Below are positions 1 to 64,000 of a DNA stretch of 64,000 nt, in pieces. The notes under the pieces were generated by a model. That model worked only from the letters and a program-made list of their open reading frames with translations. It did not search any database and was not told the DNA's origin. Every line of letters starts with the position of its first letter. The first letter of the stretch is position 1. Source of the stretch: Magnolia sinica. Lineage: Eukaryota; Streptophyta; Magnoliopsida; Magnoliales; Magnoliaceae. Made by a program: the position numbers and the translations under genes. Where the stretch lies: assembly GCF_029962835.1 (NCBI RefSeq), contig NC_080578.1, positions 51,267,001-51,331,000 of the forward strand. Reading direction: 5' to 3'.

Positions 1-1259
1 TTGGAACATTTTGCTTATTTAATAAGAGGTTGCCCTTGGTTGTTGGATAGAGAAAATAGAGAGTGCTTTTGAGTGTTTAATCTTACATCATATACCCCAA
101 GCCTTTTCTCTCATGGAATTTCATCCTTCAATCCACCCTCATCAGTGACATTAAATAGAGTAGATTAGGGAATGAACTTCCACATTCAAGGATCCTGCAG
201 CTACCACCTTAATGGCAAATCATTAAGTTGGGATGCCTCAAATGCATAGATGATTGGAATCGCTCTATCTCCCTTATAGGGAAACATTTAATAGAGCAGG
301 ATTCCATCTTAACCTTAATCCAACCCGTCGCCATGTATTGGTACATCTTTTAAGTTGCGGTTCAAGGAAGCAAAAGATTCTTCATCAACAAAGGAGGAGA
401 TCTTCGACAACGCATTGAATAGGGCTCATCTACTTATTTGTAAGTCATTAGAGTCTAGAGGACCCTTGTGATCATTCCTTCTGTAGGACTGGGTCTAAAG
501 TGTTTCTCACCCCTTGCAAGTCCTCATAGGAGGCCTCCAGCGGGAGTGTACATGAGGGTGCTTTCTGTTAACCCTTGATCTGCGGAGAGCATAAACTGGT
601 TAGAGGTGAACCTGTTTAAAACCTCCAGTTTGAGGTGAACCTGTTGTGAAACCTCTGTTAGGTTCCTTGTGTGGATCCTTGGCTAGTGGGCCTAAAAGTC
701 GGGTGCTCTGTGTTGACGTTTGCTCATGGGAGCATAAACTGTGTCGTGTAGACACATTGTGTCAGCCTGAGTGTATGTTGTACTGGAGGTGAACCTGATT
801 TCAAACCTCGGGTTTGAGGTGAACCTATTGTGAAACCTCCTTTAGTGAGATCCGGTACACTCAAGGGTTGAGTTCGTTTACCGGAAGTGGAGTAGACAAG
901 TAGTCGAACCACTATAAAAATGACTGTGTTTGTGATTGTTATTACCTTCCATTACTTATGTGATTTCCTTAAATACTTTTATACTTGATTATCTCAGATC
1001 ACACCTCACACACACAATCACATCCATCATAAACTGATCTGCATATTGTTTATCTCTCAAATAGTTTTATGATTGGATCCTCTACCAGACTTGGAAGCTA
1101 GTAGAGTTACTCTGTAGTAATCGTGATGCATGCTTACCTTTAGGATTAGAGCGATAGGATTTTAAATTGTCATAAAATACTAAAAAGTCCTATTCACTCC
1201 CCTTTAGGACATATTGGCATATTCCTAGTTCAACTAAAGTGGTCATTACCGCAATTTCA
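1..1259 (+). mobile_element. Copia-0 5' LTR (right part; start not identified)
   Basis: Non-coding DNA lying directly before a Copia-type primer site and gag start, so it is read as the 5' LTR of a plus-strand Ty1/copia element. It ends ...ATTTCA at 1259, like the other Copia LTRs in this window, followed by two bases and the primer site. The left LTR edge may be outside the window or decayed; I could not find a TG start. A segment with GGTGCT...GAGCATAAACTG plus a hairpin pair is present twice (about 546-665 and 703-850), so part of the LTR is tandemly duplicated. No open reading frame here looks real. Confidence 0.6.
603..839 (+). repeat. Four short hairpins in Copia-0 LTR
   Basis: Four inverted repeats of 23-24 bp lie at about 603-625, 632-655, 786-809 and 816-839. 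Each has a GAGGT left arm and ACCTC right arm; the loop contains GAACCT and, in the second and fourth, TTGTGAAA. They come as two pairs because this part of the LTR is duplicated. They lie between the expected promoter and the primer site, so they would be in the 5' leader of the genomic RNA. The role is inferred only from position. Confidence 0.6.
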
Positions 1260-1261
1260 AT

Positions 1262-1276
1262 TAGTATCAGAGCGGG
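1262..1276 (+). other. Primer binding site, Copia-0
   Basis: TAGTATCAGAGCGGG resembles the TGGTATCAGAGC site complementary to the 3' end of initiator methionine tRNA, used for minus-strand DNA synthesis by plant Copia elements. It is two bases after the LTR end and 54 bases before the gag ATG. The second base is altered (TAG for TGG). Confidence 0.75.
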
Positions 1277-1329
1277 TCTTTGTTTAGGGCTTCACCACCT
1301 AGAGAGTGATCTTGACTAAAGTTAGTAAT

Positions 1330-3281
1330 ATGGCTAAAGGAGAGGGCTCATCGGTCACTAGACCTCCAGTATTTGATGGATCAAACTATGCATACTAGAA
1401 GGCTAGAATGCATTAACATCTAAGATCTTTGGATCATGATGTTTGGGACATTGTTAAAAGAGGATAAGTGCCACCAATCGAACAAATAGTACTTGAGAAT
1501 GGCACAGCTATCACCAAACCAAAATCCAAAGAAATGTGGACAACATTTGATAAAGAAAAACAAACATCTGAAGCTAAAGATATGAGTGTTATCTACTGCG
1601 TCGTGTCCCAAGACATTTTCAATCAAATTAGTATGTGTGGGATAGCCAAAGAAGTATGGGATTTGTTGGAAACAACAGATGAAGGAACAAGCACTGTGAA
1701 GAGATCCAAACTGCAACTCCTAACATCACAATTTGAAAGTCTCAGAATGAAAGAGCATGAGACCTTTATGGAGTTTTTCATAAAACTAAACATCACTTGC
1801 AACTCCATGGGTGGATTAGGTGAGAAATTTTTAGTCCCAAAAATCTATAGTAAAACACTAAGGTCATTACCGGAACGGTTCAATCCTAAAGTAACAACCA
1901 TTGAAGATGTAGAAACATAAATGAAATGAAAGTAGAAGAACTAGTAAGTTCCCTACAAACATTTGAACTACACTTCAAACAAACCCCTAATTTCAAAACT
2001 ACTGTCCTCAAAACTTCAAAGAATATAACAAATGAGGACATTGAAAGTGAAAGAGAAAACGAAGATGAAGAAGTGGCTTTGTTGGCTCAACGGTTCAGAA
2101 AATTCTTTTAGAAAAATCATGGCCATCCATTTAAAAGAAGACAGATGAACAACAAACATTTCACAGGTAAATCTGGTAAAAAGTCTAAGGAACCACAATG
2201 TTATACCTGTCAAAAGTTTGGACATCTGTCTACTGAAAGCCTAAATAAAAAAACTAAGGGAAAGGCAATGGCTGTCACATGGGATGATATGGAAGAGTCA
2301 AACTCAGAATCTAGCGACTCATAGAGCGATGGAGACCAGAAATCTTTGAAAATTCTTATGGTCTCCACTACCTCAACCATTCCCACTGAAATCGAGAGTG
2401 TTAAAGAAGCAGAAGCTAATGAATCATTTCCATCGGATAATGAGGAAACTAAGAAGGAAGAAGAAGAACAAGATAAATTACAGGATGCTTGCAATCAACT
2501 TTACATTCATAGCATCAACATCCTTAAAAGGCTTAGAATATCTGAAAACAAAAAGGAATTAGTGTAAAAAGATCTGGATAAAACCTTGGAAAATAATACA
2601 CATCTAATTAATGATTTACAGCAATATCATTCAGATAATGATAGACTATAATGAGTCAACATCTTCCTTAAATCCAAGTCTGAAAAACTAAACAAACAAG
2701 TTGAGCTATTAAAAGATAAAAACATGCTCCTTCAAAATGAAAATCATACACTCCTGTTTGATTTAGAAGAATTCAAAAAACTTGCTAAGATAAACTATAA
2801 ATTTTTCCAAAGTGGTGAGAAATTAGAAAAATTCTTAGGTACGGGAAGACCCGGAAAGGACAAGAGTGGCTTAGGATATGATAAATTCAAAACAAAAACC
2901 AGAAATGCAGCACCAATGACTGAAAAATCTGTTGCTTCAGGAAGTAAAATAAGAGCCACTCATGCTTATCATTTATGTAGTGATTCTGGGCATTATAAGT
3001 TTGAATGCATGTCACCTAGGAGGACTCAACATAATTTTGGTCAAAATCATACTGGTAAATATAGACCGACCAGAGGAACAATACAAAATGTCAGGAGTCC
3101 ACCTAGGAACATGGATAGAAGAAATACACATCTATCACCACTTAGAATGACTAATAGGATGAAGGAGTTATTAAATCAAGTTGCTGAATTAAACAAGAAA
3201 ACAAATAAATGTGGAAACATGATTCAATTACCTAACTTGATTAAAGAAACTACCACAGTTAAAAATCTTGTCACAAAATGA
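1330..3281 (+). pseudogene. Copia-0 gag polyprotein, broken
   Basis: The frame opens at the ATG at 1330 (MAKGEGSSVTRPPVFDG), the usual Copia gag start with the RPPxFDGSNY motif. Stops interrupt it near 1397 and later, and the frame shifts near 1920; after that it stays in one frame to 3281. In order: UBN2-like capsid region (1468-1920, with QLLTSQFESLRMKEHETFMEF), EELVSSLQTFEL (1926-2000), a first zinc knuckle CYTCQKFGHLSTES near 2200 whose last Cys is Ser, an acidic stretch, a coiled-coil-like region (2560-2830), and a second weak knuckle (HLCSDSGHYKFEC, near 2970). A long gag with coiled coil and two knuckles suits SIRE-type elements; the lineage is an inference. Confidence 0.85.
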
Positions 3282-3716
3282 GTAGTAAAAGAAAAGAAAA
3301 ATTGCCTTGTTACTCACTCAAATCATATAATAGGCAATGACACTAAGTGGTATCTAGATAGCAGATCCTCAAGACATGTCACAGGTGACAAATCCCTTCT
3401 TTCAAATTATTCAGATCTTAATGATGGGATAGTCACCTATGGAGACGGAAGCACCGCTAAGGTAATTGGACAGAGAATTATAAAATGAATAAATTTGCTC
3501 AAAAATGAGAATGGCTTTTGCATAAAAGGATTAACACATAATCTTCTGAGCATTTCTCAAATATGTGACAATGAGCATGTGGTAACATTCAACAAGCAGG
3601 AATGCGAAATCCTTAACCTATCAGGAAAATTATTGATGAAGGGTTGTCGCATAAATAACCACTGCTATGTCATTAAAGGCAAAGGAAGAACTGACCCATA
3701 TGCCGAGAAATATTGA
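3282..3716 (+). pseudogene. Copia-0 protease and GAG-pre-integrase, truncated pol
   Basis: Continues the gag frame after a stop at 3279-3281. WYLDSRSSRHVTGDK near 3350-3390 matches the retropepsin motif of Copia elements (usual DSGCSRHM), with Gly and Cys replaced, so the active site is damaged. From 3495 a GAG-pre-integrase segment follows (GLTHNLLSISQICDNEHVVTF). The frame ends at 3716 and I find no integrase, RT or RNase H after it on this strand. The element therefore lacks most of pol. Confidence 0.8.
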
Positions 3717-4087
3717 GAATGAAAAAATGAGTCCAGGTCAAGCATCTAGATTTGGATAGTTGTTAAAAGATACAATTTGCTGAGCTCTTAATGATATATC
3801 TGAGGTCTCTCACCTCAATCTTTTGTATATAAACCTCTAGATGTTTATAATTTTGGATTGTACAATACTTGTACTAATTTTTGTTGTGTATACTGTTTGA
3901 TATATTGATATATTATATTATACATGAAAGTTTGTCGAAATGCAGAACAATGAAAAATATTCACCCTCGATATGACTGTCGATAAATCATGTTGACTATC
4001 GATTAAATCGACCAAGGATAGATATCATTAATGCCTCTTTGGAATGGGAAAAGTCACATGATTGAAAGTGTCATTGAAGACATACTC
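3717..4087 (+). other. Copia-0 3' tail, possible start of 3' LTR
   Basis: AT-rich non-coding DNA. TTTGTCGAAATG near 3931 resembles the TTTGTCAAATTT start of the other Copia LTRs in the window, and the next 90 bases hold several TCGAC/ATCGAT words like the U3 word clusters of those LTRs. This could be the first 155 bases of a 3' LTR, cut at 4088 by the fold-back repeat. The similarity is short, so this is a weak call. Confidence 0.35.
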
Positions 4088-5501
4088 TGTAATGCCTCGA
4101 ATTTCAGGGGTCAAGCAAAGCTCAACTCCCGAGATCCAATGCATCACTTATGCAACATAGATAATGATATTTAAATGTTATTCATATTAGTGCATTTAAC
4201 ATGAGTGGGATTATACTAAAACAACATATCAAACTCCAGAGATAATGTAATTTAGCAAGTGAAAGACTGAAATATATGTATTGAGATAAGTAAGCAGTTA
4301 TCTGCCTCTAGAGTATGATAATGTAACAGGGTTAAATACATACATGTTTTGTTTCAAAATATACAAAATGTCAAAATGTAAAGTGTTCGGCTAAATCATA
4401 TATCCCTGTGATCCCGTCGAAGCAGCACGAGGTGTACATAGACCCGCCTGAGAGCTAAACGTAGGAGAATTCCTCCTCCTTGTCCGTGAAGTCCATCTCA
4501 GCTGCATAGACTCCGTCATTACGTGAATCTACAACAGATTCTGGTTGGTGTTTTAAAACACCATCCCAGGTGAGAATGAGTAGCTAATTCAGTGGAACTA
4601 TAAAGCAAAGGTTAACATGTTATCAATTTAGTCAAGCAGTAATGATAAAGCAATACATCAAACAATCCTAGCTACTCTTATTAATGCAGGGATGATATGC
4701 GGAAATGATGCATGCCTTCGCCTGCACTCCCTCAGTGACTTCATCTCACGGCCGCGCATGGTAAATTCCCTAAACGTGCGCTTCCTCAGCAAAGCACATG
4801 GTCGTGTTAGCCAAGTAGTTAATTAGGCTTATTCGTATAGCAAATTCGGGAAGCCAAGGTACCTCTCTTTCTATCATTAACCCAACGTAGGCCGACAGCT
4901 CGAATACAGTGTCCCATACACCACCATATTCAGCTCATGAGTTTGGGTTGCTCACTGGACACTACGGGGAGCTCGTCACCCTAGCATAGGCCGACAGTTC
5001 AAACACGATATTCCATACACCACCATGCCCGACTCATGAATGTGATTGTAATGGACCTTTGACTTAGTGGTTATTGAATGGTGGTTTAAATTGACCATTG
5101 ATGTGGGCCTACCATTCAGGGTTGTTGTGTCCAATGGTTTTCAAGGATGGTCTTTTATCGCATGGTTTAATACTCGCCCTATGTGGCTTTTTTTGATATT
5201 AGCCCTATGTGGCTTTGTTTGGATATTTTCCTATATGGGTCCGATGTTTTATACTGTGCAACTATGCGATGGTAAGCCCTATATATTGTAATATGATTGC
5301 CTACTAGTCGACGGGGTTCCATTAAACATCCCAAGATGGTAGCCTCATGGGCCGGGGATGGTGGCTATGAGACACTATGCCCGAGCTGTCGGCCTACGCT
5401 GAGTTCTGAGCTCCCTGTAATGACCTTTGAGTTTATTAAACTTGCTAGTTGTAAATGGACTAATAATGACTTGGGTAATCATGCATACATGTCATATCAT
5501 C

Positions 5502-5639
5502 GATGACTTGGATCATTATGCCCATGCGATTAGGTTGAGTATTACGCTAATGACCAGTCATTCGATTTATTATGATGACTTGGATCATCATGCCCATGCG
5601 AGTACGTTGAGTGCTGCGCTGTTGACCAGTCATATTGAT
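5502..5639 (+). repeat. 72-bp tandem duplication in right arm
   Basis: Two units start GATGACTTGGATCAT at 5502 and 5574; both continue CATGCCCATGCGA and TGACCAGTCAT. The second unit is a few bases shorter at its end. Only one such block is visible in the related solo LTR near 47800-47950. Confidence 0.75.
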
Positions 5640-5745
5640 GGGTAACGAGCCCAATGTCTATCTAGATGCTTTACATGGGACAATGATTTCATGGGTGACG
5701 AGCCCAGTGTCTGTCTGGATGTTTTACCCGGGACAATGATTGCAT
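5640..5745 (+). repeat. 53-bp tandem duplication in right arm
   Basis: Two adjacent units start GGGTAACGAGCCCA (5640) and GGGTGACGAGCCCA (5693) and share GTCT.TCT.GATG.TTTAC and GGGACAATGATT. It directly follows the 72-bp duplication. Confidence 0.75.
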
Positions 5746-6287
5746 TCATACATCCATGCATATAATAAGACTGCATTTACTCTGTTTTGGTTGTCTGAAT
5801 GTTTTATACTATTTCTTAACTAATGTGGTGGTGTCTAATCTTGAGGGAAATTCACACTGAGTTGGCCACTCATCCATCAAATATATAACCATACAGGTAG
5901 CACAGGTGGCGCAGGTGACATTCATGTTTATATTGGTGAGGAGCAGACTATAATTGACAAGGATGCATGATTGTAATTGCTAAGGGTTGTTACAGGATTT
6001 CACATCCCAAGATTGTCATAATTTACTTTATTTCACGTGTAATATTATTTCATTTTGTAATTGTAAGAATGTGGGCATTAGTTTGTATAAGTCATTATGG
6101 GCAACTCTTGAATATTTCAAGTGTAACTGAAATTTTCCTTCATGATGATTTGTCCATCCTACGCTCATCTGTTAACTCTGATAAAAGAAAAATATTATAT
6201 ATTAAATTTAATCATCCTTTAAGGTTAACACTCGGCTTTTTAGGAAACGAGTCGTATACTCAGGTCTTGAAAAGTCGGGGCATTACA

Positions 6288-6609
6288 CTATGCCTAGGCA
6301 TGGCATCACCACATAGGAAAACGTGCGTAGCCATGGTGGGTCCACCAATCACACATCAATGGTCCATATCGAGCGTGGCCCATAACTTGTGATGTACACG
6401 TCGAATTCATGCAAAGGATGCGGCATTGGAACCGCGGCATCGATGTGGACATAATGGCATAGGTTTCGTGTCGATCTAAGTTGGGTCGACGTGACTGAAC
6501 TTGAGGATGACCACAAATATTATCCATAGGTCACAAGTTGTCGGGATTCGACCGGTAGGACCACGGGACCTAAAGGAATGGGGTGCACACTTGGGTTAGG
6601 GTCTTACAG
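6288..6609 (+). mobile_element. 3' end fragment of gypsy LTR family A
   Basis: Matches the last 300 bases of the solo LTR at 10061-16164: both have GGTGGG/GGCCACA, ACTTGTGATGT or ACTTATGATCT, GTCGACGTGACTG/GTCTACGTGACCG, GATGACCACAAA, GGTCACAAGT or GGTCACGAGT, and end GGTCTTACA (6609) or GGTCTCACA (16164). Only the LTR end is present, so it is a truncated copy in the same orientation. Confidence 0.6.
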
Positions 6610-7109
6610 CCCTTAAGTATAGCCTTCCTCTTAGACCGATGCTCCATGTAGAGTTTGCAAAAGAGAATATTAAAAAAATATAGATGGGTTTAGCTTAGAT
6701 CAAAATTTTGCACAAAAACCCTCTATAGAAAAGATGTAAGTCTCAAATCAACCACAAAATGAAGATTAACTAGTAAGGAGGAACCCAAATCTAGAAAGAA
6801 ATTGAAAATAAACCACTTACAATGACAAAATGGAGATGGGTTCGACGAGCGGAGCCACGGTTAGTCGAGGAAGAAGAGCAAAATGAAGAAGAAAAAGTGA
6901 TTTTCCCTCTTTTAAGAAGCACACCCGTGCACTTCGACGGGTCAAGTATGGTAGTCGATCCGTGAAAGGTTGACTAGTCGAGGACGTGCTCGACCGATCA
7001 TGCAGTTAGAAAATTTCATATTTTTTTTAAAAAAATGAAATTTATATGCTTTGCATTTTTTTTAAATTATAAACATACAAATAAAAAATGCATAAACAAC
7101 ATGATTTAA
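6610..7109. other. Unassigned stretch between LTR fragment and Copia-1 pol
   Basis: No gene seen. The minus strand 3' LTR of Copia-1 would be expected here, yet the TTTGACA edge is absent. Around 6925-7000 there are GACTAGTCGAGG and GCTCGACCGATC words followed by GAAAATTTCAT and a T/A-rich run, resembling 19290-19350 in the Copia-1 5' LTR, so a decayed 3' LTR piece is possible. The rest (6620-6900) matches nothing I recognise in the window. Confidence 0.4.
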
Positions 7110-8640
7110 TTAATTAAAAGTACACAGCATAATATCATGTTTTAATTTGGAATATTTATTCCTATCAAGCAGTTTAATCATAATGTCCGTAAGCTGCTTT
7201 TCTATCTGAATGTATTCTAATGAAATGCTCTTGTCCTTAATTAATTCTTGAATGTAATGAGATTGAATGTTGATATGTTTCGTACAAGAATGTTGAATAG
7301 GATTTTTTAAAATATTTATAGCGCTTGAGTTATCACAATATAGTATCATTGTATCTTACGTAATCCCAGAATTAGCTAACATCCTTTTCATCCAGATCAA
7401 CTGGGTGCTAGCATTGCCAGCTATAATATATTCAGCTTCAACAGTTGAGAGTGATACAAAATTTTGTTTCTTGCTGAGATAGGAAACTAAACAATTCCCT
7501 ATGTAAAAACATCCACCACTGGTAGATTTTCTATCGTTGATGTTTCATGCGCAGTCTACATTGGTATATCCGGCAAGTTGAACATTTGTATCATGCGGAT
7601 ACCATAGACTGAAATTAACTATACTTGTGACATATCGAATTATCCGTTTAACAATGATTAGATAAGATTCCTTAGGTTCAGACTGATATCTAGCACATAT
7701 TCCAACGCTAAAAGCAATATCAGGTCAACTAGCAGTTAAGTATAGAAGACTACCAATCATGCTTCAATATAAATGAGAGAGTCTATACTTTTACCTATTT
7801 CATCTTTAGAAAGTTTGAGAGTTGTACTCATAGAAGTATCAAACCTTTTTCCCATTCTCAAACCCAAACTTCTTTATAAGATTCAAAGCATATTTAATTT
7901 GAGAGATGAAAATATCATCTTCCTGTTGTTTTACTTGTAATATAATGAAGTAATTTAATTCTCTAACCATACTCATTTCAAACTTGGATTTCATCATATC
8001 TGCAAACTCAATAGACAAGTTAGAGCATGTAGATCCGTAAATAATATCATCAACGTAGATCTGTACAATCAATATATGTTCATTATATCTTTTGACAAAT
8101 AACATTTTATCAACTCTTCCCATAATAAAGTTGTGACTAAGTAAAAATTTGGTCAACTTTTCATACCATGCCCTGGGAGCTTGTTTTAGACCATAAAATG
8201 CCTTTTTAGGACGATATACATGATCTGAAAGTTTACGGTCCTTGAAACCCTTAGGTTATTCAACATACACTTCTTCATGTAAATCACCATTTAGAAATGC
8301 ACTTTTAACATCCATTTAATATGTCTTGAATTTCTTATAGGAGGGAATTGAAATGAATAATCTAATGGATTCAAGGCGTGTAACTGGTGTAAAGGTTTCA
8401 TCGTAAGCAATTTCTTCTATCTGAATGTAGCCTTGTATAACTAGTCGTGCCTTGTTTCTAATGATATTTCCCATTTCATTAGATTTATTCTTAAAAATCC
8501 ATTTGATTCCAATTATATTTTTATCATATGGTCTGGGAACCAAATACCAAACATCATTTTTGATTAATTGATTTAACTCTTCTTGCATAGCCAATATCTA
8601 ATTTTGATCGACAAGTATTTCTTTTACATTTGTCGGTTCA
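7110..8640 (-). pseudogene. Copia-1 reverse transcriptase and RNase H
   Basis: RT begins near 8594 (MAMQEELNQLIKNDVW, then KNKARLVIQGY and YDETFTPVTRLESIR). It continues through GLKQAPRAWYEKL (about 8170) to the catalytic YVDDIIYGST near 8065-8030, and TASPDIAFSVGI-like sequence near 7720. RNase H follows, with NDRKSTSGGCFY-type and STVEAEYI motifs at 7550-7430, and ends with CDNSSAINILKNPIQHSCTK (7337-7280) and stop at 7110. Several stops and shifts (for example near 8317, 8230 and 7838) separate the pieces. It copies genomic RNA into DNA in intact relatives; here it is dead. Confidence 0.9.
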
Positions 8641-10060
8641 ATTTAGAAAGTGAAGCAGACACAATTACAGATATTTTCTAACTATTTTCTTGTCGAAACA
8701 CCAGTACGAGGGTTACCTAATATCTGATAAGTCGGATGGTCTTTGACTGATCTTAAATCGGAATTATCAGATCTATATGAAGAATCAGGTTTGTTGATAA
8801 TGTTGACTTCATCATCATCTTGACTTGGTATGGGTGTGATTAGGGGATCGTCAATTATAATGCTAATAGATTCCTGAATCACTCCCATTCTTTTGTTAAG
8901 AACACGATATGCTCGACTATTCATAGCATAACCTAAGAATATTCCCTCATAACTCCTAGCTTCAAACTTTCACAAAATTTCCCGGTCACATAAAATGAAA
9001 CATTTACTTTTCAAAATTCGAAAGTATTTGACTATTGGCTTCTTATTAAACCATAAATCATAGGCTGTTTTATCTTGCTTTTCTAACATACACATAATTT
9101 ATAATATAGTAAGCAGTATTAACAGCTTCAACCCAAAAGTCTTTCAGTAAGTTCATGCTATTTAGCATTACATTGGCCATTTCTTGTAACACTATTCTTT
9201 CTTTCAACAACCCCATTCTGTTGAAGTGTTCTAGGAGCAGAGAATTATGTGATATACCATGGTCTATACAATACTTCTCAAAACTGATATTTTAAAACTC
9301 AGTATTAGGATCACTTGTGATCTTGATCACATGTACTTTTTTTCAGTCTGAATTCGTTTCAAAATTCTTTTGACTTCGTCGAGAGTCTCTAATTTCTCTC
9401 TCAAGAAAGCTACCGATGTATATCCGCTAAAATCATCAACAACAACTAGAAAATACTTATTTTCACCTCTACTCTCTATTCTCATTGGTCCAACCAAATC
9501 CATATGGAGCAGTTCAAAAGGTTTGATTGTGGTTAAGGAGTTTACTTTCCTCTGACTACTCTTGGTTTGCTTGCCAATTTGACATGCGCCACTGATCTTT
9601 TCTATCTTTTTTAATTTGGGTAACCCAGGAATATGATCTCTTTTGCTCAAATTATAAAGATTTTTGAAGTTAACATGTCCAAGACTTTATGCTATAGTTC
9701 TATTTCGCTTGTTTGGACCATGTAACATGAAAAGTTAGAAGAGCATGAGTCATTAATAACGTAGTAATTCTCAGAAGTCCTACGACCATTTAATACCACA
9801 CATATCTTTTCATTTGAAATCTCACATCTATAATTTGTAAATTTTACACTGTGTTTGTTATCACAGATTTGAGAAATACTTAGTAGTTTATGTTTAAGAC
9901 CTTCAACATACAAAACATTGTTAAATAAAGGAAGATTAGAGAGTTGAACAGTTCCCTGGCTATAATTCTGTAGTTGCTTTCATCACCAAAAGTAACTGAT
10001 CCATCATTTACTTCCTTGAAGTTGGTGAATTTTTTTTGTCACCTATCATGTCTTGAACAT
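8641..10060 (-). pseudogene. Copia-1 integrase and pre-integrase region
   Basis: From right to left: protease tail (TNFKEVNDGSVTFGDES, 10030-9970), GAG-pre-integrase 9913-9692 (GLKHKLLSISQICDN), then the integrase segment 9650-9327 with HIPGLPKLKKIEKISGAC and the catalytic-core start FELLHMDLVGPM plus VVVDDFSGYT. After a frameshift, NRMGLLKERIVLQEMANVML (near 9230-9170) covers the third acidic residue region and EAVNTAYYIIN follows. 8924-8682 is the linker before RT (NSRAYRVLNKRMGVIQESI). The core's second Asp region is not clear. Broken by stops. Confidence 0.85.
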
Positions 10061-12274
10061 TGTCACGCCCCAGACTCGGTAACCGGACTCACAAGGAACT
10101 CGATGGCCGATTCTGGCCGCAACAGCCTCCGTAGTACCCCATTCTCGGCTCCTGAGGCCGGTTCCGATCCTGGGATCCTACAAGGAGGATTTCCATAACA
10201 GTATAATCATTCTAATACAAGTATACCTAAGATCACAATAAGTATATCTAAGAATAACAAATGCACACGTCACAAAATCCACTATGAATTTGAACTTTTA
10301 CAAGCTTACAAAAGGCCCAAAAGGACATACATAGGATAATAGAAGAAAGAAGGGAAGTCTTCTACACTGGATCCTCATGCTCAGCTCTAATCCAAACTCT
10401 GCCACTGCGACAGCTGCTAAGGATTTCCTGCACGCATCAATCGTGCATAAGCTTATAGTAGCTTAGAAGGTGGTGTAAGTGTGTGATAATAGTGCACAGA
10501 AGAATAATAGGAGATATAGGAAGGAAACATGATCAAGGCCAACACCACCAACCTTACCAAGGCTGTCAAGAACACAAGAAGCTATATTAAGGTAGTGCAA
10601 TAATGCAGGAAGTCATACCAAGGCTATATGATGCAATGAGTACTGTAATGCAATGGGTACTAGGCGCCATGCCAAGGCAATGCAATATGAGACTTATACA
10701 ACTGATGTAATGCAATGCAAAGTACATTTCCATCATAAGGAAATCACCGGGGTCCATTACATTACTGGATGACTGCTGCTCTACAGACCTCACACAGTCA
10801 AATGAGCATAAGAGACCTCATTACCTTGTCTACGGACAGTCAATCACCAGCAAGACCTGAAGGTAGCGAACCCATTCACGAGCTGGTCAGACTCATCCTA
10901 GCAATGCCTCCTTAGATCAGGCGAGTAAGGCCACACCCCTATCCAACCGACTACACGTTAGTGGGAGTCGCGACTTAACGGTATAAGGCCCTCGTGTGCT
11001 CATATATTCCACTCGGTTACGGCATTGGAGCAAATCCTTGGTACCATGGAAGTTTTAAAAATCTCACCCATGGGCATCCTATGCACCCGGTAGCTCAAGT
11101 AACATTTTCAGTGTCCAAACATGGTCATCCACGATGTATCTATGGAGGCTACAACCTTGATGAAGTAAGGGCGATAATGCTCACATGTTATGCAATGCCA
11201 GATGCATGAATCACACAATCAACTATACATCAATTCCAAGTATCCAACGTGCTCAAGAGGGAGTACTACGTCCCTCAAAGAAGGTAACATGCAATGCCCA
11301 ATGACACAATATGACCACACACACATAGTGTTAACCAAGCATACAATGATGTACATGGCTATGAGGATGAATTTAATCATAATATATGGCGATATACAAT
11401 GTATATTACATTCCTCCTATCCAAGAAGGAACTAAGACTAGGTACTTAGACAACATCCTTAAGGAACCCAACTTCTAGTAGAGGCCCATTTACCTGGGGT
11501 AGCCCACGAGACTAAGTATACAAGCTACGGGTCTAAGTAATGTAGAAATGAGCCTAGCAAGAGTCTAAGATGAGTGTATAACTCTTAAATACAACTGGGC
11601 CTAGAGGGGTCCATAATGAGGACATTTAACCACCATTCCCCAAAAAGGCATATCAACTATGAATTATATGGATAGAAGGCCCTAGGCTTACATTTAAGAT
11701 AAAGGTAACCATATACATATATTCCTCATAATAAGTTATAAAAATATAAAATACCACTTTTTTTTAAAAAAAAAATATGGGTCCCAAGAGGGGAATTAAG
11801 GCCCAAGGCTCAATTCTCAATGGCTATAAAATCCATGCATTAAGTTAGACTTAGTGGGCAGCCCGCGTACACAATGTACGTCCCAAAAAATAAGTTTAAG
11901 TTTAGATGAAATGCGCCCAGCTACATCAGCCCAATAACTAGCAATTTAAGTGGGCAACCAAGGGCCCAATACTATCCTTATCATAGCCCACGAGTCCATC
12001 AAGATGGTGGAAGCCGGCCCAATATATGATTGGGCCAAGCTGGGACGTCCCAACCCACGCTGGGCCCATGGGATGCCCCAAAAATCTGATATAAGATGGG
12101 GTCTTCATATTATTACTAAAGGTGACCCAAAAGAATGCACTGATTAAGCCTAAGATTATAAGAAAACATAAGCATGTAATATGTACACAAGTTGTCAATA
12201 TGGTGGGCCCCACAGTCAAATAAAGTTTTGACCATAAAACTGTACATATAAGGCCCTTTGATAAACTGTTAGCC

Positions 12275-13780
12275 CATCTGACTTCCTGGACCTGCTAAGG
12301 TCTGAAAATTAGTTAACTATGAAAAATAATCTCATGAAGGCCTGCTATACTCACCGAGGGACCCCACTAGATGGAGAGTGCGTATATATCATGAAAAGAT
12401 TAAGTGGGCCTGCTACTGGATTGTGAGTCTAGCAGTAAACCAAGGCAGGGAGTGCTTCCACAATCAGGCAATCCAAGGCTTGGACGTCCTGGACTAAACA
12501 TGCGTTAAGGTAGGTTCCACATACATGCACATTGAGCCTTAAATAAATGGCCTAGGGTCTATGGTGGGCCTTTAACCACCCATAAAGAAACTTATGGGCC
12601 TACCTTAGGATCACCCAGGAGGACATCCAACCTCAACTAGTTTCTAAGAGGTAGCCGCCACTACTCATATAATGTAAGGTCTAAAGCCTCAGTAATGCAT
12701 GGCCTAATGGGCCATACACCAAGCCCAACTCATAGGCCATATAGTGGGCCCTCAAGTAAGGTTTGGGCCCAACCACAAAGGTCATAATTCCACATATTAT
12801 GGTGGGCTTCATGGGCAGCCTAATAGTTCATTTACATTATCAAGTTTGCATTTAACACAAGTGAGTTGGGCCTCACCTTTGGCCCAAGTACAAGGTCAAT
12901 TTAGTGGGCAACCAAGGGCTCAAATTCTTGTGTATTATTGCTCCTAAGCCCATTACAATAAATAGGAGAGTATAGACCCAAGATTAATGGGCTTATCTAA
13001 AAGGTCTTAGTCCACAAGGCCTAATTACCATCACAAAGAGAGTGGCCATATACATTATATCACATAATGGGCAATAAGGAAATGGCCCAAAAACAAGAGC
13101 TACCTAATTCATGCATTATGGTGGACTTAGAGAGCAACCCATAACCCAAGAATACACATGGGCAAGGCCTAAACTGATGGTGTGAACCTTACCACATCAG
13201 CCCAAAGGCTTAGCAAGGCCCTCCACAATATGCATCAATGTGGGCCTTGCAAGTCAACCCACAATTAAACACTTCATGAGGGCATCAAGGCCCATTAATA
13301 CACATGATCAACTTATAGACAGCCCATTGGGCCCGTAAATCAATAAGGTCAGCCCTTGCACAATCTTAGGCTCAAGAAAGAATTTCCCAGCCCATTGAGC
13401 CTATAAAACAATCAAAAATTCTGGTTAAGGCTAGCCCACAAAACCACCACAAAGGTGGGCCTCAAGGGGGCACTCATTAAGCCCAAAATGTCTAAGGAAG
13501 GAGGGAAAAGAGTGTGTGCAATACTCCCTTAAATCTGGTGGGCCGCCACGGCTCCAAAAGATCAACTATGCAGTAAATTTAGGCCCTTGCTGGAATTCCA
13601 GCCCACCCACTTCCTAGGCCTGCTGGAGTCCAGAAATTTATTTAATTTAAATAGGTTACTAACCCATGGTGACCCACACATATTATAGTAGGTCCCACTA
13701 GATAATAATGGGGATGTATAATACTTACTTCAAGTGGGCCATGCTGTTAGAATGCAGGCCCAACAGCCTAAGGTAGGGGC
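12275..13780. repeat. Duplicated block inside solo LTR A
   Basis: 12275-12455 and 13600-13780 share ACTTCCT.G.CCTGCT, .GGTC/GAGTC...GAAA..A, ACCCCACTAGAT/TCCCACTAGAT, AAGTGGGCC.TGCT and AAGG.AGGG in the same order. The spacing is about 1.3 kb. Confidence 0.55.
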
Positions 13781-13979
13781 GGCCCATGGTGGATTGTTCT
13801 ACGGGCCTAGGTATTTGACCCAAAACTGATCCAAATTGCAGGCCGTACCACAGTTGGTAAAGGAGCCTGATGGACCTAAAAATTTACAGGATGGTCCTTC
13901 CATGGGTGGAACACAACTCCATAGAAATTTGAGATTTTTGAATAATTATAAATATTTTAATTAATTCAAATAAAACAGT

Positions 13980-14517
13980 CTGTCCAAAAAAATCAGACTG
14001 ACCTGGACATCCCAACGTGGTGGGCCAGTCTGGCCATTTCCACGGTGTACATAAGGGTCCATTAGCCCTGAAATTTGGTAGTATATCCTACCATATGTGA
14101 TCCACACCTTAAAAAAATTTCAGAATTTTTTGACATTTATAAATATTTTAATTCGTTTAAATAATTCAATCTATCCTGAAAATCAGACTGATCTGGACAC
14201 CACATTATAGTGGGCCGGTCCAGCCACCACCATGGTGTGTACAGGTGTTCATTGGCCCCAAAATTTTGTAGGTGGGTCATACAATGGGTGGGTCACATCC
14301 TTGTAAAGTTTTAGAATTTTAGAGACCTAAAAGTATTTTAATAAATTTCGGAATTCTAACCTGTCCAGGGTGGAATGTTGCTGGAAATGTAACTGTCCTA
14401 AATTTAGGCCATCCAATGCGTGGGTTATGGGCCTCTAAAATTCCTGAAATTTGAAACCAAGGTCCCTCATCAATACTAAAACAAAGTGGGACCTAGAGAT
14501 ATTGTCAACATTCTAAT

Positions 14518-14563
<46 letters not shown>

Positions 14564-14680
14564 ATGGAACTATGCTGTTGGACTGCACAACAGAAATTTC
14601 TGACAGTCCACTATGTTGGCCCACCCTTTTGGATGCCCAAATGGGGTCCATTAGGGCTGAAATTTGGTATGGTTGTAGGT
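13980..14680. repeat. Degenerate tandem units inside solo LTR A
   Basis: Three related segments start near 13995, 14185 and 14580: CAGACTGA.CTGGACA (first two), GTGGGCC.GTC, GGGTCCATTAG or GTTCATTGG, GAAATTTGGTA or AAATTTTGTAGG. Units are roughly 190-400 bp and strongly diverged. Confidence 0.5.
14521..14560. repeat. (AT)20 microsatellite
   Basis: Forty bases of uninterrupted AT dinucleotide. Confidence 0.98.
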
Positions 14681-15659
14681 TGGTCATGCAGATACAAGAA
14701 TCATATATAAATTTGTATTAATATTCCCATCAGATTCCCAGAAATCAGGCCCTAAGGTGGCCCAAAAATCTATCCAGATAGTTTCTGGACAGCAACATTA
14801 CATTGGAATAAAATAATTTTAATAGTAATTAAAATGAGATTTAATCCCAAAAAATTAGAGGATGGGCCACCCTAGTGGGTCCCACAAATATCCAGACCAT
14901 CCTACCATACAAAACACTTTTTCATGTGCCCCAATTAGTTGGATTTTGGGGCCACATGTCCTAGGATGGGATGCCATGGGCGTCCTCTCCTTTTTGGGTG
15001 GCTGAATTTTTTGTTGGCCCACAAGTGAGCCACACACCATGATCAGGGATGGAAATAAGGGAAAAGAAGAAAAGGAAAATCCAGCCATAGGGAAGGGCTC
15101 CACCACTATTAAGCCCTCCTAAGAAAATCCAACCACACATCATGCACCAATATACATCTACACTATGAATCTCATACATGCATGACTAAAAAATTAAAAT
15201 GGATGGTTGGGATACCATCCCCACTATAAAATGAAAGTCTAGATGACCTTAGAATGATTTAGATCATGAGATATATCATGATGGGGTCCATAGAGGATGG
15301 CCCCATCATGGAATAATGCATGCATGTAGGATGGGCCAAGGGCCACATCCAAGGGATCATATGGGATCCCCACCATGGATTGGTGGATCCCACATGTTCC
15401 ATACATGAAGAAATAAAAGGATCAAGATAGAGAAGAAAGATCTGCAAGTTGTAGGCACCCACCTTCAAATCAAGCTCTCAATCTCCCACACAAGATAGAT
15501 CTTGGACCAAGGAAGAAGGTTTAATGGCTAGGATGAATTTCTAAGGGTGGGATTGAGGGCTTTTGAAGCTTCAAGGGGCTGGAGTAATGGAGGAAAATGG
15601 GATGTTTGGGAGAGGAAATTGCTGGAATGAAGAAAATGAGAAGGAGGGAGAGAGATAAG

Positions 15660-15682
15660 GAGAGAGAGAGAGAGAGAGAGAG
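15660..15682. repeat. (GA)n microsatellite
   Basis: About eleven GA units within a purine-rich stretch (15590-15685). Confidence 0.95.
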
Positions 15683-16169
15683 TAATGATTTGTTTGTAAG
15701 AAAAGAAATGATTGCCTTAGGGAGGAGAAACCAAAGTTGCTAGGGGTAGGGTAGGTTTCAGTGGTATGTGAGGTCTTAGTAGTATGAGTTATGGAGATTT
15801 AGGTGGTGTGTGTAGTGTATATTGAAACTTATGCAAAAGAAGGAGTGTGGGCCACATGCACTACTCCAAGGTGGGCCACATGATCAAAATTAAGGGCCAT
15901 AGAATGAAACGTACATAACTTATGATCTATACATCGGATGGACACACAAGACACGTCATCAGAACTGCAACAACGATGCGAATGAGATGACATAGGTTTT
16001 GACTCGATCCGAGTCTGGTCTACGTGACCGGACTCAAGGATGACCACAAACACAATCTGAAGGTCACGAGTCACTGAAATTTGATCAGCAAGACCATGAG
16101 ACCAAAATAAATGAAATGCACACACACACACATGCACACATGGGAACTCGGGTCAGGTCTCACAAACAT

Positions 16170-18026
16170 CCACTATCCAGGTACCATTTTGAATGGCTAG
16201 TGGCTTTGAAGGTTGTGTGGGCAACAAGACATGTAACCTTTGGAACCCATTTTATTATGGTTTTGTGTTTAGGAGTTCCATTCATTTTTCTCTATTTCAA
16301 GGAGTTGGAATTTCTCCCTTTTCTATTAACTCTGATTCAATTTGAGTTGGATTTAGAAGCTCATTTAGTAAGTCCACTATTTTTTCAGCTAAAGGAGGTT
16401 TGTTATATCTTTAATTTCTATAGTTGATGACATTAGAATTAATCTTAGAAACTTGAAAAGATTTTGGATTTTTAAAATCATTTTGACCATAGTTTCTCAA
16501 ATTCTTATTTTTTGAGTTAGAGGTTTCTCCTTTTATAAATATAGGAGATGCATATTTGTTTTTCAGAGAACTATCTTTGATATAGCCTTGACCTGACTTG
16601 TCGCCACATTTTCTAGATGCAGTTAATAGTTTTTCTAGCCTTGGGTCTCCGTGGGCATCTCTCCAAGTATCCTTAGAACTCAAAACAGAAGAAACTTCGA
16701 GTTTTAGGTTCTTATTTTCTATTCTGAGTTTCTCTAACCCAGAGGTTCTGAAGTTTAAATCTAGTTTTGTTTTTTCAAAACAATCTCAAAGATAAGATTT
16801 TTTCAAAATATTATTTTCAAGTTCTTCTTTTCATTTAATATATTTTTCTCTTTAAATTTTTAGTTTGACAGCAATTTTACGACTTTCCCTGTATAAGGCA
16901 TTGTAGGCATTTTGAAGATCATCTTCATTTTCATTTTCAGGGTCACTCCTGAGATTTTCATAATCAGATAAGTTACAACTATCCGAGGAGGTGACTCTGG
17001 CTATAGTCATTAGGGCTTTTACATCATTTGAATTTTCTTGTTCTGATTCATCAAACTCAGAAGAACTTTTAGAGCCGGATGATTCATCCCAAGTAGCTAA
17101 CATGCCCTTTCTTTTTTACTTATCCCTTTTAGGACATTTATTCACTAAGTGCCCATATTCATGGCAGTTGAAACATTGACTATCCTTTATAGATTTCCAA
17201 GATTTAGATTTTTCTTGTCTTTTGTCAGATGGTTTTTGAAAAATTGATCTTTTCTTGTTTTTGAAAATTCTATAAAATTTCTTAACAAGTAAAGCCATTT
17301 ATCTTTTGTATCTTCAATATCAGAATTAATACAGTTTTATTTTGAAATCGATTTAAGAGTTATGGACTTACCTTTAGGAGCTTTAAAATTTAACTCATAC
17401 ATTTGGAGAGAACTAACTCCTCAACATTTATTTGATCAATATCTCTTAATTCCTAAATGGCAGTTACTTTATAATTGAATCTCTCAAGAAGAGATCACAG
17501 TATTTCTACATAGACCTTACTTTTTGGATTCTATCTCCTAGACTCACATAGAATTTACTATATCATTTAGTTTCATATAGAAGTCCATGAAAGTTTCATT
17601 TTCTTCCATACGAATTTTCTCAAATTTTGTAATGAGGATTTGAACTTTTGATTTCTTTACTATAGAAGTTCCTTCGTATGTCATTTCAAGAATATCTCAG
17701 GCTTGTTTGGTTGTATTACATGAAATAATTCTCTTGAATTCCACAGGTGATAGAACACAAGTTATGGCATTTAAGGCCTTAACACTTGCACTACTTTCAC
17801 TTTTCTGAGGTGTAGTCCATAAATATAATGCAGTTTCTTTTATAGACTTAGTTCCATTACTGCCTAGAACTTCAGACATAAGAGGTTTCTATTTGGTTAC
17901 AGTGGCTTGCCACACGCTTTCATCTAAGGATTTTAGAAAAATTCTCATTCTCGCTTTCCAGTATGCATAATTAGAGCCATCAAAAGGTGGTGGCCTGGTA
18001 ATAGACAAGTTATCAAAATTTGACAT
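16170..18026 (-). pseudogene. Copia-1 gag and start of protease
   Basis: Starts at ATG 18026 (MSNFDNLSITRPPPFDGSNY, WKARMRIFLKSLDESVWQ), a standard Copia gag start, 60 bases after the primer site. In order: capsid region 17879-17530 (KALNAITCVLSPVEFKRII, MEENETFMDFYMKLNDIV), EELxSSLQMYELNFKAPK near 17400, zinc knuckle CFNCHEYGHLVNKC (17190-17130, all CCHC ligands kept), acidic and coiled-coil region 17103-16700, and a basic region to 16411. The protease begins near 16195 with WYLDSGC read up to the solo LTR; the rest of the motif (SRH) is across it at 10055. Stops near 17885, 17540 and 17470 and shifts break it. Confidence 0.9.
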
Positions 18027-18085
18027 AATGAAAGCTCTAGATCTTTTTACTTAAGAAAATTAATCCCAAAAGATTGAACAACTTA

Positions 18086-18097
18086 GCTCTGATGCCA
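18086..18097 (-). other. Primer binding site, Copia-1
   Basis: On the minus strand TGGCATCAGAGC, one base off the standard TGGTATCAGAGC initiator-Met tRNA site, two bases after the LTR end. Confidence 0.85.
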
Positions 18098-18099
18098 CT

Positions 18100-19814
18100 T
18101 GAAAAGGGCGAGCTTAACGGTCCTTGGGGGAGGGGGGGGGGGGGGTGAATAGGACCATGCAAAATAAAAATTAACTTGTTACAATAATAAATAAATTAGG
18201 AAATATACTCTCACTAGTATTGAAAATTTGATTCAAACTTAGTTCGTAGGACAACCTACACCCAAAACAAAGTTTAGGCAGGACAACCTTATTTCACGAA
18301 CAATTGTAAGGATCAAGATCTCAAATTGAAGAAAGATCCAAAAGAGTATTACAAGCACTCACCACATTTGCATAAATAAAATTACAACTATTCTCCACAT
18401 ATGTAAAAAGTAAACATTCATCACAAACACCAAGAATTATAATGGTTTAGTGTGTACACCAACTGTTCTCAAATAGTCACACCTACTCCACTCCCAATAA
18501 TCACAATCCATGTGATATTAACTTTCACTATAAAAAAGGTTTTCACAGGATCACCTTAAAACCTGATACAATTGTGATTTTAAAGGGCTATTACAGACAA
18601 AAACCCCACACTGAGACTTTTTAGTTATCTTAGATAAACCAACAATTGAGATTTTCTGGCTATCTCAAAGAAACCAAAATATAAAAGATAGGGATATACT
18701 TATCTTCACCTTAAAGATGTATCTCTTGATGTAGCCTGTAGAATCACTTCTCCTATAGTAGAATGTTCAATGTCCAATCATATGAATGGGGGTTTCTAAA
18801 TAGATTTTAAATCAATTCCTACTAAAGGCTACTTGCTTGAATTCCTCAGGATCTCAAAGAAGAATATCTACTCTCTTTATAAAATAAGATTCATGAAAAG
18901 GAGATCAATAAATTAAAAAAAAAAGCTATTAAAGAATTAAAAATACCATGAATTATCTTGACAATAATGAGAACTTCTCTCTCTCTCTTGATGAAGACTT
19001 TTCTTAGCTTGAATTGGTAATTTTGAATTGAGAGAAGACCTCTATTTATAAGCTAAAAGGTTGTTGCTTTGACTCGTCTAAGGTTCAATAAATTTTTAAA
19101 TTTTAAGCGCGATTAGATAAAACCGAACTACGACTGGTTGAAGGCCTTGCTTGACTGGTTGAGGGCCTTGTTTGACTAGTCGAGCATGGGATTCGATTAG
19201 TCGAGGGTGCCATATTTTTAGTTGCTAGACTTCGAATCGAGCATCCCTCGACTGGTCGAAGGTCCCTCTTCGATCGGTTTAGTAGTCTACTCAACTGGTC
19301 GAGGAAGCAACAGAAAATTCATTTTTTAAAAAATATTAAATTTAGACTAATTGAAGATTTTCTTAGACTGGTCGAGCCACAGCTTAGACTAGTCAAACCT
19401 AAGCCTAGGCTAGTCGAAGTTAAGCCTATATAAAATATAAAGACCCATATATGATTATGTTTTGAAAGGACCTAAGCCAAAGGTCTTTATAGGGTCTATT
19501 ATATCTAAAAAGACTAAACATTGAAGTAACTTGAACTTTTCAGAACTTGTTTGCCTACTTGGATCTTCAATAGAGCTTAAGGATGTAACTTGATCTTCTG
19601 CTAGAAGTGTAGTAGAACTTGAACTCAGTCAGCTTGAACTTCAGTAGATTCTGAACTATCCATCTTGATCTACTTCTTGACTTGAACTTTAGTAAAGTCT
19701 TGAACTTAGTAGATTTTGAACTTTCATAACTTGAAGTTACATCTTGAACTTTCTGTCTTGATCCACATTAGGCAGACCACTTCATAAGTTATTTTGTCTT
19801 AGCGAAATTTGACA
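18100..19814 (-). mobile_element. Copia-1 5' LTR
   Basis: On the minus strand it starts TGTCAAATTT (19814) and ends CTTTTCA (18100), 1,715 bp. Parts in order: CTTGAACT-rich degenerate repeats (19770-19560), a cluster of CGACTGGTCGAG-like words (19420-19130), TATA box TATAAATAG (19050-19042), a series of hairpins with GATTTTC/GGTTTTCAC arms (18670-18535), a long C run (18145-18121 read as G on plus) and the end next to the primer site. The same order occurs in the Copia-2 and Copia-4 LTRs. Confidence 0.85.
19131..19420 (-). promoter_or_regulatory. Word cluster in Copia-1 LTR U3
   Basis: About eleven copies of a 12-14 bp word related to the palindrome CTCGACCAGTCGAG, for example CGACTGGTTGAAGG (19131), TGACTAGTCGAGC (19173), CTCGACTGGTCGAAGG (19247) and GACTGGTCGAGCC (19366). 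The cluster ends about 80 bases upstream of the TATA box in element orientation. The position suggests an enhancer; this is inferred. Confidence 0.6.
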
Positions 19815-21922
19815 AACAAAGGTGTTCTTTATACACTCTAGGACTTATAAAGGTGCAGAGAAATTGTGCAGAAATGACCTTTAGTCATTTTTGGGCATGT
19901 CCCAAGATCAGATGGGGCCACCGTTTGGCATGCCATTAGGTTCCCTTGGTAGCCCTATGTGTGGCCTTCAAAACTTATAGGGTGTGGTCCGTTAGATGCA
20001 CACAAACGATTTTTGGCATGAGGCCCATCATGACCATTTTAAATTTCTGCACAAAAAGATCTGCACACCTATGTCGGGTCCCATTTTTAGTTCCACTCCA
20101 CGATTGTATGGTGTCCGCTTTGGCCCAGATAAAATAATATATCTCCAGTCATTAGTGTACGTTAAAAGTTCCAGGTAGTGGCCTACTCATATCTCGTACA
20201 TGGGGCCCACCACGGAGGCCAGATGATGGCCCAAAAACTTCAAATCTAGACTTGTAGTTTTACATAAATGGGCCTAATCCAACTTGGTAGCCCTTGATGG
20301 TCAACTAAACCACATCAGTCAAGATAGTTCTCCACTTTAGTGGGCTCCACTAAGCATGCACATCCCATACACAAGTAAATGAGCTCAAGCAAAAGAGTTG
20401 CCGCATAACTAGCCCACTACTTAGACAATTTCAGCATAAGTATAAGGATAATGTTCATCATGCAAAATCATTTGTGCAAGTAATGGTCAACAATCTCAAG
20501 TTAGATAATGAAAACATAAACAAGGTATACATCAAGTTAAGTCCCTTACATCTGGGCCATACAATCAAGGATAACTAGCCTATGAACTCAAAAACTAGTT
20601 AGGATCGAGCTGCACCGCATAGGCCCACTTAGTTGCCCCATTTTGTTCTCACAATAACCCACACATCCACGGCCTTGTGACAGTCCAATTAGATGATCTC
20701 ATCATGCACATACATCATGAATGGGTCCCACTTTGCTGGGCTACACAAGAGGGGCTAAGGGCCCAAGAATCACCCTAATCAGGGCTACTCATGCAACCAC
20801 TCTTGCCCTATTTGGGTGCAACCTACACACACAAATTGGTGGGCTGCACATAAGGTGGACCCCACTATCCAAATGGACAGTGCACTAAACTACATGTGTC
20901 AAGGTGGGTCCCACCTCCAAGTGGGCCCGTGGCCAAGGAATTAGCATTATGGATATAACCATGCCTGTCTCATTAGAGGATGGATGACCTGGGTGAAACA
21001 TACATCACGGTGGGCCCCACATATCATCCCACATGAGTTGGATGGCAAGCACACACCATGGTGAGGCCCAACGATGAGTGGACCCCACTCTAATACCCAT
21101 CAACATGTTAAAGGCAATAAATATCAAGCTTGCACACACGGAACCCTAGCTGTCCATGCAATGGACCAAACAATGTATCGGTGGGGTCCATGGTCAGTGG
21201 ATCTCATCAAATCTGCCTCATGGTAGCACACATGCACCCACACACCATGGGTGGACCCCACGTCTAGCAGGGACCCACAATAGCCCACAAAAAGTGGGTT
21301 TCTCTTAGTACTTCAAAAGCTAGTTCGGTTGGGACCTCTCACAAGCACAACGGCTCCACTCGTTGGTGGAACACTTGGCCACTTTCATGGCCAGCAACAT
21401 GCATACATAGAGGCCTTACACAGCGGGCCCCACTCACATGAAAGAAAATAAAGGAAGAGGAAAGGAAGGAGGGGGAAGAAAGGAGGTGATGACGTAGACT
21501 CACCTTAACGCTAAGGGAGGTGGACGGCTGACCGGACGGGGGAGCTAATCCTCTCCATTTCTTCTCTCACGTCCCTCATCTCTCTCTCTCTCTAATCTCT
21601 CATGGAGGTGGGCCGGATAGGTAAAACCAAGGAAGAAAGGGAAGAAGAAAAGGGAGGGGGCGTCCATGGTGGTGGTCTGTCTCTCTCCCTCCTCTCCCCA
21701 TTTCCTCTTTTTCTTTTTTCTTTTTTCTAATCAATGGAGGGATTTCTTAGTAGAGGAGGAAGCATGGGACCTATTCATTATGTCTTATGGGATTTTTTAA
21801 AATGAAATAATTACATTTTCAACAAAAACAAGAAGAAAATAAATGCATTTTCGAAAAAACCAATAATGACATGCATAGGGATAATTTCTAAAATGTAATA
21901 ATGGCACTTGGGACGAGGGTAA
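19815..21922. other. Unassigned GGGCCCA-rich non-coding DNA
   Basis: No gene seen. Rich in GTGGGCCCCAC-type words (for example 20205, 21010, 21240) and purine-rich runs (21440-21660), like solo LTR A but without a block I can align. Only short accidental frames occur. It may be a further degraded LTR interrupted by Athila-1, whose right continuation would be 29624-29954. Confidence 0.5.
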
Positions 21923-23372
21923 TGTTAATGGTTAAATATTACATATTGGACCCCATTTATTACTTGATTTTATGAACATGATAATGCTTAATGTTTTATT
22001 TTAATTATGTTTGTGTTGCAAGGTGAATTTAAGAGCTTAGATTGAAAAGAATGTTGAAAACATGGATTTAACACTCAAAAATCACCAAAGCAAAGAATAG
22101 ATCTTTCAAGACTAAGAATGAAGAATGCACATACTAAAGATCTAAGAAAATCAAGTCAAGAATGAAGAAAATCGGAGTTTTGAAGTGAAATTGCATAATT
22201 CTCGACCAGTCCTGGCCTCTACTCGACCAGTCTAGGCTACGCACAACTAGTCCTAGACACCGCTCAACCGGTCGAGGTTCCTCGAGTAGAACTCCAATGA
22301 GTAAAACAACTAATTTTTTTTCATTCTTGATAAGTTGAGGGTGTCCTACGATTGGTCAAGGATGGCCCACGACTGGTCGAGGACGTCCCATGACCAGTCG
22401 AGCATTACGCAATTTTTAAGCGGACTGCGTAGATTTGGGATGGTTTTCAAAAATTTCCACTTGGTGTGAAAGTGTAAGGGTTAAATCTATAAATAGGGGT
22501 CCTTGAAATATCCCTAGGCATCATCGAGGGTTTCGGGAGTGGAGCAAAAGCATAGAGAAGCTGTCACCAAGAGTTTTTCTTCCTTTTCCTTAGTTGTTTT
22601 TATGTTGTTCTTAAGAGATTTTAGTTCAATCATGTCTGTGGTTGGCTAAACCTCTTAGCTAGGGCTAAGAGGTGAAGCTTGTAGCGTAATGGGATGTTTC
22701 TATTTCTTTGATTCATGTTTATATTGAACTCTCTTTGATTTTAACTTAATTATAAGGAATACTATTAGTTTTTAATGGTTTGTTGTGACTCAAATTACAA
22801 TGGATCTGTGATAGCTTTAAGTATGTTCTTTTCATGCATTGAGATTGTGAATTTAGGAAATCTTATTGTTTACCATCATCCCTTGGGCATGGTCGGATGA
22901 TGGAATCCTCCCTAACTTTCACAATTCTCCCAGATTGGTTATGGGATTAGTAAATCCTGTTGTTTGCCTTGTTCCTGGGCAAGGTTCTATGATGGAATCA
23001 CTTCCAGTTCTCACACCTCTCATCCATTGAGAATTAGGTCAAAGGAAGTTCAAATTTGGTTTTACCGAGATATCGTCCAATTGGATAGGATGGGACTCTG
23101 ATTCTAATCGTGTGGCTTGAATCAAACATAGATCTCCCTGATCTTTACAAGTGGATCCTTGGAAACCCTAGTTTCCCACCTTTGAATTTCTTAAGTTTTT
23201 TCATTAAATCTCTCACAATTACTTTTAAATATTCCAGATTTAGGTTTTCATCTTTTTCTAATTCTTCTTTTAGTTACTTTCAGAATACGCATGACACTAG
23301 TCCCTGTGATTTTGACATCAGTCTTACCGAGATTATTACTACATCGCGGCCCTACACTTGGGGTTGTGAACA
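21923..23372 (+). mobile_element. Athila-1 5' LTR
   Basis: Starts TGTTAATGGTTAAATATT, ends GTTGTGAACA; 1,450 bp. Contains a word cluster (22201-22405), TATA box TATAAATAG (22488-22496) and a conserved end ACCGAGATTATTACTAC...CCCTACACTTGGGG shared with the 3' LTR. Confidence 0.9.
22201..22405 (+). promoter_or_regulatory. Word cluster in Athila-1 5' LTR U3
   Basis: Eight words in 205 bases: CTCGACCAGTCCTGG (22201), CTCGACCAGTCTAGG (22222), CAACTAGTCCTAG, CTCAACCGGTCGAGG (22263), TTGATAAGTTGAGGG, CGATTGGTCAAGG, CGACTGGTCGAGG (22370) and TGACCAGTCGAGC (22391). The TATA box is 83 bases further on. The same word occurs in the unrelated Copia-1 LTR. The 3' LTR copy is at 28455-28660. Confidence 0.65.
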
Positions 23373-23378
23373 AGTTTT

Positions 23379-23391
23379 TGGCGCCGTTGCT
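23379..23391 (+). other. Primer binding site, Athila-1
   Basis: TGGCGCCGTTGCT, the usual site of Athila-type elements (complementary to an Asp tRNA end in known members), a few bases after the 5' LTR end. Confidence 0.85.
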
Positions 23392-23409
23392 CGTGATTAA
23401 CAGTTGCAT

Positions 23410-23770
23410 TTTTCTGAGATTAATTAGTTTTAGAATTAGGTTAAGATCAGGGTTTTTCTTTTTTCCATTTTTTAGATTAGGGTTTGTTTTCTATTTTTTG
23501 AAACTTTCTAATTCTAGGATTTTTTTTAGAAACTAACTAACTTTCTAATTCTATGTTTAGAAACCTTCCTAATTTGATTTTAGAAACTTCCTTTCTCCTT
23601 TTTTAGAAACTTTCGATTTTCTATTTTTAGAAACTTTCCTTTCTCGTTTTTTAGAAACTAGTTTACTTTCTATTTTTATTTTTAGGAACTTTCTAATTTT
23701 AGAATTTATGTTTTTAGAAATTGACTTGTTTTGTTTTGTTTTGCAGGATTTTAATATGGAACTTCTAATT
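23410..23770 (+). repeat. T-rich leader with degenerate tandem units
   Basis: The untranslated leader repeats TTTTTAGAAACTTTC-like units about eight times between 23490 and 23715 with varying spacers (about 22-45 bp). A pyrimidine-rich run follows (23780-23840). Confidence 0.65.
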
Positions 23771-23877
23771 TGGTAACTTCTTTTCAATTCTCTCTCTCTT
23801 TCTATTTATAGATTTCTATTTCCCTTCTTTCTTTTAGGTTTTGGTTAGAATATGAAATTGAGGGCTGAGAGTGTTTC

Positions 23878-25022
23878 ATGCCCAAGTGGGTTTGTGATAA
23901 CATTCAGCATCTTTTGAGTGAAGAAGGATTGGTTGAGGGGTTATCTATCCATCACAAGATTAGACATCACTCGAGATCTTTAGAGTTAATTGAGGTTATG
24001 GCTGCAAATCAACTAGTTAATCAACTGGGAAGACAACCTCAACATAGGGTTGAGGAAGTCCAGGATGAGAATGAGGTGCATCAAGCACCCTCGCTCGTAC
24101 TTTACAAAATGATTTACAACTGGTGGGGGTGAGCACACCATCACGCATGGTTTTTACAGAGAATGCAGGACATGAATATCAAGCTGGGAGTGATCCAACT
24201 CCTTCCAAAATTCCATGGACTTAAATCTGAAAATCCATATCTACACTTAAAAGAGTTTGATGGGATAATAGACACTTTATATTTCCTAATGTGTTTGAGA
24301 ACATGATCAGACTGAAAATCTTTCCCTTCTCCTTAAAAGAAAAAGCTAAGACATGGTCGTACTCACTACATCCACGATCGATTGGTAAATGGAATAACAT
24401 GATAAGGGAGTTCATCAAGAAAATTTTCCCATACCATAAAACGAACACCCTTAGAAAGTCAATCATGAACTTTGCTCAAAAGGAAGATGAAACATTCTTC
24501 TAATGTTGGGAGTGGTTCAAGGATCTTGTCAGTTCATTCCCACAACACGGTTTTGAAATGTGGCACATAACAAATTTCTTCTATAATGGACTGACATCTT
24601 CCATGCACCGATTAGTCGAGATGATCTGCAATGGGGAATTTATGAACAAAGATGTCAATGATGTGTGGGAATATCTAGATAGACTTGCTGCAAATGCAGA
24701 ATCATGGAACACCTCCCCAAAACCCATAATTTCTAAGCCTACTCAATCAAAGGAAAGGGGCGGAATGTATATTTTAAAGGAGGAAGATGATATAAATGGT
24801 AAAGTAGCTAGTCTCACAAGGAAACTACTCGAGGCCATGGAACTTAAGAAGGTTAAGGCTAAGGAAGTTATTTGCGGTATTTGTGCTTGTAACATACATA
24901 CAACCAAAAATTATCCAATAGTACCTGCTTGTCAAGAAATTTTAAATGAGCAATCAAATGCCGTAAATAACTACCAAGGACCTTTTAGTGGACCCACCTT
25001 AAATACATATAACTACGGCTGA
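23878..25022 (+). pseudogene. Athila-1 gag
   Basis: Gag of an Athila element, broken by stops (near 24130 and 24501) and shifts. 24291-24503 and 24558-25022 carry the retrotransposon gag domain: FIKKIFPYHKTNTLRKSI, QKEDETFF, then after a stop FKDLVSSFPQHGFEMWHITN, FYNGLTSSMHRLVEMICNG and GEFMNK. A degenerate knuckle CGICACNIHTTKNYP follows near 24880. The matching region in Athila-2 is at 63713-62742. I place the start at 23878 only because it is the first ATG; the true start may be the ATG at 23998 (MAANQL, compare MAVNQP in Athila-2). Confidence 0.85.
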
Positions 25023-25645
25023 AGGAATGGACAAACTGTTACTCCTTAAGGTTTCTTCAATCAAATTCTAACCAAGAGAGACATCAAGAGGATCCGGTCT
25101 GGAAACATATTCAAAACCAAGAGCTTATCACTCAGGGTATATTGCAAACCCTTAAAGATCTTTTAAAGGCCATACAAGGGAGTGAGACAAAAAATCAATT
25201 AGGGACAAAGGGATTCTTCCAGCCCAACCTTTTTCCAATCCTAAACCGCAATATGAAATAAGTGATCCAAGCTCTTCAAATCAAATGGAGTAAGCTAAGT
25301 CTATCACCACTCTTAGGAGTGGGAAGATAATTGACAAATCTATTTCGGCAAGGGCTGAAAAGCTTAAGGACCTGGAAGAGGACAATGATGATAGACCTAG
25401 CACTGCTCCACAAGAATTGGAACCGAAACTTCAAGGCAAGCCTATTGCCCCATTCCCCCAACGGTTGGTTGCAATAAAACCTCCCTCTAACTCTTAGGAC
25501 ATTTTCGAGGTGTTGAAACATGTGAAGGTCAATATTCCTTTACTGGATGCAGTTAAACAAATACCTTAATCTGCCAAAATTTTGAAACACTTGTGTGACC
25601 AAAGGAGGGTAAAATATTTAAAAGAAAATCTTCTTAACCAAAAAA
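25023..25645 (+). pseudogene. Athila-1 gag-pro linker, decayed
   Basis: Continues gag in several frames with many stops; pieces such as a proline-rich PPSNS stretch near 25480 fit the linker region between gag and protease. No intact domain. Confidence 0.5.
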
Positions 25646-26616
25646 GTGAGTGCCATCCTAAAGCAAGATGTGCCACAGAAATACAAAGATCCCGGTAGCC
25701 CAATTGTCGCTTGTGTAATTGGAAACTACCAAATTGAGCACGCACTTCTTAACTTAGGAGCGAGCGTCAATCTAATCCCTTACTCGGTCCACAAACAGTT
25801 AGGTTTTAGTAAATTAAAACCCATCATAACCACATTATAACTTGTTGATCGCTTAGTTCATGTACCAAGGGGGGTAATTGAGGATGTGTTGGTGCAGGTT
25901 GACAGATTCTACTACCCAGTAGATTTTATCGTCTTGGATACGTAATCCATCAGTAATATGAGCACTCAAATTCCCATAATTCTTGGCAGTCCATTCGTCG
26001 CCACTTCAAACGAAATGATTAATTGCACGAATGGAGTCATGAGTATGTCTTTTGGGAATATGACACTGGAATTGAATATCTTTTTCAACACAGGCAAACA
26101 GTTAGAGGATGATGATGATTTCCACGATATTAACTTGATCGATTCTTTTATGGAAGATAGAGCATTTCTAACCTTATCCTCTGACCCTCTAGAGATGTGC
26201 TTGACCCATGATTTAGATGATGATATGATTAATGAGATGGGTGTCATGCTTGGTGATGTGCCGGTACTTGAATTTAACAGGTGGAGGCCACAATTTGAAA
26301 AATTGCCCCAATTTGATGTAGTGCCTCTACCGTCTAACTTTAAGACACTGACGCTTGACCTAAAACTTTTACCCACTAATCTTGAACAGGTTTACTTAGG
26401 TCAAGAAGGGACATACCCAGTGGTGATTTCATCCCACCTTGAGAAAAAATAAAAGAGTATGCTCATTTCTACTCTCGAAAAAGATAAAAGAGTTATTGGG
26501 CATATCATCACAAATCTCGATGTGGCGAATGAACTCCTTTCAACTGAATATTTTGACTCTTTAGAAGATTGTCCGATACACTTTGTGGATATAAATAATC
26601 CCATGATACAAGACAT
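25646..26616 (+). pseudogene. Athila-1 aspartic protease and pro-RT linker
   Basis: Retropepsin-like region. YKDPGSPIVACVIGNYQIEH is the usual Athila lead-in. At the active site LLNLGASVNLIPYSV the catalytic Asp of DLGAS is Asn, so the enzyme would be inactive apart from other damage. A stop at 25838 interrupts; IPIILGSPFVATSN (25970-26010) is the second conserved protease motif. Then an acidic linker and LPSNFKTLTLDLKLLP, YLGQEGTYPVVISS and KDKRVIGHII, which match the segment immediately before RT in Athila pol. RT itself does not follow. Confidence 0.85.
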
Positions 26617-28181
26617 AGTGGATGCTTGGTAAGGTAATACCTTAGTAGTTGTTACTAACCGAGAGAACCCTTATTCTGAAAAACCTCCTCCCCCAGATCC
26701 TGAATGTTTACCACTAAAGAAGGAGGAGCTGAAAATTGAACCAGAGACTGAAACTTCGTAGTGTGTTAAGACTACACCACCTACTAAGAATTTTTCTGAA
26801 TTCTATCTACTTGTATTCTCTGATTTATCATGGAGTACTAATATTAAAACTTTTTTTTATCACTGGTGAATCATATATACGATACCTCAGGCGATTCGAC
26901 AATAATTTTTTGATGAGGTCTATAAATTTTTCTAGAAATTCATGCTCCAGGGCATCTAAGCCTATTGCAAAAAGGGCTTTTGGATGATCTTATTGAGAAA
27001 CCTATTGAGAAATTTATCAAGATATTGGCCGGAGGAGGAACCTTGCGGCATGACTAGGTAGTTTTTCCATTGATTTCCTAGTTTAAGATTAGATTATTGC
27101 TTTCATGTTATGTCTAGTATAGTCAGCTTTATGTTGTTTAGGATAGTTTATTTTTCAGTTGATTAGCTCTTGTGCTAACCACCTTCACGCTAAGATCCTT
27201 TGGAAAAAACCCTTAGAATTTCTTCATCAGGTACTATCTTTCCATCCCTTCTCTTTCAATTACGTTGTTCTTTTGTAAATCATACTTATTACTTTTACAT
27301 TGAGGACAATGTAGATTTTAGGTTGGGGATGGGGGATTAGGTAAACTAATCAGTGTTTTCTCAGTTTTGAGGAAAATTTGTAAAAATTTTGAAAAATTTT
27401 CAATGTTTATCTGTTTAGAAAGTGATAAGTTGCGTATTTAAAATTGTTTTGAGTATGATGATAAGATAGAAATCGAATTTTGAATTGTTGGAGTTGGAGA
27501 AACTAAGTGACCTATCACTTATGGTTCTTACATTCAATTGATTAAGAGTAAGTTCGAATATTATGTTATTCAAAACTATTTTCTATAAATAGTATTAGAT
27601 TTTCTGATTGTTAATATGATGATCACTGAAAGATATTGAGAACCGAGTTTGGAGAATTTTATCCACCTTAAAAGAAGAAAAAAGAACCAGTTAAAAAATA
27701 GGAAATCGACAAAGTGGTCATAAAGAATGAAAAATGACAACATCTTTGAGGGGAATGAAAAATGTCTTTAAAAAGGATGTAATGTCTAAAGAAGAGGAAT
27801 AAATATAAATGATCGTCGATATAAAATCAAAAACTGAAAAAAGAAGGAAAAGGGGATAATTTCAGAATTAGTGCTCGGGTTTTCGACCAATCTTGAAGTG
27901 ATGAGCATGTTAACATTATGAAAAGATAGTATTTTCACTGAACACTTTGAAAAACTTGATATGCGAACTACGCTCTAACCTAATGGATAAAGGACTTATT
28001 TAATTGATTGCTTGTGTGATTCCACTCTAAGTCTTCAAAATCTCAATTTCTCATCTTGAGTCTACACATTCATACTTGATTATAGAAAAGATCGTTTTCA
28101 GAAAAAGGTTTGAAAATTACTCATTAAGGTTCATTTTTCACACACTTTGCTCGAGCCTAGCAAAATGCTAGTTGGGGATTG
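26617..28181 (+). other. Athila-1 3' non-coding region and polypurine tract
   Basis: Pol is deleted here. The block near 27298 (ATTGAGGACAATGTAGATTTTAGG, then TTGGGGATGGGGGATTAGGT) matches the downstream-of-integrase block of Athila-2 (57575-57625, opposite strand). The stretch to 28170 is non-coding. GTTGGGGATTG (28171-28181) touches the 3' LTR and is the likely polypurine tract priming plus-strand synthesis. Confidence 0.7.
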
Positions 28182-29623
28182 TGTTGAGGGTCAAATATTG
28201 CATATTGGACCCCATCTATTACTTGGATTTATGAACATGATAATGCTTAATGTTCTATTTTAATCATGTTTGTGTTGCAAGGTGAATTTAAGAACTTAGA
28301 TTGAAAAGGATGTTAAAAGCATAGCTTTAACGCTCAAGAATCACCAAAGCCAAGAATGGATCTTTCAAGACCAAGAATGAAGAGTGCACATACTGAAGAT
28401 CTGAGAAAATCAACTCAAGAATGAAGAAAATTGGAGTTTTGAAGTGAAATTTTGTAATCTTGACCAGTCCTAGCCTCTGTTCAACCAGTCCAGGCTACTC
28501 ACGACTAGTCCTAGATACTACTCGACCAGTCGTAGCTTGATCGGTCGATGTTCCTCGACTCGAACTCCGGTGAGTAAAACAACTAAATTTTCATCATGCT
28601 CAACCAGTCAAGGGTGTCCTACAACCGGTCGAGGATGGCTCGCGACTAGTAGAGCGTTACGCAATTTTTACGCAGACTGTGTAAATTTGAGACGGTTTTC
28701 GAAAATTTTCACTCGGTGCGAAAGTCTAAAGCCTAAAACTATAAATAGGGGTTCCTAGGGCATCCCTAAGCATCATTTAGGGGTTGGGGAGTAGAGCAAA
28801 AGCGTGGAGAAGCTGTCGTCAAGAGTTTTTCATCCTTTTCCTTAGTTGTTTTTATGTATTTCTTAAGAGATTTTAGTTTAATCATGTCTATGGTTGTCTA
28901 AACCTCTTAGCTAGGGCTAAGAGGTGAAGCTTGTAGCGTGATGGGATGTTTCTATTATTTTGATTCATGTTTATAGTGAACTCTCTTGGATTCTAGCTTG
29001 ATCATAAGGAATACTTTTAGTTTTTAATGGTTTGTTGTGACTCAAATTGCAATGGATCTGCGATAGCTTTGAGTATGTTCTTTTCATGTATTGAGATTGT
29101 GAATTTAGGAAATCTTGTTGCTCACCATTATCCCTTGGGCATGGTCGAATGATGGAATCCTCACTAACTTTTACAATTCTCCTAGATTGGTTATGGGATT
29201 CATAAATCCTATTGTTTGCTTTGTCTCCTGGGCATGGTTTTGTGATGGAATCACTTCCACTTCTAACACCTCTCAGCCATTGAGAACTAGGTCAAAGGAA
29301 GTTCAAATTTGGTTTTACTGAGATATCTTCTAATTGGATAGGATGAGACTCCGATTCCAATCGTGTGACTTGAATCAAGCATAGATCTCCATGATCTCTA
29401 CAAGTGGATCCTTGGAAACCTTTTTTTCCCATTTTTGAATTTCTTAAGTTTTTTCATTAAATCTCTCACAATTACTCTTAAATATTCTAGATTTAGATTT
29501 TTGTCTTTTTCTAATTCGTCTTCTAGGTACTTTCAGAATACGCATGAGATTAGTCCATGTGGATTCTACCTCTGTCATACCGAGATTATTACTACAGCAA
29601 CCCTACACTTGGGGTTGTGAATA
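28182..29623 (+). mobile_element. Athila-1 3' LTR
   Basis: Starts TGTTGAGGGTCAAATATTGC, ends GGGTTGTGAATA (CA end mutated to TA); 1,442 bp. Aligns along its length with the 5' LTR, with many scattered substitutions, so the insertion is old. TATA box at 28740-28748; word cluster 28455-28660. Confidence 0.9.
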
Positions 29624-29954
29624 GGCAAGGAGGAGGGCAGCTACCTAGGAGCACGCACTAGGCATGTCCCACGAAGTTGGCGTCACAATAAGTGGGCCGT
29701 GCACAAATTTAGATAACTTTGATGGTTTTGATGAATTATGCATATCTTTGTGCTCGGGTGTCGGATTGACATGTGATTTTCACCATTGTGACGGTAGGGA
29801 TGACGCAGTCCTTATGACAGAGGTCTCAAGGTTATTTGAGATAAATGACTTAGGTGGGGTTGTTGGGTGCACTAGGGTGTGCTGGATGGTCTATCAATGG
29901 TGTGGATCGGGACATGTCTATATGAGCGATGTTACAAAAGATCGGGATCCCACA
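29624..29954. other. Unassigned stretch right of Athila-1
   Basis: After the GGCAA duplication, 330 bases without recognisable domain or repeat. Short frames exist but have no family features. Possibly the right continuation of 19815-21922. Confidence 0.4.
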
Positions 29955-30033
29955 ATATAACCTTAGAAAGACCTTTGTATTAGGTACTTTCAAAAATTCT
30001 CTATGTTGGGATTTTATAAGTGTTTTTGCTATT

Positions 30034-30390
30034 GAATTCGACCAGCCTAACTTCTGGTTCGACTAGCCCAACTTCAAGCCCAAGGAAAAGAACAACTTCT
30101 GTTAAAAATTTAGCCAGCCTAACTTCTGGTTTGGCTAGCCTAAGCTTGAAAATTTTCAAGCCTGAGAAAGCTTGGGTGAAATTCCAGCAATGTAATCTTT
30201 TAAAATTTACAAGAATTCAGCCAGTTGAGTGTCAAATTCATTTAGCCGAACTATGATGTTCAGTCAGCCGAATTTATCCTCGTGCCCACCAAATTTTGTA
30301 TAAACCTTATCTCGCACAATCCGTGAGCTGTTGGACCAAATCTGGTGGACTCTAGCCAGCCGAAGCCAGTCTTAGGCTAGCTGAAGTTCT
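30034..30390 (+). promoter_or_regulatory. Word cluster in Copia-2 LTR U3
   Basis: Repeated words built on the palindrome GGCTAGCC with TTCGG/CCGAA flanks: TTCGACTAGCCCAA, TTTGGCTAGCCTAA, TTTAGCCGAACT, AGTCAGCCGAATT, AGGCTAGCTGAAG and others. The TATA box follows within 15 bases. The same word family is in Copia-4 (62085-62425). Confidence 0.6.
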
Positions 30391-30793
30391 AACCTCTGTC
30401 CCTATAAATTGAGTCTTTCTCTCATTACAAATAAAAATGAAAAATTACTATAATCCTTCTGCAAGAAAGAGAAGCTCAAGTCCTCGGCAAAGCTATCTAT
30501 ATGGTATTTATAAATTTTAATTTATATCATATTCAATTCTCTTTTTCTCAAGATCATTTAAGTCTTATTCTAAGAGAGTAATCTATACTCTTCTTTGAGA
30601 TTTAAGAGAATTGAATCAAATAACATTTGGGTTTTTCATTTCTAAAATCTATAAAACCCTAGACACTTTTTGTCTCACTGAACATTGCGCCATCTACGTT
30701 TAAGAAAGAAGTCCATATGCTACATGCTTTTGCCACGTCATCGAATCTACATTTGAAGATAAGTATATTTACTATATTTCTTTTTAGATTTTT

Positions 30794-30890
30794 CTGAGAT
30801 AGCCTGTGAAAATCTCAGCGAGTTTTTTCTTGAGATTGCCTGTGAAAATCTCAGTGGGGTTTCTATTTATGATAGCCCATGAAAATCATA
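30794..30890 (+). repeat. Serial hairpins in Copia-2 LTR
   Basis: Three inverted repeats in a row: 30794-30818 (arms CTGAGAT/ATCTCAG), 30831-30854 (TGAGATT/AATCTCA) and 30868-30890 (TATGAT/ATCATA). The loop is AGCC(T/C)(G/A)TGAAA or TGCCTGTGAAA. A fourth (GTGATAG...CCCGTGAAAATCAT) is split by the Tat insertion and a fifth (AAGGT/ACCTT) lies at 52621-52642. Equivalent dyads are in Copia-1 and Copia-4. They fall between TATA and primer site, so they would be in the RNA leader. Confidence 0.7.
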
Positions 30891-30912
30891 AAAGGGTTTT
30901 TTACCGTGATAG

Positions 30913-32381
30913 TGTAGACACCCACCTAAGCTAAACATCTTGAGAAGGCTAAGATAATTCGTGAACCATAATTATATCCTAAACCAAACCCTAATCCCAG
31001 CTCAAACCTAAACCAAACCTAAAACCTCGAGCCACACTTCAAACATCCAATCCATAACCTGAAACCCTAATCCAAACCATTCAACCTACATACAGCCCCC
31101 GCCTATACCCTATACCCTGATCTAAGCCCCTTTACCCAAGCCTAAGTCCATCTATCTAACCCCAAAACCCCGAAAAGGGGACTAACAGATGAACCAACAC
31201 ACCAAGTAAGCCCACACGCTTAAGCCCGACCCGAACCCATACCGGACGGTAGTCCAACTACCGTCGGTGGTAGTTTGACTATTGCCAGCAGTATTTGGAG
31301 TGCCGCCGCTCGCGGCCCATGTGTGATCTCCTGGGGACAACTGTCCCAGCGTCCGAAAGTCAACTTTCTTCAGAAATTACCCCCTTATCCGACTTTATTT
31401 ACTGTTTTACCAATTTCAAGAGCCAATGAGAGCACACCACATGACGTTTCTCTTCCCTCAACCATTCACAACTTGCCATGTCACCATTTACCCCCCTTAA
31501 ACCCAAAAATTATCACATTGCCATTGGAGAATGCTAACATTTCACAACAACTACTCTTCATTTCCAAGCTTAAGTGAGAAGGAGAGAAAGAGAAAGGGAG
31601 AGAGTGAGGGTGAGGGAGAGCTCCTGAGCCTCCAAGATCAATTTTTTCTAAACATCTCTTAGCCTCCTCCTAACTTTCTCAATCTCAAGTCTAGCCCGGA
31701 TTGGCCATGGTACAACCCATATCTTAGCCAACTCAAGTTCTAGCTAATGATCCTATTATTTTATGCAAGCATTCATCATGACATCTACTCCCTTCTCTGT
31801 CCATACACTGATAAGGGATGTATGGATTCTTAAGAAGAGAGGAGCCGTGGTGGTCCCCCCTGGACCTCCCGGATCCCACGAGTGAATAGAAAGTTGGATC
31901 TATAGAAATTCCCAGCAAACTAGTCCTATTTTCTTACCTCTTTGCATAAGCACCGTCATATCTGCCTTCTAGACACATCATTGGATGTATGCTCTGTGGC
32001 TTGTCCAAACCTCGGATCTTGCCCCATAAAAAATCCATGTGTGCACCTAGTCTTATTTCGACCACTTCATCCATCCCTTAAGATTGTTTTACCACACAAA
32101 GTAGAGACCGTACGTTTGTACGGGTAGAGAGTGTGCCTAACACCTCCCCTCTTTGTAACCGAGGTCCCTTATCTGGTTTGCAGATCAGGAGTCAATTTCA
32201 GCCAGGAGAATCTTCGAGTTTCTCCAACCATACATTTTCCGTAGGTTCTAGCCGACTACAGAATTCTGAACTCAATTGGCTAGTGACGACTCCAATATCC
32301 ACATATCTGCTTGTTAATCCCCATCTGCCTAACCATAAAATACGCCAAATTTATATAGGTGCTGATTTTTCAGTGTCTATA
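30913..32381 (+). mobile_element. Tat 5' LTR
   Basis: Starts TGTAGACACCC, ends CAGTGTCTATA (CA mutated to TA); 1,469 bp. It has two GGTAGTC-type palindromes at 31246-31286. Compared with the 3' LTR it lacks about 27 bases around 31527-31540 that hold the TATA box, and has a non-matching block near 31797-31895. Confidence 0.93.
31246..31286 (+). promoter_or_regulatory. Palindromic box pair in Tat 5' LTR
   Basis: ACGGTAGTCCAACTACCGT (31246-31264) has perfect 8-bp arms around CCA. GGTGGTAGTTTGACTATTGC follows as an imperfect second copy. The 3' LTR keeps the first box (51472-51490) with two changes, and only part of the second. Confidence 0.7.
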
Positions 32382-32384
32382 GAA

Positions 32385-32403
32385 TGACGACTCCACTAAG
32401 GAT
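32385..32403 (+). other. Primer binding site, Tat element
   Basis: TGACGACTCCACTAAGGAT starts three bases after the 5' LTR; it resembles the TGGCGACTCCACTGGGGA site seen in Ogre/Tat elements (reported as tRNA-Arg primed), with changes. Confidence 0.65.
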
Positions 32404-32517
32404 TTGCTAGCTCGTACTAGTTGAGACCTGATTCGAAAGTGCGTGGTACTTTAATCCCAAGGGACATCATCGTTGCATTCCCATTTGGTTACACTTGTTT
32501 AAGCACTAATTCAAACC

Positions 32518-34600
32518 ATGACCACTCGATCCCAGGCAACCATAACTTCTCAGGCTACCCATGATGAGGAACCAACGGCTCCATCGGCTTCTGAACCATC
32601 AGGGTTAGAACCAATCCATGCGCACACACTAGTACCAGTGGTGCAAACAGATTTGCCTATCACAGCAGCCTTGAATGAAATGTCCTAGAACTTCAAGGCA
32701 TTACAAGAATTACTGCTCCGCCTGGTACCAAGTGTAGTACCAAACACGTAGGCTGCACAGCCTAGCATACAAAACAACTCAATCCCGTAGACCCCTTTTA
32801 CCTTTTCCCTCATTCCAGCAAATCCTGTCCTCCCTCTCCCAGAAGAGCCAGCACAGGATCAACAAGAACCAACAAACAAGAACAACCTTCCCACACATCT
32901 CTACTCAGCACATCACAACAATCAGGTTACAACACAAGTCCCCCTAATGGGAACCACAGATAAGAACTAGCGGATGCCCACGAAGGGGGCTAGTTTCGAG
33001 TCCAACTCACTCCCCCCTAACGGGAGTAACATTCTAAAATTGGTAGATACCCTAGGTGGGAGCCATTTCCGAACATCACACCCTCCTCCGAAAGGGAGCG
33101 GCGTTCAATTCCAACTACCCCCCGCCACCAGGATTCCATCTACGTTCCAACAACACTCCATTCTCGATTGATACGAAGAGGAAGTAGCACAAGCCCTACA
33201 GCAAGCGGTAAGATATCCGCAGCAAGGGAAGTCAGAAATCGAGGAACTGCGAGAACAATTGCAAATGGTGCAAAATCAGCTCCAGAGGTAGCAAGGAGTG
33301 GATCACCCATCCACCAAGTTCAGGGATCTATGTCCTTTTCCTGATGCCCGGGCACCTCTAAACTTCGAGATACCCAAATTCAAAAAGTGTGACGGTAGTG
33401 GGTGCCCCACAGCACATCTAAAACCCTTTTGTTGGGAACTCAATGAGATAACAGGGAACGATGGAGCCTTGATATGGCTCTTCAAGAATCCATTAAAAGT
33501 GATGCTTTGGATTGGTACACCTCGCTAGACAACCATCAAATCAGAATCTAGGAAAGACTCTCTCAGGCATTCATTGACAGATTTTCATATAATCTGAACA
33601 TGGCTCTAAGAAGGTTTGACCTTGCTGCCCTCAGACAAAAAAGTGACGAGTCTTTATCAACATATATAGGGCTATGGGGGGCTATAGCGGCCCGAATGAG
33701 AAACCCCATCAACGACAAAGAGCAGATATCCATGATCGTACATTCAGCAAATCATAATATTTCAGGATATCTAATCTCGCATCCCTATGTAAATTTCTCC
33801 TAACTCATCCAAGCTAGAGAACAGGTGGAAGCCGGGATCAAAGCCGGGACCATTTCTCCATGGCCGCACCAGGCCCCCTCAATCAAAAGAAATAAAGTCG
33901 AGGGGAAACCTATTGGATATGGAAATGGAAACAGTACTGCTCCTACACAACGCTCCATAGAGGTCAATAATGTCGTCGCCAACGCTTAAAGTAACCAGTA
34001 CACTCTGCAACCAGAGTCACAACAAAATAAGCAGTACCAGTCACCGAACCAATAATACCAACCACATCAAGTCTAGCAGTGACATCAGGCACAACAACCT
34101 TAACAACAACAACAGCCTAGGGGAAATGCACAATACAAACAAGTAATACTAGGTAGGAAGTTTACCCATTTAGCACAAACATATAGTCAGGTTCTGATAA
34201 TGTTAGTGTAAAAGTAACTTTTAACACCACTCCAACCTCGACTTCCACCCAATCACCTGCAACTAGGATACAATGAAAATCAGTATTGCGCATATCACCA
34301 AGCTCCTGCCCATCTAACGGATCACTGCATCACTCTAAAACATGCGTTCTAAGATTTAATCGAAAGCTAGAAAATCGCAATCACCCCGCAGGCTAACAAT
34401 ATGGCTCAGGCTAACATTCTCCAAAATCCCCTGCCATCGCATCAAGTGGGACGCAGTACACTCAACACCTTTACCGTCAATCACGTTGAGGTAGGGCATC
34501 CTGTGTATTCTTCTCCACATCATTCCATACAAGTAATCATGCCTGATACAACAACTCGGACATGGAGATACCAGTAGGCGTCGCTACCAGGGCCACATGT
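32518..34600 (+). pseudogene. Tat gag
   Basis: ATG at 32518 opens MTTRSQATITSQ, a common start for this lineage. Stops occur from 32685 on. The capsid core is at 33298-33800 in shifting frames: KFRDLCPFPDARAPLNFEIP, KKCDGSGCPTAHLKPFCWEL, LNMALRRFDLAALRQKSDES and YIGLWGAIAARM. A glutamine-rich stretch (34000-34130) and a CAYHQAPAHLTDHC knuckle-like motif near 34290 follow, typical of Ogre/Tat gag in place of a normal CCHC. The product would form the particle shell. Many stops, so inactive. Confidence 0.85.
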
Positions 34601-35760
34601 ATTCCTTTAAGCAGCACTAACAACACAGCCTTTCATCTTCCTTGAAGCAGCACCAATAGCGTAGCCTCTCATCTTCCTCGAAGCAGCACCCATCAGGTCA
34701 CATCTTCAACACCTCGCTCCCCAAAGGACATATTCAGCACCAACCTCAGCAAATCAAAGAAAGCCAGATTTCGAACCCCTCATTCTTCCAATAGGCCTCC
34801 CGGATCTAGCCCCGTTAACCTTGTAAGGGGCACCCCGGTCCAAACACCAAACTTCCTAATGCCTCACCAACTGGCACATGCCCGAAGAATCCCTCCCACA
34901 CCTCAAGAGGAGGAAGAAAATTCCATTGCCAAAACTGGCCAAGATTCAGTCACACTCCAAGGGAAATCATCAAGTCCATCACAAATAATTCTAGCTACAA
35001 TGTCTCAGCCTTAAGAACCAATGAAATAGTTAGAAGAAAGGATGGTTTCCTCCTACAATCCAAAGGCAGTCCCATGGCATTACCCAGAATGTGCTGAAGT
35101 AGGCAACAATGGAAGGTATTTCAGGAGGGATAACCAGAACCCAAAAGAAACCCAGGGGACATTGTTGGGAGCCACCCATAAAACTGATGCTGCTTACGAC
35201 ATAGCAGCCCAACTCAATTCCATTCCTACACAAAATTTCTATCTGGGAATTTTTATGCACATCAAGATCGCATCGAGAAATCTTTGCAATAACATTGAAT
35301 GATGCACATATCTCTCTTAACATACCTATCGGAATGGTGGTGAGTATGATCGGACAACTCCTCACACCACGAGCCATCACTTTCTCCGATGATGAGTTGC
35401 CCTTAAAAGGACATAAACATGAGCGCTCATTAAACATAGCTATCTGTTACGAAAATTTCAAGGTCCCACTCATACTCATAGATAACGGATCAAGCTTGAA
35501 TGTCTGCCCTTTAAGGACTGTCGAATGTTTGGGGATAAAACCGTCTTCCTTTCGACCCGGCACTATGAACGTCCGAGCCTTCGATAACTCCTGGAGGCAA
35601 GTTGAGGCAGAAATCGATATCGAGATACAAATTGGACTTGACATGACACTTGTCACGTTCTAAGTCATTAATATCCCTGCCTCATTTAACCTTCTGTTGG
35701 GACAACCATGACTTCACACCATTAGAGCCATCCCATCCACTCTCCATCAAATGGTTAAAT
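34601..35760 (+). pseudogene. Tat aspartic protease region
   Basis: 35295-35663 carries the retropepsin: PLILIDNGSSLNVCPLRTV (about 35465-35520) holds the D-N/S/T-G active-site type, as DNGSS, usual for Ogre/Tat proteins; KPSSFRPGTMNVRAFDNSWR follows. INIPASFNLLLGQP after a stop at 35660 is the second conserved protease motif (normally LLGRPW). 34600-35290 is linker sequence with scattered stops. The active-site Asp itself is intact. Confidence 0.85.
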
Positions 35761-36998
35761 TCCCTTTAGGAAATCGAATCAGCACAGTGCTGGCCTAGCA
35801 AAAAATCATTCTACCAGTGACGGTCAATATCCCAGAAACTGACATCCCAGTGATTGACGTTCAACATGCATAGGATGACATATCATATCACAGTTTCGAG
35901 TTCGAAATTGTGAACTCAATCGCCAACCCATGCCCTCCCGCTGCTAAATATGTCATCCCCCTGTTGAGCGATTAATTTTGAACTACTGAACCGAATTACA
36001 TGAGAAAGGTATGGTAGTGAACCTAGCATGTGCTAACGTACAAAGACAGGGGTTGGGATATCAACCGACACTAGAAGATCAGGCCGAAAAGTCAAAAAGG
36101 ATGAGACCATTCAAATGCACACCCATTAAGTTCATCAGGGATGGGACAGTCTATGGGGACACGATGATCTCCCTTGAGGATCACCTTCAGCAGCTCAAAC
36201 TCGCAGAATATTCTAGCCAGGAGACTATTTGGCCACCAATAAGGTGGGACAAGATCCTCAGGGTGTCAAGAGCACATCCTATGCCAGGGGCAAAATCCCC
36301 AGATCCATTACTTAAGGCTAGGGGCATGGAAGTAGGTCCAGCGACGAAGGACCTAAGACCAGAGGTATCCCTTACAAAAGACACAGGCAAGAACAAGGAG
36401 GCACCCACCTCCACCCATGGTCAGGGAGAAATGTCCCCGTCAACAGCTCAGCAGCATAAGGGGCAGAAGCAGCCCATTCATTGGATCGATAAAGGGACAT
36501 GGCCCTCCCTAGATTGGACGGACATCAAGGTCCCATCGTAAGATGAGCTCGAAGAACTAGAAAAGCTCCAACTTCTGGGTGAAGAAATCAAGTCGAATTC
36601 CGACTCTGAGCCCAGTCCAACAGACATCATGGTCATCAAGACAGATGAGCCATAGGAACAGGTAGAGCAGAACAACAGGATCGAAGGGGGGAAAGAACTA
36701 AGATGGACAACTATCCCCCTAACAATTGAATCAGCCGACAAACCAACCACAGATGTCGGCTATAAAAAATGCCAATGTAAATAGTAATTGGTACCCCAAA
36801 TCAGTGCAGGACCAATCATGGTTCACAACATCATCCTGTTTGGGACCTCTTAGCAACACAAAAAAATAAATAAAAATTCAAAACACAAAAACATCATATA
36901 TTCCAAAAGGTACAAAAACATCAAATACATCCCCAAAACACAAAACATCAGAAAATCCTCAAAATGCAAAAACAATAGAAAGACTATCAAAAATCATT
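35761..36998 (+). pseudogene. Tat protease-RT spacer
   Basis: 36011-36541 is an open frame of 176 residues containing QRQGLGYQPTLEDQAEK (the GxGyqP motif often found before RT in this lineage) and a hydrophilic tail, ending in a stop. 36780-36990 is A-rich with repeated CAAAAACATCA-type words. No enzymatic domain. Confidence 0.6.
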
Positions 36999-38140
36999 GT
37001 GCCATACACTTCTTATGCAGCGCCAAAGTTCGATGTCGACTCGTACAATTTTAATATAGAGTTGGACTTCAAACTCATGGGTTTGGATGAAGCCCTGGAT
37101 GAAGGAAATGATGACACCACTCTCGAACTCGAAGACTTTCTCGAAAGGTTCGAAAAAAGGGCTAACATTATAGCAGACAACTTTGAGGTTGTGAACTTGG
37201 GATCAGCGAAACTCCTAGAGAAGTGTGCATCGGTAGATCGCTGTCCCTGGAATATAAGCAGAAGATGATGGAATTCCTGAGACCGAGGTTTTCCAACTTT
37301 GCATTCTCTTACGAAGACATGTCAGGGTTCGATGAAGATTTGATAGTACACCATTTGCCAAAAAAACCTGACATGAGGCCTATCAAGTAGAGGCTATGAA
37401 GAATGAAGCCAGAATGGGCCCTGAAGCTCCGTGATGAAGTCATCAAGTAATACAAGGTGGGATTCCTGGTGGTCTCCAACTACCCGGAATGGCTCACAAA
37501 TATTGTACCAATTCCAAAAAAGGATGGCAAAGTTAGAATGTGCATCGACTTTAGGGACCTCAACAAAGCAAGCCCTAAAGATGACTTCCTTCTTCCTCAT
37601 ATCGATGCGCTGGTAGATAATACTACGGGACACAAGATCTTCTCCTTCATGAATGGTTTCTCTGGCTACAATCAGATTAAGATGGCCATCGAAGATTGTG
37701 AGAAGAGTTCTTTCATCATGTCATGGGGAACTTTTTGTTATCGGGTTATGCCCTTTGGGTTAAAGAACGCAAGAGCTACATATTGGCGAGCCATGACTGC
37801 CTTGTTCCATGATATGATCAACAAGGAAATGGAGGTCTATGTGGATGATATGATCGTCAAATATCGCACAATCGAAGGACATTTCGAAGACCTCAAGAAG
37901 CTCTTCGACAGGCTGGACAAATTCAAGCTCCGCCTCAACCCACAAAAGTGCATCTTCGGTGCAACCGGAGGCAAGCTATTAGGCTTCATCGTCAGCGAAG
38001 ATGGCATCCAGGTGGACAAAATCAAGACTAAGGCAATCATCGAAATGCCGTCGCGCAAGACCGAAAAGGAAATTTGGGGTTTCCTCGGATGGATCCAGTA
38101 TATCAGTCGATTCATCGCATAGCTCACTCTAGTCTGTGAG
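36999..38140 (+). pseudogene. Tat reverse transcriptase
   Basis: Pre-RT segment from 36999; a frameshift near 37222 moves to the frame with YKQKMMEFL, FAFSYEDMSGFDEDLIVHHL and PEWLTNIVPIPKKDGKVRMC. 37457-38122 is open across the polymerase core: IDFRDLNKASPKDDFLLPHI, MNGFSGYNQIKMA, WGTFCYRVMPFGLKNARATY and the catalytic VYVDDMIVK near 37838-37864. A stop at 38120 follows YISRFIA. It synthesises DNA from element RNA in live relatives. This is the best preserved part of the element. Confidence 0.93.
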
Positions 38141-38660
38141 CCCATATTCAAGCTTCTACGGAAGAACTCGCCAAAGGAATGGAATGACGACTGCCAAGTG
38201 GCGTTTGACAAGATCAAGAAGTACCTACTAAATCCTCCAGTGCTCATGTCACCTACTCTGGGTAGACCCTTACTGCTGTATATCTCTGTCGCGGCAGAAG
38301 CAATCAGATGCGTCCTCGGCCAACATGATGACATAGGAAGAAAGGACCAAGCGATCTACCATCTAAGCCGACGTTTTACAAGCTATCAAGCCAAGTACTA
38401 AGCTTAGAGAAAACTTGTCTCGCCCTGGTTTTGGCAACACAACAATTATGATAGTACATGATCGCTCAACCAATTCTTCTGCTCGCTTGCATGGACCCGT
38501 TAAAATACTTGTTCGAGAAACCAGCACTAACAGGCAGGATCACAAAATGACAGCTACTACTTTCAGAGTTTGACATCACCTAAGTCACCTAGAAAGCAAT
38601 CAAGGGGCAGACACTGGCCGATCACCTAGCAGCACACTCTCTGCCTGATTACTAACCATT
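38141..38660 (+). pseudogene. Tat first RNase H
   Basis: Continues in frame after the stop at 38120: PIFKLLRKNSPKEWNDDCQV, FDKIKKYLLNPPVLMSP, RPLLLYISVAAEAIRCVLGQ and AIYHLSRRFTSYQAKY (to 38399), then damaged sequence to 38660. This is the gypsy RT-linked RNase H, in which Tat elements usually show decay of catalytic residues. Confidence 0.85.
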
Positions 38661-38699
38661 GAAGACCTTCTTCCCTGCGAGGACATCCTCTTAATTGAG

Positions 38700-39302
38700 G
38701 AAGAAGAAGAAAAAATGGCGGGAGAGTGGACGCTTTTCTTTGATGGAGCCGAAAACTCAAAAGGGAGTGGAGTAGGCGCATTACTCTACTCTCTCGACGG
38801 CGTTCCAATTCCTATATCCAGGCGATTGACATTCCAATGCACTAATAATGTAGCAGAATATGAAGCATGTATTACTAGTTTAAGAGAAGCCATCATCCTC
38901 AACATAAAGAAGTTGTGAGTCTTTGGTGATTCACAGTTCATTATCAATCAAACAAATAGAAACTAGAGGACTAAGGATGAAAAGTTGATCCCTTATCACG
39001 TCTATCTGGAGAATTTAACTGAGGAGTTCGAAGAGATCACATTCTCTTTCATGCCCCGAGCCAAGAACCAATTCACGGACGCCCTGGCAACTCTCACCTC
39101 GATGATGGAAATCCCAAAAGGAGCTGTTGAATGGGAACTTACCGTCGAACTGCAGGACGAACCTGTATTCTGCCTACAGATAAACAAAGCTGAAACTCCC
39201 TCAAATGACCGACCGTGGTACACAAACATCAAGGAATATCTCAAGCATCAGAGTACCCGGAAGGAGCAACATCAACTGATCGTCGCAATATCCAGCAGTT
39301 AG
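38700..39302 (+). pseudogene. Tat second (archaeal-type) RNase H
   Basis: MAGEWTLFFDGAENSKGSGV (38715) carries the first catalytic Asp (FFDGA); NNVAEYEACITSLREAI carries the conserved Glu, VFGDSQFIINQTN (after a TGA at 38916) the second Asp region, and RAKNQFTDALATLTSM near 39060-39100 the last acidic position. This extra archaeal-type RNase H between the first RNase H and integrase defines the Tat lineage. Two in-frame stops (38916, 38967) break it. Confidence 0.9.
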
Positions 39303-40463
39303 CAACCCAGTTCACAATCACGGGAGGTATCCTTTACAAGCGAACCTTCAACCAAGTCCTTCTCCGCTATGTGGATGAAACGAAAGTAGCACAGATCATG
39401 TCAGAAGTCCACAAAGGATTATGCGGCGCACATATGAATGGACACATAATGGTAAAGAAGATCCTACGACTCAATTATTATTGGCTTACGATGGAGACAG
39501 ATTGCTGCAAACACGTAAGGAAATACTTTAAATGCCAGGACCACGCAAATCAGATCCATGCGCTTGCTTCTGAACTCTATAACTTGACGACACCATGGCC
39601 CTTCTCTGTATGGGGGCTAGACATCATCGGCAAGATCAGCCCCAAAGCTTCAAACATGCATGAATACATCCTGGTGGCGGTAGATTACTTCACCAAATGG
39701 ATAGAAACAACATCCTACACAACCATCGTAGCATCTCACGTGGTCAAATTTATGAAGAATAATATCATCAGCCAATATGGGATCCCTCAGGCCGTTATCA
39801 CAGACAACGAAACTTCGTTCATCAATAAAAGGATGGGTGATTTCCTTGGCAAGTTCAAGATCCAACGTCATAGGTCAAGTCCTTACCGTCCTCAAACGAA
39901 TGGTGGGGTTGAAGCCGCAAACAAGACTATCATCCGCATACTGGAGAAAATAGTGAAGACATACCGTAACTGGTAGAGATGCTTCCTTATGCACTCTAGG
40001 CCTATCGAACATTTATATGGTCTGCTACAGGCGCAACTCCATATGAACTCGCATATGGAATGGAAGCAATGTCGCCAATTGAAATCGAAATCCCATCACT
40101 GCGGATATTATTGGAAAGCCATGCCGAGGAAGGCAAGTGGCAACAAGCAAGGTACGATCAACTGCATCTGGCAGATGAAAAGCGCATGCGTGCTCTAAGC
40201 CAGTCCCAATGTTATCAAAGAAGGATTGCTCAGGCTACAACAAGAGGGTCCAGAAGAGAAGTTTCAAAGTCGGCAACATGGTCATGAAGAGTATCTTACC
40301 GCCACACTGGCTAGATCCCAGAGGAAAATTCAAACCCTCATGGGATGGACTGCTGATCATTTGAGAAGTACTCCCACGAGGGGCTCTTTGGCTCACCAAT
40401 CCGAGAGGAGAATATCTCCCCGAGCCCATCAACGCCGATAACGTAAAAAGCTATCATGGGTAA
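39215..40463 (+). pseudogene. Tat integrase
   Basis: 39215-39976 is open for 253 residues. Zinc-binding region VHKGLCGAHMNGHIMV...CCKHVRKYFKC has lost a Cys of the CxxC pair. Catalytic DDE: Asp in VWGLDIIGKI, Asp in AVITDNETSF, Glu in TNGGVEAANKTI. A stop follows VKTYRNW; the domain continues in another frame with ATGATPYELAYGMEAMSPIE, then the C-terminal DPRGKFKPSWDG and PRGALWLTNPRGEYLPEPIN, ending at a TAA at 40461-40463. It would insert the cDNA into host DNA. Confidence 0.92.
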
Positions 40464-40527
40464 CCATACCCAACCTTGTCAACGATTACAATCAATAAGC
40501 TGTACGCATAATTTTCCCCAACAAAAG

Positions 40528-40530
<3 letters not shown>

Positions 40531-40564
<34 letters not shown>
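40531..40564. repeat. (AT)17 microsatellite
   Basis: Uninterrupted AT dinucleotide just after integrase. Confidence 0.97.
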
Positions 40565-40566
<2 letters not shown>

Positions 40567-40895
40567 ACCCGTCATTTCTCAAACAAAAAAAGAAAGAAAG
40601 AAGCACAAACACAAAAAACGAGAGAAAACAAGAAACCAAAAAAAAAAATAGAAGAAGAGAAAAAAAAAAAAGATAAGAAATCTCGAAAAAAAAAAGAGAA
40701 GACCGAAAAGGAGAAGAAAATAAGTCCTCCCACATCCTCAAAAATCCGACCAAAAGCAGCTTACGATTGTAATCGAAGACAAGGATGGGAAGGCAACTAG
40801 TTGGCCAGCTATAAAGGAAGTCTCTTCGTCACTCCCAGCACTCTAAAAAAAATTTTTAAAAAAAAGAGAGAAAGATGTGCCTAAGAAAAAAAGGC

Positions 40896-41106
40896 GAGGG
40901 GAAAACCCGAAAGGGTTCCTCAAGTAAAAACAACAGGCTTGTAGCGGACTTGGTGAAAACCTGAAAAGGCACCAAGGGTAAAAATAGCATAGTTGCCAAG
41001 GGGCAGGCAAGATCAAAAACCCGGGACGTAGTGAAAATCCAAAAGGACACTACAGGTAAAAATAACAGGAAGGGCCGGACGTAATGAAAACCTAAAAAGG
41101 TGCTAT
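40896..41106 (+). repeat. Series of four two-step hairpins in Tat spacer
   Basis: Four inverted repeats of 26-28 bp at 40896-40921, 40949-40976, 41028-41053 and 41081-41106. The plan is outer stem, AAAA on the left side only, inner CCC/CCT/TCC stem, GAAA/AAAA loop, inner and outer return. The third is perfect: GTAGTG, AAAA, TCC, AAAA, GGA, CACTAC. Outer stems differ in sequence but pair (TTGGTG/CACCAA, GTAGTG/CACTAC), so structure is kept while sequence varies. Each is followed by (A)GTAAAAA or similar. Confidence 0.7.
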
Positions 41107-41543
41107 GGGCAAAAAGGGCTGAAAATAAAAGAAAAAATATTATAAAAATAAAAGTGCAGGTACAGAAGAAGCTGAGGCAGCAAACACCACAATAAAGGGA
41201 TACAAGGGAAGATCAACTTCGGATCAGTGTTCTATCTAACTCTGCCCAAATCCAAAGGACGCGATCATGGACACCCTCTCAGGGAACCTAGATCCCAAAT
41301 ACATAATTCAGATTACTGAACACAACGTGGCCTGAGCCCGATATTCTGATCCCAATCATCCAAAGCACGAACCCAAATACAAGGAAGCACTGGCAAATTT
41401 GGCAAAAATAGAATTTTTTCATTCCTTTAAAACATTTTTTACGAGTACATTATTTTCTTTCTTCAAAAAAAAAAAAAACAAAAAAATCCATGCATAATAA
41501 GACAAGCAGAAGGTCGAGACTGAAAACTCCAGGTAAGCTCCCA

Positions 41544-41765
41544 TCACTCATACATTGACAGCCTCTGCCTTAGTCTCCCTATCTCCACGCACAGGTAGAA
41601 AATCTCGTCCCTCTCCAGGCGATGCGTAGCGAGCATGCTCTCATCATATCGTCTCTCAATGGCTAGCTGACGAGCCATATCCTCACAAGAATGACAAAGA
41701 ACAACAATCTCAGAGAAAAGGTGGTCGTGTGTCGTAAGAAGAAATGACGGATCATGAATGGTCAC
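41544..41765 (-). pseudogene. C-terminal coiled-coil piece of second antisense gene (possible)
   Basis: 73 residues ending RLERDEIFYLCVEIGRLRQR. The heptad-like Leu/Ile spacing and many charged residues suggest a coiled coil. It lies downstream of the antisense frames at 43912-42100 in the same orientation, so it may be the end of that gene. No family assigned. Confidence 0.35.
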
Positions 41766-42099
41766 TCCTCGAATGTGTCTAGAGAGTCATCAACACAAGA
41801 GGAAGACGAAGCAGTATCACCGACCATATCTTGATCAGCAGCCTCATCTGCCAAGTGCTAGCTTGGAACATGATGATAAAGTGACTACTCAGCAACCCAT
41901 CGCTGATATGGCACTGTCGCCAAGGGAGGAGCCTAAGACTCAAACTCCAGAATTGCCACATCCAAAGAGCCCTACTAAGATATCCAGAAAAGGCGAAGTC
42001 TGGGACATCCTTCCAGAAACCAAACTAACGAAGAAACCGCATAGGATGGTGAGAGTAGTACCCTCGAAGACCTAGCAACAGTAAGGGAATGCGAGCTAT

Positions 42100-43060
42100 G
42101 TTACAAATCACGGGCGAGCGACAGAGCCAAGGAGCCTCCTAGCTAATCTCCCATCCCTGAAGCTGGGAGAGCATACGACGATCAATGACTTAGTGGCCTC
42201 AACACCCGAAGGGAGGGTACTAAGCAACAGAGACAGCACATCGCCATGACAAGAATCCGGCCACAGAAGCAAAGGAGTCATAAACAGGTGCTCCCACAGC
42301 CACACCTGTAAGAAGGCATAAGTCGAACTTAGATTGCAAATAGATAACCAACCATAGGAAAGGAAAGAAGACAAGCGCAAAGAGTTCCTAAAGGAATGTG
42401 CAGCAACCTCTGAGGATACGAGTCTGACCGAGAGAACACTAAGTCAGCCTTAAAAAGAGTTCCACCATCACCACAGAAACGACGCCCCTACGAAACAGAA
42501 TGCGGCGAATTACGTCCAGTAAAACCACCAGCGATGACTGCTGCCAGCTTGAGAAAAGAAACTCAGCCAAGACACAAAATACCAGTGCATTCAAACATTA
42601 AAGTTGACGATCTGACCCAGGGCCTCCGCGGGCGGTAGAGCAGCGATCATATAAAAGCTCAAGTGAGAGCTCACCATCCTGACCCTATGTAGTAGGAAGA
42701 GCAGTTGGAAACCCAAACCAAGAGATCAAATCAGTAGAACGAACCGGTTCAGATGGAGGAGTATAAGGCTCTTAGGTAAGAGGAAGACCAGACAGACGGG
42801 GAAACTCCTCCAACGATGGGCCCAACTCTAGATCATTGAAGGAAAAACAGATTCGGCGCCGGAACCCAATCATGCAAAGCCGCACTCAATAGTCGCCAAT
42901 TTAGGCGAACTCGGTGTAAGTGAAGAATTTCTCAGAAACCTAAGGAGCCCAGCTTGAAGGTCTCAGACTCAGTCAAGCTCTCGATCCAAATGTGCAGTCC
43001 CTCAGAACAGGTACCGCGTGGCTGTAATCGGCAAGTCCGAACAGGCACACTCGCTACAAT
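42100..43060 (-). pseudogene. Antisense gene 2, C-terminal part (DUF7745-like?)
   Basis: In shifting frames on the minus strand: KFFTYTEFA, then FNDLELGPSLEEFPRLSGLP (about 42830-42770) and PYTPPSEPV, NALVFCVLAEFLFSS (near 42590), and LQVWLWEHLFMTP (about 42320-42280) directly after a CTTCTTACAG acceptor-like site at 42306. Hydrophobic blocks around a LxPTxEE-type motif and a VWLWEHL motif recall uncharacterised transposon-associated plant proteins (DUF7745-like) and are also distantly PMD-like. I recognise this only by motif feel; stops and shifts are common. Confidence 0.35.
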
Positions 43061-43912
43061 CTAGATCCCTGGGTCAGCAGGAGGATCATAAAAAATGGGC
43101 ATCCCCTCATCCAATAGATCTATCTCATGGTGACGGAAGAAGCTGGACCCACTCATCGTGTCCCGCAGAGTGTTCTGGAAAGCTGTAATAGGTGGGCCTG
43201 AGCTGCCAACAATCGCCACATCAGGAACAGTCTGGAAGGTGCATGCTCTATGAGCAGAGCCACCTAAGGCACCCCAATTGCTAACTGGACCTGTATCCTG
43301 ACCCCCGACAACAGCTGTATGTCCCATCAATGCCTCAAAGTCCGCACCAAAAATCTGACCTAAGTCATCCGATAGAAGTCCATCACCTATCAAATCCAAA
43401 CGACCGAAATCGTCAGGATAGGGCCCGTAACTCATCGGAACCCGATCCGTCCCATCCACACCATCTGCTATCACCATACTATCATCCACACCATCCATGA
43501 CCATCGCTCCACCAATCGAACCATCCGTCACCATCATCACACCATCCCCACCATCAAACCCATCCACCCTCATCATGCTAACATTTACAAACCCTGATGG
43601 CCCATCTGGTGTGGACCCACTAAACCCATCCCATTCAATCAATCCATCCTCATAACCACCATCAATGGAAGAAGGATCCATACCATAAATGGCATTTACC
43701 TCTTCCAAAGGCCCCATTACTCCCCCACCAACCTCCATCAATGCATCCATAAATGGGTTCTCACCACCATAAATAAAGGACCCACCACCCATCTCCTCTT
43801 CATTCATGGATCCACCTCCATGATGACTAGCCATAAAGGATAAAGAGGAGATAGAGACAAAAGAGGAAGAAGACAAAGGGGAAGAAAGAAAAAAAGAAGA
43901 AGCAAGGGACAA
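43061..43912 (-). CDS. Antisense gene 2, N-terminal open frame, Asp/Gly/Met-rich
   Basis: Uninterrupted 283-codon frame. The better start is the internal ATG at 43834 (MASHHGGGSMNEEEMGGGS), since the 26 residues before it are Ser/Leu-rich and look untranslated; that gives 257 residues. The middle repeats MxxDGxDG-like units (VDGFDGGDGVMMVTDGS, VMDGVDDSMVIADGVDGTD). The end reads FFRHHEIDLLDEGMPIFYDP. No known domain. It is downstream of the PMD gene in the same orientation, and a palindromic box lies about 160-240 bases upstream. Being open in a decayed element is notable, but biased composition (few T-starting codons) can also keep a frame open by chance. Confidence 0.45.
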   Translation of the reverse strand: MSLASSFFLSSPLSSSSFVSISSLSFMASHHGGGSMNEEEMGGGSFIYGGENPFMDALMEVGGGVMGPLEEVNAIYGMDPSSIDGGYEDGLIEWDGFSGSTPDGPSGFVNVSMMRVDGFDGGDGVMMVTDGSIGGAMVMDGVDDSMVIADGVDGTDRVPMSYGPYPDDFGRLDLIGDGLLSDDLGQIFGADFEALMGHTAVVGGQDTGPVSNWGALGGSAHRACTFQTVPDVAIVGSSGPPITAFQNTLRDTMSGSSFFRHHEIDLLDEGMPIFYDPPADPGI

Positions 43913-44068
43913 AGGGAATGATCGGACGGCATGGGCAGAATATGAATATCTAGACAGGGGCTAGAGAATGTACAGAGAAGAAGAGGACTCACTGGAAGAA
44001 AAGATGAATGGAGGTAGTTTCGCATCGCTATAGCGCTGACAACACAGAACGGGAGGAAAAAGTTAACG

Positions 44069-44087
44069 GTGGTAGTCCGACTACTGC
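44069..44087. promoter_or_regulatory. Tat-type palindromic box upstream of antisense gene 2
   Basis: GGTGGTAGTCCGACTACTG: GGTAGTC and GACTAC(T/C) arms around one C, as in the LTR boxes at 31246 and 51472. It is about 157 bases before the ATG at 43912 and 235 before 43834. Confidence 0.55.
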
Positions 44088-44222
44088 TCGGGCCCACATT
44101 CATACGTGGTCAACGGTGGGTCCAATTCTGGGACCGTAAGGATATTTCACTCCTAGATAAGGGTAAAGGCCATCAACAACAATATTCCATGGACAAAGGG
44201 CAAGTGAAACATGCATGAAAAG

Positions 44223-44223
<1 letters not shown>

Positions 44224-44254
<31 letters not shown>
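44224..44254. repeat. (TA)n microsatellite between the antisense genes
   Basis: About fifteen TA units, just after the PMD stop and before antisense gene 2. Confidence 0.97.
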
Positions 44255-44256
<2 letters not shown>

Positions 44257-44307
44257 AAGCAAGGATTGTATAAGACAAGCATATAAGATCACTCAATACA
44301 AGAGAAA

Positions 44308-45498
44308 CTAGTCATCCTTGTTAGGAATATAGTTGTCTTTACCCTTGCGACGGACATGCAGACTCAAGATAATCCCACCGGCGAAGCACCAGTTAGCACC
44401 AGGAGCATAAGCAGGTTGTAATATGGAGCCGATACCATACTGTTCACACCAGGAACTGTACTCTCTCGCTAGGTCGATAAGGGCGCTTGTGTCAAATCCC
44501 TTCAAAGCATCAACTAGCTCTTGCCCTAGCACCGACCTCCAATCAAATGGCCCAGATGTGGACTAAACGAGACGAGAGGACTCCCCGCCAACTACCAGAA
44601 GGGCCTCTCACCGAGGTACCACTTCATCACTCGAGGGTCCTCTAAGATATGACGCTGCTTTAAGGCCTGAAAAGCCTCCTAGGCGGCAAGAGCAAGGTCC
44701 ACATTCGACCGAAGGTATGGCCGAGTATGAAACTGTAAAAATAAAAGGGCATACGTGAAGTACATTACAAAATAACACAGGGCAACATGGAATAGGGCAA
44801 TTACTTACATCATCAGGAATTAGGACATCAATGTTCGACCTCCAAGCGAGATCAAAAAACATGCTTGTACGACTGCGGTTATCCTTGTAATACAGCATCA
44901 TGCGAGGAAAACGAGGCGAGTGATCAATAAGGGTGGGTGCCAAGTGAGGAAAATTATCCAAGAAGCACACCTGCATACGGTCAAAGTCAAACATCAATTT
45001 CGATCATCTCAAAAGCTGAAAAATGTAAAGGGACAAATCCAGGGGATACCTCAATAATCAGACAAAAGCCAGTCAAAGACCTGTTAACGCACCGGCTGGC
45101 CTTATCCAGTCCTTCACATAAATGAGAAAGAAGAGCTGCATTCCAATTGTACGGCGTGGGAAAGGTGATATCTGCCACCAACATCAGCAAGCGGGAACTC
45201 ACGAGCTCATTCCCATGGCAGAAGATCATCTCCCCCATCGTATATAGTATCAGGTACGGGCCTTCACGATGTCTGCGGCCTCGGTTTCAGGGATAGGACG
45301 AGCAAAGTTCGATGATAACCAAAGCAACCTGAACCAATGAGTAGAAAATTTTGAAGCATCTAGCATCATCCCCAGGAGACTCATCCAATCATCCTCAAAA
45401 GGTACTAGGAGATCATCCTCGAATCCTCCGTTATACCTGAGGCCTAGCTGCATGTAGATATCATATGGGGTGATCCTCTACTCTCCAAAGGGCCGATG
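44308..45498 (-). pseudogene. PMD (plant mobile domain) gene, C-terminal part, three exons
   Basis: Minus strand. Exon piece 45498-45050: RPFGE, a TAG, then RITPYDIYMQLGLRYNG, LLGMMLDASKFSTHWFRL and, after a 1-base shift near 45250, LYTMGEMIFCHGNELVSSRL and YNWNAALLSHLCEGLDKASR. Intron 45049-44971 (GT...CAG, 79 bp). Exon 44970-44809: VCFLDNFPHLAPTLIDHSPR and FFDLAWRSNIDVLIPDD. Intron 44808-44733 (GTAAGT...ACAG, 76 bp). Last exon 44732-44308 has TAGs and one shift and ends NYIPNKDD. The ordered motifs match PMD proteins, which occur as host MAIN/MAIL1 and as transposon cargo. A role in element silencing control is only inferred. Confidence 0.8.
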
Positions 45499-48400
45499 TG
45501 TAATGACCCTGGAAATTTTGTGCTGATCTTTCCTTAGTAGTTGTTTTTGGGGTAATTAGCGCTATACTCGATTACTTATGAAATTTGCATCAATCACTTT
45601 AAATTGTATCTGCATGACTCAAAACTTGTAGATTTGTTAGCGCTATGTTACTCTGAAATCTGGGATCCATCGCTAAATCCAGTTGTTCTGGGGAATTTTT
45701 GGAAGCTCTGGATCGGACCTAGACCGCGCGTCAAAAGTCCGATAGCGATGATCTTAGGCTGTTGCGGTCACTATGTTGGACTTGGTCATCACCTCAAAAA
45801 TTAAGTCCATGTGATGTTCTGGGTCGATTTGATTGAGTTCGGAGTGAAGAGTGTGAGAACGATTGGAAATTTATTAAGCTTTTATGAAATTTGAGTCGTG
45901 TCGCTTGCGCGATGATTTTAAGCAGTCTGACCATTGGATTTTGACCCAATTTTACCCTCTGATCAGGGAAGGTGGCCCAGGCATGTCCTTGTGCTTGTGG
46001 ACCTGATCGAGATTCTGTGACCGTTGAATTGAGTGTGGTCCGCCACGGCTGATCTGAAGATCTGGTTGGTACGAAAACTCAGCTTGACCTAAATCCATGG
46101 TCAGTGAGCTTAAGTCCAACCTTTCGTGGTAATAGGTCCACCGGAAGTGCTTCGTTGGATCGTGAGAGGCTGGTTTTGGTTATACCCCAAGTATACCTTG
46201 GCCCTGGAGTTATTTCCATCAATAATAGGCCTATTTATAGTCCTTAAAACCCTAGCTCTCTTTTCCATACGAATTTCCTAACCCTAGCTTGGAAAGAGAA
46301 AGGAAAAGAGAGAGAAAGTGAGAGAGAAGTTGGTGAATCATCTTAGATTCTTTCCTGTTCTTCTAAATCCTTGAACCTTCACTTTGAATCGTTATTCTGA
46401 CGATTCTGAGTTCATCTTTGGGTAAGTTAACCTAACACTAATCTGTGTTAGAGCTTAAAATAGTCTTGGTGTTGTTGTATCTCATTTCTATCCTTGCTTT
46501 AGGTTATCTTGTCGCCGTTGACGAAGACATATCGTCTGAAATCAGTTCGGTGTTCTTTTCTGGCTTAAAGTGCGGACTTTAAGTGTATAGGTTATGGTTT
46601 TCAAGGCTTTTAATGTCAGTTAATGGTTTATTCTTGCTATGAATGAATTTTCACATGCCAAATGTTATGTTTGTGTTGCGTTCCTGATATGCATGTGTTA
46701 TGTTGAGATTTGTGTATTCTATGTGTATGTATAAAGTACTGTATGCGTATAAAATATGAACCTATGATTGCTATGATTATTTGTCGTGTACTTATGCTTA
46801 TTGTATGTGCAACAACTCTTTGGTAAAAGAAATTGTCCAAATGTGTGTGTTTCAACATACGTCATATATGTTGTACTATGTATTCTAAGTGTTTGTAGAA
46901 ATGTCTGAATGATTTAAAGTGTGATATATCAACCTAGTATGGGCGTTGAAAAGCGATTCTCAACTCTCCCGCTAGTGTGTATGATTTCCTTCGTGTAAGT
47001 TACATTCCTTGTTGGTTAATTTCAAGCATTACTTATGCTTACATTTATGTTAAGTTGATATTCTTCAAATGCTTATGCACCGCATGATTTGAGTTGTTGT
47101 TCCTTTATTGTTTTACATTCAATACAATTATCTGTTGTAGTGTAATGTGTGTGGGACTATGCATTAGTCCAGGAAATCGGTAATCGACCTTAAGATCGTG
47201 GCTGAGGTTGCTTTCGCCACGTAGGGCGTGATTAGAAGAACCCGAGTCGTATTAGAGTTGTCGACAGTGGTTTGGCCACGCGGAGTGTTTGTGCACTCTA
47301 TGTTGTTCAACCAACATGCGCTCGTGCTAGTCGAGTTCGTCAAGTAACCCGATTGTCCGATGTATTTTCACCATGTATGAACGCTACTGCTTGAATCTAG
47401 GGTACCGAACTTACCAATGAAATCCTATTAACCATAGTACCTTGATCCGCTAAGACTCATGAGCCGGACATGGTGGTGTGGGACACCGTGGTCAAGCTGT
47501 CGGCCTAGCTGGGGTGACGAGCCTCCCCGTAGTGACCAGTGAGCAACCAAACTCGTGAGCCGATTATGGTGGTATGTGACACTATATTCGTGCTGTCGGC
47601 CTACATTGATTGGTGACGAGCCCTTTGTAGTGACCTCGAGCATGCCTGGATACCGCATTAAGGTGACGAGCCTTGGTGTAGTAACGATGGTATGATAGGC
47701 GTGCATTGATTGGTGACGAGCCCTTTGCAACGACCTCAAACCATGTGATCGTATGAGATGTCTAGGACTGACGACCTTAGAATGGATCACTGTTTGGATG
47801 GTGATATGAGGAAGGTATCTTAGCTTCCCAATCCTGCTGTATGAAAAGGACTAATAACAACTTGGTAATCATATTCATGCACCGCATTTGCATGTGCTTT
47901 GTAGACATGGCGCACTTTGAGGCGATGTCATGCGTAACGTAAGATGAAGATGCTGAGGATGTACGCGTGAGGGCATGCATCATTCTGCATGCATCCTTGC
48001 ATTAACAAGAGTACTTAGGACATGTTTAATTATTATGCTTTATCATTACTGCTTGATTGAACTGATAACATGTTAACCTGTGCTTTATTGTTCCACTGAG
48101 TTGATCACTGACTCCCACGTTCTGGGGCAGTGTTAAACACCCACCAGACTCTGTCTTAGCTGATGATGTTGCAGATGTTGAGGCGACCTCTGAGGCAGAG
48201 CGGGAGATGGATGATGATGAGGCTACTTTCTCTTTTATACAGTTTTCAGACGGGTTCTAGTGAGACTCGTTCTGATGCGCAGGATGCTGGGATTTCTTTT
48301 GGGAATTTAAATGATGTAATTTAATACTTGTAATTTTGATAGTAACACTTGTCAGAACAACCTGGTATGTATATGTATTTTAGGGATTTGTACTTATACA

Positions 48401-48591
48401 CATATTTCTATAAGTCTTCCACTTGCTTTCTTCACTTATTTCCTGAATTATATCTGTGCTTTGGCTTAATCTATTCCATGTTTTATGCACTAATACAGTG
48501 AATATACATCCATCATTAAATATGTTGCATAAGTGATGTTTTGAAACTCGAGAGCTGAGTTATGCTCGACCCCGAATTTCGGGGCGTTACA
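45499..48591 (+). mobile_element. 3.1-kb solo LTR (family B) with CGATG target duplication
   Basis: Starts TGTAATGACCCTGG, ends CGGGGCGTTACA; 3,093 bp. CGATG precedes (45494-45498) and follows (48592-48596). No coding sequence inside. A CTATTTATAG box near 46230, followed by AAACCCTAGCTCTC, suggests plus orientation. Internal repeats of GTGACGAG.C and CTGTCGGCCTA occur at 47450-47720. The termini suit a Ty3/gypsy chromovirus-type LTR, which is an inference. Copies of its tail form the fold-back at 4088-6287. Confidence 0.9.
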
Positions 48592-48896
48592 CGATGGAAA
48601 GTATGAGTCCCAACATGCCACTGCTCCGCAAGAGCCGATAGAAGGGACGTGTTCATCTTGCTTAGACCAATCTGGGACAAACTAGTAAATGAAGTGCGCT
48701 CCAATACATCAAAGAACAGGGGTTATAGATCATGAAACCAATCCGACCAATGTGTCCTAACCCCAAGTCCCCTTAAGATCGTAGGTGCGCCACCCTCCCG
48801 AGCCAGGTCAGACAAATGGCGACCCTTAAGAGGCACAAAACAAGGGTCGGCTGATTGATGGGAAGAACCAGCCTCACTTTTGCCACGACGAGACAT
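48592..48896 (-). pseudogene. PMD gene, N-terminal part
   Basis: Start chosen at ATG 48896 (MSRRGKSEAGSS), the usual short basic start of such proteins, rather than the upstream ATG at 48959. It continues HLSDLAREGGAPTILRG and SDWFHDL, a TAA, then FFDVLERTSFTSLSQIGLSK, LLSALAEQWHVGTHTFH, ending at the solo LTR. The next codons (RPFGE) are on the other side of it at 45498. AEQWxxxTHTFHxPFGE is a hallmark PMD motif. One stop (TAA) is inside this part. Confidence 0.8.
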
Positions 48897-48959
48897 GCTG
48901 CATAAACAAAATCCACAGGTAAGCATCCCTGCACCGTCAAAACTCAAAACCCAAGGCAC

Positions 48960-49260
48960 ATTTCAAAATCCCATGTCAAGGCCCATTTCCAAAGCCCGTC
49001 TCAAGGCCTATCTCTAAGGCCCATTTTCAAAGCCCACCTCAAGGCCCCTTTCAAAAAGCCTATTTCCATGGCCCATTTTAAAGGTCCATGTCAAAGCCCC
49101 TTCACAAAGGAAGGCCCATTTCCAAGGTTCTTTATAAAGACCTACATTCAAAAGTCCACTCCACAAGGCCCATCAAAAGCCCAAGTGATCAAGGCCCATT
49201 TTCAGAGCCCATTCCCTAGGTCCACATGTCCATAATACAGGCTCACTTTCACAAAACCAT
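48960..49260 (-). promoter_or_regulatory. GGCCCA-word array upstream of PMD gene
   Basis: About a dozen AAGGCCCATTT-like words in 300 bases directly before the PMD start. GGCCCAWWW/TGGGCC words are known plant proximal-promoter elements (site II/UP1 type, TCP-bound in characterised genes). The location right before an antisense start fits a promoter; it may equally be simple repeat expansion. Confidence 0.45.
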
Positions 49261-49526
49261 TTATGAGATCACATATTCAAATTCAAGATACATCTGGCCA
49301 CACCATGATCATGATGTGGGGCCCACTTAAACAATCCCATCCATTCAACATCCACAAAGTGACCAACCAACAAAGTCTACATCATCAAAGCACTCAAGTG
49401 GACCCCAAATCACCCATCCAACTGCCCAGATCATTAAAAAACAAAAAAAAAAACACAACAAACAAAATTCTAAATAAAAGGTGGGGCCCCTTTCTTATCA
49501 GACCCCACTCTAATAACAAAACAAAA

Positions 49527-49550
49527 TAAATAATAATAATAATAATAAAA
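49527..49550. repeat. (TAA)n microsatellite
   Basis: AAATAATAATAATAATAATA-type tract in the Tat non-coding region. Confidence 0.9.
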
Positions 49551-49930
49551 ATCTAGCCAACTACTTAGCCCAAAACAAAAAATCCAGCAAGATCCAACGG
49601 TTGAGATCTAATTTAAATGGATCAACAGTCGCGATCATGGTCCTCCCAAAAGTCCAAAAGAGGATCTAAACCCATCAGAAGTTCCCCCAAACAAAGAAAA
49701 ATGGTGATCTAGCAAAATCCAAACAAAAGCTCCTTAAATGGATGAGCAAGTCACCTAAAAATGAGAGAAAGGGAAAAATACATGCAAAAAACTCAAGAAA
49801 GAACTCCACCAAAGAACTTTTAGGGACCACAATGGAGTCCCTGGACGTCCAGAAGTTTATTTGAAATAGAAGAATAGGAGCCATCGTCCGGACCAGCGCA
49901 CACAACGGACTAGTGGCAAAATGATGGACT

Positions 49931-49975
49931 GGTGGTAATCAGACTGTCGTTGGCGGCAGTCCGACTTCTGCCCCC
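49931..49975. promoter_or_regulatory. Tat-type palindromic boxes far upstream of PMD gene
   Basis: GGTGGTAATCAGACTGTC (49931) and GGCAGTCCGACTTCTGCC (about 49955) are diverged versions of the LTR palindrome GGTAGTC-N-GACTACC, again as a pair. They lie about 1.04 kb before the PMD ATG. Confidence 0.45.
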
Positions 49976-50275
49976 GACCAAAATTGCATGGGATAGCGGG
50001 TCAGTCCCCTATGACTTGATGGGTTGACTGGTCCTCTCCTGGATCCACTGGATAAGGCCCAAAGGATAGAGAGGAAAAGATTCCATCACAAAAAGCTATC
50101 TCAAAATATCACAATAAAGTCAATTTCTTGCGAGTAAATGAGAATCTCAATAAATCATGCCTCGATAATTGCTGGAAAACCATGAAAAATATAAAAAAAT
50201 GTGAAAGCCATCTGTCAATAAAAACCGATCGACGACGCCCACTTGTGAAATCGAACGGATATTTTCCAAAAAAAA

Positions 50276-50277
<2 letters not shown>

Positions 50278-50308
<31 letters not shown>
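50278..50308. repeat. (AT)n microsatellite
   Basis: About fifteen AT units in the Tat 3' non-coding region. Confidence 0.97.
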
Positions 50309-50311
<3 letters not shown>

Positions 50312-51134
50312 ATAAAATCCCCAAAGAGTTTAGCTTTGAAGAGAATAGTTAAAAAAGGGGTTTTTCAAAAATGCACCCGGCGCACAGTACACTGAGGAAT
50401 CTTCCATATTCTCTAGTTGCGATCAGTGCAAATAGCTAAATAAGATTCAGTCTCCCCCAGTTTCTTAGAGGATAATCGAATTCGTACATGATACAAGCAT
50501 GATTGGCTCGATCTCTTATCTAGATAGTTATACGAGTGCTAGTAGAAATGAGTGGATCTATCTCTGGAAAGAATAATTAAACTCAAAGTGACAACAATCC
50601 ATTGTAACCAAAGTATCAAAATTAGAAGATTGCATGGAAAAAGATTACCTACACATACCTAGTCTGGGCTGTTCACAAAATTTGATTGAGTCCAAGTCGG
50701 TGTAGTGAGTTCTCATAAGGCCGCACCAATGTGCAGGGCAACTAACCACTTTGACGATCAAATGGATCGAATACTCCTAGGGTGATTATATAGCAAAGGA
50801 ACGACAAACCAAACAGTACGAGAATCCTCATAAAGCCGCGACAAATGCGTAGAGGCCCTTACTTTTTAGACTTACTCTCCAATGCTATCAACAATCAGAC
50901 GTGAAAGGGTTGTGATTGGTGGCCTGTAAAGCCGCGACGAATGCGCAGGGGAAAAATACAACGCTTTCCTCAACCCTCATGACATGTGTAAGTAATCTCT
51001 TTTCCAGACAATCAACTAACAATGATACAATGACAGATAATAAATTCAAATCACTATCCTTTCTGACCAGAAGGGTGGGGTGCCCAATCGCTTTGACGCT
51101 CAGTTACTGGCAACCTCGTTCAAAGATGGGCATC

Positions 51135-52580
51135 TGTAGACACGTCACCCAGGCTAAACATCTTGAGAAGGATAAGACAATCTGGGAACCATGATTATAT
51201 CCTAAATCAAACCTTAATCCTATCTTAAACCTAAACCTAACCCAAAGCCCTAACCCAAACTTAAAACTTCCAATCCGCAACCTGAAACCCTAATCCAAAC
51301 CATTCAACCCACATACAACCCTCGCCTATACCCTATACCCTGATCTAAGCCCCTTTACCCAAGCCTAAGTCCATCTATCTAAACCCCAAAACCTCTAAAA
51401 AAGGGGACTAGCGGATGAACAAGCACACCAAGTAAGCCTACACGTTTGAGCCCGACCCGAACCTATATCGGACGGTAGTCCAACTACCACAGGTGGTACT
51501 TGGAGTGCCGCCACTCGTGGTCCATGTGTGATCTCTTAGGGACAGCTGTCCCAACATCCGAAAGTCAACTTTCTTCAAAAATTACCCCCCATCCAACTTT
51601 ATTTACTGTTTTACCAATTCCAAGAGCCAATGAGAGAACGCTACATGGCGTTTCTCTTCCCTTAACCATTCACAACTTGCCATGTCATCATTTACCCCTA
51701 TCAAACCCAGAAATTACCACATTACCATTGGAGAAGGCTATAAATAGCCTTCTCCTCTTCATATTTCACAACAACTACTCTTCATTTCCAAGCTTAAGTG
51801 AGAAGGAGAGAAAGAGAAAGGGAGAGAGTGAGGGTGAGGGAGAGCTCCTAAGCCTCTAAGATCAGATTTTTATAGCCATCTCTTAGACTCCTCCTAACCT
51901 TCTCAATCTCAAGTCTAGCCCGGATTGGCCATGGTGCAACCCATATCTTAGCATACTCAAGTTCTAGCCAAAGATCTTATTATTTTATGTAAGCATTTAT
52001 CATGACATCTACTCCCTTCTCAACCCCCCTGCTCCTTTAGATTTCTAGTGAACGTATGCTCTATGAGTTGCCATATACCGGACCCTGTCACATCAGAAAT
52101 TCCTAACAAAGTAGTCATGTTTTCTTACATCTTTGCATAAGCACCATCGTATCTGCCTTCTACACACATCATTGGATGTATGCTCTATGGCTTGCCAAAA
52201 CCTCAGATCTTGCTGCATCAAAAAATCCATGTGTGCACCTAGTCCTATTTCGACCACATCATCTATCCCTTAAGATTGCTTTACCACACAAAGTAGAGAC
52301 CGTACGTTTGTACAGGCAGAGAGGGTGCCTAACACCTTCCCTCTTTATAATCAAGCACCCTTATCCGAAATCTCAGTTCGCAGATCAGGAGTCAATTCAG
52401 GTAAGAGAATCTTCAGATTTCTCCAACCATACATTTTCCGTAGGTTTTAGCCGACTGCGGAATTCTAAACTCAATTGGCTAGTGGCAACTCCAATATCCA
52501 TAAATCCACTTGTTAATCCCCATCTGCCAAACCATAAAATACGCCAAATTTACCTAGGCACCAATTTTTCAGTGTCTACA
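51135..52580 (+). mobile_element. Tat 3' LTR
   Basis: Starts TGTAGACACG, ends CAGTGTCTACA; 1,446 bp; followed by the GATAG duplication. Matches the 5' LTR along its length except for a TATA-containing segment present only here (51731-51760) and a block at about 52020-52105 that differs. First palindromic box at 51472-51490. Confidence 0.93.
51731..51754 (+). promoter_or_regulatory. TATA box inside a perfect palindrome, Tat 3' LTR
   Basis: Arm GAGAAGGCTAT (51731-51741), spacer AA, then its exact reverse complement (51744-51754); the centre reads TATAAATA. It is missing from the 5' LTR. The palindrome could extrude as a cruciform. Confidence 0.85.
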
Positions 52581-52585
52581 GATAG

Positions 52586-53031
52586 CCCGTGAAAATCATA
52601 AGGAACTGTATCAAGTTGTTAAGGTGACCTTGTGAAAACCTTATTATAGTGAAAGCTAAAATTACGACGGTAGCAATTTTGGGAGTGGAGTAGGTGTGAT
52701 TGTTTTAAGCACCGAACCACTATAAATCCTTGGGTTGTGTGGTGAATGCTCTATTCTTTTTGGTGATTGGATGTTATTTCTTGTGGTGAATCTTATAATC
52801 CTTTTATATTCTCTTGCTAGTTTAAAAGATTAATTTTAATGACATTCGTGAAGTAAGGTTGTCTTGCCGAATATTTTAGGTGAAGGTTATCCTACGAATT
52901 ATTTAGAATTAAGGTTTCAATATTAAAGTGATTGAGATTTTTTGTAATTTTTACATATTCCGCATTTATTTCGATTATTTGGCATTATCCTATTCATACC
53001 CCCTCTAGGACATCGCTAGCTCTCCATTTCA
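52586..53031 (+). mobile_element. Copia-2 5' LTR, right part
   Basis: Resumes after the Tat insertion with CCCGTGAAAATCAT, a hairpin AAGGT...ACCTT (52621-52642), and ends CATCGCTAGCTCTCCATTTCA at 53031 like Copia-4. With the left part it makes about 1.4 kb of LTR. Confidence 0.88.
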
Positions 53032-53033
53032 AG

Positions 53034-53045
53034 TGGTATTAGAGC
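53034..53045 (+). other. Primer binding site, Copia-2
   Basis: TGGTATTAGAGC, one base off the initiator-Met tRNA site, two bases after the LTR end. Confidence 0.85.
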
Positions 53046-53093
53046 AAGTTGATCTTTTTTTTTTTTTTTTAGATTTACCTCCAAAGCTACAAT

Positions 53094-54613
53094 ATGTCAA
53101 ATTTCAAAAGCTTATCCATTACTAAGCCGATGGCTCTAACTATTCTTACTAGAACAATAGGATGAGAATTTTCATCAGATCTATTGATGAAAGTGTGTGA
53201 CAAGCTACTGTAACAAAGTGGTCCCTCCTATGATGGAAGTAATAGCTAATGATGGAACCATATCAATGAAAGAAACCGCACACAATTTTTGGACAGCTGT
53301 TCAAAAAAGTGAAAGCAGTGTAAATGCAAAAGCCTTAAATGCAATAACTTGTGCTCTATCGCTAGATGAATTCAAAAGAATCATTTCATGCGTACAGCTA
53401 AACAAGCATGGGATATTCTCGAAATAACACATGAAGGAACTACTATTTTCTAAAAATCTAAAATCTAAATTTTCACAACCAAATTTGAGGAAATTCATAT
53501 GGAAGAAAATGAGTCTTTTATGGACTTCATTACAAAACTTAATGACATAGTAAATTTCATATAAGGTCTTAGAGATAGAATCTAAGAAAGCAAAGTTTGT
53601 GCAAAAATACTGCGATCACTTCCTGATAAGTTTAATTCTTTATTTACTACTATAGAGGAATTAAGGAATACAGATATTATGAAAGTTGAGGAATTAGTTA
53701 GTTCTCTTCAAACTTACGAGCTAAATTTCAAAGCTCCTAAAATCAAGTTAATGGGTCTTAATTCTTTTAAATATAATTCAACGGAATCTAATGTAAATTT
53801 TGATTTTGAAGAAAACGAAGATGATATGGATATGTTGGCAAAGAAGTTTTATAGAATTTTCAAATATAAGAAAAGAACATATTTTAAAAAATCATTTGAT
53901 AAAAGAAAAAGAAATTCAAAATTTTGAAAATCTAAAATAAAAGACACACAATGTTTCAATTATTCTGAATATGAGCATTTAACTTATAAATGTCCTAAAA
54001 AGGATAAATCTAGAAGAAAAGGCATGATAGCTACTTGTGATGAATCATCAGAGTTTGAAACTAATTCTGAAACTGATGAATCAGACTAAGAAAATACAAA
54101 CGATTTAAAAGCCTTTATAACTATAGCTAGAATCACTTCTTCAGGTAACTGTGAAATATCTGATTATAAAACTCTAAGAAGTAACTCTAAAAATGAAGAT
54201 GATCTTTAAGATGCATATGATGCCCTATAAAAAGAAAGTTGTAAAATTGCGGCTAAATTGAAAATTCAAAAAGAAAATTATGCTAAACTACAATTCAAAC
54301 TTAAAAAAGTTGTTTTAGAAAAATCTGAATTTTCTAATTTTTTTGAAAAGACTAAATTAGATTTGAGTTTTAAGACTCCTGAATTACATAAACTTGAATT
54401 CAAAATTAAGAAACTAAAACTTGAAGTTTCCTCTCTTTAGAGTTCAAAGGATGCTTGAAAATAAACCCTTGGTGACCAGAAACTGGAAAAACTACTAACC
54501 TCATCTAGGCAATGTGGTGACCAGTCTAGACTGGGTTATATTAAAAATAATTTTTTGAAATCTAAGGATTCTACTCCTACCTTTGTAAAAGGTGAATCCC
54601 CTATAGTTGAGAG
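53094..54613 (+). pseudogene. Copia-2 gag, broken and truncated
   Basis: ATG at 53094 (MSNFKSLSITKP). A small deletion disturbs the PFDGSNY region; the capsid follows from 53197 (KALNAITCALSLDEFKRIIS, MEENESFMDFITKLNDIV). EELVSSLQTYELNFKAPKIK is at 53685-53745, a knuckle with C-to-Y and G-to-E changes (CFNYSEYEHLTYKC) near 53950, then an acidic and coiled-coil region to 54440 and LEKLLTSSRQCGDQSRLGYI near 54490-54545. It stops being recognisable at about 54613, where an inverted RT fragment begins. Close to Copia-1 gag. Confidence 0.88.
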
Positions 54614-54619
54614 TCAACA

Positions 54620-55061
54620 CATTTACCTGATTCATCTTTTGAGAGTTTAAGAGTCATACTCATTAGAGTATCAAAATTCTTACCATTTTCAAAGCCAAAC
54701 ATTTTATAAGGTTCAATGCATATTTGTCTGTGAGATGAACATACCATTTTCAAGTTATTTGGCTTGTAATCCAAGGAAATAGTTTAGCTCGTCGACCATA
54801 CTCATTTCAAACTTGGATTTCATTAGATCTGCAAACTCAGTAGATAAGTTAGCTCATGTAGATCCATAGATCATATCGTCAACATAGATTTGAACAATTA
54901 GGATATGATCATTATATGTCTTGACGAATAGAATTTTGTCAACACTACTCATAACAAAATTATGACTAAGTAAGAATTTAGTCAACTTTTCATACCACGC
55001 TCTGGGAGCTTGTTTTAAATCATAAAGAGTCTTTTTAAGACGGTAAACATGATCAAAAAGT
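54620..55061 (-). pseudogene. Copia RT fragment, opposite orientation to Copia-2
   Basis: Minus strand: DHVYRLKKTLYDLKQAPRAW, YEKLTKFLLSHNFVMSSVDK, the catalytic VQIYVDDMIYGST near 54900-54870, then SKFEMSMVDELNYF-type sequence and KYALNLIK. It matches Copia-1 RT (8200-7790). Its N-terminal side meets the Athila-2 3' LTR at about 55062, so Athila-2 probably inserted into this RT; the rest of the Copia would be beyond the right window edge. Confidence 0.88.
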
Positions 55062-56734
55062 TTGAGAACTTCATGTGTAGGGTCGCGATGTAGTAATAAT
55101 CTTGGTAAGACCATGGTCAAATTCATAGGGACTAATCTTGTGTGTCTATTATGAAAGTATTTAGAATCAAAACTAGCAAAAGTTCTAACCTAAATTAGGA
55201 AAGTAGGGAGTAATTGTGAGGAGATGAATTTAGAAACTTAAGAATTTAAAGGTGGGAACTAGGCTTTCTAGTGATCCACTTCCAGCTATTAGGATGCTTC
55301 CTTAGTTGATTCAAGGCACTTAATTAGAATTAGAGTCCCATACTATCTAATTGGAAGATATTCAATAAACTCATATCTGAACTTCCATTGACCTAGTTCT
55401 CAACGAATGAGAGTTGTGAAGATTGGAAGTGATTGCATCACCTAACCATGCCCAAGAGATTATGGTAGATAATAAGATATACCGATCCAACAACCAACAT
55501 GGGAGAATTGTGAAGAATAGAAGGGATCCATCACTCATCCATGCATAAGGGATGATGGAGAATAATAGGATTTCTATTTTAACAAACTCCAAACACAAAA
55601 AGAAAGTACTTCGAGCTATTGCAGATCTATTCCAATTTAAGTCACAATAAACCATTAAACACTAAAAATATTCCTTAGATATCAAACTAGAATCAAAGGA
55701 GTTTAACAATAACAAGAATCAAATAAGAAAAATATCTCAATCATGCTACAAGCTTCACTTCTTAGCCCTAGCTAAGGGATCTAGCTAACCATTGACATGA
55801 TTGGATTAAAAACCCTAGAAGAAAGCATTAAAAACTAAAGAGAAGGGAAGAAGAACTCTTGGGAAGTGGCTCTGCCCTCTTGCTCTACTTCTCCAAACCC
55901 TAGATCTCCTAAAAAGTTCCTAAAAACCCTTATTTATAAGCAAAGTTCCGTAAAATTGCAAAAACGGATCTAATTTTTACACAGATTGTGTAATGCCTTC
56001 GATGTCATTGAACACCCTTTAATGTCATCGAAGGGGTTTGAATCCAAAAGTCACATCGTTTCTTTTTTCGTGATGTGTAAGTCTCTGTGCCATCGAACCG
56101 TCCTTCGATGTCATTGAGCAAAGCTTCAATGTCATCAAAAAGGTCTTTGAGTCATCGAGAATGTGTCCAAAACAGTCCAATAACTTACTTCAATTTCTTT
56201 AATAATTTCAATGCCATCAAAAAGGTCTTCGAGTCTTTAATGTCATCCAGTGCCTTCCTTCAAGTCATCGTGCAGTCTTCGATGTCATTAAGTACCTTCC
56301 TTCGAGTCATTGAACATGTCTTCGATTGATCGAGAAACGCACGAAATATGTCCAGCAACCAACTCAATTTTCTCTCATAAATTTGATGTCATTGACCATT
56401 GTTCGATTTCATTGTACTGATCTTTAATGCCATTGAATAGTTCTTGATGACACAGTCTTTGCAATTTCCGCACTTGTTCTTTCAACTTCCTTCCTTCTCC
56501 ACTTAGTTTTCTTAGATCTTGGAGTCTTGAAATCTTCAATCTTAGTCTTCAAATATCCATTCTTTGGTTTGGTGACTTTTGAGCACTAAATCCATGCTTT
56601 TAGCATTCTTTTCAATCCAAGCCCTAAAATTCACATTGCAACACAAACACATGGAAAGTATACCATTAAATAATATTATGTTTGTAAAACCAAGAGATAA
56701 ATGGGGGATAATATGCAATATTTGACCCTCAACA
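55062..56734 (-). mobile_element. Athila-2 3' LTR
   Basis: On the minus strand starts TGTTGAGGGTCAAATATTGC (56734), as in Athila-1, and runs to CATCGCGACCCTACAC near 55075 and a diverged end at about 55062. U3 has a TTCGATGTCATTGAA word cluster (56445-55995); TATA box TATAAATA at 55938-55931. Confidence 0.85.
55995..56445 (-). promoter_or_regulatory. Word cluster in Athila-2 LTR U3
   Basis: Some fifteen words built on the near-palindrome TTCGATG-N-CATCGAA, for example TTCGATGTCATTGAAC, AATGTCATCGAAGG, TTCGAGTCATCG and TTCAATGTCATC. The cluster ends about 55 bases before the TATA box in element orientation. The word differs from that of Athila-1. Confidence 0.6.
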
Positions 56735-57870
56735 CAACCCCCAACTAGCATTTTACTAGTCCCGAGCAAAATATGCAAAAATTAATCTTCAACCTCAAGT
56801 TCAAAACCATTTTTAGAAAACAATCTTTTGTGCAATCAAGTATGGATGAGTATGGACAAGACAAGAAGGTGAGATTTTGAAATTCCTAGAGTTGAATCAC
56901 ATAGGTAACCAATCAAGTAATTTTTTTGTTAATCAAATCAAAGTACAAGTCTATTTGCCATGTTTTTTTAATGTGCTCAGTGAAAATCAACTTACTTTTT
57001 GTACGACTACTGTCGTTTCATAATGTCAGCCATGCTCATCACTTCAAGGTTCGTTTGAACTCAAGTACTGATTCCAAACTCATCCCCTTCTCATTTTTTT
57101 TCTAGTTTTTTATTTTTTTTATCGACGGTCAATTTTTTAATCATTCTTTATTTTTGCATTCTTTTCTAGATTTTTCATTCTTTTCATTCTTTTGAATGAC
57201 CTCTTTGTTGATCCCTTTTTTAAACTGGTTCTTTTCTTCTTTTAAGGTGGATAAAATTCTCCAGACTCGATTCTCACCATCTATCAATGATTCTCATACT
57301 AACAATCAGAACTTCTAGCATATCTTACAGAAGACAAATTGAATGTGTCACATGATCTAGATTAACATAATATTCAAACTTTCTCTAAAATAACTGCGCA
57401 CAAGAACTTAGGTGGTAGATTACTTAGAAGATTAGACTTTAGCAATTCAAGATTCTATCTTTATCTTATCATACTCAACACATTCTTAAATACGCAATTT
57501 CTTATTTTCCAAATAGATTACAACTTAAAACCTTGAAAATTTTTCAAAATTTTTGCTCAAAACTGAGAAAACACTGATTAGGTTACCTAATCCCCCACAC
57601 CCCCACAAAAATTCTACATTGTCCTCAATGTACAAGAAATAAACAAGTAATGCAAATAAGGCAATGAAAAGAAAGGGAATGGTGATGGAAAGATAGTACC
57701 TAGAGGAAGGAAAGTTAAAGCTTTTCCACAGATCTCAGCATAAAATGGGTTAGTACAAAACAAAACTCAACGAAGTTTAAGCAAACTATCCTAAAATAGC
57801 ATAAAGTAAACTATCCTAGTCCTATGAAAGCGATAAACTGACATATACCTCCATCAAACTAGGAGATCAA
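56735..57870 (-). other. Athila-2 3' non-coding region and polypurine tract
   Basis: No gene seen. Contains the ATTGAGGACAATGTAGAA block and a G-rich run (minus strand, about 57625-57575) shared with Athila-1, and the tract GTTGGGGGTTG touching the LTR at 56735-56745. Confidence 0.75.
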
Positions 57871-59002
57871 TCCTGGTAACTAGGATCACTCAAAGGTATG
57901 GACATGTCCTCTTAATCAAAGTTTTCAACAAATAACTTTAACTGATGTCCATTTACTTTAAAAGCATTGCCATTGCTTGAATTCTCTATCTCAACAGCCC
58001 CATGAGGATAGACATTTGTAACAGTAAAAGTGTCGGTCCAACAAGATTGGAGCTTTCCCGGAAAGAGATGTAACCGAGAATTATACAAAAGGACTTTTTG
58101 GCCTTACAAGAATGATTTACGAAGGATGTTCTTATCATGGAACACCTTCATCCTGTCATTGTAAATTCTTGAGTTCTCGTATGCATCATTCCGGATCTCC
58201 TCAAGTTCATTCAATTGTAGCTTATACAGCGACCAAACGTTGTCCAAATCAAAGTTCAAATTCTTTATAGCCCAACAAGCCCTATGTTCCAATTCCATAG
58301 GTAAGTGGCAAGCTTTTCCATAGACAAGTCTAAAGGGAGACATTCCAATGGGAGTTTTAAAGGTTGTACGGTAAGCCCATAAGGCATTAGTCAAGCAGAT
58401 TGACTAATCATTACGGTCAGGGTTAACCGTCTTTTCCAGGATGTGTTTGATCTCCCTATTAGAAATCTCAACTTGCCTGCTTGTCTCTAGGTGGTATGGA
58501 GTGCTTACCTTGTGAGAGATGCCATATTTCTTCATTAAGTTTGGGAATGACCTATTACAAAAATATGAGCCTCCATCACTAATGATAGCCCGAGGTGTTC
58601 CGAACCGGGAAATGATGTTCTCTTTTAAGAATTTAATGACCGTCTGATGGTCATTATTCTGTCATGGGATCGCTTCGACCCATTTAGTGACATAGTCCAT
58701 GGCTAATAGAATGTATAAATTTCCCTAAGATTAGGGGAATGGTCCCATGAAATCGATGCCCTAGTAATTAAATGCTTCAATTACTAGAATGGGGTTTAAA
58801 TGCATCATATTTCTATGGGACAATGCTCCCAACTTTTGACAACGCTCACAAGCCTTGTAAAATTATGAGTGTCCTTGAACATAGTGGGCCAATAAAAATC
58901 ACACTGTAGAATTTTGGCCGTGGTCTTCTTAGTAGAAAAGCGACCACCACAGGCCTGAGAATGATAGAAGGAGATAACACTCTGGTGTTCATTGTCTGGC
59001 AC
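57870..59002 (-). pseudogene. Athila-2 integrase
   Basis: Zinc region from 59002: EHQSVISFYHSQACGGRFST then KILQCDFYWPTMFKD and a damaged CxxC near 58840. Catalytic core in broken frames: GIDFMGPFP (58760), [14 protein letters not shown] (about 58590) and [18 protein letters not shown] (58490-58440), giving D, D and E. 58394-58104 is open: [40 protein letters not shown]. The C-terminal part continues to about 57870. Several stops. Confidence 0.88.
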
Positions 59003-59189
59003 ACATCTGCTTAAAATCTGATCTGGGTAATATTTAAATAAGTATGGATCATCCCAGAAGAATTTGCGTACCTCGACAAAAAATTTCTTCTTATCTTGTG
59101 TAGTCTAATGTGTTGGTATGAAACCTGTGGCAAAATAATTAGCAATATCAGCAAACCAAGGTGAGGGGGAGACTTTAACCAATTGTTCA

Positions 59190-60660
59190 TCGGGGAACAT
59201 GTTGTTGATTGGTGCCATCTTAAGGGAATCAGAGAGATCAAGGTGGGAAAGATGGTCAGCCGCTATGTTCTTTACTTCATTTTTATCTTTCATTTCCAAA
59301 TCAAATTCTTGGAGTAGAAAGATCCATCTTATCAAGCGGGGCTTAGCATCATTCTTAAAAAGAAGATACTTGAGTGCCGCATGATCGGTGTAGATAATGA
59401 TCTTGGATCCAATCAAGTAGGATCTAAATTTGTCCAAAGCGAATACTGCGGCCAAGAGTTCCTTTTCCATAATAGAGAAGTTCACTTGGGTAGGATTTAG
59501 AGTTCTTCTTGCGTAATAAATAACGTATGACTTTTTTCCTTTTCTCTAGCCTAAAACTGCCCCAAGAGCATATTTAGACGCGTCGCATATAAGTTCAAGA
59601 GGAAGGCTCCAATCGGGTGGCTACATGATAGGTGTAGTGGTTAACATGCCCTTGAGTCAGTAAAAGCTTCTTGGCATTGCTCAGTTTACTTGTATGGTGC
59701 ATCCTTTTGAAGTAGATTGCATAAAGGATGAGAGATGTGGCTGAAGTCCTTTATGAATCTCTTGTAAAACCCAATGTGTCCTAAGAAGGATCGCACGTCT
59801 CATATGCTTTTGGGTGGAGGTAGGGTAGAGATAAGATCAATTTTTGCTTTATCTACCTCTATTCCCTTGGACAAAATGATATATCTAAGAACAAGTCCCT
59901 TACGAACTATGAAATGACACTTCTCCCAATTGAGTACCACATTCTTTTCTTCACATGTTTTTAGCACACATTTATGATTTCCTAAGCAATCACTGGAGGA
60001 TGGACCAAAGACCGAGAAGTCATCCATGAAGACCTCTAGATATTGCCCTACCATGTCAGAAAAATACTCATCATACATCGCTGAAAGGTGGAGAGGGCAT
60101 TACATAGTCTGAATGGCATCATTCGGTAAGCAAAGGTGCCAAAAGGATATGTGAACGTGGCCTTTTCTTGGTCTTCATAGGCTATCTAGATCTGATTGTA
60201 GCCCAAATATCTGTAAAGGAAATAGTAATAGGAATAACCAGCTAGCCTTTCTAAAATTTGATCGATGAAGGGCAAAGGGAAGTGGTCCTTCCTCCTGACG
60301 GTATTCTACTTCCTGTATTCAATGCACACTCTCCAACCAGTAGTAACTCTAGTTGGCGTGAGTTCATTATTGGCATTGGCCAAGATGGTGATTCTGGACT
60401 TCTTGGGAACCACCTGAGTTGGACTCACCCATTGGCTATCTGATATAGGGTATATGATACCCACATCCAATAGCTTAAGAACCTCGGACTTAATCACTTC
60501 CTTCATGTTTGGATTTAATCTGTATTGTGGTTGCTGAGAGGTCTTCGCATTATCCTCTAGATAAATGTAACAAATACAAATCGAAGGGTCAATTCCCTTG
60601 AGGTCCATAACCGACCATCTAAGGGCTCCCTTATACTCAAAGAGAGTAGATGAGCATACT
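59190..60660 (-). pseudogene. Athila-2 reverse transcriptase and RNase H
   Basis: RT starts near 60608: YRLNPNMKEVIKSEVLKLLD, GIIYPISDSQWVSPTQVVPK, TPTRVTTGWRVCIEYRK. After shifts the catalytic LEVFMDDFSVFG is near 60030-60000 (FMDD in place of YVDD), then NWEKCHFIVRKGLVLRYII and VRSFLGHIGFYKRFIKDFS. RNase H at 59485-59230: [34 protein letters not shown] and AADHLSHLD. Stops and shifts throughout. Confidence 0.9.
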
Positions 60661-60960
60661 CTCTTGTTCTTGCTTAAGGTGGGAAGAACTCACCACCAGG
60701 TATGTCTCATCTTGACCTAAATAGGCATATTTTAAATCAGAGGGCAAAGGTTTTAGGTCAAGTTTCGGTGCCTTGAGGTTAGATGGTAGAGGCACTACAT
60801 CAGTTTGTGGTAATTCTTCAAATTGTGGCCTCCATCAGTTAACTTCATGTACCAGCACAGTATCAAGTATGGCCCTCATCTCCCTCATCATGTCATCGTC
60901 CAAATCATGGGTGTGGGCCAGGCATGTCTTTAGAGGGTTAGAGGATAAGGTCAAGAGTGT
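60661..60960 (-). pseudogene. Athila-2 protease-RT linker, truncated
   Basis: TLLTLSSNPLKTCLAHTHDL, then WRPQFEELPQTDVVPLPSNL and KLDLKPLPSDLKYAYLGQDE. It matches Athila-1 at 26165-26430. The protease domain itself is absent: the region between gag (62742) and here is missing, replaced by the Copia-4 fragment. Confidence 0.85.
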
Positions 60961-61570
60961 TGTATCTTTCATTAATGGATTTGAGGAAAATCCTCATCCT
61001 GGCTTTCCAATATGAATAATTATAGCCATCAAAGGGAGGTGGCCTTGTAATAGATAGGCTTTCAAAATTTGACATCTTGTAGCTTTGGATCTAGCTCAAG
61101 GAGGTAAATAAAAATAAAAATAAAAAGAGCAACCCGCTCTGATACAACTTGAAATGGAGAGCTAGCGATGTCCTTAGGAGAGGGAGGGGGGATTGGATAA
61201 TGCCAATCAATTGAAATAAATGTAAAAAATAAAAACATTACAAAAATCTCAATCGCTTGAGTATTAAAACCTTATTCTAAATAATTCGTAAGACAACCTT
61301 ATTTCATGAATGTCTTTAAAATCAAACTTTCAAACTAGCAATAGTAGATAAAAGGATTATAACATTCACCACTGGAATGAAATAATAAATTACATCCAAT
61401 CACCAAAAATAATATATAAAGCATTCACCACAGAGCACAAGGAGTTACAGTGGTTCAGTGCTTAAAAACAACCACACCCACTCTACTCCCAAAATTACTT
61501 CCCTCGTAATTTTAGCTTTCGATATAAAAAGGTTTTCACATGGTCAGCTTAATAACATGGTACAGTTCCT

Positions 61571-61667
61571 TGTGATTTTCACTGGCTATCACATTAAAAA
61601 CCCAACTGAGATTTTCAGAGGCTATCTCAGACAAAACCTCAACTAAGATTTTCAAAGGATATCTCAG
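61571..61667 (-). repeat. Serial hairpins in Copia-4 LTR
   Basis: Three inverted repeats at 61571-61593 (TGTGAT/ATCACA), 61606-61630 (CTGAGAT/ATCTCAG) and 61643-61667 (CTAAGAT/ATCTCAG, imperfect), with a weaker fourth near 61530. Same order and loop type as in Copia-2. Confidence 0.7.
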
Positions 61668-62084
61668 AAAAACTTAAAAAGAGTTTCAAAAGGTATACTT
61701 ATCTTCAAATTTATAAGACGTTGGAGAAGCTTGTAGCAGAAGGACTTCTTTCTTGAATGTAGATGGCGCAGTCTTCAATCTGATAGAAAGAGTCTAGGGT
61801 TATATAGATTTTAATTATGAAAAACACAAATGCAACTTAATTCAATTCTCTTAAATCTCAAAGAGGAGTATAGTTTACTTTCTTAGATTAAGACTTAAAA
61901 GATCTGAGAATAAAGGTAATTGAATAAGCTATAAAAATAAATTATAAATACCAACAAAATAGCTTGCCGAGGACTTGAGCTTCTTTCTCTCTTATAAAAG
62001 AATTATGATAATAGTTATGTGTAATTCAAAATGAGAGAAAGACTCAATTTATAGGCAAAGAAGTTAGAACTTCGGTTAGACCGA

Positions 62085-62425
62085 GATAGGCTTTGATTAG
62101 CCCAAGTTCACCAGATTCAGTTCAACAGATTTCAAATTGCGCAAGATAAGAATTATCCAAAATTTGATAGGGTCAAGGTCAAGTTCAGCTGGCCGAACAT
62201 CATAATTCAACTGGCTAAATTTTCCCTTTAGCTGGCCGAATTCTCACGAATTCCAAAAGTTGGTGTTACTAGAATTTTAGACGAACTTTCTCAGGTTGGG
62301 CTAGCCTAGCTAAAACTTGGGCTAGCCAAATTTTTAAGAAAAGTTGTTATTTGCTCAGGCTTGATGTTAGGTTGGCCGAGGAAGTTTAGGATGGCCGAAC
62401 CAACAGTCTGGCTGGCCGAATTCCA
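62085..62425 (-). promoter_or_regulatory. Word cluster in Copia-4 LTR U3
   Basis: About ten words on the core GGCTAGCC/GGCTGGCCGAA, for example AGCTGGCCGAAT, TTGGGCTAGCCAAA and TCTGGCTGGCCGAA. The TATA box lies about 35 bases beyond in element orientation. Confidence 0.6.
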
Positions 62426-62519
62426 GGCAAAAAATCAAGATAAAATAGTTTTGAAAGCGCCTAGTCCTAAGGTCTTTCTGGGGTTTATACCACCAAAGAT
62501 ATATCAAATATTTGAGTCA

Positions 62520-62617
62520 CTTTAGCTTGAACTTTGTCTTGGACTATGTCTTGAATTTTATCTTGAACGTTATCTTGGACTTTGTCTTGAATTTTGTCTT
62601 GAACTTTGTCTTGAATT
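62520..62617 (-). repeat. 12-bp tandem array in Copia-4 LTR
   Basis: About eight units of TCAAGACAAAGT-like sequence (minus strand) close to the LTR start. Copia-1 has a more decayed AAGTTCAAG-type series in the same LTR position (19770-19560). Confidence 0.8.
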
Positions 62618-62741
62618 CAGGCGACGATTTTGTGATGATTTCTTTAAGAAGTTGTGCCGATCTTTTCCTGAACAAAAGTCGATCTTGAGTTGATCTTTAG
62701 GTTCTACCTTGAAGTACTTTTGTCTCATAAAATTTGACAAT

Positions 62742-63713
62742 CTATGTGTGCTCACCATCATAACACTTACAAACCTCAATGGTCTCATTGGGTTTAACCA
62801 TCTCTACTTTCTTCAATTCCATGGCCTCGATTTTTCTTGTGAGGTTAGCCACTCTAGCACTCATGTCATCCTTATCCCTTAAAGTGTAAATCCCTTTTTT
62901 CTCTATAGAATGAGTTGGCCTAGAAGTTGTGACTTTTGAGGAGGTATCCCATGATTGCACATTTTCAGCAAACATATTAAAATAATTTGACACATCATCG
63001 GTTACCTTATTCATGAACTCCCCATTACACATCATCTCTACGAATTGGTGCATGAGCGTAGTCAGTCCATCATAAAAATAAGCTTATAACCTGCTAAATT
63101 TCGTAGCCATGATGTGGGCAAGAGTTTAGAAGATCCTTTAATCTTTCCCAGCATTGGAAGAAGGTCTCATCCTCTTTCTGGAAATAAATCATGATCGCCC
63201 TCCTCAGGGTATTGGTCTTATGAATAGGGAAGAACTTTTTAAGGAACTCCCATACCATCTCAGCCATGTCCCTATTGATCTTGGTCTCAAAGAGTGGAGC
63301 CAAGACTTGGTGTTCTCCTTTAAAGAGAAAGAAAACAATTAAAGTCTCATTGTATTATTAGACTTGTTTTGGAAGTGCAAAGTTACTATTATCTCATTAA
63401 ACTCTTTAGGATGTAAATATGGACTCTCAGAATCGAGTTTATGAAACTTTGGCAGTAGTTGGATCACTCCTGACTTAAAATCCACATTTTCTACATCGAG
63501 TGGAAACACCATGCATGAAGGTGTACTCGTCCTCGCTGGTTGCAAGTAATCACGCATCCTTCTATGTGGAGGAACGTTATGTACTTCATTTTCATCTTGA
63601 TGTTTCTCAACAGGATGGTGCGGTTGATTAACAGCCATAACTTCTGTTAACTTAAAGGATCTCAAGGTATGTTTAATATGATGATAGTTGGCAAACGTTT
63701 GACTAATCCTCAT
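62742..63713 (-). pseudogene. Athila-2 gag
   Basis: 63713-63339: RISQTFANYHHIKHTLRSF, MAVNQPHHPVEKHQDENEVH (compare MAANQL in Athila-1) and FHKLDSESPYLHPKEFNEI. 63303-63094: gag domain VWEFLKKFFPIHKTNTLRRA, QKEDETFFQCWERLKDLL, HHGYEI. 63053-62742: MHQFVEMMCNGEFMNKVTDD and VANLTRKIEAMELKKVEMVK, ending CKCYDGEHT, a partial knuckle, where Copia-4 is inserted. Three frames, few stops. The start is taken near the MAVNQ ATG or just upstream. Confidence 0.88.
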
Positions 63714-63850
63714 TCACATAAGAGACGTAGAGTATTGTCACGGACCCACATTGACATGAAAAACTCTAATTCCCTAAGTCTAAAATAAAACCTACAGCAG
63801 AAGAAAAAGAAAACTATAGAGGAATATGAAAATGAGAAGAGTGTGAAGGG

Positions 63851-64000
63851 TAAAATGAAGAGCTAGCGATGTCTTAGAGGGGGGCTGAATCGGACAATAC
63901 CAAATAATCAAAATAAATGAAGAATATGTAAATATTATAAAAATCTCAATCGCTTTATTATTGAAACCTTGATTCAAAATAATTCGTAGGACAACCTTCA
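63851..64000 (-). mobile_element. End of a further Copia LTR (Copia-5), runs off the window
   Basis: Minus strand ...CCCCCCTCTAAGACATCGCTAGCTCTTCATTTTA ending at 63851; the same terminal block ends the Copia-2 and Copia-4 LTRs. No primer site follows, so this is the 3' end of an element (3' or solo LTR) inserted in the Athila-2 leader. Confidence 0.75.

Follow-up and report, generated by a model that had tools for sequence, protein, structure and literature searches.

Arrays of palindromic words ahead of TATA in copia and Athila LTRs of Magnolia sinica: candidate binding sites on putatively exchangeable promoter cassettes

The stretch of Magnolia sinica DNA analysed here (64 kb in all, and referred to below as the window) contains several LTRs in which quasi-palindromic words are clustered just upstream of TATA, and it raises the question of what such clusters do and how the same word came to be used by both copia and Athila elements. 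Judged from sequence, the clusters are probably U3 binding arrays for a symmetric host DNA-binding protein that controls LTR transcription, exchanged between elements as promoter cassettes. An earlier note on the window had proposed the existence of these clusters in the two kinds of LTR; this is confirmed, and the arrangement extends genome-wide.

Words A (CTCGAC-N2-GTCGAG), B and C (TTCGATG-N-CATCGAA) were sought in the window with up to 3 mismatches allowed. Word A gave 25 matches, 18 of them within three named clusters: 7 in Copia-1 (19150-19418), and 5 and 6 in the Athila-1 LTRs (22201-22402 and 28480-28654), in agreement with its having been called common to the two elements. Four more make up a weak extra cluster at 6856-7002, and 3 lie elsewhere. 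Word B, attributed to Copia-2 and Copia-4, was indeed found there (8 matches at 30037-30385 and 7 at 62184-62420, thus 15 of 20), and two of the five matches outside these clusters fall in Copia-1. Word C, attributed to Athila-2, has 10 of its 14 matches in 55998-56437. The window holds no exact copy of A, B or C, the best having 1 mismatch, so the words as first given were ideal forms inferred by the earlier reader. On the minus strand, TATAAATAGAGG (19039-19050) stands 17 bp from the final word of Copia-1; the TATA of Athila-2, also on the minus strand (about 55930-55938), is 59 bp from its array; and in Copia-4 decayed words, traced by eye, run on toward TATA (about 62046-62054) as far as about 62071. 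Counted from the TATA side, words in the Athila-1 5' array start at 202, 181, 160, 140 and then 77, 56, 35 and 14, those at 160, 77 and 56 being decayed and placed by eye.

Table 1. Word arrays, LTRs and candidate cassettes in the window.
Feature	Coordinates	Strand	Basis or remark
Copia-1 (Group II copia) array of YTCGACYRGTCGAR-like words	19068..19418	-	word search
Athila-1 5' LTR	21923..23370	+	86% to 28182-29621
Athila-1 5' LTR word-A array	22201..22402	+	word search
Athila-1 5' spacer, final word to TATA, 85 bp	22403..22487	+	up to 68% identity to copia Group I spacers
Athila-1 5' putative promoter cassette (array, spacer, core promoter), copia Group I-like	22201..22522	+	
Athila-1 3' LTR putative cassette	28458..28774	+	decayed words 28480-28654; TATA at 28740
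Copia-2 word-B array, 8 words as four pairs at 21-22 bp	30037..30385	+	TATA at 30403
Athila-2 word-C array, 10 words, up to 3 mismatches	55998..56437	-	
Athila-2 LTR	55054..56740	-	aligns to Athila-1 LTR except array-spacer block
Copia-4 word-B array, 7 words	62184..62420	-	word search

Exact words were counted genome-wide against the reversed pattern, a control of equal composition and likewise palindromic. There are 17,834 copies of A (control, 46), 723 of B (14), 12,311 of C (1) and 11,974 of D, a relative of A (51). A, D and B have the frame YTCGRC-YR-GYCGAR in common: words A and B are both real, but as variants of one frame rather than the separate words first described. The core is CGA..TCG in A, C and D, and CGG..CCG in B only. 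CpG observed/expected is 1.55 within words, 0.67 between them, 0.45 upstream and 0.57 downstream. The two halves of the frame covary, asymmetric CTCGACNNGTCGAA occurring at 7,668 sites where independent halves would give about 18,280. This covariation is partly confounded by family, A being mostly Group I and D mostly Group II, and selection for hairpins would also yield it.

The words recur at a pitch of about 21 bp, or two helical turns, and the linkers are largely unconserved. When close pairs are defined as word cores whose starts are 16-46 bp apart, there are 7,248 A-A pairs genome-wide (control, 1) and 3,920 C-C pairs (control, 0). Among 50 listed A-A pairs, 32 are spaced at 20-22 bp, 14 at 41-43 and 4 elsewhere; among 50 listed C-C pairs the corresponding figures are 31 at 20-22, 13 at 40-43 and 6 elsewhere. 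A and C do not mix, with 2 close pairs genome-wide (at 28 and 46 bp). Eight pairs place B with A or D in one array, 7 of them at 21-22 bp, and B and A/D words can therefore mix. A search that assumed no word, for pairs of similar palindromes at lags 16-60 and at loci that had been picked by word, returned 52 pairs of 14-mers at lag 21 and 21 at lag 42 (other lags, 5 or fewer), and 15-mers at lags 20 (11 pairs), 21 (4), 22 (3) and 42 (6), with at most 1 at any other. Autocorrelation of the window, likewise word-agnostic, gave 8 runs at lag 21, 7 of them reaching into word clusters; the window by itself argues weakly for the pitch, since other lags from 12 to 39 gave 0-7 runs. A palindrome scan run without masking mostly picked up AT repeats.

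In 23 Group I arrays, column pairwise identity is 0.48-1.0 (mostly 0.7-1.0) over the two proximal words and 0.24-0.55 in the linkers, save for one word-edge G (0.75-0.91); it is just 0.23-0.58 in the two outer registers, because many rows have no word there. The gaps between sub-arrays keep helical phase at 10.5 bp in Group I (resultant 0.88; n=28, one group) and weakly in Group II (0.40; n=58).

Distance to TATA was scored over the window and loci L005-L049, for arrays of at least 4 words with a best word of at most 1 mismatch (n=58); four arrays without such a word were left out, three of them the window clusters at 6856, 28480 and 30037. TATAAA or TATATA lies within about 125 bp of one array end in 52 of the 58, against 33% in shuffled flanks, the 58 not being independent because the words themselves guided the choice of loci, many of which are copies of a single family. 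The Copia-4 cluster at 62184 is among the 6 misses, with a TATA-like site 136 bp off. Arrays were grouped by post-TATA homology, single-link clustering of 700-bp flanks having lumped 38 of 39 arrays. Of the 27 Group I word-A arrays, 26 have TATA at an offset of 85-87 bp; among the 14 Group II arrays the offset is 17 bp for 11 and 36-38 bp, about one word short, for the other 3. The proximity to TATA claimed at the outset is thus upheld, but not the bound of about 100 bases, the ends lying 17 to 118 bp away.

Group I carriers have a copia-type gag and RVT_2 between their LTRs, as expected of Ty1/copia: Retrotran_gag_2 was found in L017 and L018, and RVT_2, between the paired LTRs and on the strand of the element, in L006 (3.5e-31), L015 (2e-44) and L022 (1.5e-28), with integrase pieces scoring below cut-offs upstream of RVT_2 in L006 and L022. 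L011 was dropped as proof of this assignment, its RVT_2 and coding frames being on the strand opposite to its array. Six of seven Group I pairs span 3.5-5.7 kb and the seventh, with gypsy domains inside, 9.1 kb; LTRs are 0.51-0.86 kb over all 7. Athila-2 has the gypsy-type order RVT_1, RT_RNaseH, Integrase_H2C2 (minus strand, 60099-58808), RVT_1 scoring 28.4 bits against a cut-off of 29.6; its clade name, Athila, follows the earlier note. Athila-1 owes its assignment to the homology of its LTR and internal region with those of Athila-2; none of five ORF pieces scanned, a set that excludes 24261-24500, matched gypsy domains, and a PDB search with one of its ORFs found nothing.

The LTRs of Athila-1 and Athila-2 align by blastn on both flanks (79% over 255 bp and 75% over 904 bp) but not over the array block between them, so that the suggested turnover of words between these relatives is well supported. 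The Athila-1 block from array to core promoter is instead closest to that of Group I copia. After masking of the words, all 27 Group I word-A arrays outscore every reversed-sequence control for both Athila-1 LTRs, and some Group II arrays do so too (6/14 and 1/14). Spacer identity to all 30 Group I arrays is modest (44-68%), with a median z of about 3.5 for the 5' LTR and 5.4 for the 3' LTR and a lowest value of -0.8. The right breakpoint of the 5' cassette falls, approximately, between TATA and about TATA+35. Besides convergence, a cassette common to Athila-1 and copia Group I is likely on this comparison. Since the Athila-1 3' LTR also somewhat resembles Athila-2 and L030 (z 4.5 and 5.7; masked scores 42-44, the Group I median being 54), the promoter block may be old and common to all these LTRs.

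The earlier note had offered convergence or transfer for word A between LTRs that it held not to be homologous. For Athila-1 and copia Group I the comparison supports transfer, so the premise fails for that block. Copia-1, of Group II, gives no blastn alignment to Athila-1, and in the masked test it scores above the controls for the 5' LTR but below them for the 3' LTR; for that reason the two elements may have converged on a common reader of word A. The possibility raised at the same time, that word A in Athila-1 derives from a copia LTR, is right as to a shared cassette, now in an established family, and wrong as to a chance insertion. At the Athila-1 junction 40 of 40 scored places match across at 83% or more (40 of 2,741 first-look candidates, 38 outside the window and two being the window's own copies), and on these places a one-off insertion of copia is rejected.

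A DNA-binding protein reading the words is suggested by words two turns apart, wholesale word replacement and a block apparently common to unrelated elements. The 14-15-bp dyad-symmetric sites, with their pitch of about 21 bp and short family-fixed distance upstream of TATA, would then be U3 cis-regulatory arrays, occupied along one helix face by a host homodimeric sequence-specific protein that drives or controls LTR transcription. Array, spacer and core promoter would form a cassette replaced wholesale at one and the same site of related LTRs, as with A versus C. The version common to Athila-1 and a Ty1/copia group would end close to where the U3/R junction is expected, an outcome that strand transfer between co-packaged RNAs could produce. 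It is a tentative and rather doubtful extension that LTR promoters of M. sinica are in general exchangeable cassettes of a phase-locked dimer site, swapped between superfamilies by U3/R strand transfer, the words of an array changing together as elements track or escape a fast-changing host factor. If true, swapped dimer-site cassettes would be a plant counterpart of the zinc-finger/retrovirus race. The arrays themselves offer a direct handle on host factors switching plant retrotransposons on or off; a symmetric fixed-pitch site in tens of thousands of copies would make easy bait for finding the factor. If the exchange of cassettes is real, LTR elements evolve their promoters across superfamily boundaries, and families would therefore not be independent units in silencing and stress-response studies.

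The palindromes might instead act through RNA structure in the 3' U3 transcript, feeding small-RNA silencing, a role that Bousios 2016 is reported to propose for maize Sirevirus palindromes; excerpts of papers citing it describe siRNA hotspots on palindromes of this kind. Predicted folding of the arrays is much more favourable than that of fully shuffled sequence (mean z -5.2, n=50), and with linkers shuffled and words kept 13 of 50 lie below -2, chiefly Group II: four D-word copia arrays (L038, L041, L042, L044) at -3.7 to -4.9, the B arrays L032, L034 and L037, and L048, L027, Athila-1 and three Group I arrays. The linker-shuffled mean over the 50 is, however, just -1.1, structure coming mostly from the words alone, and hairpins need no single repeated word, 21-bp pitch or fixed TATA distance, which makes this reading rather unlikely. 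The maize region, as described there, is similarly palindrome-rich and LTR-regulatory, as well as fast evolving and a small-RNA hotspot; it differs in its consensus, CACCGGACNNNGTCCGGTG, and in lying in copia, although excerpts of PMC10760457 place CACCGGACNNNGTCCGGTG also in Helitrons.

That the words are sites for an element-encoded demethylating protein, like VANC of VANDAL, is very improbable. VANC target arrays are likewise clustered, element-specific short motifs turning over in concert between relatives, but, according to the part of PMC5735166 available, they belong to DNA transposons that encode the binding protein, and their VANC21 motifs are non-palindromic and stand in one orientation; here the words are symmetric and word A serves copia and Athila alike. 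Hardly more credible is a neutral minisatellite of duplicated, decaying 21-bp units with incidental palindromy: slippage could create the fixed unit, yet words persist despite their CpG content while linkers differ, a decayed word often stands between partners in listed pairs at 41-43 bp, and array position is fixed relative to TATA. Nucleosome placement by an inverted-repeat motif, as for QuinCent of wheat RLG_Quinta, seems just as remote. The accessible text of PMC11302176 describes an LTR segment upstream of TATA, with inverted symmetry, made common to a gypsy and a copia family by replacement and proposed to derive from copia RLC_Gisela, but the motif is 162 bp, nucleosome-related and without a word array; identical words recur more closely than nucleosomes require, and word identity should not matter to them.

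The earlier note knew of no description of such an arrangement; Sirevirus LTRs, however, were already known to carry palindromic boxes ahead of TATA (PMC2829016). In the part of that account available (Bousios 2010), each element has 8-32 palindromic, CpG-rich RM boxes, proposed to be regulatory, with an LTR cluster upstream of TATA and, in env carriers, others in the linker; the word varies by family, a CGG-CCG core is present in 12 of the 13 boxes listed, Tnd-1 being the exception, the boxes are called Sirevirus-specific, and elements average about 10.5 kb with LTRs of about 1.3 kb. The M. sinica arrays likewise place several palindromic boxes upstream of TATA, but B alone has CGG..CCG, the carriers are classic-sized copia and Athila, and Group I copia falls short of Sirevirus size. 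The Sirevirus PPT AGGGGGAG was found in 0 of 7 Group I copia pairs within 30 bases before the 3' LTR (blastn boundaries). Regular pitch, word purity and cassette exchange do not appear in that portion of PMC2829016, nor do classic copia and Athila carriers, two-turn pitch, word purity or a cassette mosaic in the excerpts of related literature. Tnt1/Retrolyc1 of Solanaceae also has a modular U3 that varies by subfamily within an otherwise conserved element, but the change is inside one copia superfamily, and the term palindrom occurs nowhere in the main text of PMC1838419.

A further trend, not seen in Group I arrays, concerns Group II, where half-sites are stronger outward: from distal to proximal words the left half goes from 0.95 to 0.85 and the right from 0.76 to 0.92.

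Word clusters lie in the LTRs of the window at the positions given in the earlier note: with up to three mismatches allowed, 18 of 25 matches to word A and 15 of 20 to word B fall inside the clusters it named (three for A), as do 10 of 14 matches to word C (TTCGATG-N-CATCGAA) in its single cluster, while no exact copy of A, B or C is present in the window. The genome (1.84 Gb, 127 contigs) was searched for the words; word and pair counts are from this whole-genome search, and family labels from 52 arrays at loci picked by word. Exact copies number 17,834 for A, 723 for B, 12,311 for C and 11,974 for D (TTCGACNNGTCGAA, a relative of A), against 46, 14, 1 and 51 for the respective reversed control patterns. 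Word A, described as CTCGAC-N2-GTCGAG, is real genome-wide, but its N2 is constrained: among the places listed, the middle two bases are pyrimidine-purine in 50 of 50 for A, 48 of 50 for B and 38 of 50 for D, and the three share the frame YTCGRC-YR-GYCGAR. Mixed-end words (CTCGACNNGTCGAA) occur 7,668 times, where about 18,280 are expected with independent ends; part of this deficit is family structure.

The 52 arrays were sorted into families by homology beyond TATA. Group I comprises 30 arrays, of which 27 carry A and 3 carry C; Group II comprises 14 (B in 4, D in 7, A in 3, the window's Copia-1 among the last); Group III consists of Athila-1 with A, and Athila-2 and locus L030 with C; one pair and three singles remain. 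Group I is Ty1/copia, with copia gag at L017 and L018 and RVT_2 between the LTRs at L006, L015 and L022. It has the size of classic copia, and unlike Sireviruses lacks their polypurine tract in seven of seven pairs. Athila-2 carries gypsy-type domains in gypsy order, and words A and C are therefore each found in both copia and Athila elements.

A TATA-like hexamer lies within about 125 bp of the array in 52 of 58 arrays (those with at least four words and one good word, four arrays having been removed beforehand), compared with 33% in shuffled flanks. The distance is fixed by family: 26 of the 27 word-A arrays of Group I have 85–87 bp, whereas 11 of 14 Group II arrays have 17 bp and the remaining three 36–38 bp. 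The words are rich in CpG and the remaining LTR is poor, except for the spacer between array and TATA (o/e 1.08). Core pairs with starts 16–46 bp apart number 7,248 for A-A (control 1), and C-C pairs number 3,920 (control 0). Among the 50 pairs listed for each, A-A distances are 20–22 bp in 32, 41–43 bp in 14 and other in 4; C-C distances are 20–22 bp in 31, 40–43 bp in 13 and other in 6, the most frequent step being 20. Neighbouring words are 19–23 bp apart in 78% of 125 cases in Group I (27 arrays), 61% of 148 in Group II-type arrays (16) and 60% of 47 in C arrays (6). Gaps between sub-arrays are phased with the helix in Group I (resultant 0.88, n=28) as well as in C arrays (0.68, n=19), and weakly so in Group II (0.40, n=58). 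Across 23 Group I arrays the sequence of the two proximal words is conserved and most linker sequence is not; the two outer registers show low conservation because the word is absent there in many rows. This is unlike a plain tandem repeat, and it fits sites two turns apart on a single helix face. The better half-site is the outward one in Group II arrays, and the same comparison found no such trend in Group I.

The simplest account is that a symmetric DNA-binding protein occupies these putative sites next to TATA; it would read both half-sites of each word equally, and the bound proteins would stand in a row on one face of the helix, adjoining TATA. The main rival, from maize Sireviruses, is that the arrays form hairpins. 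The average contribution of linkers to predicted folding is small (mean z -1.1, n=50). Thirteen of the 50 arrays nonetheless fall below z -2, and because these are chiefly Group II the hairpin reading may hold in that group. At four D-word copia arrays (L038, L041, L042 and L044) the linkers add strongly to the predicted hairpin (z -3.7 to -4.9).

Sirevirus LTRs are already described in PMC2829016 as carrying palindromic boxes upstream of TATA, so the general arrangement has a precedent, contrary to the earlier note; the classic copia set of that paper lacks such boxes. Excerpts of other papers report a modular U3 in Tnt1 (PMC1838419) and propose that a gypsy LTR acquired a segment of a copia LTR (PMC11302176). 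Among the titles and abstract openings listed, in a search thin on subscription papers, none mentions a pitch of 21 bp, the purity of words within arrays or arrays in Athila.

At the Group I loci L005 and L025, with an array of word A at one and of word C at the other, the downstream sequences share 84% identity over 189 bp. Cores of A and C whose starts are no more than 46 bp apart nevertheless occur at just two places genome-wide (28 and 46 bp), and the array therefore changes as a whole; A or D is occasionally mixed with B (eight pairs, seven at 21–22 bp). The suggested turnover between Athila-1 and Athila-2 is well supported: their LTRs align (79% over 255 bp and 75% over 904 bp) on either side of a block that runs from some 30 bp ahead of the array as far as TATA, and within this block they do not. 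The Athila-1 block there aligns with several copia Group I loci. Its 85-bp spacers (5' and 3' LTR) are 44–68% identical to the 30 Group I spacers, with z at the median about 3.5 and 5.4, at most 8.4 and 9.3, and never below -0.8; the values are 47% (z 1.5–1.6) and 55% (4.5) against Athila-2, and 48% (2.2) and 56% (5.7) against L030. When the words are masked, the 5' cassette (array, spacer and core promoter) has its best matches in Group I, z reaching 13.9, and one Group II array gives 5.4. The reversed-sequence control, at most 30, is beaten by all 27 Group I word-A arrays with either Athila-1 LTR (medians 42 for 5', 54 for 3'); Athila-2 and L030 score 28–30, not above it, with the 5' LTR and 42–44, above it, with the 3' LTR, and of the 14 Group II arrays 6 exceed it with the 5' LTR and 1 with the 3' LTR. 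Judged by these alignments, the Athila-1 cassette is thus nearest copia Group I, with some residual likeness to Athila-2.

When the comparison is slid along the sequence against 7 Group I word-A arrays of our choosing (out of 27), copia is mostly favoured up to TATA, apart from one 40-column step in favour of Athila-2. Near TATA, where all sequences resemble one another, the two are about level, and from about TATA+35 onwards Athila-2 is clearly favoured. A query spanning the junction was scored at 40 places, and all 40, including the window's two copies, match at 83% or more; the mosaic is therefore an established family. The breakpoint lies close to the expected start of R, which suggests exchange of cassettes by strong-stop transfer: strong-stop DNA would pass between two packaged RNAs, and a return switch would follow. 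For plant LTR elements, template switching has been proposed (PMC1950507). From its sequence, L027 looks like a further mosaic.

Additional features of the window and of locus L027
Location	Strand	Feature	Remarks
Window 6856-7002		Decayed cluster of four A-like words (2–3 mismatches), absent from the earlier note	TATA-like hexamer 66 bp away
Window 22404-22432		Second inverted motif, TTACGCA...TGCGTAG, between array and TATA of Athila-1	By eye; similar motifs, also by eye, in several copia Group I spacers
Window 55977-55993	minus	Inverted motif TTACACAATCTGTGTAA between array and TATA of Athila-2	By eye
Window 31334-31368 and 51539-51573		Two different palindromes, GGGACARCTGTCCC and GAAAGTCAACTTTC, with a centre-to-centre distance of exactly 21 bp	Present in each of the two copies of a repeated segment; possibly another word pair
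L027 528-1262		LTR with Athila-like upstream end (77%), word-C array and copia-Group-I-like spacer	Apparent mosaic
Window 62469-62680		12-bp periodic tract in LTR, adjoining the Copia-4 array	Identity at lag 12 reaches 0.81
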